In this document: positions 1-64,000 of the stretch, in pieces
How the letters are laid out: each line of letters opens with the position of its first letter
Numbering within the stretch: the first letter of the stretch is position 1
Source: a virus
DNA length: 64,000 bases
IMG/VR virus record: IMGVR_UViG_3300025849_000022
Location: 1-64,000 of that record
Direction: 5' to 3' (one strand)
Translations under genes and position numbers: made by a program
Notes under the pieces: model-generated
What the model was told of the DNA's origin: nothing
Seen by the model: only the letters and a program-made list of their open reading frames with translations
Database searches by the model: none

Positions 1-443
1 TAGAAAGTTCCATCTAAATCTTGTCCTGCTGAATCTGTTTCCCAAAAACTTCTAGGTTGACTAGATATTTCAAAATCACCATAGTGATTAGAACCAACAA
101 AGTCATTTGCAGGTTCATAATACATACAATGTATATCAACATCTGGATTAGCCTGTTCGTAATGCATGATAGCATTTAAAGGTGGGGACCAGGCACTTTC
201 AAAGTAACCAACAATAGCAGAAGTGCTGTCATTGATTTTTTCTAATTCTAAATTACTATCAGTTATAGGTACGTCCCATTTAGTACCCCATTCATCAATT
301 GCTTTATGATAATCCCATTCTCCGATTGGGTGTAAGGCACTTAATAATCCTTCATCAGATTCATCACTTGCTTTACTCCATATTGCTTCGACCTTATCTG
401 TAGGTCCTTCTATTACAATATGATTACTACACCAATTAGGCAT
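1..443 (-). CDS. Api92-like (DUF1281) ferredoxin-fold protein, 3' end cut by window
   Basis: The minus-strand frame is open from an ATG at 443 to the window edge, so at least 147 codons are present and the C-terminus is missing. The N-terminus MPNWCSNHIVIEG is the hallmark start of the Api92-like/DUF1281 (YubB ferredoxin-like) family, which is common in phages and plasmids and has no established biochemical role. Later text is rich in Trp and acidic residues, as usual for the family. The ATG overlaps the stop of the upstream 57-aa ORF (TAATG), so the two are translationally coupled. Family call is fairly firm; function is unknown. Confidence 0.75.
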   Translation of the reverse strand, partial: MPNWCSNHIVIEGPTDKVEAIWSKASDESDEGLLSALHPIGEWDYHKAIDEWGTKWDVPITDSNLELEKINDSTSAIVGYFESAWSPPLNAIMHYEQANPDVDIHCMYYEPANDFVGSNHYGDFEISSQPRSFWETDSAGQDLDGTF

Positions 444-616
444 TAGTCGTCTAGTCCTGGGTAGTAGTTATCCGCTTTTTCGTTGTAGCCATAAAACGAA
501 CCTTCTTTCTCGTCTTTAGTTCGTTTAGCCTTATCGCTTTTGTTACTAGCACCAAGCGGGTCAAGTAAAATCCTTTCCCTTCTAGACAGTTGTCTGTTTT
601 CTGGTTTGTCGTACAT
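443..616 (-). CDS. Small charged hypothetical protein (57 aa)
   Basis: A 57-codon ORF (starts MYDKPENRQLSRRER, ends PGLDD) fits exactly between the ligase and the DUF1281 gene. It shares a TAATG overlap with both neighbours, which strongly supports it as a real gene of the same operon. It is hydrophilic with a basic N-terminal half and an acidic end. No recognisable domain; function unknown. Confidence 0.65.
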   Translation of the reverse strand: MYDKPENRQLSRRERILLDPLGASNKSDKAKRTKDEKEGSFYGYNEKADNYYPGLDD

Positions 617-1887
617 TACAATTTCTCTCCTAGTTCAAAACCTCTAAAGGTCTTAAACCTTGGGAACCTTAGGCTCCATGTTTCATCTGCGTCTTGGCTT
701 TGAGTTGCCGCATCTGCTCTTATCTCAACTAACTGACCAATCACATTGTCCTGGTCTGCCCAAATTTGTTCTCTGTTCTCATCTGTAAGTCCACTACCTA
801 CATTAAGGTGGAAGAACTTACCGTCATCTTCACCTTCGACAACTAGTGCGCCTAGCAAACCCTCATTCTTTCCTGTACCTTCTTCAAGTGCTACCACTTT
901 GAGAGTTACTTCAATGAATGGCTTAATCTTTAACCATGCATGACTACGTTTACATTGATACGGAGCATTAGAAGGCTTTACCATTAGACCCTCATAGCCT
1001 TCTTCTAACGCAACTTTGTTCATCTCTTTGAACTCTGCTTGTCCTTGTTCAGTATCTAAGTCCATTAGTGTCGCCGCAACTAATTGGATTCTATAATTAA
1101 ATAGTGGTCTAATTGTTGTTAGCCTAATTCTTCGCTCTTTGGCACTTATTCCACTCCATCCAGCATTGAACTCATCTAGTGTGAGCATGTCAAATACTGC
1201 TAGGTAACTGTCCTCAGTTTGAGCACCTTCTTTCCTATGCACTTGCTTCATAAGTGTTTGGAAGTCTTCGCTCATTACCTCGCCATCAAATACAAGACCT
1301 TCGAACTCTGACTTGCTGAGTGCTTCGTTAATGTGTGGGAAGTTTTCCAATAGTTTTCCGTTCCTACTATATAAAGTAGCATCGCCATTTTGCACAATAG
1401 CAATAACACGCACACCGTCGTACTTATATTCAATGAAACATTCTCCTGTGATCTTCTTAGGATGTTTAGCACCGTCATGTGCTAACATACACCCGAACAA
1501 AGGAATAGTATCCTTTGCTACTTTGTTAAACAGTTTAGCACCAGTACCACAACGCAAGTCTTTGATTAGTATTCGTCTGTACCAATCGTTCCATTGCTCT
1601 ATTGTACTATGGTCTGCTATTGTTTGAATGGCATCTCTTGCCGCATGTCCAGTTAAGTCTCTGGCAATTAGTTTGTCTGCTAATGACTTAAATAAATCCC
1701 AACTAACACCTGGACCGTCTGTGTCTGTTGTAGGTACTTGCTTGACACCAAAAGTTACAAGAGGATCAAGACACATAGTAGCACCAGTGATAAACTCTTG
1801 ATTATCAATGTTTGCTTTGATTACGTCTTGCTTGAATAGAGAACTATTGTTGCTCTCTAACTCTTGTATTACATTCCATGGTTTCAT
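616..1887 (-). CDS. ATP-dependent DNA ligase (T4 gp30-like)
   Basis: Seals nicks in phage DNA during replication and repair using ATP. The 423-residue protein carries the nucleotidyltransferase motifs in order: motif I KYDGVR with the adenylated Lys155, motif III DGEVM near 201-205, motif IV EGYEGLMVK near 296-304, and motif V WLKIKP near 318-323. The N-terminal ~140 residues form the helical DNA-binding part, and an OB-fold would occupy the C-terminus. Length is close to T4 gp30 (487 aa) but shorter. It is the first gene after a consensus sigma70 promoter at 1918-1946, with a GGTAGGAG ribosome site, so it is probably expressed early. Most T4-like cyanophages lack this gene, which argues for a non-cyanobacterial host. 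Confidence 0.93.
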   Translation of the reverse strand: MKPWNVIQELESNNSSLFKQDVIKANIDNQEFITGATMCLDPLVTFGVKQVPTTDTDGPGVSWDLFKSLADKLIARDLTGHAARDAIQTIADHSTIEQWNDWYRRILIKDLRCGTGAKLFNKVAKDTIPLFGCMLAHDGAKHPKKITGECFIEYKYDGVRVIAIVQNGDATLYSRNGKLLENFPHINEALSKSEFEGLVFDGEVMSEDFQTLMKQVHRKEGAQTEDSYLAVFDMLTLDEFNAGWSGISAKERRIRLTTIRPLFNYRIQLVAATLMDLDTEQGQAEFKEMNKVALEEGYEGLMVKPSNAPYQCKRSHAWLKIKPFIEVTLKVVALEEGTGKNEGLLGALVVEGEDDGKFFHLNVGSGLTDENREQIWADQDNVIGQLVEIRADAATQSQDADETWSLRFPRFKTFRGFELGEKL

Positions 1888-1917
1888 AAAAACTCCTACC
1901 TTTTTAATTATATAACT

Positions 1918-1946
1918 ATTATACTAAAAACGGTACTAATGGTCAA
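1918..1946 (-). promoter_or_regulatory. Early sigma70-type promoter for the ligase operon
   Basis: Reading minus: TTGACC, 17 bp, TATAAT. The -35 is preceded by AGG (extended AGGTTGACC) and the spacer ends TTTTTAG. The leader carries GGTAGGAG just before the ATG. The -35 extension overlaps the TAG stop of the upstream gene at 1948. Confidence 0.85.
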
Positions 1947-1947
1947 C

Positions 1948-2310
1948 CTATTTTGCCACATTTTCTGGTGTTGTTTTGGCCTTGTAGTTAGCCATTGCTT
2001 CACTGATCATTTTACGAAAATCACCCATCAATGCCCATGCTCTGTAATCGCCTGTTGCTTGAATGTCAAATCCATAACCTGACTTGGTTGGCTTACCTGC
2101 TCTAAACTCTTCAGTGACATTTCCAAACACTACCTTAAAGTATTTCTTCTCGTAGTATTCTCCTCTGCTGTCACCAGTAATCCAAAATGCATCAGTGTTA
2201 TTAGCAACTGGAGTTAATTTAGCACCTGTACAATGTACAAGGAATTTTTTCAGTTGCTCTGTGCTTTGGTAGTCACTAGCAAGAACAGTTGTATTTCTAT
2301 CTTTAATCAT
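1948..2310 (-). CDS. Hypothetical protein (120 aa)
   Basis: A soluble 120-residue protein of mixed composition (N-terminus MIKDRNTTVLASDYQS). Its ATG overlaps the stop of the 171-aa gene upstream (TAATG), so both are read from the promoter at 2861-2889. No motif recognised. The segment VVFGNVTEEFRAG looks like a beta-strand pair, but no family can be named. Confidence 0.7.
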   Translation of the reverse strand: MIKDRNTTVLASDYQSTEQLKKFLVHCTGAKLTPVANNTDAFWITGDSRGEYYEKKYFKVVFGNVTEEFRAGKPTKSGYGFDIQATGDYRAWALMGDFRKMISEAMANYKAKTTPENVAK

Positions 2311-2825
2311 TATGCCACCTCCTGAACTTGTTTTAACAGTTGCGGATCTTTCTGATCAAACCAGCCATTAGCAGTTTTAAACTGACATGCATAGTCAGTC
2401 CTAGTGTTACCAAAACCAGGTGTCCATTGCTCAGCCTTACCAATAATGCTTGGAGCAAAATGAGTATATTCAGGACTGGGAGTGTGATGGGTACGACATT
2501 TCCACCCGTCCTTATAAAAGAACTCTACGGGTGTTTCCCAAGGCTCACAAATTGGACCCTTGCCGTCGCCATTTTTACCAAGTTCACGGATCTCCCAATC
2601 CAGGATATATTCTTCAAAAGCCTCGTTTTTGCTTTCAATAAGTTTGGTTAAAGTTGGAATACCTTTATGAGCAATCTTGTTGATTTGCCCAGGAGTAAGA
2701 TCAGTTACGAAATAAGTGCAACCACCTTTGTACTTCCAGTGTGCTTCGCTTACGCCATGCTCATAACCACTGTCATGTGCGGCATAGTTTTCTCTGTACT
2801 GGGTTTGTATTACTAATGTTTGCAT
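2310..2825 (-). CDS. Hypothetical protein (171 aa)
   Basis: First gene of a two-gene early operon. The protein begins MQTLVIQTQYRENYAAHD and is rich in aromatic and charged residues, with no membrane segment. The start is set by GGTAGGAG 8 to 9 bases upstream, inside the shared early leader. Proteins of this look occur in marine T4-like phages, but I cannot assign a function. Confidence 0.72.
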   Translation of the reverse strand: MQTLVIQTQYRENYAAHDSGYEHGVSEAHWKYKGGCTYFVTDLTPGQINKIAHKGIPTLTKLIESKNEAFEEYILDWEIRELGKNGDGKGPICEPWETPVEFFYKDGWKCRTHHTPSPEYTHFAPSIIGKAEQWTPGFGNTRTDYACQFKTANGWFDQKDPQLLKQVQEVA

Positions 2826-2860
2826 AATTAAACTCTCCTACCTTTTTAATTTATACAACT

Positions 2861-2889
2861 ATTATACTAAAATACTGGGTCAAGGTCAA
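2861..2889 (-). promoter_or_regulatory. Early sigma70-type promoter with duplicated -35
   Basis: Reading minus: TTGACC, 17 bp, TATAAT. The first bases of the spacer repeat the -35 (TTGACCTTGACC). The leader again contains AAAAAGGTAGGAG, as at the ligase promoter. Confidence 0.85.
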
Positions 2890-2895
2890 CCTTTT

Positions 2896-3129
2896 TTACC
2901 GGTTTTTCTGGATTAATTTGTCTTTTATTACACCATCTATGTCAGTGTATTGCGTTTTGAAGTACTTTTTAGCAGGATATGTAGGTGGCATCCAGTCTAT
3001 AGTAATGCTTCTTTTATATAAAAACTTTAACCATATTGTTTTACCATTAGATAATTTGCGTGGTTTCCATGCAAATACTTTATGCCATTGTGAATATCTA
3101 GGTTCGGTTGGATCGTAGGCTTGTGGCAC
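2896..3129 (-). CDS. Hypothetical protein (77 aa), GTG start
   Basis: Basic, aromatic-rich 77-residue protein (MPQAYDPTEPRYSQWH). The initiation codon is GTG and overlaps the TAG stop of the sulfotransferase-like gene upstream (TAGTG), indicating coupled translation. No ATG alternative exists near the 5' end. No domain recognised. Confidence 0.6.
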   Translation of the reverse strand: MPQAYDPTEPRYSQWHKVFAWKPRKLSNGKTIWLKFLYKRSITIDWMPPTYPAKKYFKTQYTDIDGVIKDKLIQKNR

Positions 3130-4031
3130 TAGTCGCCTCTTAGAGTAACATCGCCTATTTTAAGACCAATAGTATTTTGTAAAAATACACCTCTATTTTT
3201 GCCTTCTGGCATAAATCTATAACTTAATGCATCAGCAAGTAGTATTTTTCTATTGCCATAAAACTGTTTGAGTGGCCAGTTCTGCATTATATCTATATAG
3301 GCATCAGAACTAGGTTTTGGTAAATGACCAACATTACGACTTGGGGAATCATCTTCAACCATCCAATCTCTATTATAACCAAATGTTTCAAAATCCCAAT
3401 CATAAAAGTTATACACCATATCTAATACTTCTTGTGTATTATCTTGTTGCTCATAAATTAGTCGCCAATCCATTTCGCTTTGATTAAGTTTTCTAGTCCA
3501 AGGTGTAGTATTTTGCATAGCAACATGTTTTACATAACCATAATCTTCATGAAACTTCTTTCTAGTAAAATTATAAATGTCTTCGTAACGTTCATAACAT
3601 CCTATGTAGTCTACTCTTAAATTTGCATTTTCGTCTACTAGGTAAAGTATCTGAGGTGTTTTGTGCATACCCCATAAACTTGTTACAGTTACAGGATCGA
3701 GGTATGTTAATAAGTTAGATGCATCTTTTGGTGTACCTTCAAATCTCCATTTGCACCAGTATTCAAAACTCATATCAGAGGCCGCTAATGCTCCTGCTCT
3801 GCCCCATCTCCATAAACTAACTTCTCTACTATAAGGATTTCTTACAATAGAAAATTTTGTATTTGCATCTACATTATCTAAAAAGTAACATGCAGTTTGT
3901 ACAGGACTATGATTATCAAATAATTCTATGTCTGTGTTAGTTCCATAGTTTTCTAAAAACCTTTTATAAGAGGTTCCGCCTGTCCTAGGTATGTGTACAA
4001 AAAGTAAATCTTGTTCTGGTAGGTAAAACAT
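3129..4031 (-). CDS. Sulfotransferase-family protein (300 aa)
   Basis: Shows both nucleotide-binding hallmarks of the sulfotransferase fold: a PAPS 5'-phosphosulfate loop, HIPRTGGTSYKRF near residues 14-26, and a 3'-phosphate motif, FSIVRNPYSREVSLW near 80-95. The family transfers sulfate from PAPS to hydroxyl or amine acceptors, often glycans; the acceptor here is unknown. It is the largest of five such proteins in the window and resembles the 56-57 kb pair (RNPYSR) more than the 20 kb pair (RDPxER). Coupled by TAATG to the 105-aa ORF upstream. Divergent enough that enzymatic activity needs testing. Confidence 0.75.
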   Translation of the reverse strand: MFYLPEQDLLFVHIPRTGGTSYKRFLENYGTNTDIELFDNHSPVQTACYFLDNVDANTKFSIVRNPYSREVSLWRWGRAGALAASDMSFEYWCKWRFEGTPKDASNLLTYLDPVTVTSLWGMHKTPQILYLVDENANLRVDYIGCYERYEDIYNFTRKKFHEDYGYVKHVAMQNTTPWTRKLNQSEMDWRLIYEQQDNTQEVLDMVYNFYDWDFETFGYNRDWMVEDDSPSRNVGHLPKPSSDAYIDIMQNWPLKQFYGNRKILLADALSYRFMPEGKNRGVFLQNTIGLKIGDVTLRGD

Positions 4032-4348
4032 TAATCTTCAAATCTATCTAATAATTTTTTTGTTTCACCTGTAACAAATTTTTCTACTTTTTTAATGTTA
4101 AGAAAAACTTCTACAGATGTTGTTTCTTGGTTCCATATTTTTGAGAGAGGTGATACTACACTCGGATTTAATGGTATTGGTCCATTTATCTGTTGTCCTG
4201 TTTGCTCACTTATGTTACCATTCTTATCAGTCAAAACAATCTTGTCGACAAAAACATTAGGTATCTCTGTCGTAAAGATATCTTTCAACAATTTGTCGAA
4301 GTTGCTAAGTTGGGAATTGTGAGTAAGGATTAATTTCCTTTTGCTCAT
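4031..4348 (-). CDS. Hypothetical protein (105 aa)
   Basis: A 105-residue soluble protein (MSKRKLILTHNSQ...) between the sulfotransferase-like gene and an acidic/basic-tailed protein. It has a GGGAG ribosome site ahead of its ATG and overlaps the next gene by TAATG. The end (KKLLDRFED) is helical. No recognised family; it may be a virion component given the late-type promoter at 5324, but this is inference. Confidence 0.65.
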   Translation of the reverse strand: MSKRKLILTHNSQLSNFDKLLKDIFTTEIPNVFVDKIVLTDKNGNISEQTGQQINGPIPLNPSVVSPLSKIWNQETTSVEVFLNIKKVEKFVTGETKKLLDRFED

Positions 4349-4357
4349 TGCTCCCTT

Positions 4358-4990
4358 CTATATTGCTGACTTTTTTGGTCTGCCTGGTTTTGGCTTTGGC
4401 CTTAATTCAGGTGCTCTTGCGTATGCTTCTTCTCTTTTACTATTAGCATCTGCAATCATTTGCTGTTGAACTCTTTCAACATCCTGCTCAATCATATTAG
4501 CCTGTTCCAATAAACCCTTTGCAATACCTAATTGTTCTTCTGCTTCTCTTTCTGATAATTGTCTAGGTCTTTCAACTTGATTAATAGCATCAATCTCAGA
4601 TGTATCAGCAAGATTAGGTTTATCTGCTTCTTTACCTGCTTCGATTGTTGCAATTGAATCATTAAGAGCAGTTAATGGTACTTCGTCTTTTGGAGTAGGT
4701 AACATTATAACTTCGCTTACAGGTGCTTTGGTAATCATACCATCTGCGTGTAAGGCCTGTAACATTACTCTACCATCGCTAAAGTTTCTGCCGTTTAGGA
4801 CCTGTGCTAAATCGCTATTTGTCTGTGCTTCATCGCTATCTACAACTGAAATTAATTCATCATGTTGAGTAGCACTAAGTTCGCCTGACATAATTAATAG
4901 AGCATTTTCTGGTTCACCCGGAACTTCTCTAAATAGCACTAGACACTTTCTTTCGTTCCATTTAGCAACGTGTTTTGTTATACTTGGCAT
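4358..4990 (-). CDS. Hypothetical protein with basic PGRPKK tail (210 aa)
   Basis: The open frame extends further upstream, but the ATG at 4990 (MPSITKHVAKWNERK) is preceded by GGAGAATA and follows directly on the stop of the upstream gene, so it is taken as the start. The N-terminal ~100 residues look globular. Residues ~140-190 are a Glu/Gln-rich probable coiled coil, and the C-terminus ends in a basic PKPKPGRPKKSAI tail, suggesting nucleic-acid or virion-surface contact. Read from the late-type element at 5324-5331 with its neighbour. No family named. Confidence 0.65.
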   Translation of the reverse strand: MPSITKHVAKWNERKCLVLFREVPGEPENALLIMSGELSATQHDELISVVDSDEAQTNSDLAQVLNGRNFSDGRVMLQALHADGMITKAPVSEVIMLPTPKDEVPLTALNDSIATIEAGKEADKPNLADTSEIDAINQVERPRQLSEREAEEQLGIAKGLLEQANMIEQDVERVQQQMIADANSKREEAYARAPELRPKPKPGRPKKSAI

Positions 4991-4991
4991 A

Positions 4992-5294
4992 TTATTCTCC
5001 TTCGGCAGGAGCCTCTGCCTCTGCTTCTGTTGTTGCATTGTTGGCCACTTCAGCCTCTGCTTGTTGACTCTGTGCAACTATGTTTAAAAAGTTGTTTAAC
5101 CTATCAAAGACAGCACCTACTTGCGATGCTTCTGCACCTCTGAATGCTCCTCTGCTTACTGCTAAATCAACGATTTGTAATAATGCATTGAGTTCCTCTA
5201 GGCTTAGTGAAGCCTGTTGTTGCTCAGGTGCATCCCCTTCTACTGATTGCTCAACTTCATCGTTTACAATCTCTGTGTTTTCTGTATCTGCCAT
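4992..5294 (-). CDS. Acidic conserved phage protein (100 aa)
   Basis: Start chosen at MADTENTE (5294), which has GGAGG 6 bases upstream; a further upstream in-frame ATG lies in the ribosome site itself. Acidic termini flank a helical core (LNALLQIVDLAVSRGAFRG...VGAVFDRLNNFL). The core is of a type I associate with marine T4-like phage hypothetical proteins. It is strongly acidic, soluble and of unknown role. Confidence 0.7.
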   Translation of the reverse strand: MADTENTEIVNDEVEQSVEGDAPEQQQASLSLEELNALLQIVDLAVSRGAFRGAEASQVGAVFDRLNNFLNIVAQSQQAEAEVANNATTEAEAEAPAEGE

Positions 5295-5323
5295 TTTTTC
5301 CTCCAATGGTAATTTACAAGTAT

Positions 5324-5331
5324 TATTTATT
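5324..5331 (-). promoter_or_regulatory. Late-type promoter element (AATAAATA)
   Basis: Reading minus AATAAATA, one base off the T4 late consensus TATAAATA, 29 bases before the ATG at 5294, which has its own GGAGG. Likely drives the 5294-2896 cluster. Confidence 0.5.
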
Positions 5332-5342
5332 AACTGATGTTT

Positions 5343-6113
5343 TTATGTGAACGATAAAAAGGTCTCAATTCCTAGTTGATTGTAGTTATTAAAGGTCATT
5401 TTGGCACCACTTAGTGTGCCACCTTTACCACTGCCAGTATCTAAGAATATTACTCTTTCTTCTTTCTTGGTGTAATATACTAAAGGCATTTTTAAGTTGT
5501 CTTCGAAATCAGGTTCACTTTTTAACGGTGATCTGTCGTGTCCAACAAATACAATTTGCCCTTTGGGTATTGCTTCTGCCCAATCATATACTCTATGAGC
5601 ATACATTTGACCCTTCCACTCGACTTGTTTTGAGTTATCTACTTGCCCGTATAAGAATACACTTTCCATAGACTTCTTAGTTATTTTTTTGGTTTCCCAA
5701 AACTCAGGATGTACCCCACCATGTGTAAAGAAAAAGTTTTTGTAACTAGCATAAAATGGTTGTTGTGAACCAACGTACAATACAAGATCTCTAAATAAGT
5801 CTATACCAAAGTCAACTCTTGCTAGAGTATCTCTTTGAGGTTTACCTAACTTAACATCATTGCCTTTTGCCCAACGAAAAAGTTTGTTATCGTGGTTACC
5901 TTGTAAAATAGTACCGTGCCCAGCATCAATTATTTCTTTTGCTAACAGCATGGTTTCTAAAGGCTTTGGACCGTAATCTAATATATCACCTAATTGCAGG
6001 TAATATAAATTGTGTTTACGAGCATATGAATATGAAGTAGCAAAGTCAGAGAATACTGAGTGAACATCGCCCACTACAAGTATACCTTTATAACTTTCTA
6101 AATTAAGTTCCAT
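5343..6113 (-). CDS. Calcineurin-like metallophosphoesterase (256 aa)
   Basis: Contains the metallophosphoesterase motifs in order: GDVH near residues 15-18, GDILDYG near 42-48, GNHD near 72-75, a mid-chain THGGVHP near 130, and GHDRS near 190. This is the di-metal PP2A/Ap4A-hydrolase superfamily; the substrate (phosphoprotein, nucleotide or nucleic-acid phosphate) cannot be told from sequence. T4 and lambda encode related phosphatases. Single gene behind a consensus early promoter with a TAGGAG site. Family firm, substrate unknown. Confidence 0.85.
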   Translation of the reverse strand: MELNLESYKGILVVGDVHSVFSDFATSYSYARKHNLYYLQLGDILDYGPKPLETMLLAKEIIDAGHGTILQGNHDNKLFRWAKGNDVKLGKPQRDTLARVDFGIDLFRDLVLYVGSQQPFYASYKNFFFTHGGVHPEFWETKKITKKSMESVFLYGQVDNSKQVEWKGQMYAHRVYDWAEAIPKGQIVFVGHDRSPLKSEPDFEDNLKMPLVYYTKKEERVIFLDTGSGKGGTLSGAKMTFNNYNQLGIETFLSFT

Positions 6114-6143
6114 AACTCCTACTCAACTACTTAATACACATAT

Positions 6144-6172
6144 ATTATACTAAAAATAAGGGTGCAAGTCAA
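6144..6172 (-). promoter_or_regulatory. Early sigma70-type promoter for the phosphatase gene
   Basis: Reading minus: TTGACT, 17 bp ending TTTTTAG, TATAAT, then a ~30-base leader with GTAGGAG before the ATG at 6113. Confidence 0.85.
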
Positions 6173-6175
6173 TGA

Positions 6176-7249
6176 CTATTTCCAGTAACTTTCTAACTTG
6201 CCTTCTCTAACTAGGTCTTGGCTCACACAATGTGGACCACCTGCTAGTGTTCTCATATGACGCATTTGGACAGGCACAGGTGTTACACCATGTTTTTCCA
6301 TGGCTTTCATTAAATGTATTTCGTCATCTGGTACAAGTACATGCTGTGGATCTATACTTAATACATTCATACCAATCCACGCACTTGCTGGAGCATAGTC
6401 TTCCAAGCATGGTTGTCCTACACACATTTCTTCTGTGTACCAAATCTTATCCCAATCTTTGTATATAGCAGGCACCTTATCTTTATCAACCCTACTAGCA
6501 TTTAAAACTACTAGTCCAGGTCTCAGTGGCATAATGGTACTGTCAACATGAGCCCAACTATATAAGTCATGCATCATGTGTACTTTAAATTCGGGTCCTA
6601 GTGCGTTCTGTAACCACTTAGCACCCATTTCATTGCCTGTATTGGATATAAGATACAGTATATCATAACCCATGCGTATGAGGTTAGCAGGGTCTAGTAT
6701 AGGTTCATTATTGTTTACACTAGGGTCTCTGCCTGGCTGTATTTTAAATAAGTCATCTTGTAAACGTGGCTTAGGCATCTGTAACCAATTAGCACCACTC
6801 ATCATCTTCTCTTGGAATAAGTCTCTAAACAAGAATGTTTCGTGGTACCTTGCCCTCAAACTCATAGCACCTTCTATGATTTTATCACCTATTACAGTAA
6901 CACTATCACGTGGACAGTATGCTTCGTATTGGTCAGTGTCCCATAAGCCGTTGCTAACGTTTGCTGTAAAGTCCACAGCATTTAGGTTAGGTCTATGTAC
7001 CTTAACACCGAAATCGTTGCTTAGAACGTTACACAATGCGTCTAAATCCTCTTCTGCTTCGGTATATACATGCTCTGGGTATCTACCCTTAGGCATTTGT
7101 GCATACTCTTCAGGACTTAAATTAGCATAATTGGTGGCGTGATGTGAGAGGTCACCATGAGGAATATTGGCGTCTACGGCCGTTCCTATTATTACTTCTT
7201 TAAGGGGATCCCACTCGTTACAGGACCATAGAATGTTATTCTGCGTCAT
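6176..7249 (-). CDS. Glycine/inosamine amidinotransferase-family protein (357 aa)
   Basis: Matches the L-arginine:glycine amidinotransferase superfamily. It has the N-terminal NEWDPLKEVIIG signature, an acidic active-site segment EPILDPANLIRMG (Asp186, equivalent to FDAAD in the family), AHVDST with His234/Asp236, and the nucleophile segment GGPHCVSQD with Cys341. The family moves an amidino group from arginine to an amine, making guanidino compounds. The second Asp of the FDAAD motif is Asn here. Full length for the family. Overlaps the 111-aa gene upstream by 14 bases. The phage acceptor is unknown; a guanidinylated metabolite or surface sugar are options. Confidence 0.85.
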   Translation of the reverse strand: MTQNNILWSCNEWDPLKEVIIGTAVDANIPHGDLSHHATNYANLSPEEYAQMPKGRYPEHVYTEAEEDLDALCNVLSNDFGVKVHRPNLNAVDFTANVSNGLWDTDQYEAYCPRDSVTVIGDKIIEGAMSLRARYHETFLFRDLFQEKMMSGANWLQMPKPRLQDDLFKIQPGRDPSVNNNEPILDPANLIRMGYDILYLISNTGNEMGAKWLQNALGPEFKVHMMHDLYSWAHVDSTIMPLRPGLVVLNASRVDKDKVPAIYKDWDKIWYTEEMCVGQPCLEDYAPASAWIGMNVLSIDPQHVLVPDDEIHLMKAMEKHGVTPVPVQMRHMRTLAGGPHCVSQDLVREGKLESYWK

Positions 7250-7571
7250 GTGTAGTATTTACTACTACTGACTCAATTGTGCCTATATTATCTGGTTTTT
7301 TGCTGGGTGCTCTGGCTAACTCTATAAATGTAAGCATGTCACCGGTGTTCTCAAAGTAAATTCTCCATATATTGTCGCTACCAAGTGTAGACATATAGAG
7401 TAAACCTTGTCCATACTCATCGAAGTGCGATACTAAATCAAATATAGTATCGTCTTCCATTGTATTAGAATAAATGCAGATTTTGTTTTTCATTAGGTTC
7501 TCATAGGTTAGAGTACCTTTTAAACCTTCTAGTTCACCTGCGCCTAATTTTTTACTTACGTGAATCTTCAT
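7236..7571 (-). CDS. Hypothetical protein (111 aa)
   Basis: A 111-residue soluble protein (MKIHVSKKLGAGELEG) joined to the VWA gene upstream by an ATGA overlap and to the amidinotransferase downstream by a 14-base overlap. No motif recognised. Its position suggests co-expression with the VWA/MoxR pair or with the amidinotransferase. Confidence 0.65.
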   Translation of the reverse strand: MKIHVSKKLGAGELEGLKGTLTYENLMKNKICIYSNTMEDDTIFDLVSHFDEYGQGLLYMSTLGSDNIWRIYFENTGDMLTFIELARAPSKKPDNIGTIESVVVNTTHDAE

Positions 7572-8794
7572 GCTTTATATTTTACCGATACACCGTATGG
7601 TGCTTCTGGAGTTCTGCCACCGTAGCCAGAACCATGAATTATAAACAATGTATCACAGTATGTTTCATCGCCCCAACTACCCCATGGGTAACCATCTGTG
7701 AATACAATTAACTTCTGTGGTACAATGTCTTCCTCTTTGAGTCTATCAAACATACAATCAAACTCAGTACCACCACCGCCTTCAATTTCAATATCATAAA
7801 TGTCATCTACGTTAGTAGAATCGAACTCATGAATAGTGTATGTAGATGTGTCAAAGAAACAAAGTCTAAGTTTGAAGTTAGTGTATTGCTCCATGCAACC
7901 TTTTACTTCGCTTAGAAGGTCTCTAAGCATTTCATCTGACATAGAACCGGAACTATCAATAAAGCAGAACACATCTAAGTCTGTGTCGTAGTCCATACCA
8001 GGAAGGTAAACGTGTTCAGCAATACCTTTTCTAGCAGGTCTCATAAATGTAAAGTCATTCTTTACAACACTTTGAATATTGGTAGCAAGTAACTCTCTCC
8101 AATCTAACTCAGGATTAGTAAGATCCTTAATCATCTTTCTAACGCCATTAGGAAGATCTTTGTTACCAGCACCTTTGGCCGCATTCATTACGGCTTCTTT
8201 TACTTCGTCATTGATCTGTTGTCTTTCTTCTTTAGAATACTTTGGTGGCCCGTCTTGTTGATCACCACCTTCACCTTTACCTTTAGCACCCTGACCGTCA
8301 CCATCTTCATTACTGAAGTCTAAATGCATGTCAAGTGTTTCTTCAGTAATCTTTTCTGCGTTCTCGTACAAGTCGTCGTATATCTCATCTGAAATCCAGT
8401 TTTGATATTTGTAGTCAAAACAGATATTAACTTTGGTAATTCTCTTACCAATATTATTTTCAACTAAGTCCATGTTCACAACATAGTCATTTGCTATGTT
8501 CCAAAGACGAGGATCTCTATTACCACGTCTATCCATGTGATCATAAACATTATGGAGAACCTCATGACCCATTAAAAAGATAAGTTCGTCATCATCTAAT
8601 GACTGGATGAATTCTGTATTATAAAAAAAGTATCTGCCATCTGTTGCGGCAGTCGGGCACCAACTAGATGCTTCTTGTAATTGTAACCTAGTTGCTAAGT
8701 TACCAAAGAAACCATTCTTAAGAAGTAATTGCACTCTAGCAGTTATTAATCTGTCCTTAACTACTTGATCTGTTTTTTGTGCTAAATTGTTCAT
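7568..8794 (-). CDS. Metallopeptidase-like / von Willebrand A domain protein (408 aa)
   Basis: Two domains. The N-terminal ~170 residues resemble the DUF2201 putative metallopeptidase domain with a zinc motif HEVLH (His77, Glu78, His81). The C-terminal half is a VWA-like domain with the MIDAS signature DSSGS (280-284) preceded by VFCFI. A Gly/Asp-rich linker (about 160-185) joins them. Proteins like this work with MoxR-type AAA ATPases, and such an ATPase is encoded just upstream at 8951-10030. Probable role is metal-dependent remodelling or proteolysis of a host or phage target. Own early promoter at 8823. Confidence 0.85.
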   Translation of the reverse strand: MNNLAQKTDQVVKDRLITARVQLLLKNGFFGNLATRLQLQEASSWCPTAATDGRYFFYNTEFIQSLDDDELIFLMGHEVLHNVYDHMDRRGNRDPRLWNIANDYVVNMDLVENNIGKRITKVNICFDYKYQNWISDEIYDDLYENAEKITEETLDMHLDFSNEDGDGQGAKGKGEGGDQQDGPPKYSKEERQQINDEVKEAVMNAAKGAGNKDLPNGVRKMIKDLTNPELDWRELLATNIQSVVKNDFTFMRPARKGIAEHVYLPGMDYDTDLDVFCFIDSSGSMSDEMLRDLLSEVKGCMEQYTNFKLRLCFFDTSTYTIHEFDSTNVDDIYDIEIEGGGGTEFDCMFDRLKEEDIVPQKLIVFTDGYPWGSWGDETYCDTLFIIHGSGYGGRTPEAPYGVSVKYKA

Positions 8795-8822
8795 TGTGTG
8801 TTCTCCTACAAACTATACTTAT

Positions 8823-8851
8823 ATTATACTAAAAAAACTGGGTGTGGTCAA
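8823..8851 (-). promoter_or_regulatory. Early sigma70-type promoter for the VWA operon
   Basis: Reading minus: AGGTTGACC, 17 bp ending TTTTTTTAG, TATAAT; leader has TGTAGGAG before the ATG at 8794. Confidence 0.85.
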
Positions 8852-8863
8852 CCTATTATTTTG

Positions 8864-8897
8864 GGAAAAAGGTGGGGGGACCTGATTAGATCCCCCC
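8864..8897 (-). terminator. Rho-independent terminator after the MoxR gene
   Basis: Reading minus: GGGGGGA, a 10-base loop, TCCCCCC, then ACCTTTTT. It separates the MoxR transcript from the promoter of the VWA gene, so the two partner genes are independent transcription units. The 53 bases between it and the MoxR stop show nothing else. Confidence 0.75.
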
Positions 8898-8950
8898 TTA
8901 GTCTGTGCCGCTATGTAGGTTGTAGGAGTAACTGGCGACACAGGAACTAA

Positions 8951-10030
8951 CTAGTCAATGTTCATGTATTTTCCGTATCTGTCAACCCATTCATCGATAC
9001 GTTTTACATCAGCAAAGTCGACATCGATATCGTATTCGCTCAATGCAATTTTACAACCTAATACACACATCTCAGGTTCAAAGTTATCCATTAAGAAGTT
9101 GATGAAGTTATTGAATGAACTTGTAAGTTCTTTCTCATCACCATTATCTTGGATACCTTTTAATTCGTAACTCATACCTACAGTAAGAGCATACTTGGAA
9201 GAAATTTCTAACTTCTTCAACTCTTTGACCTTACCTGAAAGGATTTCAGATGGCTTAGGAAGTTTAGAAGCATTCTTCTTGTGATTCATAAACTTGATTG
9301 CCATGCCTTCACCAACCAAACCAGTAACAATGTCCATTTCCTCTTCATGAGTCATGTCACTGTCTTCTAGCATTTGGCTAACGAATGCCCAAGACCTAGG
9401 AGTAGCAAAACTCCTACTTGAACTTTTTGGATCAAAGTCAAAAAGGTCTTGTTTAGCAAAAGCCAAGTAACCAACAACATCTGGATTGATGTCGTTATCA
9501 ACTGCCCAAGACTGCCAATCGTCATGATTAACTTCAACTTCTAAGTGAAGGAATCTGTTTGCTAAAGGACTTGGCATCCTGTAAGTAACACCTTTATCAG
9601 TGTCTCTGTTACCAGCCGCCGCAATTACCACGTTATCTGGTAATACATATTGTCCAACCCTACGGTTAAGGATCAACTGGTAAGCAGTTGCCTGCACACT
9701 TGGAGGTGCAGAGTTAAGTTCATCTAAGAACAAGAAGACAGTCTCATACTGGCTAGCAAGTTCTTCTGATGGTAGTTCGGCAGGTGCCGCCCACATCATT
9801 TTGTTAGTGTCCTCATCTCTGTAAGGATACCCTTTGATATCTGTTGGGTCTAGCAAAGCCATTCTCAAATCAATTAAAAGGTTGTTACCTTCTTCAGCGA
9901 TCTGAGCCAGTACGTCGGACTTACCAACTCCTGGAGGACCCCAAATAAATACAGGACGTTTTTTATTAAAAGCACGTTTGATGTGGCTCTTTGCCCTGCT
10001 TAGTTTTACTGTTCGAATGTTATCTGACAT
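8951..10030 (-). CDS. MoxR-type AAA ATPase (359 aa)
   Basis: AAA_5/MoxR-like ATPase. Walker A is GPPGVGKS (31-38) and Walker B FLFLDELNSA (Asp103, Glu104). An NRFLHLE sensor/arginine segment comes after AAGNRDTDKG. MoxR proteins act as chaperone-like partners of VWA proteins, using ATP to insert metal or remodel a target. The VWA/metallopeptidase gene next door (8794-7568) is the obvious partner. Preceded by its own early promoter at 10066 and closed by a strong terminator. Confidence 0.88.
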   Translation of the reverse strand: MSDNIRTVKLSRAKSHIKRAFNKKRPVFIWGPPGVGKSDVLAQIAEEGNNLLIDLRMALLDPTDIKGYPYRDEDTNKMMWAAPAELPSEELASQYETVFLFLDELNSAPPSVQATAYQLILNRRVGQYVLPDNVVIAAAGNRDTDKGVTYRMPSPLANRFLHLEVEVNHDDWQSWAVDNDINPDVVGYLAFAKQDLFDFDPKSSSRSFATPRSWAFVSQMLEDSDMTHEEEMDIVTGLVGEGMAIKFMNHKKNASKLPKPSEILSGKVKELKKLEISSKYALTVGMSYELKGIQDNGDEKELTSSFNNFINFLMDNFEPEMCVLGCKIALSEYDIDVDFADVKRIDEWVDRYGKYMNID

Positions 10031-10065
10031 ATAATTACTCCTACGAAATTATTTAATATACAACT

Positions 10066-10094
10066 ATTATACTAAAAATCATGACCAAGGTCAA
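10066..10094 (-). promoter_or_regulatory. Early sigma70-type promoter for the MoxR gene, with -35 palindrome
   Basis: Reading minus: AGGTTGACC, 17 bp ending TTTTTAG, TATAAT. A perfect inverted repeat TGACC-TT-GGTCA (10082-10093) covers the -35 and could be an operator. Confidence 0.85.
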
Positions 10095-10287
10095 CCTTTT
10101 CTTTAGTATTTTTCAAATTAAAAGTTAATTCAACCAAATAGCCTAGTTCTTGCAACTGTTCTAACCTAAGGAATACATCGCCATCAGAATAGATCTTAGG
10201 GTCAGATATCCAATTATGTTTACCTGCCCTAGCACTGAACTTATCTAAATAGCGAAGTTTATAATCCAAAGACTCAACGTATTCCAT
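10072..10287 (-). CDS. Hypothetical protein (71 aa)
   Basis: Start taken at MEYVESLDYK (10287), which overlaps the upstream stop as TAATG; the open frame upstream of this is only read-through of the neighbouring gene. Soluble, Leu/Tyr-rich, end KVDLGHDF. The next promoter (10066-10094) is embedded in its 3' end. Unknown function. Confidence 0.6.
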   Translation of the reverse strand: MEYVESLDYKLRYLDKFSARAGKHNWISDPKIYSDGDVFLRLEQLQELGYLVELTFNLKNTKEKVDLGHDF

Positions 10288-10757
10288 TATGCTGTTTGTT
10301 GAACACCTGAAAGAACATCTGAAGTGATGTCCTTGAAACCCCATTTATCAACAATGTTATATGAATCTTCTACTGAATCATACACAATGTCGCCTACTGA
10401 AAGAGAGTGCATGTCACGATATGTACATACCTCACCATCTTTTCTAGTGAAAGTCTTCATCTTGAAGCCACTAACAAATGTATCAAACCACTGATCAAAA
10501 CCAGTATCATCATCAAAGTAGTAACCATTCAAAATTTTGAATACTTCTTCTAAGTTGCTGTCTTCAAATTGAGCAACTTCGCAAACTTGGGTATAATGAT
10601 TAAACATTTCTCCCTTGAAACCTTCGGCACCATGCATCACTTCCATGTGTGCATTGTACTCAGGATATTTTTCAGCGGCACCTGTGTGTCCTCTGTCATT
10701 AGAATTAACGAAGTCTGTTACCTCGTCACTTAACTTGATTTGAAATACTTTATACAT
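10287..10757 (-). CDS. Hypothetical protein (156 aa)
   Basis: First gene of a two-gene early operon with a GGTAGGAG site. Acidic, soluble protein (MYKVFQIKLSDEVTDFVN) with a probable helical start and an aromatic, acidic middle (GYYFDDDTGFDQWFDTF). No family recognised. Expected to act early because of its promoter. Confidence 0.7.
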   Translation of the reverse strand: MYKVFQIKLSDEVTDFVNSNDRGHTGAAEKYPEYNAHMEVMHGAEGFKGEMFNHYTQVCEVAQFEDSNLEEVFKILNGYYFDDDTGFDQWFDTFVSGFKMKTFTRKDGEVCTYRDMHSLSVGDIVYDSVEDSYNIVDKWGFKDITSDVLSGVQQTA

Positions 10758-10790
10758 AAAAACTCCTACCTTTTTACAAATTATGCATAT

Positions 10791-10819
10791 ATTATACTAA
10801 ATTTTGTGGGTATGGTCAA
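10791..10819 (-). promoter_or_regulatory. Early sigma70-type promoter (10757 operon)
   Basis: Reading minus: AGGTTGACC, 17 bp ending ATTTAG, TATAAT; leader contains AAAAAGGTAGGAG, as at the ligase promoter. Confidence 0.85.
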
Positions 10820-10856
10820 CCTATTTCCGTAAAAATTGTATGATTTTCGCACAAAT

Positions 10857-10864
10857 GATAAATA
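10857..10864 (+). promoter_or_regulatory. Late-type promoter element (GATAAATA), plus strand
   Basis: GATAAATA would start a plus transcript near 10870, giving a ~105-base leader ahead of the 43-aa ORF at 10975. The predicted start coincides with the first of three TGTAACA boxes. Confidence 0.5.
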
Positions 10865-10868
10865 CATT

Positions 10869-10908
10869 TGTAACATAATTGTAACATAGAGTTTGATAGT
10901 CTGTAACA
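10869..10908 (+). repeat. Three phased TGTAACA boxes
   Basis: TGTAACAT at 10869, TGTAACAT at 10880 and TGTAACAG at 10902. Start-to-start distances are 11 and 22 bases, one and two helical turns, so all face the same side of the DNA. This looks like a protein-binding array or an RNA repeat in the leader of the plus-strand ORF. Confidence 0.6.
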
Positions 10909-10974
10909 GAGCCCATTAGGGATGAAGTTATTGCAAACCTACTAGCAGTTAGGTTATTACAAAAGGAGAATACT

Positions 10975-11106
10975 ATGGCGAATCCATTAGGAATAGTAGC
11001 CAGGTTCACTAATCAAACGATTGGAACGGCATCTGACTACTTTAAAAAATTCGACTCATTAATGAAATCTGGTACTATGGAAAACATATTACATCAAGTT
11101 TATTAA
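10975..11106 (+). CDS. Short plus-strand ORF (43 aa)
   Basis: The ATG at 10975 follows AAAAGGAG at ideal spacing; the product runs MANPLGIVARFTNQTIG...ILHQVY and ends at 11106. It is slightly basic, without a clear membrane segment. A 6-bp hairpin (AACCTA/TAGGTT, 10936-10955) precedes the ribosome site and a strong terminator follows 13 bases after the stop, so this is a compact monocistronic unit against the general gene direction. No homology recognised. Confidence 0.65.
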   Translation: MANPLGIVARFTNQTIGTASDYFKKFDSLMKSGTMENILHQVY

Positions 11107-11119
11107 ATTCGAGTCACTA

Positions 11120-11145
11120 AAAAAGGGTCCTTAAGGACCCTTTTT
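11120..11145. terminator. Bidirectional rho-independent terminator
   Basis: A perfect 11-bp stem AAAAAGGGTCC / GGACCCTTTTT with TTAA loop. It ends the plus-strand unit (10975) and, read minus, the 11375-11160 gene, because both strands have a U-tract. Confidence 0.9.
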
Positions 11146-11159
11146 CTTCTATACAGAAC

Positions 11160-11375
11160 TTACTTAACTTCAGTTACGAATTCATAAAGTTTTTCTGCTT
11201 GACCAATTACTTGCTCAGGGGTGATCTCAATGATAGGGCAAAGTGTGCCTGCTCTTTGTTCATCCGTTTGTGCGTAGAATTGATTGGTAGTCTGTGACCT
11301 GTTTTCTTCCAACATGCCCATTGCCATACCTAGAATTTCGGTTCGTAATTCGAACCCGCTTTTGCTATTACTCAT
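11160..11375 (-). CDS. Conserved small phage protein (71 aa)
   Basis: A 71-residue protein (MSNSKSGFELRTEILGMAMGMLEENR) with an amphipathic N-terminal helix and an acidic end. The style is familiar from marine T4-like phages, but no function is known. CAGGAG precedes the ATG. Bounded by the bidirectional terminator downstream and a perfect inverted repeat upstream (11400-11422). Confidence 0.7.
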   Translation of the reverse strand: MSNSKSGFELRTEILGMAMGMLEENRSQTTNQFYAQTDEQRAGTLCPIIEITPEQVIGQAEKLYEFVTEVK

Positions 11376-11399
11376 TTTATTCTCCTGTGTGTGTATGTG

Positions 11400-11422
11400 T
11401 AATGTAACTTTCTGTTACATTA
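11400..11422. repeat. Perfect 9-bp inverted repeat upstream of the 71-aa gene
   Basis: TAATGTAAC, 5-base loop, GTTACATTA. The half site contains the same TGTAAC core as the boxes at 10869-10908, so a common binding protein is plausible; it could also fold as an mRNA hairpin 25 bases before the ATG. Confidence 0.7.
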
Positions 11423-11426
11423 ATAT

Positions 11427-11831
11427 TTACTCAGAAGAGTCGTCAATATTGAGATTTTTTGGTTTGCGGAGACCTTGTAACCATTTCTCCAAGTTCTGCC
11501 CTTTTAGTTTAAGTATAATAGAATCCTTTTCGCTAAACAACACTAACTTTTTATTGTCTACAAAGTAAGGCCATTGCATAGTTTGATCTAGTTTAACTAC
11601 TGCTTTGTTTGACAGTTTAAAGTTGTCTAGTTTAAAGTTATAGCAAGTAAAACTCTTTTCCATAAGTGTTAAACCATACTTAGTAAGCCTAACTCCAATA
11701 ACCTTATTACCTCTAATCCTATGATTTTTAAAAAACAAAGGCATTATGTCAAGTACAGAATACTGACTAATGTCTAATTCTTGTTTGATTTTATCTACTA
11801 TTTTATATTGTAAACTATTTTGAATTGCCAT
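11427..11831 (-). CDS. Hypothetical protein (134 aa)
   Basis: Start set at MAIQNSLQYK (11831); an ATG 18 bases further upstream is possible. Basic, Leu/Lys-rich protein, with IMPLFFKNHRIRGNKVIGVRLTKYG suggesting a small alpha/beta domain. The gene overlaps the 104-aa ORF upstream. No recognised family. Confidence 0.6.
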   Translation of the reverse strand: MAIQNSLQYKIVDKIKQELDISQYSVLDIMPLFFKNHRIRGNKVIGVRLTKYGLTLMEKSFTCYNFKLDNFKLSNKAVVKLDQTMQWPYFVDNKKLVLFSEKDSIILKLKGQNLEKWLQGLRKPKNLNIDDSSE

Positions 11832-12129
11832 TTTTGACTTCATCTTCACTTACTATAGGTCCACTTTCTAATTTAACTACACAAAATTCTTCTGTGTTAA
11901 ATTGTCTATTAAGCCTTTCTGCTAAGTTAAATGCATGTCCAGGATTAGAAAAACTAGTTTTCTTATACTTTGGTCCAGGGTAATCTAAGTAAGAATGCAT
12001 TGTTCTTAGATTAATTGGTGAACCTTGAAAGAACACACTAAAAACATTTCCAGCCGCTAGTACCTGCTCAGTTTTATAATTTGTAGTGTCGTGATGCTCT
12101 AAAATTACTTTTGGTTTTGGTCTACTCAT
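11815..12129 (-). CDS. Hypothetical protein (104 aa)
   Basis: A soluble 104-residue protein (MSRPKPKVILEHHDTTNYKTEQ) preceded by AGGAG and a late-type element at 12148. It has a probable alpha/beta core (AFNLAERLNRQFNTEEFCVVKL). Unknown role; first gene of a two-gene late unit. Confidence 0.65.
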   Translation of the reverse strand: MSRPKPKVILEHHDTTNYKTEQVLAAGNVFSVFFQGSPINLRTMHSYLDYPGPKYKKTSFSNPGHAFNLAERLNRQFNTEEFCVVKLESGPIVSEDEVKNGNSK

Positions 12130-12147
12130 GTATGTCTCCTGTACTTT

Positions 12148-12155
12148 TATTTATC
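12148..12155 (-). promoter_or_regulatory. Late-type promoter element (GATAAATA)
   Basis: Reading minus GATAAATA; predicted start leaves a ~13-base leader containing CAGGAG before the ATG at 12129. Confidence 0.55.
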
Positions 12156-12177
12156 AAAAATACAGTTAAAACATACT

Positions 12178-12408
12178 TTAACTAATTAAATTTGATGTCA
12201 GAAGATGCTGGAAACCGCCTATTCTTTCTCCGTCTACAAATATTTGTGGTACAGTATTAACGTTTTCTCCACAACTTTCATAAAATTGTGTGCGTTTATC
12301 ATTGTCATCTAGTACTGTTTCTTTGAATTCATAGCCATTAAGTTCTAATACTTGTTTAGCCATTGTGCTATAAGGACATGTTGTTTTTGTGTAAATATCA
12401 ATTTTCAT
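12178..12408 (-). CDS. Glutaredoxin with CPYS active site (76 aa)
   Basis: Starts at MKIDIYTKTT (12408); the open frame runs further upstream but the family starts here. Active site CPYS at 11-14 has Ser in place of the second Cys, so it is a monothiol variant. The cis-proline TVPQIFVDG (52-60) and GGF glutathione contacts are intact. Could supply electrons to a ribonucleotide reductase outside the window or handle iron-sulfur clusters. Overlaps the upstream 100-aa ORF by 11 bases. Confidence 0.85.
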   Translation of the reverse strand: MKIDIYTKTTCPYSTMAKQVLELNGYEFKETVLDDNDKRTQFYESCGENVNTVPQIFVDGERIGGFQHLLTSNLIS

Positions 12409-12700
12409 CTTGTTTAAGCATATACCATACAAATTTAGCATGATCCTCTTTGGTTTTAAAACTAACATAGGCTCTGTCGTCTTTGTGTGGTTCAGTCACA
12501 TACGGTACAGTACGTTTAAACCACCAACCATAACCATTTAGTATGTTATTCTCGCACCATTGCAAGTGTCCATGCCCAATGCCGTAACTTGGCATTTGGT
12601 AATTGTATTTATACTTGGCATTGTACTGGCCTATTTCAAATCCAGACTTTCCGTGTTGCTCAGTCAATGTATAACCTTTAAAATTTGCCACCGTCAGCAT
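12398..12700 (-). CDS. Hypothetical aromatic-rich protein (100 aa)
   Basis: A 100-residue protein (MLTVANFKGYTLTEQHGKSG) rich in Tyr, Trp and Gly (NGYGWWFKR). Overlaps a small ORF upstream and the glutaredoxin downstream. No motif recognised. Confidence 0.62.
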   Translation of the reverse strand: MLTVANFKGYTLTEQHGKSGFEIGQYNAKYKYNYQMPSYGIGHGHLQWCENNILNGYGWWFKRTVPYVTEPHKDDRAYVSFKTKEDHAKFVWYMLKQDEN

Positions 12701-12848
12701 CTAATGTTAAACTTTTCTTCGGCTTTATTTCGTCTACTTTAGATACATCATTTAATGCTTCTAGTAAATCACTGATATCTAATGTTACTTGAGTACTTCC
12801 AATAGACTTATAGTATTTGAGATTTTCAATCAGAGTATTTAATTTCAT
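12678..12848 (-). CDS. Small hypothetical protein (56 aa)
   Basis: A 56-codon ORF (MKLNTLIENLKYYKSIG, end LDADGGKF) fills the gap between two genes and overlaps each by 23 bases. AAGAG precedes the ATG. Acidic middle (DISDLLEALNDVSKVDE) is helical. No family recognised; the exact fit makes it likely real. Confidence 0.55.
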   Translation of the reverse strand: MKLNTLIENLKYYKSIGSTQVTLDISDLLEALNDVSKVDEIKPKKSLTLDADGGKF

Positions 12849-13350
12849 TTCTCTTGATCTTATTAAGTTCTTTGAGTCTGAATCTTAACTCGTCTTTGGT
12901 ATTGAATGGTCCTTCATAACCATATTGAAATAATGTACTTGCTTTAGGACAGTAACCATGTTTCCAACCTTTCTCAAAGTTAATAGCATACCAACCTGCG
13001 GCATACAATACATCACTGTTTGCTGTTTTACTGAATAATGGAATATCTCTAGTATACTCAGGGTGATCAGGTGATATAAGTTCTGGTGATGGAAACGGTA
13101 TTTCAAATCCAGCAATAAACATCTTATCTGGTTGTATTGCACTTTCAACAGTTTTCTGTTGAAACACTCTAGCACCAAAGTATTTTTCTACTGCTTTATC
13201 ACTTTTAAATTTTTCTTTGATATCACTGGCGAGATATTCGTAATCACCTTGTATATTTTGATACAATACACCTACGTTTCCGCGGTGCTGATCTATTACT
13301 AACCAACTAGCATCATCTACCTTTTTAATTGTTGCTTTCTTATTCATCAC
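12826..13350 (-). CDS. Hypothetical protein (174 aa)
   Basis: Soluble 174-residue protein (MMNKKATIKKVDDASWLVIDQHRG) with a probable beta-rich start and a basic helical end (LRFRLKELNKIKRNEIK). It lies in the overlapping chain from RNase H to glutaredoxin. No family named. Confidence 0.65.
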   Translation of the reverse strand: MMNKKATIKKVDDASWLVIDQHRGNVGVLYQNIQGDYEYLASDIKEKFKSDKAVEKYFGARVFQQKTVESAIQPDKMFIAGFEIPFPSPELISPDHPEYTRDIPLFSKTANSDVLYAAGWYAINFEKGWKHGYCPKASTLFQYGYEGPFNTKDELRFRLKELNKIKRNEIKYSD

Positions 13351-13522
13351 ATTCTCCTTCTTTAATCAACTCTCGTTGTCTTGTTATCCGTCCTGTTCTT
13401 TTATTTGTAGTTGAAGTACACTGGAATACTGTTTTACCTTTATCAGGTGATTCAAATGTAATCAACTTCTCTTCTGGTCCGTACTTAATGGCATCCCATA
13501 TCTTTCTTATTGTTTCTGACAT
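13340..13522 (-). CDS. Small basic hypothetical protein (60 aa)
   Basis: Sixty residues (MSETIRKIWDAIKYGPEEKL), basic middle (TNKRTGRITRQREL), acidic end. Overlaps RNase H (16 bases) and the 174-aa gene (11 bases). Unknown function. Confidence 0.6.
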   Translation of the reverse strand: MSETIRKIWDAIKYGPEEKLITFESPDKGKTVFQCTSTTNKRTGRITRQRELIKEGECDE

Positions 13523-14499
13523 GCGTTAAGTATTTCTCCAAATTCTGTTGCGGCATCTGTAAGTTTAGGCATATTCCATTTGTTACAAAACTTCATAAAA
13601 TGAATACCTACGTTTGCTACTTTTTCTTTATCTGCTGATTCTACAAATACTTCTTTGATAGCAGTTTTAATCTCATCTGGTTGTTGTGTAAGATCAATAA
13701 GTATTCTATTGCGTTCAAAATCATCAATTACTCTGTGCTCTTCTTCATTGTGATCTACCCATCGTTGTAACATAAAGTTATTGTAATCAAACCCACCGCG
13801 ATCCATATCAGCAAATGCTTCTAACATACCTGTTTTGTTCTTACTGCCTTTCTTTCTAGCACCTGGAAATGCACTAAATATATTATCTGATGTATCGCCT
13901 CTCACACACTTTTCAAACAGTAACCATTTAGGATCTGGTACTGCTTTAGGCTCTTGTGTCTTTTTATCAATAGCACGTTTCATAGTCTTTGCTTCGTATA
14001 TGCCATCTATCTTTACTATTTGATCTGTTACACCATTATACTGACTAATGTTATTGCTTATAAGTTGATAAAAGTCACTGTCTGTGCTAACAATAATATG
14101 TTCGTCATTTGGGTGTTCTTGTGTCCACATTGCAATTAAGTCATCTGCTTCTGATTCTGGTTGTCTTAATACAGTACAATTAGTTTTAGTTTTTAAGTAT
14201 TCAATAAAGTGTTCGTATGCTTCAAAGAATATTTCGTCTTCTTCTTGTTGATTAGGAGACCTTTGATCCATAGTAACCTTTCTATTCTTCTTATAAGGCT
14301 CATAGAAGTCTTTACGCCAACTTCTGCCTTCTAAGCAAAATACAACATGATCACCGTCAAACTCTCTCCACACTTTCTTAACACTATTAAACATAATGTG
14401 CATTGCCATACCAACTTTCATATCAATGTCGCTTGTACGAGCAGTTACATGCTTTGCTCTAAAAAACATGTTAAGTGTGTCAACTAAGATATATTTCAT
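13507..14499 (-). CDS. rnh: RNase H / 5'-3' flap exonuclease (T4 Rnh-like)
   Basis: Member of the FEN-1/T4 RNase H family that removes RNA primers from lagging-strand fragments. Signature acidic clusters are present: VDTLNMFFRAK at 7-17, VFCLEGRSWRKDFYEPYKKNRK around 53-75, EADDLIAMW, STDSDFYQLI, and RGDTSDNI. At 330 aa it is close to T4 Rnh (305 aa). Functions with the polymerase, clamp and ligase also encoded here. Coupled by TAATG to the 135-aa gene upstream. Confidence 0.9.
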   Translation of the reverse strand: MKYILVDTLNMFFRAKHVTARTSDIDMKVGMAMHIMFNSVKKVWREFDGDHVVFCLEGRSWRKDFYEPYKKNRKVTMDQRSPNQQEEDEIFFEAYEHFIEYLKTKTNCTVLRQPESEADDLIAMWTQEHPNDEHIIVSTDSDFYQLISNNISQYNGVTDQIVKIDGIYEAKTMKRAIDKKTQEPKAVPDPKWLLFEKCVRGDTSDNIFSAFPGARKKGSKNKTGMLEAFADMDRGGFDYNNFMLQRWVDHNEEEHRVIDDFERNRILIDLTQQPDEIKTAIKEVFVESADKEKVANVGIHFMKFCNKWNMPKLTDAATEFGEILNACQKQ

Positions 14500-14906
14500 T
14501 ATTTCTTCGCTTCTTTGTCGTTGTCTCTTACTGTTATAACATCAGCACCAGGTACGGCTTGTTCCATACCAAAGTCCATATCAGCCATTTCCTGTTGTAG
14601 TATAGTTCTGCATAAATCGTTAAACCAACTGTTTACAATGTCGTCATCGCTTTTACCAGTGTATCCGTTTGTTTGTAACATTGTAACAAATTGCTCGTTA
14701 AAGTCAAGTTCAACAAAGCCTTTTTTAGGATTAATTGGATCGACATCCATTTGTAATACGTTTACATATGGTTTATCGTCAATTGTTGCTAGTTCTTTTT
14801 CTAACTCGCCACCTGTAAGGTCACGATTTGCAATAGCAATACGCCTATCCTTTTCACTCTTGAACCATAACTTAGGGTCCATCATATCTTTAAATTTATT
14901 CGCCAT
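14499..14906 (-). CDS. Hypothetical protein (135 aa)
   Basis: A 135-residue acidic soluble protein (MANKFKDMMDPKLWFKSEKD) that starts inside the end of the zinc-finger-like ORF and is coupled by TAATG to rnh. Regions DFNEQFVTMLQTNGYTGKSDDDIVNSWFNDLCR look helical. Its fixed place next to rnh suggests a replication accessory role, but this is inference only. Confidence 0.65.
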   Translation of the reverse strand: MANKFKDMMDPKLWFKSEKDRRIAIANRDLTGGELEKELATIDDKPYVNVLQMDVDPINPKKGFVELDFNEQFVTMLQTNGYTGKSDDDIVNSWFNDLCRTILQQEMADMDFGMEQAVPGADVITVRDNDKEAKK

Positions 14907-15039
14907 CTTCTTTCTCCTTTAATTGTTGGTGGTATGTTAGGCTACAACTAGCACCACAGAATATTTTAGTTTTATCAGCAGTATGATATTTTATATCTAA
15001 AAAGTTTACTATCTCACTGCAAATAAAACACTGATACAT
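14896..15039 (-). CDS. Small putative zinc-binding protein (47 aa)
   Basis: A 47-codon ORF (MYQCFICSEIVNFLDIKYH) with paired cysteines CFIC (4-7) and CGASC (28-32), a classical four-Cys zinc-knuckle spacing. It shares TAATG with the gene upstream and overlaps the 135-aa gene downstream by 11 bases, so it sits precisely in the operon. Could bind nucleic acid or protein; untested. Confidence 0.6.
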   Translation of the reverse strand: MYQCFICSEIVNFLDIKYHTADKTKIFCGASCSLTYHQQLKEKEDGE

Positions 15040-15446
15040 TATGCTGGTACCATTTCATATAATTTTTTTATTCGACATGGCATCATTGATTTTCTACCAA
15101 ATGTTACCGGAGTAACTGTGTCACCTATCGAAATAAAAGACATCGAACCAAATGAATTAAATAATAGTTGATTAGCAAAATTAATGTCCCAACATCTACT
15201 ATAAAATTCAATAATAACTCGTCTACCTCCATTCATTCTTAGTACAAGATGATCTTGTTTACTATTCCATGACCAACCTTTAATATGTCTTACATTAATA
15301 GTTTTGACTTGTACATCTTCTTTAGTAATAGCAACACCGTGTTCACTGTATCCTACTATATCATCAGCCATTGCCCATGCTACCCATAAAGGTAATGTGA
15401 CTAGAATTGTAAATTTAATAATATGTTTGTGAAAAAACTCTTCCAT
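15039..15446 (-). CDS. Probable exported protein (135 aa)
   Basis: The N-terminus has a hydrophobic segment (KFTILVTLPLWVAWAMA) followed by Asp-Asp, consistent with a signal peptide cleaved after AMA. The mature part holds two Cys (SRCWDIN, MMPCRIK) that could pair in the periplasm. Shape recalls small periplasmic domains, but no family is certain. Operon member downstream of the QueE gene. Confidence 0.6.
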   Translation of the reverse strand: MEEFFHKHIIKFTILVTLPLWVAWAMADDIVGYSEHGVAITKEDVQVKTINVRHIKGWSWNSKQDHLVLRMNGGRRVIIEFYSRCWDINFANQLLFNSFGSMSFISIGDTVTPVTFGRKSMMPCRIKKLYEMVPA

Positions 15447-15447
15447 T

Positions 15448-16338
15448 CTATTTTCCTATTGCGTTACCGTATATGTGTACGTGAACTCTGCTTGTATAAT
15501 TGTAGCCACGTTGTATGGCTTCGTCGGCTATACTTGCCTCTGTTTGTACTAGGCCTTCAAAGGTGCCGCCAACTCCCATAATCCATACAGGGAAGTTACA
15601 GCCGGCATCTCTAAATGCTTTAGTGTGTTCTTCAACTTCTCTCCAACTTTCATCTGTGCCATTTACCACATACTTCAATTGACCTACTGGACTTACTTCA
15701 GCATATCTGCCTATTACCTCAGGTTTAATTGCTTTCTTGTTCTTCTCACCAGCAGTACTCCACAGTTTAGGACTTAAACTCCAATACCATTCAGAACCAT
15801 TAGCCCATGCTGGATATTCACGTTGTATGTATTCAGCAAACTCATCTGTGATAGGCTTTGTGCCATTTGTTTCCACAGTAACATTCATAGGCTGATTGTT
15901 TCTGCGTTTGAACTCTTCTATGACATGCATCATGCCAGGTTGTGTGTTTTTAAGCATTGGCTCGCCGCCTGTAAACACCATGTGTGCGTTTTGTTGTGTA
16001 ACTGGGTGTACAAACTTACCATGCGGTAGTAGTGCTGTAAGTTCGTCTACAGCCTCGTCTACAGTCTTATCAGTAATCAAATGCTTATATTTCTTGCTCC
16101 AAGTATAACTGCTGTCACAACCTTTTTCAAACACAGGCAAATCAAATACATTAGTAATGTCTGTGATATCTAACTTCTCATATGGTAAATCATATGTGCT
16201 AGGATCAGTAGGATCGCTTTGACCAAAACCATTACATTGTAAATTGCATAGGAAGAATCTCATCCACAGACTAGGGATACCTACATACTGGCCTTCCCCT
16301 TGTGCTGAATAAAATGTTTCGCTATACTTTAATGTCAT
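15448..16338 (-). CDS. queE: QueE: 7-carboxy-7-deazaguanine synthase with split cluster motif
   Basis: Radical SAM enzyme that rearranges carboxy-tetrahydropterin into 7-carboxy-7-deazaguanine (CDG). N-terminal SETFYSAQGEGQYVGIPSLW is diagnostic, followed by FTGGEPML for SAM binding. The usual CX3CX2C-D-S-x-Y-T-W motif is broken: CNLQC (Cys31, Cys35) is followed by 38 residues and then GCDSSYTWSKKY (Cys74). The third cysteine thus appears displaced by an insertion rather than lost. At 296 aa it is longer than most QueE. TAATG overlap links it to folE upstream, giving a pathway operon. Confidence 0.9.
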   Translation of the reverse strand: MTLKYSETFYSAQGEGQYVGIPSLWMRFFLCNLQCNGFGQSDPTDPSTYDLPYEKLDITDITNVFDLPVFEKGCDSSYTWSKKYKHLITDKTVDEAVDELTALLPHGKFVHPVTQQNAHMVFTGGEPMLKNTQPGMMHVIEEFKRRNNQPMNVTVETNGTKPITDEFAEYIQREYPAWANGSEWYWSLSPKLWSTAGEKNKKAIKPEVIGRYAEVSPVGQLKYVVNGTDESWREVEEHTKAFRDAGCNFPVWIMGVGGTFEGLVQTEASIADEAIQRGYNYTSRVHVHIYGNAIGK

Positions 16339-17027
16339 TACTTATCGCAAGAATATTGTTGTTGTAATTTGATGTTGTCCATAAACTCTTTCTTTGTACC
16401 TGCGTCATCTTTGAACGCACCTTTAAGAACAGTTGTTTGTGTAAGACTGCTATGTGCCTTAACACCTCTGTTCTCTACACAACCGTGTGTGGCTTGTACA
16501 TAAACACCTAAGTGCTCGGCACCAGTTGCCTTTTGTATTTCTCTAACAATGTCGTTAGCAAGTTCTTCTTGAAGTGTTCCACGCATAGCACACCATTGTG
16601 CAATTCTTGTGTACTTGCTTAATCCAATTAGTTTGTCTGCGGCAATAATACCAATGTATGCTACACCTCTAACAATCTGGTGATGATGTGAACACATACT
16701 TGTAAGTTCACTACGCACTACTAACATGCCTTCGTATCTATCGTCACTATCATTAGGGAAAGCCGTTGCGGCTGGTATAGGTTCATACCTGCCACTCATC
16801 AGTTCATTGATATACATCTTAGCAAGACGTCTGCCTGTGTTATTACTGTTAGGGTCGTTCTCAATGTCAATAACTAGACCATCTAACACGGCTTCAAACT
16901 TAGGTGTAAGTTCATCAATCAGTTGTTGCTTCTCACCTTCTTTAATATGTGCTGAGATATTATCTCCTGCCCAAAACCTATCGCCGGCTTCCTGTAGCCT
17001 TTGTTTAATTGTATCACTAACTGCCAT
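16338..17027 (-). CDS. folE: GTP cyclohydrolase I (FolE)
   Basis: Converts GTP to dihydroneopterin triphosphate, the first step of both folate and 7-deazaguanine synthesis. Zinc ligands are visible as Cys112 and His115 (MCSHHHQ) and Cys183 (THGCVENRGV), almost the same numbering as E. coli FolE. GLSKYTRIAQ and the closing SSLTQTTVLKGAF also match. At 229 aa it is full length. Coupled to queE, and with the QueD-like gene at 20957 and the DpdA-like gene at 24529, it points to DNA modification rather than folate. Confidence 0.92.
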   Translation of the reverse strand: MAVSDTIKQRLQEAGDRFWAGDNISAHIKEGEKQQLIDELTPKFEAVLDGLVIDIENDPNSNNTGRRLAKMYINELMSGRYEPIPAATAFPNDSDDRYEGMLVVRSELTSMCSHHHQIVRGVAYIGIIAADKLIGLSKYTRIAQWCAMRGTLQEELANDIVREIQKATGAEHLGVYVQATHGCVENRGVKAHSSLTQTTVLKGAFKDDAGTKKEFMDNIKLQQQYSCDK

Positions 17028-17217
17028 CTTCTAACTCCTTAATTTGTTCCTTCAGTTCTTCAATTTCTCTTTTAAGATTAAGTTTCTCAATCTTTTCGTT
17101 TGCTAATACTGTATCATCCATATGATGATCGTAATCATCAGCAATTTTTTTATCTAACTCTCTGTGTCTTGTTTCTAAGACTTTAAGATGATTGCTCAGG
17201 CTTTTTAATGTACTCAT
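17017..17217 (-). CDS. DUF465/YdcH-like coiled-coil protein (66 aa)
   Basis: Almost entirely helical and charged. HRELDKKIADDYDHHMDDTVLANEKIEKLNLKREIEELKEQ has the heptad pattern and the HxxLDxxI/LKxxKLxLKDEI look of the DUF465 (YdcH) family. Function of that family is unknown. Overlaps folE by 11 bases and the 64-aa gene upstream by 35. Confidence 0.6.
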   Translation of the reverse strand: MSTLKSLSNHLKVLETRHRELDKKIADDYDHHMDDTVLANEKIEKLNLKREIEELKEQIKELEDGS

Positions 17218-17377
17218 TGTCGTCCCTCAAAATTCCATTTTCCCAATTCTCTGCTACGTCTTGTGCATAGTGAATTGATTTATCTCTAACATCAATCTTA
17301 CCAAATGCATTACCGTTCTTTAACAGATGTACTATATAACCAGTACCATCAATGTTTACTATTTCTGCTGTTCTCAT
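17183..17377 (-). CDS. Small hypothetical protein (64 aa)
   Basis: Start set at MRTAEIVNID (17377), whose ATGA overlaps the stop of the phosphoribosyltransferase; a GTG 9 bases upstream is an alternative. Short beta-rich N-terminal half (GYIVHLLKNGNAFGKIDV). Unknown function. Confidence 0.58.
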   Translation of the reverse strand: MRTAEIVNIDGTGYIVHLLKNGNAFGKIDVRDKSIHYAQDVAENWENGILRDDNEYIKKPEQSS

Positions 17378-17862
17378 CTCCACCACTCCTCATACGGAAA
17401 CACTATCCAACGTTCTTGATCTGGTAATACATTATTAGCAGTAAATTCAACGTTATTAAAACTACTAGATTCTTTATCAAACAATGTAGAAAACATAATA
17501 TCTTGATGTGCATGTTGCATCATGTTGCTATTATCTGCTACATAGTTTCTGATAACATTGTCAATACCTTGTAGTGTTGTTCCTGTATCATTAATATCAT
17601 CTACGACTAAAACACGTTTATCATTGTATTTAGATAAAATGTGTCTTAATGTCTCTGAATCTTCGATTGCTCCGTCTCTTGTTTGCCATCTGAATGCTTC
17701 GAATGGCACTTCAAAGTAATGACTCATCATTACTCCAAACGGATATGCTCCTCTACCGGGACCAATAATAACTTCAGGCTTGTAACTTTCGTGTGCCATT
17801 TCTCGCACAATAATTCTACAATCTCTGTTTAAATCGTCCCAACTATAATATAGTTTTTCCAT
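17374..17862 (-). CDS. Purine-type phosphoribosyltransferase (162 aa)
   Basis: Type I phosphoribosyltransferase fold with the PRPP motif VLVVDDINDTGTTLQ (about 84-98) and the early PEVIIGPGRGAYPFG segment that binds pyrophosphate. The C-terminal RWIVFPYEEW recalls xanthine/guanine phosphoribosyltransferases. Probably salvages a purine base to its nucleotide; a link to deazaguanine salvage is possible because folE and queE follow. The start codon lies exactly 6 bases after the TATAAT of a consensus promoter, and no Shine-Dalgarno is present, so the mRNA is predicted leaderless. Confidence 0.85.
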   Translation of the reverse strand: MEKLYYSWDDLNRDCRIIVREMAHESYKPEVIIGPGRGAYPFGVMMSHYFEVPFEAFRWQTRDGAIEDSETLRHILSKYNDKRVLVVDDINDTGTTLQGIDNVIRNYVADNSNMMQHAHQDIMFSTLFDKESSSFNNVEFTANNVLPDQERWIVFPYEEWWR

Positions 17863-17868
17863 GCTTTT

Positions 17869-17897
17869 ATTATACCACTTTTTCTGGTTGAAGTCAA
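17869..17897 (-). promoter_or_regulatory. Sigma70 promoter, predicted leaderless start, -35 palindrome
   Basis: Reading minus: TTGACT, 17 bp, TATAAT, then 6 bases to the ATG at 17862. The -35 sits in a perfect inverted repeat GGTTGA-CT-TCAACC (17886-17899), a candidate operator. Confidence 0.85.
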
Positions 17898-17898
17898 C

Positions 17899-18471
17899 CT
17901 ATCTTTCAAAATCATTTTCTAATAGGATAAATTCTACTTTATCAAAATCATTTAAGTTAATTTTAGCGGCTTCTTCAACTATGTTTCTCTTAGTAAACTC
18001 TAAAAACAATTTAAGTTCTTTATAGAAACCAGCATCTAATACAGGATTTAACACATCGCTATCTCCTGATATATTATATGTTTCGTCAAGTAACTTATTG
18101 CTTAGTTTTAAAACAACACCAAATGTCATTTTAAGACCGTCTGCCAGCATATCATCAAAGTCAGTTAGTTTCTTATATTTAAAAATATATCTGTTTAACA
18201 TTCTTAAGTAAAATTCTGCAGATATCTCGTCAAGTTGCACTGATATTTTATCAGTATCAAATTCAACTGCTTTGAACACAGATAAATGACTTTGGTCAAA
18301 ATCTACGTTATTGCAAAAGAAATGTATAACATCTATTATTTCCTTGTCGGTTATAGGAAATTTCTTTTTAATTAAATTTAACTCATCGCCTTTACCGATC
18401 GCACCCACAACTGCCATAACTGGGGTGCCTGTTCTATTAATAACATTTACAGATTTACGTTTTCCTATCAT
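17899..18471 (-). CDS. Hypothetical protein (190 aa)
   Basis: A soluble, mainly helical 190-residue protein (MIGKRKSVNVINRTGTPVMA). It is joined to galE upstream by ATGA overlap and its TAG stop abuts the next promoter. Repeated Asp/Phe/Leu patterns (FDDMLADGLKMTFGVVLKLSNKLL) suggest a helical bundle. No family recognised. Confidence 0.65.
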   Translation of the reverse strand: MIGKRKSVNVINRTGTPVMAVVGAIGKGDELNLIKKKFPITDKEIIDVIHFFCNNVDFDQSHLSVFKAVEFDTDKISVQLDEISAEFYLRMLNRYIFKYKKLTDFDDMLADGLKMTFGVVLKLSNKLLDETYNISGDSDVLNPVLDAGFYKELKLFLEFTKRNIVEEAAKINLNDFDKVEFILLENDFER

Positions 18472-19463
18472 TTATTCTTAATAACCTTATTTTTATTGTC
18501 TACCCAAAACTTAGAATGTGCAAACATATCATCTAATGAATATGTTGGTTCCCAATCTAATAATGTTTTGGCTTTAGAAATATCTCCACATAAGTACGAT
18601 GGGTCTCCTGCTCTTCTAGGACCTACTTCATATTTTAAACTTTTTCCAACAACGTTTTGTGCTGAAATTATTAAATCATGAATACTAAATCCTGTACCAG
18701 AGCCTAAGTTTACAATACCACTTTCACCGTCATTGCTTAAATGCTCTACTGCTTTTAGTTTAGCATTTGCTATGTCTTGTATATGACAGTAATCTCTAAT
18801 GCAAGTACCGTCTTTAGTATCGTAATCATCGCCACAAATATTAAATACCTCGTCATTTGTAATTTTATCAATAATGATAGGCATTACATGAGTTGCTGGT
18901 TCTTGTGTATAACCATTTTTACCTTCTGGGTCTGCACCAGCGGCATTAAAATATCTTGTACTGATATAATTTAACCCGTATGCTTTGCTGTAATCTTCTA
19001 ACATAAGTTCTGTCATGTACTTACTCATTGCATACGGACTCATTGGCATTGGTGTAAGAGTCTCAGCAAATGGTTCTCTGCTTTCTCTTTCACCATACAC
19101 ACTACTAGAACCGCTAAAGATAAAGTTCTTAACTCCTGCTTTAACACACATATCTAGTAATGTTTGAGTGCCTGACACATTATTTTTATAATACTTGCCA
19201 GGATCAATTATACTATCAGGAACAACATGGCTTGCCGCTAAATGAATAACCGCTTGTGGTTTCATCATTTCTAATATGCCTGCCGTAGTTGTAGCCTGAA
19301 ATTCATGTGGAAATAAAGTAGCACCTTCTGGTAATGCCCACTTCCTACTCGTATTGGAATCTATAACAATTACGTCATATCCATTGTTAGCAAAAGTTTT
19401 ACTTACCTGTGCACCAATAAAACCAAGACCACCTGTAATAACAACTGTTGGTTTTTCACTCAT
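18468..19463 (-). CDS. galE: UDP-glucose 4-epimerase-like SDR (331 aa)
   Basis: Extended short-chain dehydrogenase with the NAD motif TGGLGFIGAQ (11-20), a SGSSSVYG segment and the catalytic YAMSK. RYFNAAGADPEG and the CIRDYCHIQDIANA segment are characteristic of GalE. Interconverts UDP-glucose and UDP-galactose, providing sugar donors. The glycosyltransferase-like gene at 22564 and the UDP-sugar dehydrogenase-like gene at 52079 may use the same pool. Full length. Confidence 0.88.
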   Translation of the reverse strand: MSEKPTVVITGGLGFIGAQVSKTFANNGYDVIVIDSNTSRKWALPEGATLFPHEFQATTTAGILEMMKPQAVIHLAASHVVPDSIIDPGKYYKNNVSGTQTLLDMCVKAGVKNFIFSGSSSVYGERESREPFAETLTPMPMSPYAMSKYMTELMLEDYSKAYGLNYISTRYFNAAGADPEGKNGYTQEPATHVMPIIIDKITNDEVFNICGDDYDTKDGTCIRDYCHIQDIANAKLKAVEHLSNDGESGIVNLGSGTGFSIHDLIISAQNVVGKSLKYEVGPRRAGDPSYLCGDISKAKTLLDWEPTYSLDDMFAHSKFWVDNKNKVIKNK

Positions 19464-19620
19464 CTTTATTTTCCTCCTTTGGATCTAGTAATCCTCCCCA
19501 ATCTTCTACCTCATCAACAACATCTGTTAAAGATCCTGCTGGTTTGGAGTTAGTAGGTTGAATTACTGTTTCCTTGTTTCCTCTCTTTTCAGTGAAAGGA
19601 ATACGTTTAATGTTAGGCAT
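19456..19620 (-). CDS. Small acidic hypothetical protein (54 aa)
   Basis: Start at MPNIKRIPFTEKRG (19620), with a GTG alternative upstream. Basic start, acidic end (WGGLLDPKEENKDE). Overlaps both neighbours by 8 bases. Unknown function. Confidence 0.58.
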   Translation of the reverse strand: MPNIKRIPFTEKRGNKETVIQPTNSKPAGSLTDVVDEVEDWGGLLDPKEENKDE

Positions 19621-19795
19621 TATTTTTTGCGTCTTGAATCTCACCTCTTCTAACTTTCGCTAGTTTAGTAATTTCCATTAATGCCTTCCTTGCTCTTGTT
19701 GCCGATGCTTTTACGCCTTGGCCTTCTTTAAATTTTTCGTTTTCACTTACATACTCTTCAAAGAGTGCTTTGATTTTTAAATGTGTCTCTGTCAT
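19613..19795 (-). CDS. Histone H1-like Hc1-type protein (60 aa)
   Basis: Helical, Lys/Arg-rich. The pattern KIKALFEEYVSENEKFKEGQGVKASATRARKALMEI followed by KLAKVRRGEIQDAKN matches the short Hc1-like histone family (xRxRKxLxEIxKLAxxxRxEIQxAK). Such proteins bind DNA non-specifically and compact nucleoids. In a phage it could coat or compact DNA, or interfere with host chromatin. GGAG lies upstream of the ATG. Confidence 0.6.
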   Translation of the reverse strand: MTETHLKIKALFEEYVSENEKFKEGQGVKASATRARKALMEITKLAKVRRGEIQDAKNNA

Positions 19796-19804
19796 AATTA
19801 TCTC

Positions 19805-20395
19805 CTATATGTTTTTAAATTGTACAGATTTAATTAAATCGTAATCGGCTCTATATGCCTGCCTAACTACTGATTCATTAACGTTATTAACAATATCTAT
19901 TGATTGCATCAAACGTTTTGTTGCGTCAATGTTGAAACCATATTCATCATTGATTTGATTATAAATATTTTTGTTATAATAAAAATAATCTATGATAGGA
20001 TTGGCATTATATTTTTTTATAATGTCAAACATATCGATTAAAAAACTTTTTTGTGGCTTAAAATGAGCATCATTAGATTCTAAATAAAATCCTTCATCAC
20101 TAAAATTAAAAGTAACATAGTTTGTTTGAGGCTCTACCTCTCTCCAACCTAAGTACATATTAACAGTACTGATAAATCTTTCTATTGGATCTCTTAAAAT
20201 CACTATAAACCTACTTGGGCATTTTTTTTCTTCCCATAATGTAATTCTAGACCAATCATTGTTTGTTTTCTCATGATCTCTAATTATACTTGTAGCACAC
20301 TTAGGTACTAACAAGAATGCAATGTCCTCTTTTGCGTTGTATACACAGTCGCCTGGCATACAGTTTGTATATTTGTTATCAACTGATGTTTCCAT
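19805..20395 (-). CDS. Small sulfotransferase-like protein (196 aa), paralog A
   Basis: Contains a PAPS-loop-like LVPKCATSIIRDH near residues 29-41 and a 3'-phosphate motif FIVILRDPIERFISTVNMYL near 63-82. It is clearly related to the neighbour at 20379 (same RDPxERFIS-VNMYL block, same AHF...F motif). Both are shorter than typical sulfotransferases, so acceptor-binding parts may be reduced. It starts inside the end of paralog B. Acceptor unknown. Confidence 0.65.
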   Translation of the reverse strand: METSVDNKYTNCMPGDCVYNAKEDIAFLLVPKCATSIIRDHEKTNNDWSRITLWEEKKCPSRFIVILRDPIERFISTVNMYLGWREVEPQTNYVTFNFSDEGFYLESNDAHFKPQKSFLIDMFDIIKKYNANPIIDYFYYNKNIYNQINDEYGFNIDATKRLMQSIDIVNNVNESVVRQAYRADYDLIKSVQFKNI

Positions 20396-20960
20396 TATCT
20401 ACCTTATTGATGAACTTTACAGAATCAATTAAATCATAATCTTCTTTATAAACATCTTTAACAATGTTAATATCAACACCGGTTACTATTTTACCGAATT
20501 GATTCACGTGACTAGGTTCCATATTTAAATTATAATGACTATTTAAATCACCAATTATATCTTTGTTTAGCCAAAAGAAATCAATTTTATTATAATCTAA
20601 TCCTTCTAAAAAAGTATTCTGCGAAAAAAAATGTGCATTGTTGCTTTTAAATATACTATGCTTGTTATCTTCTTTTCTAATATCTACATAATTAGAATAA
20701 CTTGAAAAATTTCTATTATGCAAATACATATTTACAGCACTTATAAATCGTTCTACTGGATCTCTTAGTATCACACAAAATTTATCTATGTTAAAATCCT
20801 TTAGGATTACTTCAGTTTTATTAGTTATTGGTTTTAATGCACGTCTTATTGACGATGAAGCATTCTTTGGTAAATGTAAAATACCAAGACTTCTATTTTC
20901 TATATAAGCACCGCTGTATAGCGGATGTACAGAACCATTAATACCAATTACACTATTCAT
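20379..20960 (-). CDS. Small sulfotransferase-like protein (193 aa), paralog B
   Basis: Has LHLPKNASSSIRRAL as a PAPS-type loop near 28-42 and FCVILRDPVERFISAVNMYL. Tandem duplicate of the gene at 19805. Its start overlaps the stop of the QueD-like gene upstream, so it is expressed with 7-deazaguanine synthesis. AT-rich and Asn-rich compared with neighbours, suggesting rapid divergence. Enzymatic activity unproven. Confidence 0.65.
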   Translation of the reverse strand: MNSVIGINGSVHPLYSGAYIENRSLGILHLPKNASSSIRRALKPITNKTEVILKDFNIDKFCVILRDPVERFISAVNMYLHNRNFSSYSNYVDIRKEDNKHSIFKSNNAHFFSQNTFLEGLDYNKIDFFWLNKDIIGDLNSHYNLNMEPSHVNQFGKIVTGVDINIVKDVYKEDYDLIDSVKFINKVDNGNIS

Positions 20961-21394
20961 TTCAACAAATTATCAAATACATCGTCTATTGCGTCTGTAT
21001 CTCCAAAGTATGGACCATCCATATCTTCAACTGGATACTCCATTTCGCAACCGTTTTCGTTATCTTCGGCTACTGAAATCTTTATGTAACGACCTGGATA
21101 TTCATCATTGATCGCTTCAAACAAATCATCTGCTATCATCTCGCAGGACTTGTTATTAAGTTGGATTATATCTTCTTTGTATAAGTTCTCCAACCATCTT
21201 TTAAACTGTATAAACTCTATATCTCTATCGTCATGAAACACTTCAATCCACACTTTAAAGTGGAAGATGTGTCTGTGAGGATAGCCTAAAAAACTAACAT
21301 CATACTCATCGCCTGTTGCTAGATTAGGATCTTCTAATGCCGCAGGATACTTATGTATACCTTCTTTACTAAATGTTACCCAAATACTTCTCAT
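20957..21394 (-). CDS. QueD-like (6-carboxytetrahydropterin synthase family) protein
   Basis: Divergent member of the QueD/PTPS fold. HxH-type ligands occur in GYPHRHIFHFKVWIEVFH (His40, His42, His45), a central DIEFIQFKRWLE matches the vMDFxxLK strand-helix, NKSCEMIADDLFEAI matches the PTxExxA helix, and ISVAEDNENG matches the final strand with its Glu. No Cys is present where the QueD catalytic Cys usually lies. In the pathway QueD turns dihydroneopterin triphosphate into carboxytetrahydropterin for QueE. Location between queE/folE and dpdA supports the call. Confidence 0.55.
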   Translation of the reverse strand: MRSIWVTFSKEGIHKYPAALEDPNLATGDEYDVSFLGYPHRHIFHFKVWIEVFHDDRDIEFIQFKRWLENLYKEDIIQLNNKSCEMIADDLFEAINDEYPGRYIKISVAEDNENGCEMEYPVEDMDGPYFGDTDAIDDVFDNLLK

Positions 21395-21411
21395 ATTATC
21401 CTCACTCTCAC

Positions 21412-21609
21412 TTATCTGATGTTACTTGCTTGTGGTCCTTTCGCACCTTGCTCAACATCAAATGTTACTTCTTGGTTCTCTGATAGAGATTTATATCCCT
21501 CACCTTGTATTGCTGTATGATGTGCAAACACATCTTTACTGCCGTCGTCTGGTGTGATAAATCCAAAACCTTTGCTGGTATCAAACCATTTTACTTTTCC
21601 TGTCGCCAT
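21412..21609 (-). CDS. Cold-shock protein (CspA family)
   Basis: 65-residue single cold-shock domain with RNP-1 KGFGFI (14-19) and RNP-2 VFAHH (27-31). Binds single-stranded RNA/DNA and melts RNA structure. GAGGAAG precedes the ATG. Typical length of 65-70 aa. It may act as an RNA chaperone for phage transcripts. About 100 bases upstream hold only a possible 31-codon GTG ORF, not claimed. Confidence 0.93.
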
Positions 21610-21711
21610 TCTTTCTTCCTCGTTATGAAGTATTACCTTCGTTGTTTAATTCTAAAGGTACTTCCTTCAAAACTACATGTCCAATTGGACTATGTTCTTT
21701 AATTACTATTA

Positions 21712-22374
21712 TTACCACTTAACACCTATTGTAACACTTAATACATTATTGTTAACCGGGTCTTCAGTGTATGTATTACTAAATCCCAGCGACACTTTAT
21801 CATTTAAACTGTAATTGATTGCTGTTTCATTACGCAAATATGTATCTGTTCCAGTTTCATTAAGTAGTTTGTTGGTAATATTTAAACTGTCATTTAGTTT
21901 ATAAAATATCCATAAACTATTTCTAAGTATTGCTTCGTCCACTTCATCAGTAGTTAAGTATGCAACTGACGTTTCGTGACTTATTTTCCAATTGTCATTT
22001 CTAAAAACTTTTATACCAAGGCCACCACCAGTTACTATTCTATCTCCAGATGCTCTTAATTTATCACTGTCATAACTTGTTACACTGAATGCATAATACT
22101 TAGATGTGATGTCTTTATTTGCTTTACCAATTATGCTAAACTTATCCATTTTAACTACATCTTCTTGTTCTTTGTAAACATAGTCAGTTTCAACTACATA
22201 GTCAATAATAGGATTATCCCACTCGTGATCTACACTGAATTTTAATGTAGTTGTATCACTATTAATCTGTGTCCAACCAAACTTGGCATTGCCTGTTGCA
22301 TTTGCTGGTAACGTTATCAGCAATAATCCTATTGCTAAAATAAAAAATAATACAGCCTTTTTAATGTTACTCAT
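21712..22374 (-). CDS. DUF481-type outer-membrane beta-barrel protein (220 aa)
   Basis: Signal peptide of a classic form (MSNIKKAVLFFILAIGLLLITLPANA) is followed by alternating beta-strands of a small barrel. Segments such as TYLRNETAINYSLNDKVSLGF and a final SVTIGVKW with terminal aromatic residue fit the DUF481/YdiY family and outer-membrane insertion. It would be placed in the host outer membrane, possibly as a superinfection block or envelope modifier. Implies a Gram-negative host. Coupled by ATGA to the small membrane protein upstream. Confidence 0.7.
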   Translation of the reverse strand: MSNIKKAVLFFILAIGLLLITLPANATGNAKFGWTQINSDTTTLKFSVDHEWDNPIIDYVVETDYVYKEQEDVVKMDKFSIIGKANKDITSKYYAFSVTSYDSDKLRASGDRIVTGGGLGIKVFRNDNWKISHETSVAYLTTDEVDEAILRNSLWIFYKLNDSLNITNKLLNETGTDTYLRNETAINYSLNDKVSLGFSNTYTEDPVNNNVLSVTIGVKW

Positions 22375-22571
22375 TGTGAATCCTTTCTTAATACTTCTTG
22401 TCTAGTAGTACCCATTTCTTTTAATTTTTCATCTATATCAAAGTCATAATATTCACCAGTATACTTTCTTAGAATACTTCTTTCACTTAACATAACACTA
22501 CTAATCCAACAGCCATATGCCATGAAGCAAAGAAATACTATACCAAATGCTATCTGGATAATCTCAATCAT
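22371..22571 (-). CDS. Small single-span membrane protein (66 aa)
   Basis: Residues 4-29 (IIQIAFGIVFLCFMAYGCWISSVML) form one membrane helix, followed by a charged cytoplasmic-looking tail. Joined to the glycosyltransferase-like gene upstream and to the DUF481 gene downstream by overlaps. Function unknown; an envelope role fits the neighbourhood. Confidence 0.6.
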   Translation of the reverse strand: MIEIIQIAFGIVFLCFMAYGCWISSVMLSERSILRKYTGEYYDFDIDEKLKEMGTTRQEVLRKDSQ

Positions 22572-23787
22572 ATTTTGCCTTTGCTACTTGTCTTCTGTAA
22601 TGCTGTCTGTCTCTTTGTTGCTCTAGACCTAAACCAGATATTACTTTAAGTGTTCTTTCTATTGTACCATTTTGATAATCGCTTATCTTACCTAAACTAT
22701 ATTCGCTTAGGTTATCTGTATTAATATCATCAAACATATTAGACAGTTTACTAATACAGTCTTCCATGCTCCAAGGAACGTACAAGTGTCTGCCATTGTT
22801 AGCAAACACTTCTGGGAAACTTCTATATGCTGGATATAATGTAAGTGTACCTAATGTATCTGCTTCGCTTACTGTATTGCTTACCCAGTCTTGCAAGGCA
22901 CAATTAAATAATACTTGACTGTCTGCTAGTAAGTTATAGTAATCGTTTTTCTTTAAGCCTGTGTAGATCTTAAAGTTAGCAGTATTGCCTGCTTGTAATT
23001 CTAATGCTCTATCAACATACTCTTGATCTGAACTTTTTAGTTCTGGGTGTCCACAAAATATAGCAAACTCTGTAGCAGGATCTATTTTGTAATAGGCTTC
23101 TGCTAAGTCCATATAAAAGTGTGGTTGCTTCTCATCATCCCAACGTGCCGCAAAACCAACTCTCTTTGTTCTTTCTTTTAACGGCTTAGGATTAGGAACC
23201 CGCTCTTGTACTTCGCTTTTACCAAACGGCAAACCTGTTACATATATAGGCTTTTTAAATCCTGCTGTTCTTAAGTGTGCAACAAATTCTTCACTTGCTA
23301 CACATATACCTGTAACAAATTCATCTACCATTTGTTCATATCTACGCATCCAATCAAACATGCCTTCTCTAATAAGGAAGTCATCTGGGTCTGTTGTTTG
23401 TGCTAAGAATCTTAAGAATACTTTAGGTCTGTATTCAGGTGGGGATTGATCCATTATGTAAGGCAAACATTCTAAGCCTGGTGTAAACATATCTTCATAA
23501 AAGATAACATCATCGCTAGTAATTTCACCGTTCTTCATTTTCTGTACTAAGTTCATTGTTTGACTTAGACTGTAATAACTTCTACCATGTGCGTCTAACA
23601 CACTACCTGTAACGATTGCTTTACTGTTATCTAGTTCTTCGCCTTTGATAATTTCATAGTCAATGCCATGCTCTTTAAAAACACGCTCGTTCCATTCTTG
23701 TAATTGTAATGTATACCTTGCTTCATAAGACTCTAGTCCCATGTAGAACAGTTTACGCATGTTTATATCATAAACTCCATCACTCAT
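22564..23787 (-). CDS. Glycosyltransferase-like protein (GT-B type, 407 aa)
   Basis: The C-terminal half resembles a GT-B/GT4 donor-binding domain: RVGFAARWDDEKQPHFYMDLAEAYYKIDP is the usual RxxxKxxxxLxxA strand-helix, then FAIFCGHPEL, and VSNTVSEADTLGTLTLYP in place of the ExxGxP signature. The N-terminal half holds GxxxDAHGRSYYSL. Likely transfers a sugar from a nucleotide donor to DNA, a protein or an envelope glycan; galE nearby may feed it. First gene after an early promoter at 23808. Confidence 0.65.
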   Translation of the reverse strand: MSDGVYDINMRKLFYMGLESYEARYTLQLQEWNERVFKEHGIDYEIIKGEELDNSKAIVTGSVLDAHGRSYYSLSQTMNLVQKMKNGEITSDDVIFYEDMFTPGLECLPYIMDQSPPEYRPKVFLRFLAQTTDPDDFLIREGMFDWMRRYEQMVDEFVTGICVASEEFVAHLRTAGFKKPIYVTGLPFGKSEVQERVPNPKPLKERTKRVGFAARWDDEKQPHFYMDLAEAYYKIDPATEFAIFCGHPELKSSDQEYVDRALELQAGNTANFKIYTGLKKNDYYNLLADSQVLFNCALQDWVSNTVSEADTLGTLTLYPAYRSFPEVFANNGRHLYVPWSMEDCISKLSNMFDDINTDNLSEYSLGKISDYQNGTIERTLKVISGLGLEQQRDRQHYRRQVAKAKYD

Positions 23788-23807
23788 ATAGATTCTCCAT
23801 AATGTTA

Positions 23808-23836
23808 ATTATATCATATTTTATGGCCAATGTCAA
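23808..23836 (-). promoter_or_regulatory. Early sigma70-type promoter (glycosyltransferase operon)
   Basis: Reading minus: AGGTTGACA, 17 bp, TATAAT, then a ~20-base leader with TGGAG before the ATG at 23787. It starts after the TGA of the 175-aa gene. Confidence 0.85.
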
Positions 23837-23838
23837 CC

Positions 23839-24366
23839 TCAATCTATCACCTCGTCTTTGGTATATTTGGTCCAGTCTGTGAAAGTCTTCCTGTCTTGTA
23901 GTTCATGTAAACTATGACACCACACACCTGGATTAGTTGCTTTAAAGTCTTTGTCATCTAGTTTGAGTGTCGCATTGTAATTGAATTGATTAATGTAAGG
24001 CAACTTAACACTTATCATTGGTATAAATGTACTATACTCAGTCCAACCACATTCTAATACTTGTTCTGCTAAAGTTACGTCAAAGTCTAGTGTAATCCAA
24101 ATATCATCTTTTAAAAGACTTGTAACTAGTTCGTCCCAACCCTGCCAATCTTTTTCAGTTGGTGGATTAAAACTTTGGTTAGCACCTATATAAATGTGCG
24201 GACAACCGCTATTAAGTGCCCTAGCAAGTATTTCCTCTTTTGGTTGATACCCAACTACAAACAAAGTCTTTTGACCATAAGCAGGCGTATGCTCTACTTC
24301 AGTGCCTATAAAAAACTTTGTATCCTCGTGACCTTCTCTATTCATTAGTAACTCGTATAACCCCAC
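23839..24366 (-). CDS. Hypothetical protein linked to dpdA (175 aa)
   Basis: Soluble alpha/beta protein: MGLYELLMNREGHEDTKFFIG, a strand-like TLFVVGYQPKEEIL, HIYIGANQSFNP, and WITLDFDVT. The repeated strand-loop-helix pattern suggests a compact Rossmann-like or TIM-half domain. It is last in the operon after dpdA and the 64-aa ORF, so a role in handling deazaguanine or its modified DNA is possible, though unproven. No family recognised. Confidence 0.62.
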   Translation of the reverse strand: MGLYELLMNREGHEDTKFFIGTEVEHTPAYGQKTLFVVGYQPKEEILARALNSGCPHIYIGANQSFNPPTEKDWQGWDELVTSLLKDDIWITLDFDVTLAEQVLECGWTEYSTFIPMISVKLPYINQFNYNATLKLDDKDFKATNPGVWCHSLHELQDRKTFTDWTKYTKDEVID

Positions 24367-24539
24367 TTAATTAATTGATCTTGATAATCTACACCTTCAT
24401 CAATGTTTACAACTTTAGTAGGTGTAGTTTTACCATCTTTAGTCTCTAGTATTTCCATTTCAGCACCATTCTCTAGTATATGAAATTGTACATCATGTCC
24501 TTCGTATGTGTATGTGCCACTGTATGCTTTATTCGCCAT
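24345..24539 (-). CDS. Small hypothetical protein (64 aa)
   Basis: Starts inside the end of dpdA and overlaps the 175-aa gene by 22 bases. Sequence MANKAYSGTYTYEGHDVQFHI forms likely beta-strands. No family. Tight operon placement with dpdA suggests shared expression. Confidence 0.6.
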   Translation of the reverse strand: MANKAYSGTYTYEGHDVQFHILENGAEMEILETKDGKTTPTKVVNIDEGVDYQDQLIKWGYTSY

Positions 24540-26070
24540 CGAAATCTGCCCTCATTATGTCTTCTTGCATATCTGCTTCACTGTCACCTGACTCGTATTC
24601 GTCAGTTTCAAATAAAGCACCAAATGTAGATTGTTCCGCACTACCATCTGAGAAACTAATCTCTTTTAAAAACTCTTTGTTATCTTCTAACATTTGCCTT
24701 GCATTTGTGTTATTAGGATCTAACACTTCTTCTGCAAAACTATCAAACATTAAAATAGTACCAGGTACATAAGGTGAAGTTTCATTGCTTACACTACTAC
24801 CTTTTACCTTCTTCCAGTTCTTCCAATGTGTAGGTGTTCTATATTTTTCCATATCAGCAAGTCTATTTGCTTCTTGCGTTGCTGTAATATGATTATAAAC
24901 ACTATGACCCATGTAAAGAGCATAACTTAGTGTGTCCCAACTAGTTGTGCATTCTTTACCATTCCTGTTTGTATCTCCATGTCCTAAAACACAGATATCA
25001 CCAACAGTTAGTCTACTCATTATAGGGGAATGTGCAAAAGGCATAGGCATCTTTGATCCTTTCATGTCTTTGTTATCGAATGCTCTATCCATAAAGTATC
25101 CAAATCGCTTGGCTCTGTACTCATTATGTGTGTAAGTCTGGCCATATGCTGTATTAACAAAAGGCGATGCCGCATCAAATGAAAGTGTTATATTAGGATT
25201 GTCGTGCTTTCTCAACTGTCTTTGGATACTAGTGAGGTGACATGCCCAATTAAGGCGTCCAGTACCTAAGAAGTGTATCCAATCCTTGCCTTCAAGTAAA
25301 CCGTCTTCTCTAAGATCCAACAATCTACTTAGCACACTATACATGTGCTTCATATTGATACCAGCGAATGCGTAACCCTCTAAGGTTCTATTCTCATCAC
25401 CGTATGCTTCTTGCACAAAACTTTTATTGGAAAAATGCTTTACTGCATCATACCATGTTTTGCTATTCTCTTCGTTACTACCACTTAACACATTTAAAAA
25501 CTTAGTAGCACCTGGTGTTCTGTTCCTCATAAAATAGTCTAAATTAAGTAGACTGATATCTAGTGTGTCTTGAAATTCTGTAAGTCCTGTCCTTTCGCTT
25601 AGTTTACCAACTGCCGCAAAAGCAGGAACATCTAATGTCATACTCCAGTCTGCTGTATGCTCTAACCATGTAAGTATCTTATTACAAAATGCTGTTCTTA
25701 CAGGATCATTAGGATCTTTAGCATTGCTCCAATCCATTTTAATAACACCTGTGGCAAGTTGGAAACCACCTGAGTCTCCTAGTATCATAGTTTTACTACG
25801 ATCTCTACCTTGTATCATTGGCTCACGTTCATCGCTTTTAACAGGATCTAAGTGAGCATGTCCACCTGAGTAAAGACCCCATGGGTAATGATAATAACTG
25901 TTCTCAGGATCAAGGAAGTTCATACCTTGTGTGCCTTTTTCAAAGCCTTCAGGGCATCTCCATTCACTTGGATTAGCATCCATTTTCTGTAATTGCGTTA
26001 CATAGAACCCACTAATGGCGGGCAGGTAAACTGCCCAATCCTGGTGCTTCTTTCCTAAATCTTCTGTCAT
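24529..26070 (-). CDS. dpdA: DpdA-like 7-deazaguanine DNA transglycosylase (TGT superfamily, 513 aa)
   Basis: Belongs to the tRNA-guanine transglycosylase fold. The diagnostic DSGGFQ is at 99-104 (Asp99 equals the substrate-binding Asp of TGT). LDVPAF (147-151) marks the mid-barrel, and SFDAASPF (298-304, Asp299) equals the nucleophile segment. FLGTGRLNWAC lies between. The tRNA-recognition C-terminal zinc site of bacterial TGT is not seen. Phage DpdA proteins exchange guanine in DNA for a 7-deazaguanine, protecting against restriction. folE, queE and a QueD-like gene in the same region supply the base. Confidence 0.85.
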   Translation of the reverse strand: MTEDLGKKHQDWAVYLPAISGFYVTQLQKMDANPSEWRCPEGFEKGTQGMNFLDPENSYYHYPWGLYSGGHAHLDPVKSDEREPMIQGRDRSKTMILGDSGGFQLATGVIKMDWSNAKDPNDPVRTAFCNKILTWLEHTADWSMTLDVPAFAAVGKLSERTGLTEFQDTLDISLLNLDYFMRNRTPGATKFLNVLSGSNEENSKTWYDAVKHFSNKSFVQEAYGDENRTLEGYAFAGINMKHMYSVLSRLLDLREDGLLEGKDWIHFLGTGRLNWACHLTSIQRQLRKHDNPNITLSFDAASPFVNTAYGQTYTHNEYRAKRFGYFMDRAFDNKDMKGSKMPMPFAHSPIMSRLTVGDICVLGHGDTNRNGKECTTSWDTLSYALYMGHSVYNHITATQEANRLADMEKYRTPTHWKNWKKVKGSSVSNETSPYVPGTILMFDSFAEEVLDPNNTNARQMLEDNKEFLKEISFSDGSAEQSTFGALFETDEYESGDSEADMQEDIMRADFDGE

Positions 26071-26072
26071 GT

Positions 26073-26816
26073 TTAACTCTTAGCAGGTAATATATATTTG
26101 TATTCGCCTAAGCCACTGTCAATCACAATTTGCATTGCTCCTGCGTTAGCAAAACTAACAGTACAATTTGCACTATCGCTTAGTCTTAGAATACTTAATG
26201 TTTTGTCTATTTCCCATTTCCAGTTGCCAGACAGTTCGCCTTCAACATTATTATTAATAGGAAGTTTACCTTTATCACCGGCACCTTCACCAATGCTAAA
26301 ATATAAAGCACCATCTTCTGTACTTGGAGAAAACACTGGTTCAAAGCCACCTAACACACCATTGAAGTAACCTAAGTCTTTTAAGTTCTTCTGTGACGGT
26401 GTAATAGTAACGTCCCATGGTATCTCTTTCATTGTAACAGATTTTAGTTGCTGATTAATAACATCTGCTAACATAAATCTATAACTACCTGTGTGTCCTT
26501 CTGCACTTGTGAAACTAATCTGTACAGGAATATCGTCTCCATTCCTGCTTTGTGTTTCTACATTTACAGTAGAACCTTCATCTACAAATCCTGGAAACTT
26601 TAAGTATCCATCTAGTACACTCATTCTACTAAGACCTACTGTTTGGTCTACAAAGTCTGCTACAGGATTGTGTAGTTTACCTTGCAGGATAACAGTTTTG
26701 TCTGCATCCATGGCCTCTATAGTTGTACTTTCAGCAGTACCACTAATTTTAACCTGTTCAATAAAGCCTAAGGCGTGGGTGTGCCTTAGAATGTCTTTAA
26801 ATATATCTTTTATCAT
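26073..26816 (-). CDS. Sliding clamp (T4 gp45-like)
   Basis: 247-residue protein of mostly beta-strand pattern, placed immediately downstream of the gp43 polymerase gene. VGLSRMSVLDGYLKF corresponds to the loop of T4 gp45 (IYDLNGFLGIL), and the C-terminal strands (SFANAGAMQIVIDSG, YKYILPA) match the end of phage clamps. A trimeric clamp tethers the polymerase and, in T4, activates late transcription. Length is like T4 gp45 (228 aa). GAGGTGA precedes the ATG. Identified partly by context. Confidence 0.75.
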   Translation of the reverse strand: MIKDIFKDILRHTHALGFIEQVKISGTAESTTIEAMDADKTVILQGKLHNPVADFVDQTVGLSRMSVLDGYLKFPGFVDEGSTVNVETQSRNGDDIPVQISFTSAEGHTGSYRFMLADVINQQLKSVTMKEIPWDVTITPSQKNLKDLGYFNGVLGGFEPVFSPSTEDGALYFSIGEGAGDKGKLPINNNVEGELSGNWKWEIDKTLSILRLSDSANCTVSFANAGAMQIVIDSGLGEYKYILPAKS

Positions 26817-26846
26817 ATGTTGTCACCTCTTACATTAAAGTTATTA

Positions 26847-26903
26847 TTTAGGCCTTTACACCTAAAAAGTTTATAAATCCTGGCCGTTTGATACCTAACG
26901 ACC
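26847..26903 (-). promoter_or_regulatory. Two hairpins in the gp43-gp45 intergenic leader
   Basis: Reading minus from the polymerase stop: a 7-bp stem with one G-U pair and a loop of 8 (26882-26903), then a 6-bp stem TTTAGG/CCTAAA (26847-26866). Neither is followed by a U-tract, so translational control or RNA processing is more likely than termination. Confidence 0.45.
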
Positions 26904-26906
26904 AAG

Positions 26907-29612
26907 TTAATCATTAAAATTAAATAAACTATGGAATGTATTGCTGGTATCTGTTGCTGACAAATCCCATTTAAGTACATTCAATAAGTTTTCTACTTTC
27001 TTATCAACAACTGCTTCTTCCATTGAATCTTCATCAAAGGGTAGTTGTTTAAACCATTCTGGTATATGCATTTCATCTGTTGGATATGCAATACTAGTAT
27101 ATCCCATGGCATTACTTTTAAGCCTGCATACAATAACTTTCATACCATCTGTTATTTGCATACTGTATTGATCGCTATTTGCTTTTAGCATATTATTCCA
27201 ATTAATACTTGCTCTAACATGCCCGGGGATCATTATTTTCTTTTCGTCTTTGAGTTTTTCTAACTTGTATAAACTAGCACTTTTGTTCATACTAAATGCT
27301 TTATTATATGCTTCTGTGTAGTATGTTAAGTTGTTTACACGTTTTGGCATACCTTTACGCCAAGGGTCCATTGCTTTAAACTCTTTCTTAAACTCTCTAA
27401 CATTTGCTAAAACCTTTGTTTCACCATCGCCATTTAGTGTTTGCCCTAATATGTCTGATAAAAAGTCTTGCACAAACTCTGGAGTATCTGACCTCTTAAG
27501 GTCTAACCCCATTACTTTGAGTTTACCACCTTCGGGTTGATACCCTTCTAAATCTAATACATTAATAGCATATCTTTTCTTTGTAATAAAGATGCCGGCT
27601 CTACCAACTACTTCTCTGCCGGCTTTAAGTATATTACCTTGGCTAGTTGAAATGTTAAATGAATTTTTTGCAAATAAAGGGAAAGAATCACTAACGGTAT
27701 CTGATATAGTATCATATAATTTAATTGCACTATCCATGTCTAATTCAATGTCTTGCTTTTTACTAATCTCATGAGCACTAAAATACACTGAGTCAGTATC
27801 ACCATATACTATTGTATCTCCAGTATGATCATACTCGCCTGTGAGCATTTTGTTTGTCTCTGCTCCCATGTGTCTAGTGATTGCACGACCAGTAAGTGTA
27901 GTACTTTGACCTATCCTGTGGTCAAAGAACCTACTACCTGGATTACAAATAGCACCATATGTACTGTTAAGTAGAATCTTTCTGACTAACTGTCGCTTAT
28001 CCCAAAATGCTATGTCTTCTGGCGTTGTTGCTTTTTTCTTTTTAGCCTGTAACTCTTGTCTTTCTGCATACCATCTCTCCAATAGTCCTGGTATAATACC
28101 TTGTACATCTGTTCTGTATATAGTACCATTTGCACTAATGCACCAAGGCTCATCACTGTTAAACAGCATGTTATATACATCAGCACCTTTGACACTAACT
28201 TCTCTTTTATCTTCTAAATCTAATATAAGTGGCTTATCAATATCTTTAGCCATTACCATTTCATATTCATTTGTACCGAACTTACCTGCCCAGGCATCTG
28301 CAAATGACTTCTTCTCAATTTGCATTTTTTCTGTAATTTCTTTGTCTGTGTACTCTTGTCTTAGTTGCCCAACAATAGTTTCAGGAGCCATATTCAATGC
28401 TCTAATAACACTTGGATACAGACTGTTTATATCCATTGATCCTACCCATTCATGCATACCTTTCTTAGGAAATGCCACATAGGCACCTGCAACTGTATTC
28501 CCCCATGGATTCTCAGAATCTTTGTTTCGCTTTCTATCTGGTATAACCATACCGCGTCTGTGTGCTTCATTGATAATAGCAGAGTCAATTGTTTGTACCG
28601 CTCCCATTGTTACTGGAAGTAATACTGTATTCTGATGAGCAATCTCACTAGCAAGACTAATAAATTGTAACTTGTCGTCTAACTTTTTAAGTAGCATTGT
28701 GTCTTGAATATTGTATTCTAAAAACAATTCAAAGTCATGATTGTAAAGTCTATCAAGCGAACCATCATATACAACCTTCTTTTCACCTACTTCCATTTCG
28801 CCAATGTAGTCTAGTCTATAACTATGGCGTTCTTCGTAGTTGTATTTTCTATACAGTTGCATATAGTCTAAATGCACACGACCTACTAGATCATATGTTT
28901 GTGTTTCTCTACCGTGATTGATGTATTCTCTTTTAACAATATTCTTATCAAGTAAACACAGACGCCTTGTTTCGCTTTTACCTAGTACTTTGATAATTCT
29001 GTTTACGGTATAAGGAATATCATAACCTTCACTGTTCCAACCACTTAGTATATCAGCATCATCAATGAGGCTAAGGAAAGCATCTAACATTGCTTTCTCG
29101 CCACCAAATAGTATTGTATCGCCTACATTATCTGCAATCTTTTGTGCTTGTTCCCAATTAAGTGTTTTAGGTGGAACTGCTAAACATACTATTTTATCCA
29201 TCCAGTCTAAGTAAACACTGATACTAGTGATAGGCATAAATGCATCTTCAGGAGAACTATAACCTCTTTCAGGGTCAAAGTCTACCTCAATATCAAAAAA
29301 GCATTTGTGTAAGTCTGGTGCATCAACACCCAAGTAATGATCTGCTAATACTCTATTAACAGGCTTTAGGTCGCTTTCGTATGTTTGTTTGTTTTGATAT
29401 AGTGCTACATTGCGTTTAAAGTCTTTCCAGTTGTTTGCTGTAATCTTGCTAACTGGGTCACCGAATACACTATGCTGTTTGCCTTTTGGATCATCTACAT
29501 AAAAGTAGTACCGCATAGGGTGATCAATGATCTTACGTTCGCCTTCTTTTGTTCGCTCGACTACTCTTACTATGCCTTTGTTCTGTTCAAAAACTGCGTC
29601 AACGTAACTCAT
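26907..29612 (-). CDS. Family B replicative DNA polymerase (T4 gp43-like)
   Basis: Full-length 901-residue polymerase (T4: 898). Exonuclease motifs: FDIEVD (Asp107, Glu109), GWNSEGYDIPY (Asp198) and YNIQDTMLL (Asp304). Polymerase motifs: A, MDINSLYPS (Asp394); B, KILLNSTYGA; C, YGDTDSVYF (Asp605, Asp607). The C-terminal HSLFNFND resembles the clamp-binding tail of RB69 gp43. Copies the phage genome with gp44 and gp45 homologs encoded here. Starts within the end of the 86-aa gene and shares its promoter. Confidence 0.97.
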   Translation of the reverse strand: MSYVDAVFEQNKGIVRVVERTKEGERKIIDHPMRYYFYVDDPKGKQHSVFGDPVSKITANNWKDFKRNVALYQNKQTYESDLKPVNRVLADHYLGVDAPDLHKCFFDIEVDFDPERGYSSPEDAFMPITSISVYLDWMDKIVCLAVPPKTLNWEQAQKIADNVGDTILFGGEKAMLDAFLSLIDDADILSGWNSEGYDIPYTVNRIIKVLGKSETRRLCLLDKNIVKREYINHGRETQTYDLVGRVHLDYMQLYRKYNYEERHSYRLDYIGEMEVGEKKVVYDGSLDRLYNHDFELFLEYNIQDTMLLKKLDDKLQFISLASEIAHQNTVLLPVTMGAVQTIDSAIINEAHRRGMVIPDRKRNKDSENPWGNTVAGAYVAFPKKGMHEWVGSMDINSLYPSVIRALNMAPETIVGQLRQEYTDKEITEKMQIEKKSFADAWAGKFGTNEYEMVMAKDIDKPLILDLEDKREVSVKGADVYNMLFNSDEPWCISANGTIYRTDVQGIIPGLLERWYAERQELQAKKKKATTPEDIAFWDKRQLVRKILLNSTYGAICNPGSRFFDHRIGQSTTLTGRAITRHMGAETNKMLTGEYDHTGDTIVYGDTDSVYFSAHEISKKQDIELDMDSAIKLYDTISDTVSDSFPLFAKNSFNISTSQGNILKAGREVVGRAGIFITKKRYAINVLDLEGYQPEGGKLKVMGLDLKRSDTPEFVQDFLSDILGQTLNGDGETKVLANVREFKKEFKAMDPWRKGMPKRVNNLTYYTEAYNKAFSMNKSASLYKLEKLKDEKKIMIPGHVRASINWNNMLKANSDQYSMQITDGMKVIVCRLKSNAMGYTSIAYPTDEMHIPEWFKQLPFDEDSMEEAVVDKKVENLLNVLKWDLSATDTSNTFHSLFNFND

Positions 29613-29859
29613 TTAATTTGTCCGAATATTTTAACATAAATTTATATTTGCTTGCCTCTGTTATAAACTTTGCATATACTTTTGCAACTGGTTTATAACT
29701 GCTTTCAAAGTCTACTTCTTTAGAAAAGGTTGCTTCTTCACCAAATGCAAAGAAAGGAATCATTGTGTCATGCAACCTATCTTCAAAGATGTGCTCATAG
29801 TCAGCATCATCTGTCCATTGCATGTCAAATAAATATACCTTTTCTATAGTCAGACTCAT
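29599..29859 (-). CDS. Hypothetical protein ahead of the polymerase (86 aa)
   Basis: Acidic, aromatic protein (MSLTIEKVYLFDMQWTDDADY). Its end overlaps the polymerase start by 14 bases, so it is the leader gene of the replication operon. The ATG is exactly 6 bases after the -10 TATACT and no Shine-Dalgarno exists, predicting a leaderless mRNA. Unknown function. Confidence 0.65.
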   Translation of the reverse strand: MSLTIEKVYLFDMQWTDDADYEHIFEDRLHDTMIPFFAFGEEATFSKEVDFESSYKPVAKVYAKFITEASKYKFMLKYSDKLNELR

Positions 29860-29865
29860 ATTAGT

Positions 29866-29893
29866 AGTATAACAGATAGAACTATATTGTCAA
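29866..29893 (-). promoter_or_regulatory. Sigma70 promoter of the polymerase operon, predicted leaderless
   Basis: Reading minus: AGGTTGACA, 16 bp, TATACT, then 6 bases to the ATG at 29859. Confidence 0.75.
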
Positions 29894-29919
29894 CCTGTTT
29901 TTAGTTTATTGGTCCTGTT

Positions 29920-30186
29920 TTATAAGTGGTCTTTACCAACTGCGGCTAGAATAGTTTCTAGTGCATCAAACTTATCTGTTTCATCGGTAAATGATGCCTT
30001 ATGAGCAACTTTAACTGCTTTCATAAGGACTGCTGGTTTAATATCCATTTCTTCTGCTATTGCCTTAACGGTTTCTCTTAAACCAACTTGGAGTGATTCT
30101 ACTTCATAAAGGACTTGGTCTCCTTCCTGAACTAGTTTTTTAAGTCTTGCGACTTCTTCTTGATTGAATGTTTTGTTGAACGCCAT
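29920..30186 (-). CDS. DsbA-like dsDNA-binding late transcription protein (88 aa)
   Basis: Helical 88-residue protein: KKLVQEGDQVLYEVESLQVGLRETVKAIAEEMDIKPAVLMKAVKVAHKASF. This resembles the DsbA double-stranded DNA-binding family of T4-like phages (T4 DsbA, 89 aa), which helps late transcription. The match is by length and the central I..EL.I....KA pattern. Single gene behind an early promoter, next to the replication operon. Moderate confidence. Confidence 0.6.
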   Translation of the reverse strand: MAFNKTFNQEEVARLKKLVQEGDQVLYEVESLQVGLRETVKAIAEEMDIKPAVLMKAVKVAHKASFTDETDKFDALETILAAVGKDHL

Positions 30187-30222
30187 ATAAATCCTGTGTG
30201 TATGTTAATAATTATCTAAAGT

Positions 30223-30251
30223 ATTATACTAGAAATAAGTAATGTGGTCAA
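30223..30251 (-). promoter_or_regulatory. Early sigma70-type promoter for the DsbA-like gene
   Basis: Reading minus: TTGACC, 17 bp ending TTTCTAG, TATAAT, then a ~35-base leader with CAGGA before the ATG at 30186. Confidence 0.8.
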
Positions 30252-30254
30252 GTA

Positions 30255-30560
30255 CTAATATTCAGTACTGGCCTCAAAGTCCCAATCAGGTACATCTAAT
30301 TCCTCTGCAAGAATTTTCGCAATCTGCGTACCTTCTTCTGCACTAATGTCATCTTGTGTTAATACCTCATATACTTGAACATCATCTGATTCGTAATGTA
30401 CAACTTCTGCTTTTACTTTGTTGCCACTGCCATCAAATGATGAAAATACTTTGGTTGGAACAACACTTTGTACTATGTCAAAGAAGTCTACAATATCATC
30501 ACGTGATATTTCATCCTCTACGACTATTCTTACAAAGTGTTTTCTTACCTTATCTACCAT
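30255..30560 (-). CDS. Hypothetical protein (101 aa)
   Basis: Acidic alpha/beta protein (MVDKVRKHFVRIVVEDEISRDDIVD) ending WDFEASTEY, five bases downstream of the holin-like gene. No membrane segment, no known family. Its end is followed by the next early promoter. Confidence 0.65.
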   Translation of the reverse strand: MVDKVRKHFVRIVVEDEISRDDIVDFFDIVQSVVPTKVFSSFDGSGNKVKAEVVHYESDDVQVYEVLTQDDISAEEGTQIAKILAEELDVPDWDFEASTEY

Positions 30561-30565
30561 AGTAA

Positions 30566-30892
30566 TTACTTACCTTTACTAAATGCTTGAGCACCAAAGA
30601 AGGCGGCAACAATACCTGCTACTGCTACAAAGTATGTAGCGGCCATATCGCCTAGTATCTCACTTGCTTGATTTAGTCCAGCCAATACTGCAATTACTAC
30701 AGCAAATGGATATAAAAGCATACCACTTAGTGCGAACCAAGCCATGCTACGTTGAGCATCTCTCATTGCATCTAAATCTTCCAGTTCTTTTCTTTTGAAC
30801 TCTAGGAACATTTGCTCTTCTTGTTTTGAAACCTTTCCATCTCCATTTGTATCAGCCGGATGATGTATTGCTGTATTACTTTCGTCTGCCAT
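30566..30892 (-). CDS. Two-span membrane protein with EF-hand-like loop (108 aa), possible holin
   Basis: The N-terminus carries DTNGDGKVSKQEE (residues 14-26), a textbook EF-hand calcium loop (DxNxDGxxxxxE). A charged helix follows, then two membrane spans (SMAWFALSGMLLYPFAVVIAVLAG and YFVAVAGIVAAFFGAQAF). Size and two spans suit a holin, and it stands beside a late fibre gene, but lysozyme and spanin-like genes are at 43-48 kb. Holin role is only a suggestion. Confidence 0.6.
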   Translation of the reverse strand: MADESNTAIHHPADTNGDGKVSKQEEQMFLEFKRKELEDLDAMRDAQRSMAWFALSGMLLYPFAVVIAVLAGLNQASEILGDMAATYFVAVAGIVAAFFGAQAFSKGK

Positions 30893-30905
30893 TTATGTTC
30901 TCCTA

Positions 30906-32018
30906 CTAACTTATGACTGCTCTGTCTGTTACTCTTCTCCAGTTAGTGCCATCACTAAATGCCATTACTGGACCCCCTGTGTCATTGGTTACATAAATCA
31001 TATGCCCAATGTATGCAGATGCATCAGGTACTGATAAAACTGCATATCGTGGAAACTCAACTGGTCCTCCACTTGTTTCAACTACGCCATAGTCACTGTT
31101 GACCAGTGCAACTACTGAATCTGTTAAATTACCATAGTCTAAACTGTCTGTTGCTGAGGCTGTAATTGCACCGTAATCACTTACGGTTTCAAATAAAATT
31201 GATGAAACAGTACCACCTACTGATAGTTTTGCTTCTGCTTCATTATATGTAAATGCAGTTGAACCACCTAATGAACCACTGTCATTATATTGTACATTTG
31301 TATTACTACCTGCTGGGGTGGCATCTACATTTGCAAAACTTACTGTACCACTACCATCTGTTGTTAATACTTGGTTAGCACTACCATCTGCTGTTGGCAT
31401 TGTGTAAACACCATTAACAATTAATGTATTTGCTTTAACAACATTAGGTGCACCGTTTGGTGCTATACTTCCTGTTACATTACCACTTAGGTTACCAACA
31501 AAAGCACCAGCACTAAATGTTTGACCATTAACTGTCCATTCGCCTTCTTCTTCGTCCCAACGAATGTAAACGTTACTTTCGTTACCACGATTAATTAATA
31601 TTCCTGCGTTAGCAGTTGCGGGTTGGTTTGAAGGAAGGTCGCTGTTTAAAACTATTTCATTGTCAGCAATATTGAGAGTCTCGGTATTGATTATAGATTG
31701 TGTACCGTTTACAATTAAATTACCTGTTATGGTAACATCATTTGCAAAGGTATTATCTGTATCAACTCTGGCAAAACTTGTACTATTAATAGTATCTAAT
31801 GTGTCTGCATCACCTACAGTGAGTTTGCTCCATGCTACACTACCGTCTGAAACGGTTGCTATTTTAAGTAATGTATTACTAGAATCGAACCAAAGATCAC
31901 CTGTCGAGATATGATTGACGTCACTGGGTGCGTCAGATGTCCCGTATATTCTAGAACCGCGTTTTCCGATTCTAAAACTGCTTTGCGAGGTACCTTTGGC
32001 ATTCATTATGATTGCCAT
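30906..32018 (-). CDS. Tail-fibre-like structural protein (370 aa)
   Basis: Low-complexity Ser/Thr/Asn/Gly-rich protein with the repeated motif of marine T4-like fibre proteins: VTITGNLIVNGTQSIINTETLN, then IADNEIVLNSD and a GNESNVYIRWDEEEGEW block. The same block recurs in the protein at 34930 (GDSNNVFIGWDESEDK). C-terminal ~70 residues (YAVLSVPDASAYIGHMIYVTNDTGG) look globular, likely a receptor-side domain. Read from a late element at 32105 through a structured leader. Confidence 0.75.
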   Translation of the reverse strand: MAIIMNAKGTSQSSFRIGKRGSRIYGTSDAPSDVNHISTGDLWFDSSNTLLKIATVSDGSVAWSKLTVGDADTLDTINSTSFARVDTDNTFANDVTITGNLIVNGTQSIINTETLNIADNEIVLNSDLPSNQPATANAGILINRGNESNVYIRWDEEEGEWTVNGQTFSAGAFVGNLSGNVTGSIAPNGAPNVVKANTLIVNGVYTMPTADGSANQVLTTDGSGTVSFANVDATPAGSNTNVQYNDSGSLGGSTAFTYNEAEAKLSVGGTVSSILFETVSDYGAITASATDSLDYGNLTDSVVALVNSDYGVVETSGGPVEFPRYAVLSVPDASAYIGHMIYVTNDTGGPVMAFSDGTNWRRVTDRAVIS

Positions 32019-32046
32019 TCGTTACTGCTCTCCAATATGTACTTGT

Positions 32047-32096
32047 CTAGCATTCTGCTAGTCTACATGTAAACATGTAGTCAAATCCTATTAGGA
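32047..32096 (-). repeat. Three consecutive short inverted repeats in a late leader
   Basis: CTAGCA/TGCTAG (32047-32061, loop 3), CTACATGT/ACATGTAG (32063-32080, loop 2) and TCCTA/TAGGA (32086-32096, loop 1). All three would be transcribed in the ~80-base leader of the fibre gene ending at 32018. Confidence 0.7.
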
Positions 32097-32104
32097 CTTA
32101 ACTA

Positions 32105-32112
32105 TATTTATC
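32105..32112 (-). promoter_or_regulatory. Late-type promoter element (GATAAATA)
   Basis: Reading minus GATAAATA, directing the fibre gene 32018-30906. It is divergent from, and only 5 bases away from, the plus-strand late element. Confidence 0.65.
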
Positions 32113-32117
32113 TTTTT

Positions 32118-32125
32118 TATAAATA
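32118..32125 (+). promoter_or_regulatory. Consensus late promoter (TATAAATA), predicted leaderless
   Basis: Exact T4 late consensus TATAAATA followed by 5 bases and the ATG at 32131. In T4 the element spans -13 to -6, so +1 would be the A of the ATG. Confidence 0.8.
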
Positions 32126-32130
32126 TATGT

Positions 32131-32799
32131 ATGAGTACAGAATATACTAAATGGACTGTAGATAGGATACTTGATACAGCACCAATAGAAACAGACAAAC
32201 TACATGTAATGGATGTTGATAACTTTATGCATCCAGATTTGTACGCACAGGTACAAAATTGCATACCATGGAATAATTGGCAAAACGAAGAATTACCAGG
32301 CAGACACGGCTATCATATTAGTCCAGATGAATCGCAAGAAGCATTACAAATAGCCACAGAATATGTATATAATAACCAAGAGGTTTTAGATGCAATAGGT
32401 AATGTTATGAATATGTCAAGTAATGTAAACATTAATCAACCTTTTATGTGGATGGACACAAACAAAAATTCTGTTCATGATGTGCATGTAGACCACCCTT
32501 CCTATTATTATACAGTTCAGCATTCATTAGCAGACAACGATGAATTTGCACATACTGGTACAATGTTTTGGGAGGTTGATTGTGCGTATGATCGGGCAAT
32601 CGATGAAGGATTAGATCCTACCTTTGGAGAGGATAGTAAATTAGTACGAATGGGGCACCAAATGCCTTACATACCTAATAGGGCATACATATTACCAAGA
32701 AGCAGTAAAGGTTGGCATAGTTGTCCGGACCTAACAGTAGAGCCAGATACTATGCAAAGGGTTATGGTTTATTTAATTGCTACTCTTAGGAAAACTTAA
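32131..32799 (+). CDS. 2-oxoglutarate/Fe(II) oxygenase-like protein (222 aa)
   Basis: Segments HDVHVDHPSYYYTVQHSLAD (an HxD iron motif), GTMFWEVD, YIPNRAYILPRSSKGWHSCPDL (distal His) and QRVMVYLIATL follow the double-stranded beta-helix order of 2-oxoglutarate oxygenases. Such enzymes hydroxylate proteins, nucleic acids or small molecules; the substrate here is unknown. One of only three plus-strand genes; its 3' end overlaps the convergent gene by 14 bases. No Shine-Dalgarno precedes the ATG. Confidence 0.6.
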   Translation: MSTEYTKWTVDRILDTAPIETDKLHVMDVDNFMHPDLYAQVQNCIPWNNWQNEELPGRHGYHISPDESQEALQIATEYVYNNQEVLDAIGNVMNMSSNVNINQPFMWMDTNKNSVHDVHVDHPSYYYTVQHSLADNDEFAHTGTMFWEVDCAYDRAIDEGLDPTFGEDSKLVRMGHQMPYIPNRAYILPRSSKGWHSCPDLTVEPDTMQRVMVYLIATLRKT

Positions 32800-33529
32800 C
32801 TCTATTCAAGTAAGTTTCTTTACCACGTGACATCTTGCCTTGTGTATGATCTTTAACATACCCTGTAAGTGATACAATATCGCCTACCTCAGGACCGTTA
32901 GTAGATGAAAAGAATTTTACAATATTGTGATCACCTTCTTTGGCAACATACAAGTAACTGTTACTTCTCCATATAAATTTCTTGTGAAGTATTTCAAGAT
33001 TAAATGTTTCACGATCATGTAACGTTCCAACATACCGACTGTGTTGTGCAAGTTCTTTTTCCATTTTATTAAATGCACGTTGTTTCTGCCCATTTTCATA
33101 AACACTAGGCAAACTAGCAATAATACCAATATCTTTATATTGCACAAACTCTTTGTTAATAAGACCAAGTATGGTTCTTTCAAAGTCACTGATATCTCTT
33201 TTAATTGCTTTAAGACTTAGACCTTTGAAGTATTTAATCATGTGAGCAACATTGTCACTATCAGAATCAATAACTTCGACATCTTTATAATATTTAGATA
33301 AAGTGCTTTTAATACTATTTGTTTTAAATTTCTCAATACCTAGATGGTTATTGATTATAAAAAGGTTAGGCAATTTCTTTTGATAACCATTTTCATCTTC
33401 TTCGATGTTGGCATCCTTTTTGATGTAACCACCATTTACTCTGTTTACTGCTACTGACAATGAAAGAAGATCAGTAAGACTATACTGATCCTCAAACCAT
33501 TTACCTGTTTTTGCTTTTTGTATATTCAT
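32786..33529 (-). CDS. Hypothetical protein (247 aa)
   Basis: Basic, mostly soluble protein (MNIQKAKTGKWFEDQYSLTDLL) with a C-terminal beta-rich segment (GPEVGDIVSLTGYVKDHTQGK) like a small OB or SH3 fold, which may bind nucleic acid. Third gene of an early operon from 34204. No family recognised. Confidence 0.65.
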   Translation of the reverse strand: MNIQKAKTGKWFEDQYSLTDLLSLSVAVNRVNGGYIKKDANIEEDENGYQKKLPNLFIINNHLGIEKFKTNSIKSTLSKYYKDVEVIDSDSDNVAHMIKYFKGLSLKAIKRDISDFERTILGLINKEFVQYKDIGIIASLPSVYENGQKQRAFNKMEKELAQHSRYVGTLHDRETFNLEILHKKFIWRSNSYLYVAKEGDHNIVKFFSSTNGPEVGDIVSLTGYVKDHTQGKMSRGKETYLNRVKFS

Positions 33530-33786
33530 TAAGCGGCCTCTATCATTGAAAGTGGAACACTATATGAACGACCTCGCATATCTACAATGGCCTTCTTAAC
33601 ATTCACTTTGGTAATAATACCAGGTGTGCGTTTTGTTTTTTGAACAACAAATACATTGTCACCAACACTTAGACTTGCTTTAGCATTAAGTGTTTTAACA
33701 GAATTAGTAAATGCAGATAACTCGTTAAGTTCTGATAAACTAAAGTTACTGTTTTTAATTGCTTGTTTAATTTCTAAAAGTTCCAT
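33529..33786 (-). CDS. Hypothetical KOW-like small protein (85 aa)
   Basis: N-terminal helix then SVGDNVFVVQKTKRTPGIITKVNVKKAIVDMRGRSYSVP, a beta pattern with the GDxVxV...GxIxKV order of KOW/SH3-like domains. Possible RNA- or protein-binding. Coupled by TAATG to its neighbours on both sides. Confidence 0.62.
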   Translation of the reverse strand: MELLEIKQAIKNSNFSLSELNELSAFTNSVKTLNAKASLSVGDNVFVVQKTKRTPGIITKVNVKKAIVDMRGRSYSVPLSMIEAA

Positions 33787-34163
33787 TATACGTTCCTCAC
33801 TATGTTTGCATTACTATAATCTAAGATGTTACCTTTCTCATCTCTACCAGGAGATGTTGTAGCATGTAAAATGCTATCAAACTCTCTAATATCAATACCA
33901 GTTCTATTAAGAACACTATCAATAACTCTATCTCTCATCACCTTAAGATGAGGAACATTAACACTTACAGGATACTCAGAACCTTCTGGGTGGTCAATGT
34001 TTTCTTCATGTCCATACCACATTTCTTCTAACGAAGTAAGTTGTATATTTACAGATTTGCCATCATCTTCGTTGGCATTGTAGCAAGTAAAAGAACCAAT
34101 ATGATATCCAGGTATGGAAACAATTTTGTCCTTGCTTTGATTTTTTGTATTTAAGTTTTGCAT
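33786..34163 (-). CDS. Hypothetical protein (125 aa)
   Basis: First gene of an early operon, GGTAGGAGG site ahead of its ATG. Soluble protein (MQNLNTKNQSKDKIVSIPGYHIGSFT) with IDHPEGSEYPVSVNVPHLKVMRDRVID. No family known. Confidence 0.66.
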   Translation of the reverse strand: MQNLNTKNQSKDKIVSIPGYHIGSFTCYNANEDDGKSVNIQLTSLEEMWYGHEENIDHPEGSEYPVSVNVPHLKVMRDRVIDSVLNRTGIDIREFDSILHATTSPGRDEKGNILDYSNANIVRNV

Positions 34164-34203
34164 TAAGACCTCCTACCGTCTGTGTTTGCTAAATTATGTA
34201 TAT

Positions 34204-34232
34204 ATTATAGCAAATTATAGGGTCGAGGTCAA
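34204..34232 (-). promoter_or_regulatory. Early sigma70-type promoter (34163 operon)
   Basis: Reading minus: AGGTTGACC, 17 bp, TATAAT. The TGA in the -35 is also the stop codon of the HAD gene (34229-34231). Leader has GGTAGGAGG. Confidence 0.85.
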
Positions 34233-34825
34233 CCTTTTTGCACAATTAAATTGTATATTTCTTCCCAATTTTTGCACACATTTGCAGGACCATCGTAGTG
34301 CATATTGTGTCCATGCTCAACTAAGATACCTTTTAGACCGGCATCAATACCCCAATCTACGTTCTGTGGTTTGTCTTCTATCCAGTATGCTCCTGGATAT
34401 TTTTTACCAAACTCTAACAATATTTCGTCTTTGTCTGCGCCTGTGTCTAAACAAATAACTTCTTTAAAACAGTCATCACCAAACAGTTTATTTAAGTTCT
34501 TAGTTCTAAGTTCTTGTGCGTAAGGGTCTAAACTCAAACTTGTAATTGCTACAAATTGATATTGATGTTGCTCGTGTAACTTCTTAACAAAGTATTGAGC
34601 ATCACGAAGTGGAGGAAGGAATCCTATTGCCGCACTTTCATTAAAGTTTTTAATTACTTGATCACCAGTAGAGTCGTTTCTTAGATCAAACTTTTCTCTA
34701 ATGCTGTAATGTAACCTGTGATTTTCTACTGGAAAGTGTCCTCTGTGTTCCATCCAATTATGGAATGCAAACTCCCAGTCCAATACTACGCCATCGCAAT
34801 CTGTTAATATAATTTTATTTTTCAT
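34229..34825 (-). CDS. HAD-superfamily hydrolase (198 aa)
   Basis: Start at MKNKIILTDCDG (34825). HAD motif I is LTDCDGVVLDWE, motif II AITSLSLDP, and motif III/IV WIEDKPQNVDWG. Small phage HAD phosphatases of this type are frequent in marine T4-like genomes and probably act on nucleotides or sugar phosphates. The ATG is exactly 6 bases from TATAAT with no Shine-Dalgarno, predicting a leaderless message. Confidence 0.85.
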   Translation of the reverse strand: MKNKIILTDCDGVVLDWEFAFHNWMEHRGHFPVENHRLHYSIREKFDLRNDSTGDQVIKNFNESAAIGFLPPLRDAQYFVKKLHEQHQYQFVAITSLSLDPYAQELRTKNLNKLFGDDCFKEVICLDTGADKDEILLEFGKKYPGAYWIEDKPQNVDWGIDAGLKGILVEHGHNMHYDGPANVCKNWEEIYNLIVQKG

Positions 34826-34831
34826 ACATGT

Positions 34832-34860
34832 ATTATACATTCTTTTATCCTCTGTGTCAA
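34832..34860 (-). promoter_or_regulatory. Sigma70 promoter, predicted leaderless (HAD gene)
   Basis: Reading minus: TTGACA, 17 bp, TATAAT, 6 bases, ATG at 34825. Fully consensus hexamers. Confidence 0.85.
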
Positions 34861-34866
34861 GTCAAA

Positions 34867-34892
34867 AGAAAAGCGACCGAAGTCGCTTTTCT
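34867..34892 (-). terminator. Rho-independent terminator with UUCG tetraloop
   Basis: Reading minus: 11-bp perfect stem AGAAAAGCGAC / GTCGCTTTTCT closed by TTCG, followed by TTTGAC. Ends the fibre gene 34930, seven bases before the HAD promoter. Confidence 0.88.
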
Positions 34893-34929
34893 AAGTTGTT
34901 TTTGATTAGCCTAAACTATTCAAATGATA

Positions 34930-36702
34930 TTATACATATTTGTATTCAACAACACCTGTTACAACACCACCAGTTGGTGTAGCCGCTGTAGTTCCGTCTG
35001 CTTGTACAAACGCAACTTCAACTGCCGCATTCTTGGTTAGTGAACTTGCAAAAGGTAAGTCAACAACATAAGTTCCAACAGCGATATCGTTAGTAGTTGC
35101 CGCCGCTAGTGTATTACCAGCACCTGCATTATCTTTAACTAACATACCGTCTACTGAGCCACCTGATAATAATGTAGTAACGTTTAGAATAACTCTACTT
35201 GCGTAATAAGTTCTTCCTGAAACGTTAGGTACTGTACCTATATCAAAAGTTGAGTCACTGCTGTTTGCTGTGAAACTTGCTCTTAATGTAAGGCCATCAC
35301 CACCGTTATTTTCTACATAGTCAACAACTGCCGCTGAAGTTGGAATAGTAGTATCGTTATCGTTACTGCCAATTCCATCTGCTTCGTCAACAAACTTAGT
35401 GATTGCAATGCTTTCACCACTGTCAGTTAATGTACCAAATGATACAATTCCTGATGCTGTGACATTTACTAATCCAGTAGCACTACCTGAACTGATAGAA
35501 GCAGTTCCGTCTGTTAATGTACCTGCTTGTACTTGACCACTAAATGTACCGGCTGTCATACCAGTAAGTGTAGTATCCATCGCAAAAGTAACGTCATCTG
35601 CTGAGTTACTTGAAGTAATGTTTAATCCACCTAATAGTTTTAACTTATCAGATGCTAATGCTACGACGTTATCTGCCGCGTCATCAGACTGAATTGTTAA
35701 TGATGTTGAAATACTTGCTGTACTTGCCGCTGTAATTCTACCTTGTTGATCAACTGTAAAAGTTGGAACTGCTGTAGAACTACCATATGCACCTGGAGTT
35801 ACTGCTGTATCATCAAGATCAACACTAATTGTTTGTCCTGATGCTGTAGTAGTAATACCTGTGTCACCTGAAATAGTAATAGACTGAGTGTCTAAATCTA
35901 CTGTTCCAGTTCCACTGTCACCTGCTATACCTAAGTCATCGTCTCTGTCTAAGCCATCGACGTATGCTTTCATTTCAGTGTTTGCAGTATTAACGTAGGT
36001 TAACATGTTGCTATTTGCTGTTGTAATTGCTGAATTTAGTGTTGATACTTCACCATCAACAAAAGCCTTAATACTTTGTTGTGTTGCTAGTTTAGTAGCA
36101 CTATCTGAAGCCATATTGTCTTCATCAGCAATATCTGTTATTGTTACTGTACCATCTGATAAAGATCCAAACTGTACTGTGCCTGTGCCAGTAATGTCTG
36201 TACCATCAATCGCCGCCGCTTTAAAGTCTGCCGCTGTGATAGTTAATGCACCAGTACTAGAACCTGTGAAGGTTCCTGTTCCTGCTACAACTTTATCTTC
36301 TGATTCGTCCCATCCAATGAATACGTTATTGCTGTCACCACGTTCGATAATTAAACCGACATCGTTTGATGGTGTACCAGTTGTACCCGTTGCTAGTTCT
36401 AGCAATGAGTCAGCAATAGTTGTGTTCGTTGAACTAACAGTAGTTGTACTACCGTTGACTGTTAAGTCACCAGTAATAACGGCGTCACCGTTAACATTAA
36501 CGGTTGTCGCTGTAATATCATTGGAAAGTAATGATCCTTGTACGTCTACGTTGGCGGCTCTAATAGCCTTCAGTGTTGACCCGTCTGATCCAGTAAATTC
36601 GTAACGATCACTCGCACTCACCCACTTAAATCTTCCGCCACCTTTACCAAGTTGAACGTCATTGGAAATACCTTTTAGACCAAAATTCTTTACATCTGCC
36701 AT
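34930..36702 (-). CDS. Tail-fibre-like structural protein (590 aa)
   Basis: Start chosen at MADVKNFGLKGISNDVQLG (36702), preceded by GGGAGAA; the 17 extra upstream codons overlap the leader. The N-terminus (LKGISNDVQLGKGGGRF) is typical of marine T4-like fibre proteins. The body is Ser/Thr/Asp-rich repeats and includes the AVITGDLTVNGSTTTV and GDSNNVFIGWDES blocks shared with the 30906 protein. End is a beta-rich cap (VEVAFVQADGTTAATPTGG). Late element at 36801. Confidence 0.8.
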   Translation of the reverse strand: MADVKNFGLKGISNDVQLGKGGGRFKWVSASDRYEFTGSDGSTLKAIRAANVDVQGSLLSNDITATTVNVNGDAVITGDLTVNGSTTTVSSTNTTIADSLLELATGTTGTPSNDVGLIIERGDSNNVFIGWDESEDKVVAGTGTFTGSSTGALTITAADFKAAAIDGTDITGTGTVQFGSLSDGTVTITDIADEDNMASDSATKLATQQSIKAFVDGEVSTLNSAITTANSNMLTYVNTANTEMKAYVDGLDRDDDLGIAGDSGTGTVDLDTQSITISGDTGITTTASGQTISVDLDDTAVTPGAYGSSTAVPTFTVDQQGRITAASTASISTSLTIQSDDAADNVVALASDKLKLLGGLNITSSNSADDVTFAMDTTLTGMTAGTFSGQVQAGTLTDGTASISSGSATGLVNVTASGIVSFGTLTDSGESIAITKFVDEADGIGSNDNDTTIPTSAAVVDYVENNGGDGLTLRASFTANSSDSTFDIGTVPNVSGRTYYASRVILNVTTLLSGGSVDGMLVKDNAGAGNTLAAATTNDIAVGTYVVDLPFASSLTKNAAVEVAFVQADGTTAATPTGGVVTGVVEYKYV

Positions 36703-36800
36703 TTTGTATTCTCCCTGAGAGTTTTTTTGAGGGTATTCAACTCCCTCTTTCAATTTTTACATTGTTCCGGAATAATGTGTACTGATGTGTTTTGTAATAG

Positions 36801-36808
36801 TATTTATC
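36801..36808 (-). promoter_or_regulatory. Late-type promoter element (GATAAATA)
   Basis: Reading minus GATAAATA, about 100 bases before the fibre ATG at 36702. The leader holds a GAGGG/CCCTC hairpin; read plus the same hairpin has T-tracts. Confidence 0.6.
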
Positions 36809-36848
36809 TTTCTGCCAGAATAAGTGGCAAAAATCGTATTAGAATAGA

Positions 36849-38861
36849 TTAAATATATGTGACTTTTACGGTGGCATTACCGGCTGTTGCACCGTAATGA
36901 TTGATTCTGAAGTTTACTTCTAATTCATCTGTATTAGAAGAAGGCCATACATACTCTGGATTTGTTATGTATCCACCTGCTGAGCCAGGATCATTGTCGT
37001 CCTGTCCATGTAGGAAATCTGTATCTACTGTGGTACCAACTTCCATTGTGGTTTCTTGTGAACCACCTGTAAATGCTGTGTGTACTTCTACACTAACACT
37101 TTGTATTTTACCACCGGGTGATACATTACCTAAGTCATAATTTGTACTGTTACCAAATCCTCCTACAGGTGCTGTTACATTGTATGTGAGCGTCTGTGCG
37201 TCGGTATTAGCACTATCCTGATCACTTACCTTAGTCCAGGCACTACCATCCCATAAATACAATGCCCATTCACCTACACCGTTATCAATAACGTATGCTT
37301 GGTCACCTGTTGTAGGTGATAATGAATTTCTTGAACTTATGTCAGAAACAACTGTAACACTAGCACTTCTAATACCTTGTTCAACATTCATTGCTAATGG
37401 AAACATACCATTGTGTACACTGAATATACCTGCGTTGTTTTCAAAATTACCTGTGCTATCAAATATATCAATTGGGCCACCATCTGTCCTAGTAAGTTTT
37501 AATTTGCTACCTGTACTTGCTGATGTAAATGAAGGCAGTCCTGACACATTACTTGAACCCACATAAGGATTACCGTTAACATCATTTGAATTATTATATA
37601 TGTTAATAGCATTACCGTTTGCTTCACTCAGTGTTAATGTTGTACTAGTAAATGATGCACTTAAATTAGGAATACTTGCGGCATTTATATCTGTTGCCAT
37701 GTCTTCTGGAATAGCAACTGCTATACCGTAAGCGGCCTGCCCTGCGGCATTGGTTGTAAAGTTTACAGTAGTATTACCACTGCCACCATTAAAGATTGCA
37801 CTAAAAGTAGTATATCCACCAACTAATCCGTATGCTGTACCTGACGCACTTGAACTTACTGTTGTTGGTGCTGGTGAGTCACTTGCTACTATACTTGTTC
37901 CACTTAGTCCATTAATTTGGCTAACAGTTTCTGCTAATGTACTACTAAATCCTGCACCATTAAATGTATGACTGACACCATTAAATTTAACTACTGTACC
38001 GTCTGGTACTGTTGGATTGATTGCTGTACCAATTGTACTTGTTTCAACAGCATTAGCAATCTTTAAGAACATTATTTTACCTGTATCGGATGTAGTTAAA
38101 TCTCCATCCGTATCTGCGTAAATAAAGTCTCCTGCGTTACCAGGTATTGCTGGTACAAAGTCTATAATTCTATTGTTAGGTGATACCATAAACGCATCTG
38201 GACCCGGTCCGCTTTCAACTACAACACCAAAACTCTTACTAACAAGAGCGGCATTAGCCTTAACAAATGAACCGGTATTACTAACAGCAATAACATCACC
38301 TATAGAAAAACCATGTGCGGTTTTTTCTAGTAAGTAATTTAATTGTGGGTTTAAGTATTGAAATCTGCTATTAACGTTAGCATAGAAGTCTGAACTAACT
38401 ATGCCACTTGGTAGTGGATCTAACATTGGATGTCCACTTTCGTTTAATGTGAATATAACACAACTACCAGTATTAAATATACCGTTACCTGTATTACTTT
38501 TAAATGTGTTATAACGTGCAACATCTTCTACTTCGCATGTAACACTTGTAGAACTTTTAGAAGTTACTGAAATAATTTTAAGACATTGTCCAGATGTTGC
38601 TCCTGCTATCCAGTCGCCGACAGTAACATCAAGTCCGTTAAACTCTCTGTCTTTTCTTGTTAAGTGAGAACCATGTGCTTGTGATGTAACAGTAAATGTA
38701 ATAGTCCATTGATAATTTTTTGGTGATGAACCACCTGAGTACCATCTGTCTGCTGAGCCATTTGCGTGTGCCCATAGTGTCTTACCAGTAATACTTGTTA
38801 CATTAACACCTAAAACTTTGTTGGGTACATTGAGTTCTATTTGACTAGTCTTATAAGACAT
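36849..38861 (-). CDS. Virion tail/fibre structural protein (670 aa)
   Basis: Large Ser/Thr/Gly/Asn-rich beta protein (MSYKTSQIELNVPNKVLGVNV) with no enzyme motif. Features include WSGGSSPKN-like loops, GDVIAVSNTGSFVKANAALVSKSFG, and a C-terminal GNSTNYDLGNVSPGGKIQ block ending in short alternating strands. It lies 4 bases after the collagen-like fibre gene, so both are one late unit. Probably a fibre or baseplate-wedge tip component. Confidence 0.7.
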   Translation of the reverse strand: MSYKTSQIELNVPNKVLGVNVTSITGKTLWAHANGSADRWYSGGSSPKNYQWTITFTVTSQAHGSHLTRKDREFNGLDVTVGDWIAGATSGQCLKIISVTSKSSTSVTCEVEDVARYNTFKSNTGNGIFNTGSCVIFTLNESGHPMLDPLPSGIVSSDFYANVNSRFQYLNPQLNYLLEKTAHGFSIGDVIAVSNTGSFVKANAALVSKSFGVVVESGPGPDAFMVSPNNRIIDFVPAIPGNAGDFIYADTDGDLTTSDTGKIMFLKIANAVETSTIGTAINPTVPDGTVVKFNGVSHTFNGAGFSSTLAETVSQINGLSGTSIVASDSPAPTTVSSSASGTAYGLVGGYTTFSAIFNGGSGNTTVNFTTNAAGQAAYGIAVAIPEDMATDINAASIPNLSASFTSTTLTLSEANGNAINIYNNSNDVNGNPYVGSSNVSGLPSFTSASTGSKLKLTRTDGGPIDIFDSTGNFENNAGIFSVHNGMFPLAMNVEQGIRSASVTVVSDISSRNSLSPTTGDQAYVIDNGVGEWALYLWDGSAWTKVSDQDSANTDAQTLTYNVTAPVGGFGNSTNYDLGNVSPGGKIQSVSVEVHTAFTGGSQETTMEVGTTVDTDFLHGQDDNDPGSAGGYITNPEYVWPSSNTDELEVNFRINHYGATAGNATVKVTYI

Positions 38862-38865
38862 AGTA

Positions 38866-41800
38866 TTACTCCGCCATCACAAACGTTATCCAAGCATGGG
38901 TGCTTGTTCCAAACGATCTACTTGCTCCTGTAATGGCTTCTGATACTTTTAAGTCAACATTAGCATCTGTAGAGAAACTACCAAATGCTGTTGGTGATCC
39001 GCTACTTCCACCACCGTCTACAGTTCTAGTAGTCCAGTCTCCGCTTACTGCGTTCATGCTATACTTGTTTGAAGCATACTGATAACCATGAGCCATAATT
39101 GCTACTGGCGGATAATCAAATCCTGTGAATTGAACTTCTAATTCAGCACCTGCGGCACTTGTAATTGTTGTAGCATTAATGCCTGCTGTGACATTTGATA
39201 TACTTGTTAATTCGCCTGATGTGTTATAATTTAATTTTAATCTTTCGTATGTGTTACCACGTGTTACAGAGCCGCCACCGCCTCCGCCACTAATTGTAAT
39301 TGTTTTAGTTGTACCTGATCCAGATGCAACAACACCCGAACCTACAAAATTAAGAGTTGAAGCCGCTGTTGCTAATGATGAACCTTCGTCTTGTACAGTA
39401 ATAGCACTACCACTACCTGCTGGTCCTGTTGGTCCAGTTGCACCTGCTGGTCCTGTTGGACCTGCTACTGTACTTGCTTCACCTTTTTGTCCTTTATCAC
39501 CTGCTGGTCCTTGTGCACCATCTGATCCTGTAGAACCATCTGCACCTGCGGCACCTTGTGCTCCAGTTTGACCTTTTTCGCCTTTATCACCTGTGGGTCC
39601 TGTTGGGCCACCTAATTCACCTTTGTCGCCCTTACTTCCTGTTGGACCAGTACCACCTACATTTCCTTGAGGTCCTGTTGGTCCAGTTGCTCCAACTGTT
39701 CCTTGTGGTCCTACTTCACCCTTAGTACCCTGTCCACCTTGTGGTCCAGTAGCACCTTGTGGTCCTAATTCACCTTTTTGTCCTTTTGCTCCGTCACTAC
39801 CGTCACTACCGTTATTACCAGTAGCACCTGTATCTCCTTTGGTACCTTGTGGACCTGTTGGTCCTGTATTTCCTTGTGGTCCTGCTACTGTGCTATCTGC
39901 ACCAGTGGCTCCTTTTTGTCCTTGAGCACCTTGTGGACCTGTGGCACCTTGAGCACCAGTTGGACCTTGTGGACCTGTATCGCCTTTAGAACCCTGAGGT
40001 CCTGTTGGTCCTGCTACACCTTGTGCACCAGTTGTACCTTGAGCACCTGTAACACCTTGTTCGCCTTTTAGTCCATCGTCACCTTTCTGACCTTTGTCTC
40101 CTGCTGGGGAGGCCGCTACCCATGAACTATCATAATAAACATATAGTTCACCTGAGTCACTTGCCCACCATAAGTCGCCTTCTACTATACTACCGCTTGG
40201 TGATGTATTTGCAACTGTTACAGAAGCATCAACACTATCCAGTGCCGAACTTATATCAACACTACTAACACCGCCACTAATAGAAATAACATTACCTGAT
40301 ATGCTTAGTGTTTGGTTAGTACCAGCACCAATTTCACCTTTTTGTCCTTGTGGTCCTGTTGCTCCAACTTCACCTTTGGTTCCGGTTGGACCTTGTGGAC
40401 CTGTTGGTCCTACATTACCTTGTGGTCCAGTTGCTCCAACTTCGCCTTTTGATCCATCGTTACCTGCTGGTCCTTGTGGTCCAATTTCGCCTTTTGCTCC
40501 ATCGTTACCTGCTGGTCCAGTTGCACCTTGAGGTCCTGTGGCACCTGTATTGCCTTGAGCACCTTTATCTCCAGTATTACCAGCAACACCTTGTGCTCCT
40601 TGGTCACCTTTTGAACCTTTGTCTCCGTTTGCTCCTGCTGGACCAGTGTTACCTATAGCACCTTGTGGTCCAGTGGCTCCTGTTGCGCCAGTATCTCCTA
40701 ATTCACCTTTTTGTCCTTTTGCTCCGTCACTACCTGCAGGTCCAGTTGCTCCAGTATCACCTTTAACTCCTGCACCACCGCCCCCGGTAGCATCGATTGT
40801 AATTGTTTGTGCATTACTATCTGCTGATATTGTTGCATTTGCACCTGCGATAAATGTTAATTGGTCTGCGGCTACATTTGCTACTACACTATTACCACCT
40901 TGTACACTTACTGTTTTAAATGCTTCGCCGGCTCCACCGCCTCCGCCACCGCCTGTGTTATTAATTGTAATAGTATCAGTACTTGCATCAGCAGTAATTG
41001 AAATGCCACTACCTGCTACAAAATTTAATGTATCTTGATTGTTGTCTGCAATAATTAAATCTTGACCAGCAACACTGATATTTTTAAATATACCGTCATT
41101 TAATTGTGTATTATTAATTGTTACTGTATCGCCAGTGACTACTGTTGTTATTCCTGTGCCACCAACAATATTAAATGTATCGTCTTTTGCACTAGCATCA
41201 GTAGAACCTGAATCGCCTGTAAAACTCTTATAATATCTTAATGCAGATACATTGGAACTAATTGCTGTATTAACTTCTGCTTTAGTATACTTGTCAATGC
41301 TACTGTCGTCTAGTGTAGCATCTATTGTAATTGTATCTGTTCCTGGGTTAGCAGTAAAACTTACATTGCTACCGCTAACTAAATTAAGTGTATCATTATT
41401 ATTGTCTGCAATAATAAGTATACCATCTGCACTAACGTTTTTAAATACGCCTGTGATAGCATCTGTTTTTGAAATCTGTATAGTATTGTTAGCAGTATAT
41501 TGATTTATACCAATGCCTGTTCCACCCTCAAATCTAATTGCGTGGGTGGCACTTGTGGCACTGATTGTGTTTGCTGAACCAACACTAGTAACTGTGCTTA
41601 TAGCATTTTGTAATTGTGCTGATGAAATATTGGCATCAACTTCTGCTTTGCTGTAAACACCTAAATTTGTTCTTGCTGTTGCGGCATTTGGTAAGTCACT
41701 TAAATTATTTGTTTTAATAACTGCATTTGCTAATGTTGCCGCTGTAATAATAGTTGCGCCATCTTCTAATCTAATGGCCGCATCTGCTGTTCCTCTAAAT

Positions 41801-42666
41801 CTGTTTGCAAATATATTTAAATATTTGTAATTGCTGTTTCCAATGTCATATGACATTGTGGTATCTGGCATACTAGTAGCATTTTTAGGTATATAATTTG
41901 CTAAGTTGGCAGTTAGTTGACTAGCAGTTAAACCACCAGTTTGTAATGTTGTCCAACTAACACCACCTGAACCATTTGTTACAAGTACTTGTCCATTTGT
42001 ACCATCTGATGTTGGTAATGTAAATGCATTAGCAAATGTTGTACTTCTGTTTGAATTTATTTTTAATGCTGGTGTTGTGCTACTTGCACTACCTACATAA
42101 AATACAGTACTGTTTGCACTTCTAACTTCTATATGTCCATCTGTGCTTTTTGTTGCTAATATTAAACTATGTTGTGAACTAAGTTCTACATCTGCGGCAT
42201 CGTTTGAACTAATAACAAATCTTGTTTTAGAATCAAATCCTGCACTTTGACTGTGTGTAGGATAGTTTGCGTTATTTAATATACCTGCGTATGCTGTGAT
42301 ATTAGCATTATCACCAAAGTTTCTACCTGAGAAGATATTTGTATTGCCATTCACATTGTGAATGCTTAATGGTGTTGGTATTGTATATGCTGTTGAGGAA
42401 ACAGTAATAACGTTTGCAGATTCAGTTACAGTAGTTGCACCTGAGCCTTGTATCTTTTTAAAGTTTAATTGTGAACCGTCTTTTGCTGAGAATAAGCCTA
42501 TTCCAGAAGCACCTACATTGCTACCACCTGTAACGGCGGCGTTTGCATCTGCAGAAACACTATCTTGTGCTACAAAAATTCCTTGCGTAGAATCGTAAAC
42601 TAGGATCTGATTATCGGTGATCCCGTCTATATTAAAAGTTAAATTATCTCCTGTTACATTTGGCAT
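38866..42666 (-). CDS. Collagen-like long tail-fibre protein (1266 aa)
   Basis: Beta-repeat N-terminal ~600 residues ([19 protein letters not shown]-type repeats) are followed by two Gly-X-Y collagen blocks rich in GPQG, GPTG, KGE and TGATG units, about residues 625-775 and 850-1090. A beta cap with [13 protein letters not shown] and an end domain ([18 protein letters not shown]) follow. Collagen blocks make trimeric rods in phage fibres. A 75-residue non-collagen segment near 775-850 separates the two rods. Heads the late fibre operon. Confidence 0.85.
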
Positions 42667-42697
42667 AGTATTCCTATTCTAATTTGCAATTATAATG

Positions 42698-42705
42698 TAT
42701 TTATC
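42698..42705 (-). promoter_or_regulatory. Late-type promoter element (GATAAATA)
   Basis: Reading minus GATAAATA, 31 bases before the ATG of the collagen-like fibre gene, which has AGGA upstream. Confidence 0.65.
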
Positions 42706-42717
42706 AACAAAGTTGAT

Positions 42718-43077
42718 TTAATTGCTTAATAAAATTTGTGAGATACTACCGTATGATAAGTCATATGTACTGCCATCGCCAACTCCTGCTCTATCAAGAA
42801 CGGCTCTTAGGTATACATAATTACCTTTAAATGTGTGAATTTCTGTGCCTGTAGTTGCAGATGATTTTTCAATTAGTTTTATATCACCCCAATCGGCTGA
42901 TTCAGGTGTTAATGATAGTGTGCCTTGTAGTTTAATCTTGCCTACAAAAGCATTTAACTTCACACTAACGGAGTGAATTCCGTCCGTATAACCGAAATAA
43001 CTATCTGCTTTGATTTTGTTGCCGGTTAACCCCATATTATTATCGGAGTTTCCTAGCATTTCTAATGTTCTTCTCAT
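42718..43077 (-). CDS. Putative virion protein (119 aa)
   Basis: Start at MRRTLEMLGNSD (43077); a TTG 12 bases upstream is an alternative. Small beta-rich protein (HSVSVKLNAFVGKIKLQGTLSL, NYVYLRAVLDRAGVG) without membrane or enzyme motifs. Own late element 16 bases upstream. Likely a minor tail or fibre component because of the flanking fibre genes. Confidence 0.62.
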   Translation of the reverse strand: MRRTLEMLGNSDNNMGLTGNKIKADSYFGYTDGIHSVSVKLNAFVGKIKLQGTLSLTPESADWGDIKLIEKSSATTGTEIHTFKGNYVYLRAVLDRAGVGDGSTYDLSYGSISQILLSN

Positions 43078-43092
43078 AAGTAGCCTCAATTG

Positions 43093-43100
43093 TATTTATC
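43093..43100 (-). promoter_or_regulatory. Late-type promoter element (GATAAATA)
   Basis: Reading minus GATAAATA followed by 15 bases to the ATG at 43077 and TGAGG before it. Confidence 0.6.
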
Positions 43101-43126
43101 TCAATAAGGCTGTTATGAGAATGTTG

Positions 43127-43600
43127 CTAAACTTGTTCTAATCTTTCCATTAAACGTTCAGCACGGTTAGTAACTTGTTTATGCCATCTTGAATCTCTAC
43201 CTTCTACTGCGGCAGTTTTCCAATCTTCTTTAATGATTGCGGCATGCATCTTTTTAAACTTGCTTAACCTAGTTCTACCCATATTAAACATCATATTAAC
43301 CAAGATTTGCTGGACTTCGTCTGGTAAGTCTCCAAATACCCCTGCTTCGTATAGCAACTCACACTCAGATATTGCTGTGTCGAGGTCTCTTTCAAAACAT
43401 TCTTTAACACGTTCTTCTGATACTGGTGTGCCAACCTCCGCTCCATGCTCTGGATCGGTGTCGAGGACCAAATGGCCCACTCCGAAAGTCGGGTATCCCA
43501 GGTGGTCGAGGTAAACTTCATTGACTACTCCTTCATCTATTTTGAGTTGCTCAAATACAGCATCTCTATCTAACTTTGTGTCTCTTCCAAATAATCCCAT
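43127..43600 (-). CDS. T4-type lysozyme / endolysin (GH24, 157 aa)
   Basis: Peptidoglycan muramidase. The catalytic triad is Glu23 (KIDEG), Asp32 (YLDHLG) and Thr38 (YPTFGVGH), with the same 9- and 6-residue spacing as E11, D20, T26 of T4 lysozyme. NRAERLMERLEQV at the end matches the family. There is no signal peptide, so release would depend on a holin, or the domain could act in the virion. TAATG coupling to the 182-aa gene upstream. Confidence 0.92.
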   Translation of the reverse strand: MGLFGRDTKLDRDAVFEQLKIDEGVVNEVYLDHLGYPTFGVGHLVLDTDPEHGAEVGTPVSEERVKECFERDLDTAISECELLYEAGVFGDLPDEVQQILVNMMFNMGRTRLSKFKKMHAAIIKEDWKTAAVEGRDSRWHKQVTNRAERLMERLEQV

Positions 43601-44148
43601 TATAATTCCTCTAGTGTAACTACTTTATAAATTTCGTTTTTACCAAGTGATAATTGTAACTTGGCAACATCTTTTTTATTATCTAAGTATATTGTGCTCT
43701 TCCACCTATCGGGTGTAGTATTTATTTTTGCATTCATACTTAAACTATTTACTTTGTCAATCCAACTACTACCTGGATTATACTTATATGTAACGTACCT
43801 ATATTTATTAAAAAACAGTCTATGTCGTAGTATTTTGTCAGTTGATTGTATAACTGCTAATTCTTTATGTGAGCGTATACCTTCTATCTTAATAATACTA
43901 TCTTTAAATTGTTTTATAAATTTTTTAGCAACTTTGCTGTCTGAGAAATATATAGTAAAGTCCTTATGCCATGCAAACTTCATTGTGTCCCAGCAGTACA
44001 TATTTTGAAAATTATAGATATCGTTTAATACCATAGCATCGTGTATTAACCAATTGCCTTTAACTGATATTTTGATATGGTATTTGTTCCACCATACCTT
44101 TAAAGATGGTTGTATAACCAATCCTGCTACTGTATTTCCTAAATTCAT
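43600..44148 (-). CDS. Hypothetical protein (182 aa)
   Basis: Basic protein rich in Trp, Tyr and Lys (VWWNKYHIKISVKGNWLIHD) with repeated beta-strands and no membrane span. ATGA overlap with clpA upstream and TAATG with lysozyme downstream. No family recognised. Confidence 0.65.
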   Translation of the reverse strand: MNLGNTVAGLVIQPSLKVWWNKYHIKISVKGNWLIHDAMVLNDIYNFQNMYCWDTMKFAWHKDFTIYFSDSKVAKKFIKQFKDSIIKIEGIRSHKELAVIQSTDKILRHRLFFNKYRYVTYKYNPGSSWIDKVNSLSMNAKINTTPDRWKSTIYLDNKKDVAKLQLSLGKNEIYKVVTLEEL

Positions 44149-46322
44149 TTAACTGTAAATTCAAACTGCTCAATATAATCTACAAGTACAACGCCTTCTT
44201 CTATTTTATCAAACAGTATTTTTTTACTGATAGGTTTTTTAACTACATCTTCAAACAGTCTTTTCAACGGCCTTGCTCCCATGCTAGGTTCAAATCCATT
44301 GTCTGCAATATACTTCTTAGCCGCTTTGGTTAGTTCTATACTAATTTTGCTGTCATTACTTAGTAGTAATTCATTTGTTTCTTTAACAATTTTGTCAATG
44401 ATAAGATTAACTTCTTTCATGCCAAGTTTATTAAACTTAACATAAGAGTCTATTCTATTTCTAAACTCTGGTGTGAAGAAACTTTTAACTGCTTTGATAT
44501 CTGTATCAGTGTGTGTTGTTTCGCCAAAACCAATTTTACTTGTTTCTGACTTTGCGGCACCTAAGTTACTTGTCATTATAAGTGTAACATTACTAAAGTC
44601 TACAGTTTTACCTGTAGCACCTGTAAGCCTGCCATCATCCATTACTTGTAACAATACTTGTAATACTTCTGGTGCGGCTTTCTCTACTTCGTCTAGTAGC
44701 AATACACAATTAGGATTCTTATCTATTTCAGATAGCAACATGCCTTGTCCTAGTTCTCCTTCTGCGTGTCCAACGTAACCTGGAGGAGCACCAATAAGTT
44801 TGCTGACACTATGTCTTTCCATATACTCTGACATGTCAAACTTAACTAGTTTAATATCTAATTCGTCTGCTAATGCTCTTGCTGTTTCTGTTTTACCTAC
44901 ACCTGTTGGTCCTACAAATAGGAATGTACCAATTGGTTTATTAGGCTCTCTAAGTCCTGCTTTACTAACAAGAATACTTTCTACAAGTTTATCTACTGCT
45001 TCGTCTTGACCAAACACTTTCTTTTTAATCTTTCTATCTAATTTACTAAAGCCTTTTGTGTCTTTAACGTCAACTACATCTTTTTTAATCTTAGCAATCT
45101 TTGATACCTGTGTTACTACTGAATCAAGATTTACAACTTTTTTTCCTAGTACTTTAGAAACTGCACCTGCGGCATCCACAATGTCTAATGCCTTGTCAGG
45201 AAAGTATTTGTTTTTAATATATCTATCTGCCAGTTCACATGCTTTTTCTATAGCACCTTTTTCATACTTGACTTTGTGAAATTCTTCGTAGTATGGTTGT
45301 AGGCCTTCGCATATCTTAATTGTATCTTTAAGTGTGGTTTCTTCTATATCAAGTCTAGCAAATCTACGCATCAATGCTCTGTCTTTTTCAAATGTACTTG
45401 CAAATTCATCTGGTGTAGTTGCACCAATACACAATAGTTTACCTTTACCTAACAATGGCTTTAACATGTTTGCCGCATCTACTTGACTGCTACCAGCACT
45501 ACCGGCTCCCATGATCATATGTATTTCATCAATAAACAAAATAGCCTTGTCATCTTTTTCAATTTGATCTAATACCGTTTTAAGACGCTCTTCAAAGTCT
45601 CCTCTAAATTTTGTACCTGCTAACATTGTACCAACGTCTATTTGATACACAATTTTATCTTCTAATGTTTTAGGAACTTGCTTGTTAATAATCTTCCATG
45701 CCATGCCTTCTGCAATAGCAGTTTTACCTACACCAGGCTCGCCAACTAAACATACGTTATTCTTTTTACGCCTTGCAAGTATTTCGACAACATCATTTAC
45801 TTCTTCGCTTCTACCAATAAGTGGATCTATGCTACCATTCATTGCTTCTTCGTTTAAGTTTTTAATGTAATCTGCTGACTCTTCTACTAATTCGCCTTCG
45901 TGTACGTCGCCTAATACATCTAATAAGTTTTCTCTATGGCATCCGTTTACTGCTAGAAAGTATGCACTATGCGAGTTATCTTCATTGGTGATACTTACTA
46001 GTAAATCTATAGCAGATATTTTGTCTCTGCCATTAAAAATACTTTGTGCAAATGCTCTTTGAAATACTCTTTCAACTGCTACTGTTTTTTTAGGTTTGCC
46101 TGTGTTGCCTCCTTCTGACTTTAAATTATTAAATTCGTCGTCATTTAAATATGTAACAATATCTGCTTCTAGTTGCTTAATATCAACATTGCATTCACCT
46201 AGCACTTTTTTGATTTCTCTATCGTTAATAAGTGCTAATGCAACATGTTCAAGAGTCATATACTCATGACTAAATTGATTAGATATTTCGTAAGCCTTTT
46301 CTATAATTCCTTCAACATTCAT
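44145..46322 (-). CDS. clpA: ClpA-type AAA+ unfoldase (725 aa)
   Basis: Double-ring Clp ATPase. It has an N-domain (EYMTLEHVALALI), NBD1 with GEPGVGKT and FIDEIH, and NBD2 with GPTGVGKTE and LLDEVEKA. It lacks the long ClpB middle coiled coil and carries an IGFGE loop near 600, equal to the ClpP-docking IGL/IGF tripeptide. So it should feed a protease, and clpP is encoded at 61486. Length is close to E. coli ClpA (758 aa). Likely degrades host or scaffold proteins. CAGGAG before the ATG. Confidence 0.92.
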   Translation of the reverse strand: MNVEGIIEKAYEISNQFSHEYMTLEHVALALINDREIKKVLGECNVDIKQLEADIVTYLNDDEFNNLKSEGGNTGKPKKTVAVERVFQRAFAQSIFNGRDKISAIDLLVSITNEDNSHSAYFLAVNGCHRENLLDVLGDVHEGELVEESADYIKNLNEEAMNGSIDPLIGRSEEVNDVVEILARRKKNNVCLVGEPGVGKTAIAEGMAWKIINKQVPKTLEDKIVYQIDVGTMLAGTKFRGDFEERLKTVLDQIEKDDKAILFIDEIHMIMGAGSAGSSQVDAANMLKPLLGKGKLLCIGATTPDEFASTFEKDRALMRRFARLDIEETTLKDTIKICEGLQPYYEEFHKVKYEKGAIEKACELADRYIKNKYFPDKALDIVDAAGAVSKVLGKKVVNLDSVVTQVSKIAKIKKDVVDVKDTKGFSKLDRKIKKKVFGQDEAVDKLVESILVSKAGLREPNKPIGTFLFVGPTGVGKTETARALADELDIKLVKFDMSEYMERHSVSKLIGAPPGYVGHAEGELGQGMLLSEIDKNPNCVLLLDEVEKAAPEVLQVLLQVMDDGRLTGATGKTVDFSNVTLIMTSNLGAAKSETSKIGFGETTHTDTDIKAVKSFFTPEFRNRIDSYVKFNKLGMKEVNLIIDKIVKETNELLLSNDSKISIELTKAAKKYIADNGFEPSMGARPLKRLFEDVVKKPISKKILFDKIEEGVVLVDYIEQFEFTVK

Positions 46323-46330
46323 AATAGTAT

Positions 46331-47134
46331 TTAATTGTTTCTCCTGCGTTCTTGTTTAATTCTTTGTATAAGATGAACATGCTCATGACTCAATGAATCA
46401 GGTGGCATAACTTCTACTTGTAATAAAAAGTTACCAACTATGCTACTGCGAGGATCTGTAAATCCTTCCCCTCTAAGTTTCAGTCTGCTATTTGGTTCAG
46501 TAAGTGGCGGTATATGAACTGCCAACATTCTTCCGCTAATGTGCCTAACATCTATAGTTGCACCAGTTAATGCATCAAGGTAATCTATTTGTATAATACC
46601 AATAAGATCATTTCCGTTTTTTGCAAATTCTGGATGTGGTCGATATCTTACTCTTATAAATAAATCACCTGGCGGCAGGTTCGGGTCTTGCTGTGGACCT
46701 TTGCCGTGTACAGTAAACCGTGTACCTTCTTGTACACCTTTTGGTATTTTTAAATCTAACATACCAGTGCCTACATTGATTCGTTGTGTGGAACCGTTAT
46801 ATACATCTTCTAATGATAATAGTATATCAGTTTGTGCATCAAAATTTTGCTCTCTGCGTTGTTGTCCTCTTTGTCCAAATATATCTCTAAATATGTCTCC
46901 AAAAGGACTGGCTCCGCCAAAGCCTTGTCCAAAACCTTCAAAAGGATTAGGATTATCATACTGATTACGTTTGTTTGGATCACTAAGTGTATCGTATGCT
47001 TCTTGTACTCTTTTGAATTCCTCTGGATTACCACCTTTGTCAGGATGATGCTTACTTGCTAATTTGCGATATGCTTTTTTGATAGTGGAGGCGTCAGCAT
47101 CGCGGCCTACCCCCAATGTTTGGTAGTGATCCAT
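46331..47134 (-). CDS. DnaJ/CbpA-type J-domain co-chaperone (267 aa)
   Basis: J domain at 1-60 with HPD (30-32), a Gly/Phe-rich stretch ([18 protein letters not shown]), no zinc-finger repeats, then two C-terminal substrate domains ([14 protein letters not shown]...[15 protein letters not shown]). This is the type II (CbpA/DjlA-like) arrangement, somewhat shorter than CbpA. It would stimulate host DnaK. It heads an operon with clpA; the start is exactly 6 bases from TATAAT and lacks a Shine-Dalgarno, predicting a leaderless mRNA. Confidence 0.92.
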
Positions 47135-47140
47135 TGTTTT

Positions 47141-47168
47141 ATTATACAGTATTTGACAGGAATGTCAA
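47141..47168 (-). promoter_or_regulatory. Sigma70 promoter, predicted leaderless, with -35 palindrome (dnaJ-clpA)
   Basis: Reading minus: TTGACA, 16 bp, TATAAT, 6 bases, ATG at 47134. The -35 is one arm of a perfect inverted repeat TTGACA-TTCC-TGTCAA (47153-47168). Confidence 0.85.
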
Positions 47169-47171
47169 GTG

Positions 47172-47621
47172 CTATTCGTCTTTATTAAACGTTTTTGGTG
47201 CAAACTCTTTGTCAGTGCCAAAGTCTTTAAACATATTACTCTTGCCTTCTTGCTCTTCAGGTTCGTAATATTCTTTGTATGCTTCTATAATTGCTCTAAG
47301 TTTTACAATTTGGTTACGCATTCTTACATTGTTTTTAGTTACAAGTTCCCAATCTTCATCACTGTAACCAAATACCACAGGATCAATATTTGCTTCTTTC
47401 ATTTTAGCAAACACTTCTTCTTGGTTCTTGCTTGTTACAATAATAACATTTACTTGCTCTAATGTTTCTACTGGTGGTAGTTCTAAGTTAAGAGGCATTC
47501 TCTCTACTTCTTTAGTAAAAATTTCTAATGATTTAGTTGTACTACATCCACTAATAAGGAGTATAGTTAGGATTGGCAATATTAGTACATTCAGCATTGA
47601 TCTGTGACTTCTTGGTTGCAT
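47172..47621 (-). CDS. Lipoprotein, candidate outer-membrane spanin (149 aa)
   Basis: Signal with lipobox LISGC (Cys26) after a hydrophobic run (MLNVLILPILTILLISG). The remaining ~120 residues are acidic and helical toward the end (RMRNQIVKLRAIIEAYKEYYEP). It starts inside the 3' end of the i-spanin-like gene with a perfect AGGAGGAAT ribosome site, the embedded arrangement of Rz/Rz1. It is longer than usual o-spanins, so another periplasmic role is possible. Confidence 0.6.
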   Translation of the reverse strand: MQPRSHRSMLNVLILPILTILLISGCSTTKSLEIFTKEVERMPLNLELPPVETLEQVNVIIVTSKNQEEVFAKMKEANIDPVVFGYSDEDWELVTKNNVRMRNQIVKLRAIIEAYKEYYEPEEQEGKSNMFKDFGTDKEFAPKTFNKDE

Positions 47622-48036
47622 TTAATTCCTCCTCCGTTAGTGGCGAGCCTTGTGCTATTTCAAAACACCTTGCTCTTTGTTGCTCTCTTTTACGTTCTAT
47701 TCTTTCTATGCTTTTAGGTTTACTTAGAGCCAAGTTACCTACGTCTCTTCTTTCACCTGATGCATTTACTTTGTTAAACTTTTCATTTGCTAAGTTTAAG
47801 TCTGCTGTTAGTTTAGCATTATTTTCACTTAATACTTTATTGATTGCGGTCTTAGACTCTATATCTCTTAACTGTTGCTGTATGAGTGCCTGCTGTTGTT
47901 CTACAGCACCATTTAGTTTCTCATTGTTAAGTGTAAGGATTTCGTTTTCTGCTTTTAGATGTTGCACATACCACAAGCCTCCAGCGGCTCCTGATAACAA
48001 CATAAAAAAGAAAACTAGTTTAATTTGACCCAACAT
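47551..48036 (-). CDS. Membrane-anchored coiled-coil protein, candidate i-spanin (161 aa)
   Basis: One N-terminal span (LVFFFMLLSGAAGGLWYV) then a long coiled coil (ENEILTLNNEKLNGAVEQQQALIQQQLRDIESK...). Two C-terminal Cys (RCFEIAQGS, AECTNIAN) might cross-link in the periplasm. This fits the inner-membrane spanin plan, with the overlapping lipoprotein gene as outer partner. Lysozyme lies 4 kb away in the same direction. Confidence 0.62.
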   Translation of the reverse strand: MLGQIKLVFFFMLLSGAAGGLWYVQHLKAENEILTLNNEKLNGAVEQQQALIQQQLRDIESKTAINKVLSENNAKLTADLNLANEKFNKVNASGERRDVGNLALSKPKSIERIERKREQQRARCFEIAQGSPLTEEELNATKKSQINAECTNIANPNYTPY

Positions 48037-48250
48037 GTCTCTCTACTACTTCACATAGTGCAGACACAGTCATAATATCAAATGTTTCTTCTTCTGGTAT
48101 GGAAATACCTAGTTTGGATTCTATTTGAACAAACACGTCGACTATATCAAATTCGTCACCACCTAAGTCGTCCATCATATGACTATCTTGTGTAATGCTT
48201 TTGTCTTTACCAAAATGTGATTCTAATACTTCTAAGATTTCTACTCTCAT
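48020..48250 (-). CDS. Acyl-carrier-protein-like protein lacking the attachment Ser (76 aa)
   Basis: ACP fold signature: DDLGGDEFDIVDVFVQIESKLGISIPEEE corresponds to the EDLGADSLDxVELVMxLEEEFxIxIPxEE block. Position 33 is Glu where ACPs carry the Ser that receives phosphopantetheine, and Leu is Phe. So it probably cannot be charged, and would act as a protein-binding adaptor or decoy. ATGA overlap with the 251-aa gene upstream. Confidence 0.8.
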   Translation of the reverse strand: MRVEILEVLESHFGKDKSITQDSHMMDDLGGDEFDIVDVFVQIESKLGISIPEEETFDIMTVSALCEVVERHVGSN

Positions 48251-49002
48251 ATTTTCCTCAATAATAAAACATCATCGCTACCTTCTTTAGAAAGTGTAAA
48301 TCTACCTTCGCTAAAATTGTTGACTACATATGATTTGCCAATTGCATCAGCAAATGCCAAGTCATCACTTAACATACTTCTAATAGGTTCTGACGAAATG
48401 TCTTCTAATATATCTTTTTGACCAAAGTTGACTAATTCAAATTCAAATACTCTCTTGCCTCTTTGAAATTGTATTCTATCTTTATCTGTGTCTTTATCTA
48501 AATTAACGTTTGACATCAAACTGTCAATTAAAAAGTTTCCTAAGTTTTCTTTATACTCGCTTTCTTGTGCTTCAACTTTATTTTGTTGAAATGTTTTTTT
48601 ATCTACATACATATCTGGGTCCACTATTACAAAACTTTTCCATGTATCTTCGTGTAGTTTAAAGTCTTCATCTGCATAGTATGGCTTTACAGTCCATGCT
48701 AGTTTACCAGACAAGTTCTCTACATCATGTAAAATTTTATCTATTTTTTCAAAGACTTGGTTGTCTCTTTTCATTTCTACAAACACCATGTAGTGTCCGT
48801 CATCGTTTGCGGCTGGGGAAGCCTCGCAATCTAATGTTTCATATGCACCTGACTCTACAAAGTTTGATAAGTCTTTAGCAGGAGCCAAATCGTCTACATA
48901 AAACCCCACTACAATTACATCTTTATTATCACCTGTCTTTGGTGAAAATTCATCTAAACTGATTTTAGGAATAACTAGATCAACAAGGTCGTGATGTTTC
49001 AT
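48247..49002 (-). CDS. Hypothetical protein (251 aa)
   Basis: Acidic alpha/beta protein (MKHHDLVDLVIPKISLDEFSPKTGD) with VIVVGFYVDDLAPAKDLSNFVES and a C-terminal part RGKRVFEFELVNFGQKDILED. No membrane segments. Sits between the 183-aa gene and the ACP-like gene in one late operon. Unknown, possibly virion-associated. Confidence 0.65.
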   Translation of the reverse strand: MKHHDLVDLVIPKISLDEFSPKTGDNKDVIVVGFYVDDLAPAKDLSNFVESGAYETLDCEASPAANDDGHYMVFVEMKRDNQVFEKIDKILHDVENLSGKLAWTVKPYYADEDFKLHEDTWKSFVIVDPDMYVDKKTFQQNKVEAQESEYKENLGNFLIDSLMSNVNLDKDTDKDRIQFQRGKRVFEFELVNFGQKDILEDISSEPIRSMLSDDLAFADAIGKSYVVNNFSEGRFTLSKEGSDDVLLLRKI

Positions 49003-49553
49003 TATACGACGCCTCCTAGTGGATCTGCTGGCATTGGTGCAGTTGGATCAACTCCTTGTTGCAACATTGCACCTGCTTCGGCATCCTGTGTAGATATTAC
49101 TTCGTCGTTCATTTTAGTTTCTGCTTCATCATAATGCTCTAAATACTTTCTTGGCACTCGTAATTCAACTAACCATACAGGATCGCTTTCTGTTTTAGTT
49201 TTTCTGTAGACCCTATTGCGTGTGATTTCAACTTCTATATCGTCTGGACTCATAATCTTTTTAGGATATTCAAATACATCTTCATTGAACTTAACTTGAC
49301 ATTTTTTGTTAGTTAATCGCAATGCACCTTCTGGATCTGGCATTTCTGCTTTGTCGTACATTAGTGTTAGGTCAATCCAGTATTTACTAGGACGGCCTAC
49401 TTCAACTATCTTACCCTTTTTCCAGTTCTTAAATGCATAAATACCTAGGTGCTCAAAGAGTCCGTCTAGTTCTAGTAGCATATCAAGAAGTGTTCTATCT
49501 TGGTTAATAGCCTTTATGGTATTATTGATATCTTCTGAAGTATATTTTGACAT
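49002..49553 (-). CDS. Conserved late protein (183 aa)
   Basis: Start set at MSKYTSEDINNTI (49553); the upstream extension starts with TTG inside the promoter. Soluble, with VGRPSKYWIDLTLMYDKAEMPDPEGALRL and a Pro/Ala-rich end (VDPTAPMPADPLGG). Heads the 49.5-47.2 kb late operon. The ATG is 5 bases from GATAAATA, with no Shine-Dalgarno, so a leaderless transcript is predicted. Probably structural; no family. Confidence 0.68.
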   Translation of the reverse strand: MSKYTSEDINNTIKAINQDRTLLDMLLELDGLFEHLGIYAFKNWKKGKIVEVGRPSKYWIDLTLMYDKAEMPDPEGALRLTNKKCQVKFNEDVFEYPKKIMSPDDIEVEITRNRVYRKTKTESDPVWLVELRVPRKYLEHYDEAETKMNDEVISTQDAEAGAMLQQGVDPTAPMPADPLGGVV

Positions 49554-49558
49554 ACAAG

Positions 49559-49566
49559 TATTTATC
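49559..49566 (-). promoter_or_regulatory. Late promoter element (GATAAATA), predicted leaderless
   Basis: Reading minus GATAAATA, 5 bases (CTTGT), ATG at 49553. Confidence 0.7.
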
Positions 49567-49670
49567 AAAGTTATTAAATGAGTTGTTTTAACATTGACGT
49601 TAAATACTAAATAATATTACATGATGATTAACAACCATTCAAAAAGTTGTAGACAACATATACAGGACCC

Positions 49671-49701
49671 AACCGTTCATGAATCCATGCACGGTTTTTT
49701 T
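49671..49701 (+). terminator. Terminator-like hairpin in the phoH leader (candidate attenuator)
   Basis: AACCGT pairs with ACGGTT and the inner CATG with CATG (one T-C mismatch between, loop AATC), followed by seven T. It ends 25 bases before the phoH ATG at 49726, so transcripts entering from upstream would stop before the gene unless the hairpin is opened. Confidence 0.65.
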
Positions 49702-49725
49702 ATGGCTTCACAAAAAGGAGATACC

Positions 49726-50475
49726 ATGTCAAGAAAGAAACGCAAAGAACGAGAATTCAAGGCGAGCATACGCCAATTACAAACGGAGGATTTAATATTG
49801 AAACTTGATAACAGATATAACACTAAGACGGCTAATTGTACAGTAGTACCTAGAAACATAACCCAAGACAATTTACTTGCATCGCTAGAGCATACTAATA
49901 CGTCTATTACATTTGCTGTAGGACCAGCAGGTACGGGTAAAACGTATATTGCTACAAAGAAAGCCATTCAGTCGTTATCATCTGGTATGGTGTCAAAAAT
50001 AGTTATTACAAGGCCAGCGATCAGTGTCGATGAGCAACACGGCTTCTTACCTGGTACATTACAGGATAAGATGGCGCCATGGACTAGGCCAATTATAGAT
50101 ATTTTTGAGGAACACTTTACAACCAGTCACATTGAAAACATGATAGATGCAAATATTATTGAGATTGCGCCATTGGCGTATATGAGAGGTAGAACATTTA
50201 AAAACTCTTTTATTATTGCTGATGAAATGCAAAATGCAACTATTGAACAAATGAAAATGCTTTTAACTAGAATAGGCGTAGGCAGTAAAATGGTTATTAC
50301 TGGTGACTTACGTCAGCATGATAGAGGCTTTGGTGACAATGGATTAAAGGATTTCTTAGAGAGATTACAAGACAAAGATTACGAATTTATTAGAACAGTC
50401 GAGTTTACTAGCAAGGATATTGAAAGACATCCTGCTGTAGCAGAAGTACTCGGTGTATATGATGATTTAAACTAA
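49726..50475 (+). CDS. phoH: PhoH-like P-loop ATPase (249 aa)
   Basis: PhoH family: Walker A VGPAGTGKT near residues 64-72, ITRPAISVDEQHGFLPG, Walker B FIIADEMQNATIEQM, and ITGDLRQHD. The start is the ATG with AAGGAG 6 bases upstream (MSRKKRKEREF), not the ATGs 105 bases earlier, which precede a terminator-like hairpin. PhoH is a frequent marine phage gene with putative RNA helicase/ribonuclease role; its phosphate-stress link is debated. Plus-strand single gene, convergent with 50467. Confidence 0.93.
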   Translation: MSRKKRKEREFKASIRQLQTEDLILKLDNRYNTKTANCTVVPRNITQDNLLASLEHTNTSITFAVGPAGTGKTYIATKKAIQSLSSGMVSKIVITRPAISVDEQHGFLPGTLQDKMAPWTRPIIDIFEEHFTTSHIENMIDANIIEIAPLAYMRGRTFKNSFIIADEMQNATIEQMKMLLTRIGVGSKMVITGDLRQHDRGFGDNGLKDFLERLQDKDYEFIRTVEFTSKDIERHPAVAEVLGVYDDLN

Positions 50476-50676
50476 TTTTTTTAAGATAATTTCACTTACT
50501 TGGCCGACTTGGCTATGTTCTAAATCATACAAGTCGGTCATTCTATCTACTGCACTTTTAATAGCAACCAAAGGATCACTTTTGTTTTGCTTGATATGTG
50601 TGTGGACAAACCCACCTTCTTTAAATTCGGGTTCGAAACGCATCATTTCTTCTGCTACTGTAACCAGGTCGACCAT
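50467..50676 (-). CDS. Hypothetical protein (69 aa)
   Basis: Last gene of the seven-gene operon from 54407; overlaps phoH tail to tail by 9 bases. Soluble helical protein (MVDLVTVAEEMMRFEPEFKEGG). No family recognised. Confidence 0.6.
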   Translation of the reverse strand: MVDLVTVAEEMMRFEPEFKEGGFVHTHIKQNKSDPLVAIKSAVDRMTDLYDLEHSQVGQVSEIILKKLV

Positions 50677-51194
50677 ATTGATAACTCATTGATTTCTATT
50701 TCTTGTGGCTTATCTAAACACCACTTAATTGTTTCTGCTACAGTTTCAGGCGATAGTTTATTATAGTCCTTGGCACGTGGAGGCACCATATCTGTATCTA
50801 CATAGCCTGGATTTATATTAATTACTCTGACCCTTTTATTCATATCACTAAACACATTTGATTGTGCTATGTGATCTAAATGCTTTTTGTCTGCTCCGTA
50901 AAGTGATGTTCTAACACCGTCGTACTTGCTTCTGCTGTTTATATTTACAATAGTTTTAGTATCATCTGTTCTCCACAAGTTAAACAATTGATCAAATAAT
51001 TCTGATTGCTTAGTACCTGAGTATGCATTATTAATAAACACATCGCATGAGTTGGCTGTCATTATAATAGGTTTAATTTCATTTATATCAAATCCATTAC
51101 TTCTACTCATACCAACGACATCATGCTCTTTACTAAGTAAATCAAAACATGCTTTACCTATGCCTTTGCTATGACCTGTAATTGCTATTTTCAT
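50655..51194 (-). CDS. Short-chain dehydrogenase (SDR, 179 aa)
   Basis: Start at MKIAITGHSKGIG (51194), ATGA overlap with the gene upstream. TGHSKGIG is the NAD(P) loop, DVFINNAY the NNAG-type motif, then Ser/Tyr/Lys in INSRSKYDG...LYGADKK. It is short (typical SDR ~250 aa), with a compact substrate part ending YVDTDMVPP. Likely an oxidoreductase for a sugar or cofactor; substrate unknown. Confidence 0.82.
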   Translation of the reverse strand: MKIAITGHSKGIGKACFDLLSKEHDVVGMSRSNGFDINEIKPIIMTANSCDVFINNAYSGTKQSELFDQLFNLWRTDDTKTIVNINSRSKYDGVRTSLYGADKKHLDHIAQSNVFSDMNKRVRVININPGYVDTDMVPPRAKDYNKLSPETVAETIKWCLDKPQEIEINELSIWSTWLQ

Positions 51195-51421
51195 GCTAAA
51201 TTCTCCACAGGCAATTTCACACATTTCAGTGTAAGTTTGTGTTGTTTAGTGATGGTCTCTCTGTTTTTTCTGTAGTATTGCATGTAGATATCCATACTCT
51301 GAAATGAATCTAGTTCTTTCATAAAACTTTCACATTGTTTTGTGTTATCAAATCCTTTCAATAGTTGAGTATCTTGCACCTCATCACCAAGCATTAAAAA
51401 AATCATCAATGCTATTTTCAA
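51191..51421 (-). CDS. Small protein with hydrophobic N-terminus (76 aa)
   Basis: MKIALMIFLMLG is a short hydrophobic start, perhaps a signal or anchor, followed by a soluble helical region with two Cys (KQCESF, KCVKLP). Coupled to both neighbours by ATGA. Unknown function. Confidence 0.58.
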   Translation of the reverse strand: MKIALMIFLMLGDEVQDTQLLKGFDNTKQCESFMKELDSFQSMDIYMQYYRKNRETITKQHKLTLKCVKLPVENLA

Positions 51422-51666
51422 CTGTTCTTCCTTTTGAAATACATATAAATTCCAAAGGCACTAATAATAAACCAAAAGAATTCTATTACTAAACTTGCTA
51501 GGTTAGGTGTGTAAACCAAACTAACTGTAACGAGTATTGCTACAATTAAGTTATTGAAACTGTACCAAAAACCTTTAGGGTCTATGCGTTCTAATTGTAG
51601 TAATGCGTATGTGACTATTAGTAATGCCACACCTGTGAATCCTATTATATCGGGTATTGTAATCAT
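51418..51666 (-). CDS. CBU_0592-like small integral membrane protein (82 aa)
   Basis: Three membrane spans: IIGFTGVALLIVTYALLQL, a middle NNLIVAILVTVSLVYTP, and VIEFFWFIISAFGIYMYF. The order G-Y-L...N...S...IE..W..IS matches the CBU_0592-like family of small membrane proteins, known from bacteria and of unknown function. Phage copy lies in a metabolic operon, next to sufE. Confidence 0.6.
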   Translation of the reverse strand: MITIPDIIGFTGVALLIVTYALLQLERIDPKGFWYSFNNLIVAILVTVSLVYTPNLASLVIEFFWFIISAFGIYMYFKRKNS

Positions 51667-52082
51667 GCTGATGCTGTATATTGTTTTGATATGTATTTCA
51701 TTTTATTAAAAACGCTCATCATACCAATTTGTCTTTGCATACTAAGTTGAGCACCTAACGGTATCTTTTGTACAGAAGACGAGTTAAAATTTAGCATATC
51801 ATTTGGCTGGTAACCACTGAATGCCTCTACTAAAATATGTAATAAACCTTTAACAAGTTTACTGTCTGAGTGTGCATAGAACTGCAATGTATTGTTTTCG
51901 TCTAGTATATGTGTTAACCACACATCACTTTGGCAACCTGCAACATAGTTTTCTTCATTGAACATTTCTTCTACGCCTATACCTGCTAAGTCGTCTCCTA
52001 ATTCAATTAAGTATTCATAACGATCTAAATCAGTTTCTAGTGCTTCTAGTGTTTCTACGATTGGTTCTATTGTTGCTATCAT
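51663..52082 (-). CDS. SufE-like sulfur-acceptor protein (139 aa)
   Basis: Contains the SufE signature YVAGCQSDVWL with the sulfur-accepting Cys50, flanked by RYEYLIELGDDL and the later DSKLVKGLLHILVEAFSG. SufE takes persulfide from SufS and hands it to the SufBCD scaffold to build iron-sulfur clusters. A phage copy would support radical SAM enzymes (two here, QueE and the 513-aa protein) or host iron-sulfur supply. Size matches the family. ATGA overlaps on both sides. Confidence 0.88.
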   Translation of the reverse strand: MIATIEPIVETLEALETDLDRYEYLIELGDDLAGIGVEEMFNEENYVAGCQSDVWLTHILDENNTLQFYAHSDSKLVKGLLHILVEAFSGYQPNDMLNFNSSSVQKIPLGAQLSMQRQIGMMSVFNKMKYISKQYTASA

Positions 52083-52876
52083 CTTAACTTCTTATTTTTG
52101 CTAACTGCTTTTTCTAACAGAGATAGTTTGATATTTTTACCTTGTGCATAATTAATCAATGCTTCTGTATCCTTAGGAAAACAATGGCCACCAAAACCAT
52201 GCTCGCCATCAGTACCGGGCACTTTCATATGACTGTTGCCCATGCGTGGATCTCTAGTTAGCATATCTGTAAACTGGTCCCAACTTACCATACTACTACT
52301 TGCTTGTTGTAGGTTGTACAGTTCATTAAAGAAAACAACCTTAGTTGCTAACCAACTATTAATAGTGTACTTGATCAAACTTGCAGTACTCAGGTCTACT
52401 TTGAATGTCGGAACCACTCTCACGTTGCTATACCTATTGTAGGCTTTTTCAACTGTGTCACAGTCTTTCCATTTCCCTCCGAGTACTTGCATGTTTGGAT
52501 TCACAAAGTCTTGTGATGCATTTGCTTCAGTAAGAAACTCTGGGTTATAAACTATTTTTAATTTATAACTCTTTTTGAATACATGTAAGTAGTCAGGTAT
52601 AATTGTGCTTTTAACAACAACTATACCTTTGTACTCACGATCGTTTAATTCCTGCAGAACGTTAGTAACAATGTCTACATTAACACTCCCATCTTCGTTG
52701 GGTGGCGTTGGAACACAAACGAAAGTAAGTGGTGGATCAAAGTCATTGACAAGTTTATCAATTGTGTTGTCCTCTGAAATTTTAGGATCCACCACGTACT
52801 GTTCTATTTTGGAAAAGCCATCGCTGACAGCACTTCCTACAAAACCTTTGCCTATTATTCCTATACTATACTTCAT
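52079..52876 (-). CDS. UDP-sugar dehydrogenase-like protein, truncated (265 aa)
   Basis: NAD domain GIIGKGFVGSAV at 6-17, FVCVPTPPNEDGS, VKSTIIP, YNPEFLTEA and the catalytic segment GFGGHCFPKDTEAL with Cys232. Full UDP-glucose/GDP-mannose dehydrogenases have about 390-450 aa including a C-terminal nucleotide-sugar domain. That domain is absent here, the gene ending 33 residues after the Cys, with no frameshift visible. It could use a different substrate or pair with another subunit. Confidence 0.82.
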   Translation of the reverse strand: MKYSIGIIGKGFVGSAVSDGFSKIEQYVVDPKISEDNTIDKLVNDFDPPLTFVCVPTPPNEDGSVNVDIVTNVLQELNDREYKGIVVVKSTIIPDYLHVFKKSYKLKIVYNPEFLTEANASQDFVNPNMQVLGGKWKDCDTVEKAYNRYSNVRVVPTFKVDLSTASLIKYTINSWLATKVVFFNELYNLQQASSSMVSWDQFTDMLTRDPRMGNSHMKVPGTDGEHGFGGHCFPKDTEALINYAQGKNIKLSLLEKAVSKNKKLR

Positions 52877-54407
52877 TAAGTAACCAATTTAATTTTTTAT
52901 TTACATATCTATTTACTGTTTGATCTGTAATAAAAGTTGCTTTTTGAACTAGACCTAATCCTGACAGAGTTTCTTTTTGCTCATACCAGTCGTTTCTTGA
53001 TGAGGCTATGCCTTGTGACATAACACTTTGCCAAGTAAATGCTTCAATGTGATTTGTTATAACATTTCTTTTTTGTATTGCTTTTGAGAATATGTCAGTG
53101 CGTTCTTTTGCTTCTGATTTGTTAGTGTATTCGTTTGACCATTCTAATGTATTTTCGTCTATGGTGTAACCAAATCTTTCTGGGTATATATCTATATCAG
53201 CAAAGGCACCTTCGTCCCATGCTAACCATTCTCCACCAAAGTCCTTGTAGCCAGGATGATTCTTTTTAGGCTCAATTATTAATGTTATTGTACCAGCATT
53301 ATCAACAAGTAAATTGTCTTCACAGTATCTTAAATTTTTTTCAAACTCTGCGTAACTGTCGTTTGCTAATCCAAATATAAAACCTGAACTAATCCAAAAG
53401 TCATCTATTTCTTTTCTTAACCTTTGAGAAACATACACAAGATCTTCTATTGTGCTTTTCTTTCTTGTGGCTTTTATTGCGGTATTACCAAAACTTTCTA
53501 TACCAAAGTTAGCACCATTCATTCCAATTTCTTTATACAAATCTATCTGGTGAGGTCTTTTTGCCATAACATCAAGTCTAGCAAAAGATGTTATTCTAGG
53601 TTTAAAACTTAATCTATTAACAACTTTAGCAAGTAACTCTAGTTTTTCATCTGATTCATTAAGTGTATCATCTGCGGCATAGAAATGTGTAATTCCGTAT
53701 GTATCGTATGCATGTTGCATTGTGTAATAAAGTTGCTCTTCGCAATTCATATAAAGAGTCTTAGATGCTCGTAAAGGATAATTGCAAAAACTACAATTAA
53801 ATTTACAGCCTAGTGCAACTTCAAATCCTATCACATCAGTGGATTCTAAGAAGTCGTCTTCTTTGAATAAACCATATGTTATGGGTTTCTCTATATCATA
53901 ATTATAATTATGGTTAGCAAAAATGTTTGTAAACTCTGGATTTTGTACAAACCTTGACATGTCTTTTCCAGCAACAAAATCTGTTAGCATTTCAGTACAT
54001 CTACCTAAGAAAACACCATCACAGTATTTCATATAGTCCATGTCATTGCGTTGTACTCTTCTATTGCCTCCATATAATATTTTTGCATTAGGTAGTTTGC
54101 TTTTAATTTGTCGAGCAAGTTGAATATACTCTTTTTCTAAACCCATAGATAGTGTAGCACTTATACATATAAACTGTACTTCTGAGTTACGAAAATAATT
54201 TATTATACCTTTGATTAAATCTTCTTTATCAAAATGAAAACAATAATCTATAACAGTTGCCTCTACACCTAACTTTTCAAACTCATGTTTAATAACATGG
54301 GCACCCAACGATCTGTAATTTGCTGGGAATGTAGAACGAATTATTTCTTTAGATATTCTTGGTTTTTGTTTGTTAGATTCAGATATAACAACGGCTTTGT
54401 TTTTCAT
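52866..54407 (-). CDS. Radical SAM protein with B12-binding-like N-domain (513 aa)
   Basis: N-terminal ~130 residues are a B12-type Rossmann domain without the DxHxxG motif (FICISATLSMG, ILYGGN). A radical SAM core follows: GCKFNCSFC (Cys201, Cys205, Cys208), an AADDTLNES strand and NFGIESFGNTAI. This looks like the B12-radical SAM family; reaction unknown (methylation, methylthiolation or sugar chemistry). First gene of the operon with UDP-sugar dehydrogenase and sufE. The ATG is 5 bases from AATAAATA with no Shine-Dalgarno (leaderless prediction). Confidence 0.85.
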   Translation of the reverse strand: MKNKAVVISESNKQKPRISKEIIRSTFPANYRSLGAHVIKHEFEKLGVEATVIDYCFHFDKEDLIKGIINYFRNSEVQFICISATLSMGLEKEYIQLARQIKSKLPNAKILYGGNRRVQRNDMDYMKYCDGVFLGRCTEMLTDFVAGKDMSRFVQNPEFTNIFANHNYNYDIEKPITYGLFKEDDFLESTDVIGFEVALGCKFNCSFCNYPLRASKTLYMNCEEQLYYTMQHAYDTYGITHFYAADDTLNESDEKLELLAKVVNRLSFKPRITSFARLDVMAKRPHQIDLYKEIGMNGANFGIESFGNTAIKATRKKSTIEDLVYVSQRLRKEIDDFWISSGFIFGLANDSYAEFEKNLRYCEDNLLVDNAGTITLIIEPKKNHPGYKDFGGEWLAWDEGAFADIDIYPERFGYTIDENTLEWSNEYTNKSEAKERTDIFSKAIQKRNVITNHIEAFTWQSVMSQGIASSRNDWYEQKETLSGLGLVQKATFITDQTVNRYVNKKLNWLLNEV

Positions 54408-54412
54408 GCTAA

Positions 54413-54420
54413 TATTTATT
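54413..54420 (-). promoter_or_regulatory. Late-type element (AATAAATA), predicted leaderless
   Basis: Reading minus AATAAATA, 5 bases, ATG at 54407. It overlaps the stop of the gp44 gene at 54419. Confidence 0.6.
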
Positions 54421-55345
54421 AACTCATCGCATTCATTTCTAATTCGACTAATGTTGCACTAAGGTTAATCTCTGGGTCAGCACATGATACACTTTTAACC
54501 ATACCATCTCTAATGATAACAATACTTTGATCTTGCTTCAATGGATCAGTACCCCAAAGTTCTAAGTTCCTATACAAAAACTTAAACACATCTTCATACT
54601 CTTCTGGTCTTGCCTGATCGCAAATAAGTGTTCTTGCTTCTTTGTACTTGCCTGCTTTAAACAAGTCTACCATGGACAGCATCCAGTCGCTTTGTGCGGC
54701 ATCGCCGTCCTGAGGACTTTGTAAAACTCCGTCTACCACATTTTGCTGTACCAAGTTGATGCTCTTACGAAGATCTGGATAACTTGCTTGTACATAAGTG
54801 TCGAGAGTTTCTAAATCTATCTGTACGTCCTCCTCTACACAGATAGTTGCTATCCTGGCCGTAAATTCATTTACGTCTAGTTTCTCAATATGGAAACCTT
54901 GGGACCTACTATGAAGGGCCGGGATAATTCTTTGTGGGTAGTTACATGTTAGTATGAACCTAGCAGTTGTGTGATACATTTCCATCATACCACGTAACGC
55001 CGCCTGCCCATTGGGAGTAATGTAATCTGCTTCATCTAGCAATACATACTTAAACTCACCAAACGGCATAGTACTCACAAAGTTTGTGATTCTATCTCTA
55101 ATAACATCAATGCCGTTTTCGTTACTAGCATTAATTTCAAGTACATCAAATTGATCTACTTTTAAACTGTGTAGCAATAGTTTTGCTAATGTTGTTTTAC
55201 CTGTACCAGGTGCTCCGCTAAACAGTAAGTGAGGCAATGCTCCGTCACTAATCCAGCCTTCTATTTGCTTACGTTGATTAACATCTCTAAACACATAGCC
55301 GTCTACGGTGTTAGGTCTATATTTCTCTACCCATAATTCTTTCAT
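54419..55345 (-). CDS. Clamp-loader ATPase (T4 gp44-like, 308 aa)
   Basis: AAA+ clamp loader: LWVEKYRPNTVDGYVF, Walker A GAPGTGKT (44-51), Walker B YVLLDEADYI, sensor CNYPQRI with the HSRSQ arginine-finger segment. With gp45 (26073) and gp43 (26907) it forms the replisome loader. The small subunit gp62 is not recognised in this window. Length like T4 gp44 (319 aa). ATGA overlap with the upstream small gene. Confidence 0.95.
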   Translation of the reverse strand: MKELWVEKYRPNTVDGYVFRDVNQRKQIEGWISDGALPHLLFSGAPGTGKTTLAKLLLHSLKVDQFDVLEINASNENGIDVIRDRITNFVSTMPFGEFKYVLLDEADYITPNGQAALRGMMEMYHTTARFILTCNYPQRIIPALHSRSQGFHIEKLDVNEFTARIATICVEEDVQIDLETLDTYVQASYPDLRKSINLVQQNVVDGVLQSPQDGDAAQSDWMLSMVDLFKAGKYKEARTLICDQARPEEYEDVFKFLYRNLELWGTDPLKQDQSIVIIRDGMVKSVSCADPEINLSATLVELEMNAMS

Positions 55346-55578
55346 TTAAAAACCTCAATAGTTGTTGTGTCGTTATGATCATTTAAAAGAAAGTTGCGTG
55401 ACTTTGTTACTTTCTTAACAGCACCTTCAACTCTATAATATGTAACTAACTCTTGCTTAATCACATCTTTACTTGCTATAGGATATAATCCGTTTGCATT
55501 TGCATGATTAGAGTCATCTGTATAGTCATCAGTTTCCTGTGCATCGTACAGTTCGTCAAATAAGTTACCTTGTTTCAT
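55342..55578 (-). CDS. Small protein with a clamp-binding-like start (78 aa)
   Basis: Start at MKQGNLFDELYD (55578; AAAGGA precedes). The N-terminal QGNLFDEL resembles a sliding-clamp-binding peptide, which is speculation. The rest is hydrophilic and acidic then basic (AVKKVTKSRNFLL). ATGA overlap with the clamp loader gene supports a replication role. Confidence 0.6.
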   Translation of the reverse strand: MKQGNLFDELYDAQETDDYTDDSNHANANGLYPIASKDVIKQELVTYYRVEGAVKKVTKSRNFLLNDHNDTTTIEVFK

Positions 55579-55595
55579 ATGCATTCCTTTTGTGT

Positions 55596-55624
55596 ATTAT
55601 AAACTATTTGTGGAGAGAAGTCAA
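55596..55624 (-). promoter_or_regulatory. Early sigma70-type promoter for the clamp-loader operon
   Basis: Reading minus: TTGACT, 17 bp, TATAAT, then a short leader with AAAGGA before the ATG at 55578. Confidence 0.85.
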
Positions 55625-56383
55625 CTATTTTTCGTATCCAAAGCACTCAAAGTCTTGTTTCCAATATTCTGCAATTTTTTCTCTATTGTTATTATGATCT
55701 AGTAATTGCATAAAATCTGCTGTTGTTCTATTATCACTTGGATGTCTAGCATGAAAATTATTTGCTCTATATATTTGTGTTTCCTTGCCTATAATTAACT
55801 TTGATACTTCCGGCCAACGTTCTACAAGTTCTTCTTGTTTTAAAACAAAATCAAAGAATTCTATGTTAGACGGGTCATTGTCTAAGACTGTGTGGATCAA
55901 AGGTTCGTTGACCAATGTAACTTGCCACCAATGTTTTGCCTGGTTACCTCCTAAGTAATCACACATTTCATCTAAGAAAAATGTAAATGCGTCTATGTGC
56001 TTGTCCATATCGTCAGTCATTTTATACATAGACATATCTATTTGAGTAGAATGATCTGCATTAGGTGGTGGCTGATTAGGGTGATCCGGATCACTTACAT
56101 TTACAGGAAATGCAGGAGCATAATGCCAAATGTCTGCTAGATATCCTGCTACTACTCTTGTGTATGGGTTACGACAAAATGTTACTTTAGGTGCATCTAG
56201 TATATCATTTTCTACTACGTCAAACAAATCATAGTTTATAGACCAATTGTCGCCTGACAAGTCCAGATAGTTTTCTCTACCTATGTATGTTTGAAGCCAT
56301 AAGTTTAAGGAGTTTGATCCGCAACGTCTACCTTTAACAAACACAAACGGATGTGCTTGTTTTTTACCAATTAAAATTTCCAT
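55625..56383 (-). CDS. Sulfotransferase-like protein (252 aa), paralog C
   Basis: 5'-phosphosulfate-type loop FVKGRRCGSNSLNLWLQTY near 14-32 and KVTFCRNPYTRVVAGY near 67-82. Strongly similar to the neighbour at 56383: same KxRRCGSNSL, GDNW.(I/N)NY.LF, FCRNPY and HPNQP blocks. A tandem duplication. Typical size for the fold (~250-300 aa). The acceptor is unknown. TAATG overlap with paralog D. Confidence 0.72.
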   Translation of the reverse strand: MEILIGKKQAHPFVFVKGRRCGSNSLNLWLQTYIGRENYLDLSGDNWSINYDLFDVVENDILDAPKVTFCRNPYTRVVAGYLADIWHYAPAFPVNVSDPDHPNQPPPNADHSTQIDMSMYKMTDDMDKHIDAFTFFLDEMCDYLGGNQAKHWWQVTLVNEPLIHTVLDNDPSNIEFFDFVLKQEELVERWPEVSKLIIGKETQIYRANNFHARHPSDNRTTADFMQLLDHNNNREKIAEYWKQDFECFGYEK

Positions 56384-57171
56384 TATTTTTCATATCCAAA
56401 ACATTCAAAGTCATTGCTCCAACAGTCTGCAATCTTCTCTTTGTTATTATTATAGTCTAACACATAACTAAAATCTATTTTTGTCTTTGTATTTTGATGC
56501 CTGTCATTGAATGTGTTTACATTATTTAATGGTACTTCCTTGCCTAATATCTTATTGCTTATTGCTGGAAAGGTTGTTGCTATTTCTTCTTGCTTGATTA
56601 TATGATCAAAGAATTGCACATTGTCTTTGTCATTATCTAGTACTGTATGGAACAAAGGCAATGTAACACTTGTATTCTGCCACCAGTAGTTGTTAGGTGT
56701 GTACACATAGGAATCAGACTTTGTAGAGTCTACCCTTTGATTATATTCCATAAGTGTATCTAAAAAGAATGTAAAGTTTTCTATGTGAATTTCTTTATCT
56801 TCAGTAATCTTATATGCTGAATGGTCAATTGATTTCTCAGGATTCATTGGTTCTGGTTGATTAGGGTGTGTAAGATCACTTGGGTTGGCTGGTAAGTCTC
56901 TAGCCAGATGCCATATATCTACATGGTAACTTGCTATTAGTCTGGAGTAAGGGTTACGACAAAAAGTTACTTTAGTTCCTGCAAGTATATCGTCTTCGAC
57001 AATATTGAATAGACTGTAGTTGTTACACCAGTTATCACCTGCTATAAGAACATAGTTATCTTTGCCTACATTATCATCTAGCCATGCATCAAGACTATTA
57101 CTACCGCATCTTCTTGCTTTGATAAAAATGAAAGGATTAGGATAATCCTTATTGCTAACAATAATTTCCAT
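56383..57171 (-). CDS. Sulfotransferase-like protein (262 aa), paralog D
   Basis: FIKARRCGSNSLDAWLDDN near 15-33 and KVTFCRNPYSRLIASY near 66-81, as in paralog C. Further shared features are LAGDNW-type and HPNQPEPMN segments and a GKE...N.F..RH end. Differences cluster in the middle, where acceptor selection is expected. Coupled to the 81-aa gene upstream by TAATG. Activity unproven. Confidence 0.72.
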   Translation of the reverse strand: MEIIVSNKDYPNPFIFIKARRCGSNSLDAWLDDNVGKDNYVLIAGDNWCNNYSLFNIVEDDILAGTKVTFCRNPYSRLIASYHVDIWHLARDLPANPSDLTHPNQPEPMNPEKSIDHSAYKITEDKEIHIENFTFFLDTLMEYNQRVDSTKSDSYVYTPNNYWWQNTSVTLPLFHTVLDNDKDNVQFFDHIIKQEEIATTFPAISNKILGKEVPLNNVNTFNDRHQNTKTKIDFSYVLDYNNNKEKIADCWSNDFECFGYEK

Positions 57172-57416
57172 TATTTGTTTTTTCTTTTAAGTTTTTGTTC
57201 TATTTCTTTTTTGTTGTGTTCGTGTAAGAATTTATCTTCATCTACATAAGTAGGCGCATTCTCTAATGCTTTTTTGGCTTGCCAGTATACTTGATAGATC
57301 TTTTTCTTACAACCCCAACCGTTGTATCCATCAATGTTTGGATCATGCATAACACCTTCCCATTGCCATAGTTGTTCTGCTATTGCTTTGTTACCTGTTT
57401 TTTCAATGTACGGCAT
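57171..57416 (-). CDS. Hypothetical protein (81 aa)
   Basis: Soluble basic protein (MPYIEKTGNKAIAEQLWQWEG, NGWGCKKKIYQVYWQAKKAL), end lysine-rich. A marine T4-like type of small ORF, role unknown. Overlaps both neighbours. Confidence 0.65.
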   Translation of the reverse strand: MPYIEKTGNKAIAEQLWQWEGVMHDPNIDGYNGWGCKKKIYQVYWQAKKALENAPTYVDEDKFLHEHNKKEIEQKLKRKNK

Positions 57417-57663
57417 GTGCTTTTCTTAATTCTTTATTTTTAAACCAAACTCTTACAAAATATTTTCTTGTAATAGCAACCAGTGTGAACCAAAATGTTA
57501 AGAACACAGAAGTCCAAAAGATAATGTCTCCTTCACTTTCTAAATTAGGTATGAATGTTCTATTGGCAATATATAATAACAACATGTTTAGCGGAAAGTT
57601 AATAACTAATGCTATTGCTGTATCGCCTACTGACTCTTTTAATGATTGTGTATCTATGCTCAC
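57403..57663 (-). CDS. Two-span membrane protein (86 aa)
   Basis: Spans VGDTAIALVINFPLNMLLLYIA and IIFWTSVFLTFWFTLVAIT joined by a loop with FIPNLESEGD; basic end KNKELRKAHAVH. Placed in the co-chaperonin operon. Holin function cannot be excluded but nothing points to it. Confidence 0.6.
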   Translation of the reverse strand: MSIDTQSLKESVGDTAIALVINFPLNMLLLYIANRTFIPNLESEGDIIFWTSVFLTFWFTLVAITRKYFVRVWFKNKELRKAHAVH

Positions 57664-58178
57664 ACTTCACCAGATTCAGTGTAAATTTCTTGTTTGGCAG
57701 TCTGTTTAGCAGTAAACACTCTTTGATCATCTCTTAATGAAGATGTGACTTGCTGGCTTTCATAGTATTCTGTTGGCAGTACACTTCCTGGGAAATACCC
57801 AAGTACACCGTCATGATAGTCTACTTTCCAAAACATAAATTTATCATTGTATCTGGCTCCTGAAGAAACATGTTTGTCTACATCTTCAGGCATCACACCA
57901 ATTGTTTCTGAGAGTTGCTCTCGATATTCATCAATTGGTAATTGTATATTAGGTGTCCATCTACCGTGTTTAACTACTACCCAGTAACCCGGCTTGAGTT
58001 CGTCTCCAAACTTTTCTCTGATAGTTGTTCCTACACTAAACACCTGGAACCATCTGCTTCTCACACCTGATTCCTTGCTGTCATCGTTTGGTATAATAAT
58101 ACCACTGGCTAGTTTCTTCTCTCCGAAGTCGCCATTTATACATAAAAGGTTGTCACCTATTGCTTTTAATCTAGTCAT
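57660..58178 (-). CDS. GroES/gp31-like co-chaperonin (172 aa)
   Basis: Start at MTRLKAIGDN (58178), overlapping the end of the upstream gene. RLKAIGDNLLCIN is the first strand of GroES; KKLASGIIIPNDDS matches the mobile loop that docks on GroEL, followed by VFSVGTTI. The C-terminal ~70 residues are an extension that GroES lacks, which may suit a larger capsid protein, as T4 gp31 does. Moderate confidence since it is longer than gp31 (111 aa). Confidence 0.65.
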   Translation of the reverse strand: MTRLKAIGDNLLCINGDFGEKKLASGIIIPNDDSKESGVRSRWFQVFSVGTTIREKFGDELKPGYWVVVKHGRWTPNIQLPIDEYREQLSETIGVMPEDVDKHVSSGARYNDKFMFWKVDYHDGVLGYFPGSVLPTEYYESQQVTSSLRDDQRVFTAKQTAKQEIYTESGEV

Positions 58179-58689
58179 CTTCTTCCCAGTCGTCTTCAAA
58201 TAACGGCACCATTTCTATATCTCCATTGGGCAATTCCACCTCCTTATACCCTATTGGTTCTTTACTTTGTGCTTGTGCTTTTGATTTTGCAACCTGTGTT
58301 TTAGTAAGTTCTTCTACATCTTTTTCTTCTTGCATCTTAATTGGTTCTACAGGTTCTTTTTTAACTACTGGGTCTGGCTGTACTTTAGCCTCTGACTTGC
58401 CTGTGGCGGCAGTCTTTACTTCTGGTGATAAATCAGATGGTTCTGCATTTACGCCACTAAATGATGGTTGTGCGTTTTTAATGCTGACTTGCCCTGATTC
58501 GGAACCATTAGCATTTTTATAATGATCTCTTGCTCTTTGATCGGCAGTCTTTATTATTTGACCACCAGGGCCAATGAGGTCTCCTTTACCGTTCACAGAC
58601 ATATTGCCAATAGCAGGAGCATCGCCTTGTTGAGCGATAATAGATTCCATGTCTATGACTTTGCCTTTACTTGTTAAATGTTTACTCAT
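58171..58689 (-). CDS. Low-complexity acidic protein (172 aa)
   Basis: Hydrophilic, Lys/Glu/Pro/Ala-rich, probably disordered in the middle (SEAKVQPDPVVKKEPVEPIKMQEEK); ordered ends MSKHLTSKGKVIDM and PLFEDDWEEDD. Overlaps both neighbours. Role unknown. Confidence 0.62.
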   Translation of the reverse strand: MSKHLTSKGKVIDMESIIAQQGDAPAIGNMSVNGKGDLIGPGGQIIKTADQRARDHYKNANGSESGQVSIKNAQPSFSGVNAEPSDLSPEVKTAATGKSEAKVQPDPVVKKEPVEPIKMQEEKDVEELTKTQVAKSKAQAQSKEPIGYKEVELPNGDIEMVPLFEDDWEEDD

Positions 58690-59218
58690 CTTTTAAAAAT
58701 TCCTTAATATCTAAATTGTATTTAAGGCTATCAACCTTGTGTACACCAAGTAAGTATAATACATAACTTGCTACACTACTGCCTCTACCAACACCCCAGA
58801 CTATTTTATGCTTTCGCATGGTATCAATAATATATATCAACGCCCTTAGAATGGGATATAGGTTCCTGGACCTATATTGTTCTAATTCTTCTACTACTCT
58901 ATTTATTTGTTCTTGGGTAGGCTCAGGTGGTAGTTCGTGGACCACATACTCATCAATGTCTATGTCTTTGTAGTGATCTGGTATCATCCATTGAGATTGC
59001 ATACTGCTATGGTATGTATCTACATCAATGCCCATGTTGGCTAATAGTTGCAATGCATCTATTCCTAGTTCATTGCAATTACTATTAAAAGTGTTTATGT
59101 CATTGGTAGATATAAAGTCTATACCATCCAACACTTTGTTATTATATAGCAACTCAATGCCAGTGTTTTCGCAGTTTTGACTTCTACTAAATTTATCTAA
59201 ACTATCTTTGGTTTCCAT
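58682..59218 (-). CDS. DnaE (Pol III alpha)-like domain protein (178 aa)
   Basis: Residues ~120-178 read ALIYIIDTMRKHKIVWGVGRGSSVASYVLYLLGVHKVDSLKYNLDIKEFL, nearly the GPGRGSAAGSLVAYLLGITxxDPLxYxLxxERFL block of bacterial DNA polymerase III alpha (GRGSS at 144-148). The catalytic DxD segment that follows in DnaE is missing, so it is a fragment. The first 120 residues are unrelated to DnaE as far as I can see. Possible polymerase-binding decoy or nucleotide-binding module. Confidence 0.7.
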   Translation of the reverse strand: METKDSLDKFSRSQNCENTGIELLYNNKVLDGIDFISTNDINTFNSNCNELGIDALQLLANMGIDVDTYHSSMQSQWMIPDHYKDIDIDEYVVHELPPEPTQEQINRVVEELEQYRSRNLYPILRALIYIIDTMRKHKIVWGVGRGSSVASYVLYLLGVHKVDSLKYNLDIKEFLKDE

Positions 59219-59937
59219 GCTTTCTTTTTGTATTCGTCTAAATTAATAATTTCGCCTGTGTCTCTGGATTCTGGATCAAGTATTGTTCTAACTTTGTTTG
59301 CTATAGTTTCAAATGGCTCTGTTACATGATGCTGTGTATTTTCAAAATGGTTTGCCATAAAGTCGTCATACTCTTCCTGGTCTTTTGCACTACCATCATA
59401 TGTGGATATATCATTTCTAAACCACCATGCTATTTCATTAAACTTTATACCATCTATCATTGTATCAATACCAGGCAAATACTCATAATTTAATTCATCA
59501 TCTGTATAAGTATAACTGGTTTTTGTTCTTAAGTCAATGATTTCTACATTACCTATGTAACAATGTTCTGTAATTGCATTAAACTTAGAGTGCAAAATTA
59601 CATTTAGACATGCATCACCTGTGCTAGGCACATATACTAATGGATTATCAACATCCATGCAATTCTTTAATACAAAATTAGCACCATTAGGATCAAACAC
59701 TATTGCATTATCAAATACTGCTTCTAGCATAAAGTTCATTTTGTGAAAGTTTAGTGAATGATAGAATGAAACTTCTTTTTCTTTGAACCCTTCTTCTGGT
59801 ATTGATGTAAATTCTATATTGATCGTATATGGTATTATATCTAAAGAGTACATAGTATCTTCTGCGTTAGATATTACTTTTATCATATAGATATCTTTTG
59901 TTATTGTGGTGTAATTATTTCTTGTTGTTATATACAT
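59197..59937 (-). CDS. Hypothetical protein (246 aa)
   Basis: Start uncertain: MYITTRNNYT (59937) or MIKVISNAED 17 codons later. Acidic, beta-rich protein (FTSIPEEGFKEKEVSFYHSL, VVFD-like repeats) with a C-terminal RTILDPESRDTGEIINLDEYKK. Operon member between the DnaE-like and 109-aa genes. No family. Confidence 0.62.
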   Translation of the reverse strand: MYITTRNNYTTITKDIYMIKVISNAEDTMYSLDIIPYTINIEFTSIPEEGFKEKEVSFYHSLNFHKMNFMLEAVFDNAIVFDPNGANFVLKNCMDVDNPLVYVPSTGDACLNVILHSKFNAITEHCYIGNVEIIDLRTKTSYTYTDDELNYEYLPGIDTMIDGIKFNEIAWWFRNDISTYDGSAKDQEEYDDFMANHFENTQHHVTEPFETIANKVRTILDPESRDTGEIINLDEYKKKAWKPKIV

Positions 59938-60244
59938 AATGTTGTGCTAATAATTTTGTAATTGCTGTTTGTCTTAATTCTTCTTTAACTTCTTCTGGTA
60001 CAGGATCAGGTTGCACTTGCATTTCACCTTCGCCTATTTCGTACACACCAACACCTTCTTCAATATCTTTTTTAGCCATTGCTAATTGCATACGTTCTCT
60101 ATATTCAAAATTTGCTTCGTTAATATATTCTTCTAATTGCCTAAATGCAGGATAGTTTGGATTTGCAGTTAGCAACTTCTTAGACAACGTATCAATATGG
60201 TTAAGAAGTGCTTCGTCATCGTAGTTACTAAAATCGTTAAACAT
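59915..60244 (-). CDS. Hypothetical protein (109 aa)
   Basis: Helical, acidic protein (MFNDFSNYDDEALLNHIDTLSKKLL, YINEANFEYRERMQLAMAKKDIEEG). Overlaps both neighbours. Unknown role. Confidence 0.62.
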   Translation of the reverse strand: MFNDFSNYDDEALLNHIDTLSKKLLTANPNYPAFRQLEEYINEANFEYRERMQLAMAKKDIEEGVGVYEIGEGEMQVQPDPVPEEVKEELRQTAITKLLAQHYVYNNKK

Positions 60245-60527
60245 TCTTTACCTTTAGTAGATACTTGTAGTAATCTTTTTTGTTCTTAAAACCTATTTGT
60301 CTTCCTCTAATCATTACATTATATATCTTTAACTTTTCTTTTTTACAAAACTCTCTTGATAAATGTTTGTGTTCATTACTATTTATGGGGGCCTTGTACT
60401 CAAAGGACTCCCATAGTGATATCATTCCAGCGGTACGCTCTTCAAGTGTAGCATCTAATTTACCAAAGATAATATTGCTTTCTTCGTCAGAGTAAACTTG
60501 ACTCAGTTGTTTCGTAAAATTTGTCAT
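60237..60527 (-). CDS. Hypothetical protein (96 aa)
   Basis: Soluble basic protein (MTNFTKQLSQVYSDEESNII) with a lysine-rich helical end (KNKKDYYKYLLKVKNV). Overlaps the VOC-like gene by 41 bases. No family recognised. Confidence 0.62.
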   Translation of the reverse strand: MTNFTKQLSQVYSDEESNIIFGKLDATLEERTAGMISLWESFEYKAPINSNEHKHLSREFCKKEKLKIYNVMIRGRQIGFKNKKDYYKYLLKVKNV

Positions 60528-61320
60528 AGTTAGTTTGACTCAATGTATTAAATGCAAAACGTTGGCTAAAGATCATGTCTAAGTTTGGTAAGGCATTCTT
60601 AACACAAAACTCAATAGCAAAATTTTGATTCCGGCCTCCTATAGATAGTTGGTAATTATTAATAATACTTTCTGTAAATCCTGCAGGTAATTTGTAATTA
60701 TTTAACTTTGATCTACCTGGATTGACTATGTTATAGTCTTCAAAAGACAGTTGTGACCTAAGGTGTTTAATGTCCCTTACGCCTACATACGCCGTCTGTA
60801 ACGCATTATAATCTGCCTCTACGAACTTAATAATGCTTCTGTTGTTAGGACTTGTTAAAAGGGTGTATTTTTCCTCTTGTTCCTGGATTTGCCATTCCCA
60901 ATTAGACATATAAAAGTTTATAGTTTCTTCCATATTATTTGTATGATACACTAGACCATAAAAATTAATTAGTTCACTTGGAGTAACTTGACGAACATTT
61001 TTTCTATCGAAGGAGTCATTAAGATATGATTCCATTGCATGTTCGCCGGCAACTGTTAATGAAAAACCATTTGGATCTTCTAATTCTTGGAACCCATCGG
61101 GTTCATCACTGTAAAATCCTAATCCATATATACCACTGCTTTCATTTATAACTGTTTTTACATGCAGTATTACGCCACCAGCGGTATGCCAAGATGATAT
61201 ATCTTCCAAACTTTCGTTTGCTTGTCTAAAGCCTAGTGATAAAAAGTTGTCAAATATGTCAGGATCTTGTATTGAATTTTTATATTTTAAGAATGTTAGA
61301 TCAATCGATGGTTTTGTCAT
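60487..61320 (-). CDS. VOC/glyoxalase-fold-like protein (277 aa)
   Basis: Start at MTKPSIDLTFLKY (61320); the longer open frame reads through an upstream ORF. SELINFYGLVYHTNNMEETINFYMSNWEW matches the beta-alpha of a vicinal oxygen chelate module (FxHxxxxVxDxxxSxxFYxxxLG). Internal duplication is possible, with a second half from DYNALQTAYVGVRDIKHLRSQLS. VOC proteins bind metals and small molecules or give antibiotic resistance. Fold call is tentative. Confidence 0.5.
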   Translation of the reverse strand: MTKPSIDLTFLKYKNSIQDPDIFDNFLSLGFRQANESLEDISSWHTAGGVILHVKTVINESSGIYGLGFYSDEPDGFQELEDPNGFSLTVAGEHAMESYLNDSFDRKNVRQVTPSELINFYGLVYHTNNMEETINFYMSNWEWQIQEQEEKYTLLTSPNNRSIIKFVEADYNALQTAYVGVRDIKHLRSQLSFEDYNIVNPGRSKLNNYKLPAGFTESIINNYQLSIGGRNQNFAIEFCVKNALPNLDMIFSQRFAFNTLSQTNYDKFYETTESSLL

Positions 61321-61465
61321 TGTCCTGCTCCTCAGCAGTATCGCAAGACTGGCAACATTCTGGTGTTCCGCATAAGGCATGGAGCACACCGTCTTCGTCG
61401 TAGCCTTCTTTGTTTACTTTCTTAGGTGTATAGATTTTTGGTTGAAATTCTTTTAATTGGTCCAT
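61301..61465 (-). CDS. Small Cys-rich protein (54 aa)
   Basis: A 54-codon ORF (MDQLKEFQPKIYTPKKVNKEG) with four Cys in CGTPECCQSCD, likely a metal or cluster site. The ATG is 5 bases after GATAAATA and lacks a Shine-Dalgarno, so the message would be leaderless. It starts the 61.5-55.6 kb operon. Unknown function. Confidence 0.58.
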   Translation of the reverse strand: MDQLKEFQPKIYTPKKVNKEGYDEDGVLHALCGTPECCQSCDTAEEQDNDKTID

Positions 61466-61470
61466 ACAGA

Positions 61471-61478
61471 TATTTATC
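61471..61478 (-). promoter_or_regulatory. Late promoter element (GATAAATA), predicted leaderless
   Basis: Reading minus GATAAATA, 5 bases, ATG at 61465. It overlies the gap just after the clpP stop (61486). Confidence 0.7.
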
Positions 61479-61485
61479 TGTTTTA

Positions 61486-62076
61486 CTATGGACGTTTGTC
61501 AACAATCTCGTCTATCAACCCATACTCTAATGCCTCAGTGGCAGTCATAAAGTTATCACGTTCAATATCCTTATTAACTTCATCAAACGTTTTACCTTTA
61601 CTATTATGCTTTACATAAATCTCTGTTAATTCTGTTCGCATTCTGCGTATTTCTTGTGCCGCAATTTCGATGTCTGTTTGCTGTCCTCTTGCACCACCAC
61701 TTGGTTGATGTATCATATGTCTTGCTTTTGGTAGCATATATCTTTTACCAGGTGCTCCTGCTGTTGCAAGTAAACTGCCCATACTACATGCCTGGCCCAT
61801 CACAATAGTTGATACATCTGATTTAATGTATTGCATTGTGTCGTACATTGCCATACCACTTGTAACTACTCCGCCTGGAGAGTTGATATAAAAATTAATA
61901 TCTTCACTGCTGTCTTCTGCTTCTAAGAATAGTAACTGAGCACAAATGCTATTTGATACTTGGTCGTTTACTTCGCCGTTTAAAAATACAATTCTTTCTT
62001 TTAAAAGTCTGCTGTAGATATCGTAACTACGCTCTCCGCCTGCTACTTTCTCTACTACATAAGGTATAAAATTCAT
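61486..62076 (-). CDS. clpP: ClpP protease subunit (196 aa)
   Basis: Serine peptidase with the catalytic Ser98 in [14 protein letters not shown], His123 in MIHQPSGG and an Asp in [10 protein letters not shown]-terminal [27 protein letters not shown] is the loop that lines the pore. Length equals E. coli ClpP (193 mature). With phage clpA (44145) and its docking loop it could form a complete phage-specified ClpAP. GGAGCAAC precedes the ATG; a late element lies 58 bases upstream. Confidence 0.95.
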
Positions 62077-62084
62077 TGTTGCTC

Positions 62085-63215
62085 CTAGTTAATATCTCCC
62101 CACCTTCTTTTGTTTGGCGGGAATGCTTTGTAGTTATTTATAGATTCATATTTTTGATCTGGTACCATTTTGATGATATCAGGAAAAGTGTTTTCTATAA
62201 TAACTTTGTGTATTGTACTATGAAATGTTTGTTGCGTCAAGTCATTAACAGATAGACCTAACATTAATTGTGGTATTTCTGGCACTCGCCATGGTGATAT
62301 TATATTGTGATAGTCTATAGAAAGTATTTCTTTGTTGTGTAATATTTGATTAAGTACAAATTTCTTTGCTTCAATTAAATCTGTACCTTCGTATATAGGA
62401 AAGTCGTCAGGTATAGTTTCGCTGATATGAAAATTATACAGGTAGGAGCCAGAATGTTTATTTAATTCTTCATGATAGTCTAAACCAAAGCAATTCATTA
62501 TAGAACTAGCATGGTGCGGAAACCTCAATGTTTCAATGCCTCCTGCAAATCCTGTTAGCATTGCTGTAAAAGGTTCACCAACTAAACATTCTTTATAGGC
62601 AATATATTTGTTTAAGTACTCATTATACAATGGTGTTCTATAATTTTTTGTGTGTATTTTAACAAGGTCAGGTATTTCTAATCCACTTGTAGAATAATTT
62701 ATAGGTATAGGAAATTTATATTTTTTGATAATTGCTAGGACTACTGCTGTATCTAACCCTCCGCTAAAAAACAATAAAGATTTATTATATTTAGAACAAG
62801 CAGATGATATTCTTTCTGCTATTTTTTCCTCTATTATATTTGCGGCTGATTCAAATGTTACATCTTTAAATTTAAAATCAGGAATAATTGATTCAGTGAA
62901 ATGAGATTCACCGTCGTATTTAAAATGATCTATACTGCAAGGTGAGTTATTATTGTAGAAGCAATGATTATTAGTTAATAATAATCCTGTGTTATTATTA
63001 AAATATGTTTTACTTTGATGATAAAAAGGCATAGATATATCTATAGTGTTATCAGCAATATCAATTTTTACATATTCATACTCATGCCCTTTATAAAAAC
63101 CTGTGTTAGTTGTTTTCCAATGACTATCTAGATAAAGGCAAACATTGTCATTCTTGTACATGCATGTTAAGAATTTTGGTTTAGGATAATCTTTCTTAGC
63201 AAGTAAGAATATCAT
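62085..63215 (-). CDS. Asparagine-synthase-like PP-loop protein (376 aa)
   Basis: Residues ~145-165 hold [15 protein letters not shown], the pyrophosphatase (PP) loop SGGxD of asparagine synthetases and other N-type ATP pyrophosphatases. The N-terminal ~120 residues are beta-rich but lack an N-terminal Cys, so no glutaminase half is evident. It would adenylate a carboxylate and add an amine. Asn-, Tyr- and His-rich and AT-rich compared with neighbours, suggesting recent acquisition. ATGA overlap with the exonuclease gene upstream. Substrate unknown. Confidence 0.75.
62135..62142 (-). promoter_or_regulatory. Consensus late element (TATAAATA) upstream of clpP
   Basis: Reading minus TATAAATA, an exact T4 late consensus within the 3' end of the 376-aa gene, 58 bases before the clpP ATG. 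Confidence 0.55.
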
Positions 63216-63751
63216 CTTCCCTCAATAGACCAGTGTTGATAAACACCTTGTACACATACTGCTTGGTAGTATGCGTCTTCGTCTGCACTATGTAAATTCT
63301 GTTGTATGGCTTTGCGTGGATCAACAGGCATCATATTAAATATTGTTCTGCAATCCATTACTTGCCAGAAGGCCCAATTCATGTGATGATCAAACTGCTT
63401 GTATAAATTCTCTAATATTACCATATCGAACTGAGGACCTTGACACCATATTTTATCAACACCCACTAAATATTTATTGAGATCTTTAAAAAACACTTCA
63501 AGTGGTACCCTGCCTTCCTCTGTGAATGCTTCGTCTTGAATATGTTGTGGTTGTCCTGCCCACCATTGCAATGTACTTTCAAGCACACTTCTATCAGCAG
63601 TCATTTGCTCATCAGCACTAGGTCGCCAAAGTGTTTTAGCATGTGGGTCTGTTAGTTTATACGGATCAAACTTTACTGCACCTACAGACAATACAACACA
63701 ATCAGGCTCAGTGCCTAGTGTTTCTATATCTATCATTGCATGTGTGGCCAT
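63212..63751 (-). CDS. DEDD 3'-5' exonuclease (DexA-like, 179 aa)
   Basis: Exo I motif MIDIETLGTEPD (Asp8, Glu10), exo II WCQGPQFDMVILENLY, exo III HSADEDAYYQAV. This is the RNase T/DexA group; T4 DexA (227 aa) is longer. Trims single-stranded DNA 3' ends, perhaps host DNA. Behind an early promoter at 63774 with CTGGAG. Confidence 0.9.
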   Translation of the reverse strand: MATHAMIDIETLGTEPDCVVLSVGAVKFDPYKLTDPHAKTLWRPSADEQMTADRSVLESTLQWWAGQPQHIQDEAFTEEGRVPLEVFFKDLNKYLVGVDKIWCQGPQFDMVILENLYKQFDHHMNWAFWQVMDCRTIFNMMPVDPRKAIQQNLHSADEDAYYQAVCVQGVYQHWSIEGR

Positions 63752-63773
63752 ACGAATACTCCAGTAAAGTACT

Positions 63774-63802
63774 ATTATATGGAATTTTTATAGAAAAGTC
63801 AA
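63774..63802 (-). promoter_or_regulatory. Early sigma70-type promoter for the exonuclease gene
   Basis: Reading minus: TTGACT, 17 bp, TATAAT, then ~22 bases with TGGAG before the ATG at 63751. It overlaps the 3' end of the oxygenase gene. Confidence 0.85.
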
Positions 63803-64000
63803 GTCTTTTTTGCTTAACCAAGTAATAAATGATCTGCGTTCGCCGGAAGTTACTTCGGTGATCTCATGTGGAACATGACCGCCATTAAATAAACACACAA
63901 AGCCTTTTAGTTTAGGCAAAATCCAGTCACCTATAACAACATCTCCGCCAGTATATTCGTTTTCATCTGATAATTGAATAATCAATGTCCATTCACGTTT
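63788..64000 (-). CDS. 2-oxoglutarate/Fe(II) oxygenase C-terminus, 5' end cut by window
   Basis: The minus frame is open to the window edge (KREWTLIIQLSDENEYTGGD...), so the N-terminus is missing. LSDENEYTGGDVVIGDWILPKLKGFVCLFNGGHVPHEITEVTSGERRSFITWL matches the C-terminal half of prolyl-4-hydroxylase-type oxygenases, with the distal iron His in PHEIT and Arg in GERRS for 2-oxoglutarate. The HxD ligand pair lies outside the window. Substrate unknown; phage members often hydroxylate proteins. Confidence 0.8.
   Translation of the reverse strand, partial: KREWTLIIQLSDENEYTGGDVVIGDWILPKLKGFVCLFNGGHVPHEITEVTSGERRSFITWLSKKDLTFL

Follow-up and report, generated by a model that had tools for sequence, protein, structure and literature searches.

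Sigma70-type promoters six bases ahead of the start codon predict a conserved set of leaderless genes in a group of low-GC phages

The cI message of phage lambda, transcribed from the host sigma70 promoter PRM, is a leaderless phage mRNA. In 2007, Sevostyanova et al. reportedly described the middle and late mRNAs of the Thermus phage phiYS40 as leaderless, with a promoter class that carries a -10 element only. Leaderless middle and late phiYS40 mRNAs are also reported in passages of PMC3594737 and PMC4842269, and lambda cI is named in a portion of PMC9031893 and in the reference list of PMC12340547. An excerpt of the paper on phage AR9 states that phage transcripts are often leaderless and gives the leaders of AR9 itself as 26–491 nt (PMC5312081). 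Among bacteria, Caulobacter has 375 leaderless mRNAs whose translation is about as good as that of leadered mRNAs according to part of PMC4117421, and passages of that paper and of PMC4842269 cite 171 leaderless mRNAs in S. meliloti and 192 B. japonicum transcription starts that coincide exactly with the start codon. For the Deinococcus-Thermus group, sections of PMC12340547 describe a -10 box a few bases ahead of the open reading frame, with a spacing requirement in reporters; roughly a third of the genes of D. radiodurans are considered leaderless there, and the -10 element alone can act as a promoter. In Lactococcus cremoris, mapped leaders fall into two groups, one below 5 nt and one near 40 nt, and lengths of 4–14 nt do not occur in the data given in part of PMC10986495.

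The phages studied here, which are large, low-GC and apparently mostly marine, resemble phiYS40 in that a promoter motif lies directly ahead of the start codon of predicted leaderless phage genes. In that thermophile system, however, leaderless mRNAs make up most of one temporal class and come from -10-only middle and late promoters, whereas here full -35 and -10 elements are present and the leaderless genes are a minority fixed by gene family; the -10-only feature was not found, the -35 element being conserved. The -35 element likewise sets them apart from Deinococcus-Thermus, where the -10 motif can suffice alone. Likeness to Caulobacter and other Alphaproteobacteria lies in transcripts that begin with the A of the AUG and are translated normally, though those are mapped cellular genes and ours are viral and predicted from sequence. 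Lambda cI is a single repressor gene, in contrast to the conserved gene set described below, and the gap in leader lengths of L. cremoris resembles the gap in our distances, but concerns host genes and sequenced ends. Our literature search on leaderless phage mRNAs, at the level of titles and abstract openings and mostly of open-access papers, returned among the matches listed no conserved set of leaderless genes, be it in marine phages or in large mesophilic ones. Leaderless phage mRNAs are already known; the apparent novelty lies in the conservation, throughout a group of phages, of a predicted leaderless gene set with -35/-10 promoters.

The window analysed comprises the first 64,000 bases of an 88,308-base virus record. 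As the preliminary description had stated, exactly six bases separate the -10 hexamer from the ATG at all four sites listed in Table 1, and none of the four has a Shine-Dalgarno (SD) motif, for which six bases leave no room. All four promoters match the sigma70 consensus TTGACA-16/17/18-TATAAT, the start codon is AUG in each case, and each site ranks within the four top-scoring promoters of its scan. Promoter-like sites as such are not in overall excess in window scans (90 versus 84.0 in shuffled sequence, sd 8.8, and 71 versus 68.9, sd 8.6); the signal is a coupling of strong promoters to start codons, not promoter number. Among gene-linked promoters of the window, four of 19 lie at distance 6 (p = 2e-5 at the decoy rate given below), although the wider contig survey is the better test because the distance of six was picked after looking at the window. 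The count of eleven further strong promoters (at least 11 of 12 positions) also proved right: 63802, 55624, 34232, 30251, 23836, 10819, 10094, 8851, 6172, 2889 and 1946. Leaders had been claimed for all of them. All lie farther from their ATG than the four: ten at 20–40 bases, seven of these with GTAGGAG in the leader, and 55624 at 11 or at 17 according to which of two ATGs is taken, the one at 17 being preceded by AAGGA.

Table 1. Predicted leaderless promoters of the window, their genes and neighbouring features
Feature	Position	Strand	Details
PRTase promoter, sigma70-type, predicted leaderless	17863..17897	-	TTGACT 17897-17892, 17 bp, TATAAT 17874-17869, aaaagc
Phosphoribosyltransferase (PRTase), 162 aa	17374..17862	-	ATG 17862; PF00156 E=3e-13, phrog_8995 from residue 1
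Leader-gene promoter, polymerase operon, predicted leaderless	29860..29893	-	TTGACA 29893-29888, 16 bp, TATACT 29871-29866, actaat
Leader gene, 86 aa	29599..29859	-	ATG 29859; first gene ahead of family B DNA polymerase
Family B DNA polymerase, behind the leader gene	26907-29612		PF00136/phrog_262
HAD/NT5C-like gene promoter, predicted leaderless	34826..34860	-	TTGACA 34860-34855, 17 bp, TATAAT 34837-34832, acatgt
HAD-type 5' nucleotidase-like protein, 198 aa	34229..34825	-	ATG 34825; PF06941, phrog_420 E=8e-43
Hairpin, 11-bp stem and T-containing tail	34867..34892	-	ends 6 bases ahead of the -35 of the HAD promoter
DnaJ promoter, predicted leaderless	47135..47168	-	TTGACA 47168-47163, 16 bp, TATAAT 47146-47141, aaaaca
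DnaJ co-chaperone, 267 aa	46331..47134	-	ATG 47134; PF00226 and PF01556
ClpA/ClpB-type ATPase, next after DnaJ	44145-46322		AAA_2 and ClpB_D2-small

The Pfam DnaJ (J domain) alignment begins at residue 2 with profile position 1, position 1 of the NT5C profile aligns to residue 3 of the HAD protein, and the phrog_8995 alignment of the PRTase runs from residue 1. With domain boundaries at residues 1–3, later starts are unlikely for these three genes, and a wrong start codon was ruled out for them on this basis. For the leader gene, whose 86-aa product gave no match in comparison with Pfam and PHROG, the start is based on conservation in relatives. The PF06941 match of the HAD protein is at the cut-off (24.8 bits). 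Its frame reaches a farther ATG at 34840, within the promoter, and an out-of-frame ATG lies at 34829; neither would be transcribed if +1 is 34825. The hairpin ahead of this promoter, a possible terminator of the upstream unit, also scores on the plus strand.

For the wider survey, relatives were taken from IMG/VR via DnaJ, DNA polymerase, PRTase, HAD and leader gene, and 21 contigs (2.78 Mb) out of 35 records were scanned; four contigs were covered in part (G005, 20,000 of 53,714 bases; G018, 360,000 of 364,247; G024, 60,000 of 62,176; G033, 120,000 of 123,362). A promoter was linked to a gene when each hexamer matched at five or more of six positions, with a 16–18 bp spacer and the ATG of an open frame at most 60 bases away. 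In this way 400 of 1,644 promoter-like sites were linked to a gene ATG, and the distance between -10 and ATG is bimodal: 60 pairs lie at 6, with seven at 5, ten at 7 and three at 8, only eight pairs in all fall at 9–15, and a broad leadered mode follows at about 24–40. The leaderless class, taken here as distances 5–8, thus holds 80 of the 400 pairs, about one fifth, with at least one case in each of the 21 contigs. Twelve pairs of permuted-hexamer decoys placed 7 of 783 links at distance 6 and gave no peak (Fisher p = 2e-22). DnaJ and PRTase counts are inflated since contigs entered the survey through relatives of the polymerase or of one of the four genes; in a family-collapsed histogram that counts each protein family once the peak persists, with a mean of 22.6 of 186 at distance 6 and 31 families having a case there. 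A second scan, which took 2,828 long frames and looked for exact -10 boxes ahead of the first ATG of each with no -35 required, gave the same spike, 60 at distance 6 versus 3–12 at each of 3–5 and 7–10, and a -35 of at least 4/6 is present at 53 of these 60 boxes. In the studied phage genomes, a -10 box six bases ahead of an ATG can serve annotation as an indicator of the start codon.

Grouping the genes behind the 400 promoters into protein clusters, we found that the leaderless state follows gene family. It was observed in 15/15 DnaJ, 9/9 of a small protein resembling DNA polymerase III alpha, 7/8 PRTase, 4/4 of an ABC ATPase that looks SufC-like (its Pfam match is ABC_tran), 3/3 leader gene and 3/4 SufE members, the fourth SufE being at distance 1. 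Further large families have leadered members only (e.g. 13/13, 11/11 and 10/10), and at least one member at 5–8 occurs in 39 of 186 families. Within-family concordance of state is 0.946, compared with a mean of 0.641 and a maximum of 0.751 in permutations, none of 10,000 of which was as high; it is 0.936 once four contigs are dropped. Inheritance or selection thus sets the mode of a gene at the level of its family. Some families combine leadered with leaderless members, namely HAD, a phrog_107 exonuclease and the MKQGD family, and conservation by family makes the question of why a gene should be leaderless a comparative one.

The check suggested in the preliminary description, whether the distance is kept in relatives while flanks drift, was run gene by gene, and the distance counts that follow refer to loci with a strong promoter. 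The 56 DnaJ loci were reduced to 31 by dropping near-identical upstream sequences; 26 have a strong promoter (5/31 do not), at 5–8 in 25 of them (16 at 6) and at 23 in one, with DnaJ of the L004 and L007 types at distance 8. For PRTase, 79 of 80 loci (minus L163) gave 39 dereplicated, 18 of them with no strong promoter; 20 of the remaining 21 lie at 5–6 (19 at 6, one at 5) and one at 38. All four strong promoters of dereplicated leader-gene relatives are at 6–7. HAD is mixed: from 33 of 36 loci (minus L185, L190 and L208) 16 remained after dereplication, four without a strong promoter, and 4/12 are leaderless, the other eight being at 25–43. Within the families, the geometry seen at the four sites holds for DnaJ, PRTase and leader gene and only in part for HAD. 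In the DNA-ligase control, 74 of 80 loci (minus L405, L417, L418, L439, L448 and L450) gave 33 dereplicated, 25 of which lack a strong promoter, and all eight strong promoters are leadered, at 23–35. The loci left out mostly had no start; ligase L439 and L448 had been removed by hand needlessly. A later check of the left-out ligase loci found a full promoter at 31 in L418, only a weak match at 45 in L439 and L448, no promoter in the 34 bases of L417, and no usable start in the rest.

Across the leaderless DnaJ and PRTase sets the hexamers keep a mean pairwise identity of 0.88–0.93, and the -35 TTGAC is conserved within the leaderless families. For DnaJ, the 30 upstream bases are at 0.31, and upstream, spacer and discriminator span 0.31–0.33; the PRTase values are 0.40 and 0.40–0.45. 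Individual upstream sequences of relatives likewise combine the same geometry with dissimilar spacers. The distance is thus kept in DnaJ, PRTase and leader gene despite drifting flanks, spacer and discriminator, in a geometry that is far above chance and fits leaderless mRNA, so the distance is under selection; to this extent the preliminary interpretation is supported. Descent of the arrangement from the closest named relatives was rejected: in Atu_ph07 and Phosso, DnaJ lies directly behind another gene, and no such promoter occurs in about 100 bases.

Translation signals separate the two classes. An SD motif was found at 12/80 genes at 5–8 versus 216/281 at 20 or more, and the mean anti-SD duplex is -1.5 versus -5.7 kcal/mol. 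Start codons at 5–7 are ATG in 78 of 82 cases (GTG 1, TTG 3), a preference that does not clearly exceed the one seen in leadered genes (78:4 versus 238:33 over GTG/TTG). A weakly structured start region is a reported tendency of leaderless mRNAs in Caulobacter, without being a strict requirement. Here predicted folding of the first 45 nt is no weaker in leaderless than in leadered genes (mean -3.42 versus -3.24 kcal/mol), and a special 5' unfolding of leaderless genes was discarded for this lack of difference. In leadered promoters, A is the commonest base (54–55%) at position 7 after the -10, where the start of a distance-6 promoter would lie, which weakly supports a start on A; pyrimidine-purine steps there do not single out position 7 (0.47, 0.48 and 0.47 at positions 5, 7 and 9).

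From the observed geometry, lack of SD, bimodality and conservation we infer, with good confidence, that host-type sigma70 promoters fire on the A of AUG and yield leaderless mRNAs, which a host that reads such messages well, probably an alphaproteobacterium, translates by 70S-type initiation. If the -10 hexamer occupies -12 to -7 and a six-base discriminator follows, RNA polymerase would start on the A of the AUG, and the resulting message would have neither 5' leader nor SD. Its 5'-terminal AUG may then be bound by a 70S ribosome or by IF2/fMet-tRNA, routes reviewed in passages of PMC9031893. Two modes would run in parallel, a majority with implied leaders of about 18–34 nt, mostly with SD, and a leaderless minority of about one fifth; against this, distances of 5, 7 or 8 in some relatives leave room for leaders of 1–2 nt. 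Since Caulobacter translates leaderless mRNAs about as well as leadered ones, no special device would be needed.

That the host is probably an alphaproteobacterium is suggested by sequence similarity. Polymerases of Sinorhizobium and Agrobacterium phages rank highest among the named ones. A genome scan for bS21 with the whole protein of contig G004 found no relative, and a scan with a three-sequence alignment headed by it gave at least 80 hits, 78 of them alphaproteobacterial by title, in genera we take to belong to that class, and two labelled only Proteobacteria/Pseudomonadota. The patterns were derived from phage proteins, which is a bias, and the counts concern the matches listed, so that bS21 gives a lead only.

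Several other readings bear on why these genes have no leader. Escape from control acting on leaders, the purpose put forward originally, is supported by nothing we found. Genome compaction, in which leaders were lost in tight intergenic space and a tolerant host put up with it, is in our view possible but less likely, the only gain being a saving of about 25 bases per gene. In both classes the promoter starts a few bases past the upstream stop codon (median 5.0 for leaderless and 8.5 for leadered ones), in keeping with compaction, and the 75th percentile of upstream space (103 bases leadered versus 26.5 leaderless) points somewhat the same way. Yet these medians are close and leadered promoters are several-fold more numerous, so shortage of space alone does not mark out leaderless genes, and a state that tracks gene family across divergent contigs is unexpected from random loss; compaction as the sole cause is not favoured. 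It is unlikely, in our estimate, that the genes form a translational switch, a leaderless regulon read when SD-led initiation is altered in infection or escaping regulators of leaders. Such a switch would suit a set specific to gene families, and a bS21 gene, for a 30S protein located near the anti-SD, is present in 10 of 24 contigs. A precedent is phiYS40, in which translation of leaderless phage mRNAs goes along with a rise of IF2 and a fall of IF3 (passages of PMC3594737). Against it, bS21 is absent from the window's own record, leaderless translation is constitutive in Caulobacter (part of PMC4117421), and of the two translation genes searched, IF3 and bS21, the former had no match in the 24 contigs, possibly fragments, on which ground a phage-encoded IF3 as the switch was dropped. 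A lineage-wide leaderless regulon of host-support genes (DnaJ, PRTase, SufC/SufE-like and polymerase-like small protein), kept over deep divergence because leaderless and SD-led phage messages would be served by ribosomes of different composition or timing, for instance with the 30S subunit lacking phage bS21 at first and containing it later, is speculative and likewise has little probability in our view.

The remaining alternatives concern the promoters themselves. We think it quite improbable that transcription starts 1–3 bases upstream of the AUG, so that the messages have ultra-short leaders and are not truly leaderless. Sigma70 start sites do scatter by one or two bases, and 13 of the 80 pairs at 5–8 lie at 7 or 8, but the peak is at 6 (60/80), and a start on A usually follows a discriminator of six bases. 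It is very unlikely that the genes are translated mainly from upstream transcripts, which would make the adjacent promoter minor and its distance meaningless for translation: same-strand upstream genes often end nearby, as such read-through would have it, whereas SD motifs are rare ahead of leaderless genes (12/80), the terminator-like hairpin lies just ahead of the HAD promoter, and the distance is conserved in relatives. To a six-base geometry arising by chance from AT-rich sequence we give practically no credence; bare consensus scans of the window, with their lack of surplus promoter-like sites, would fit it, but permuted-hexamer decoys and conservation contradict it, and chance coincidence was ruled out on these two grounds.

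Initiation on the A of AUG is the reading we prefer, and its promoter signature extends beyond the phages in which we surveyed it. In a control set made up of stretches from nine named phages, 5/86 links fall at 5–8 (p = 9e-4), three in Kyanoviridae phage C48C1 and one each in P-SSM2 and PA5oct; RaK2 (0/48) and Atu_ph07 (0/7) have none. This set is small and its hosts are mixed, and the stretches of P-SSM2, S-PM2, BUCT-ZZ01 and PA5oct were centred on pattern hits, so the comparison errs on the conservative side. An exact-pattern search of 16 whole named records (4.16 Mb), with gene starts checked in part, listed a match at exactly six bases once in each of P-SSM2, S-PM2, C48C1, BUCT-ZZ01, PA5oct and CBB, six in all. 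The six-base arrangement is enriched in the studied phage group and not exclusive to it. Separately, the Agrobacterium phage Atu_ph07 carries an annotated IF3.

Some features of the promoter sequences are recorded for completeness. Spacer inverted repeats as a general operator were rejected, repeats of at least 5 bp occurring at 0.15 versus 0.12 in shuffled sequence, which is no clear excess. In the window, an inverted repeat TTGACA-ttcc-TGTCAA overlaps the -35 of the DnaJ promoter. The pattern CC-N6-9-GG is raised in leaderless promoters, in 10 of 80 (0.125 versus 0.023 in shuffled sequence), and five of these ten are PRTase promoters.

Besides the promoters near start codons, the window holds a second promoter class (see table) with a -35 element of TTGACC/T and, frequently, CCC in the spacer; for the most part these promoters read TTTAGTATAATA, after which come a TAT-rich stretch and a leader bearing GTAGGAG. 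Because they are alike outside both hexamers too, their sequences suggest that an extra factor acts at them.

Coordinates of promoters and genes (L-numbers, relative loci)
Feature	Position	Strand	Basis
Second-class promoters	window 1918-1946, 2861-2889, 6144-6172, 8823-8851, 10066-10094, 10791-10819, 34204-34232	minus	sequence pattern
Promoter of lesser resemblance to this class	window 30223-30251		
SufE domain protein (PF02657)	L242:11576-11923		
SufC-like ABC ATPase (PF00005)	L294:5041-5739		
MKQGD... family sites	window 55596-55624; L310:19650-19889		

Two of the predicted leaderless promoters carry further motifs. Many phosphoribosyltransferase promoters (many of L094-L159; window 17869-17897) contain CCA-N7-(T/C)GG within the spacer, possibly an operator sited between -35 and -10. 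At DnaJ, the inverted repeat TTGACA-ttcc-TGTCAA (window 47148-47173) overlaps the -35 element and is shared with near relatives (L001-L006); it was not evident in the upstream sequences compared from distant relatives.

In several contigs, the SufE domain and SufC-like genes are both predicted to be leaderless, and may serve iron-sulphur cluster assembly. The MKQGD... family is a switch case provided by nature: its -10-to-ATG distance is 7 in related contig G022, while the window's member has 11 or 17 and other members lie at 17-29.

Translation initiation factor 3 discriminates against leaderless mRNA. A gene annotated as this factor is found in Agrobacterium phage Atu_ph07 (L373:244-747), and the factor had no match among 24 contigs of the present phage group. 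The relatives' proteostasis set appears unusually full: bS21 in L374 and L375 is clustered with ClpX-like, ClpS-like and Hsp20-like genes (labels assigned by eye from translations), and DnaJ and a Clp ATPase are also carried, apart from this cluster.

A weak fifth leaderless candidate lies at window 49588-49621 on the plus strand, where TTAACA-16-AATAAT is followed by five bases and the ATG of a 284-aa frame.
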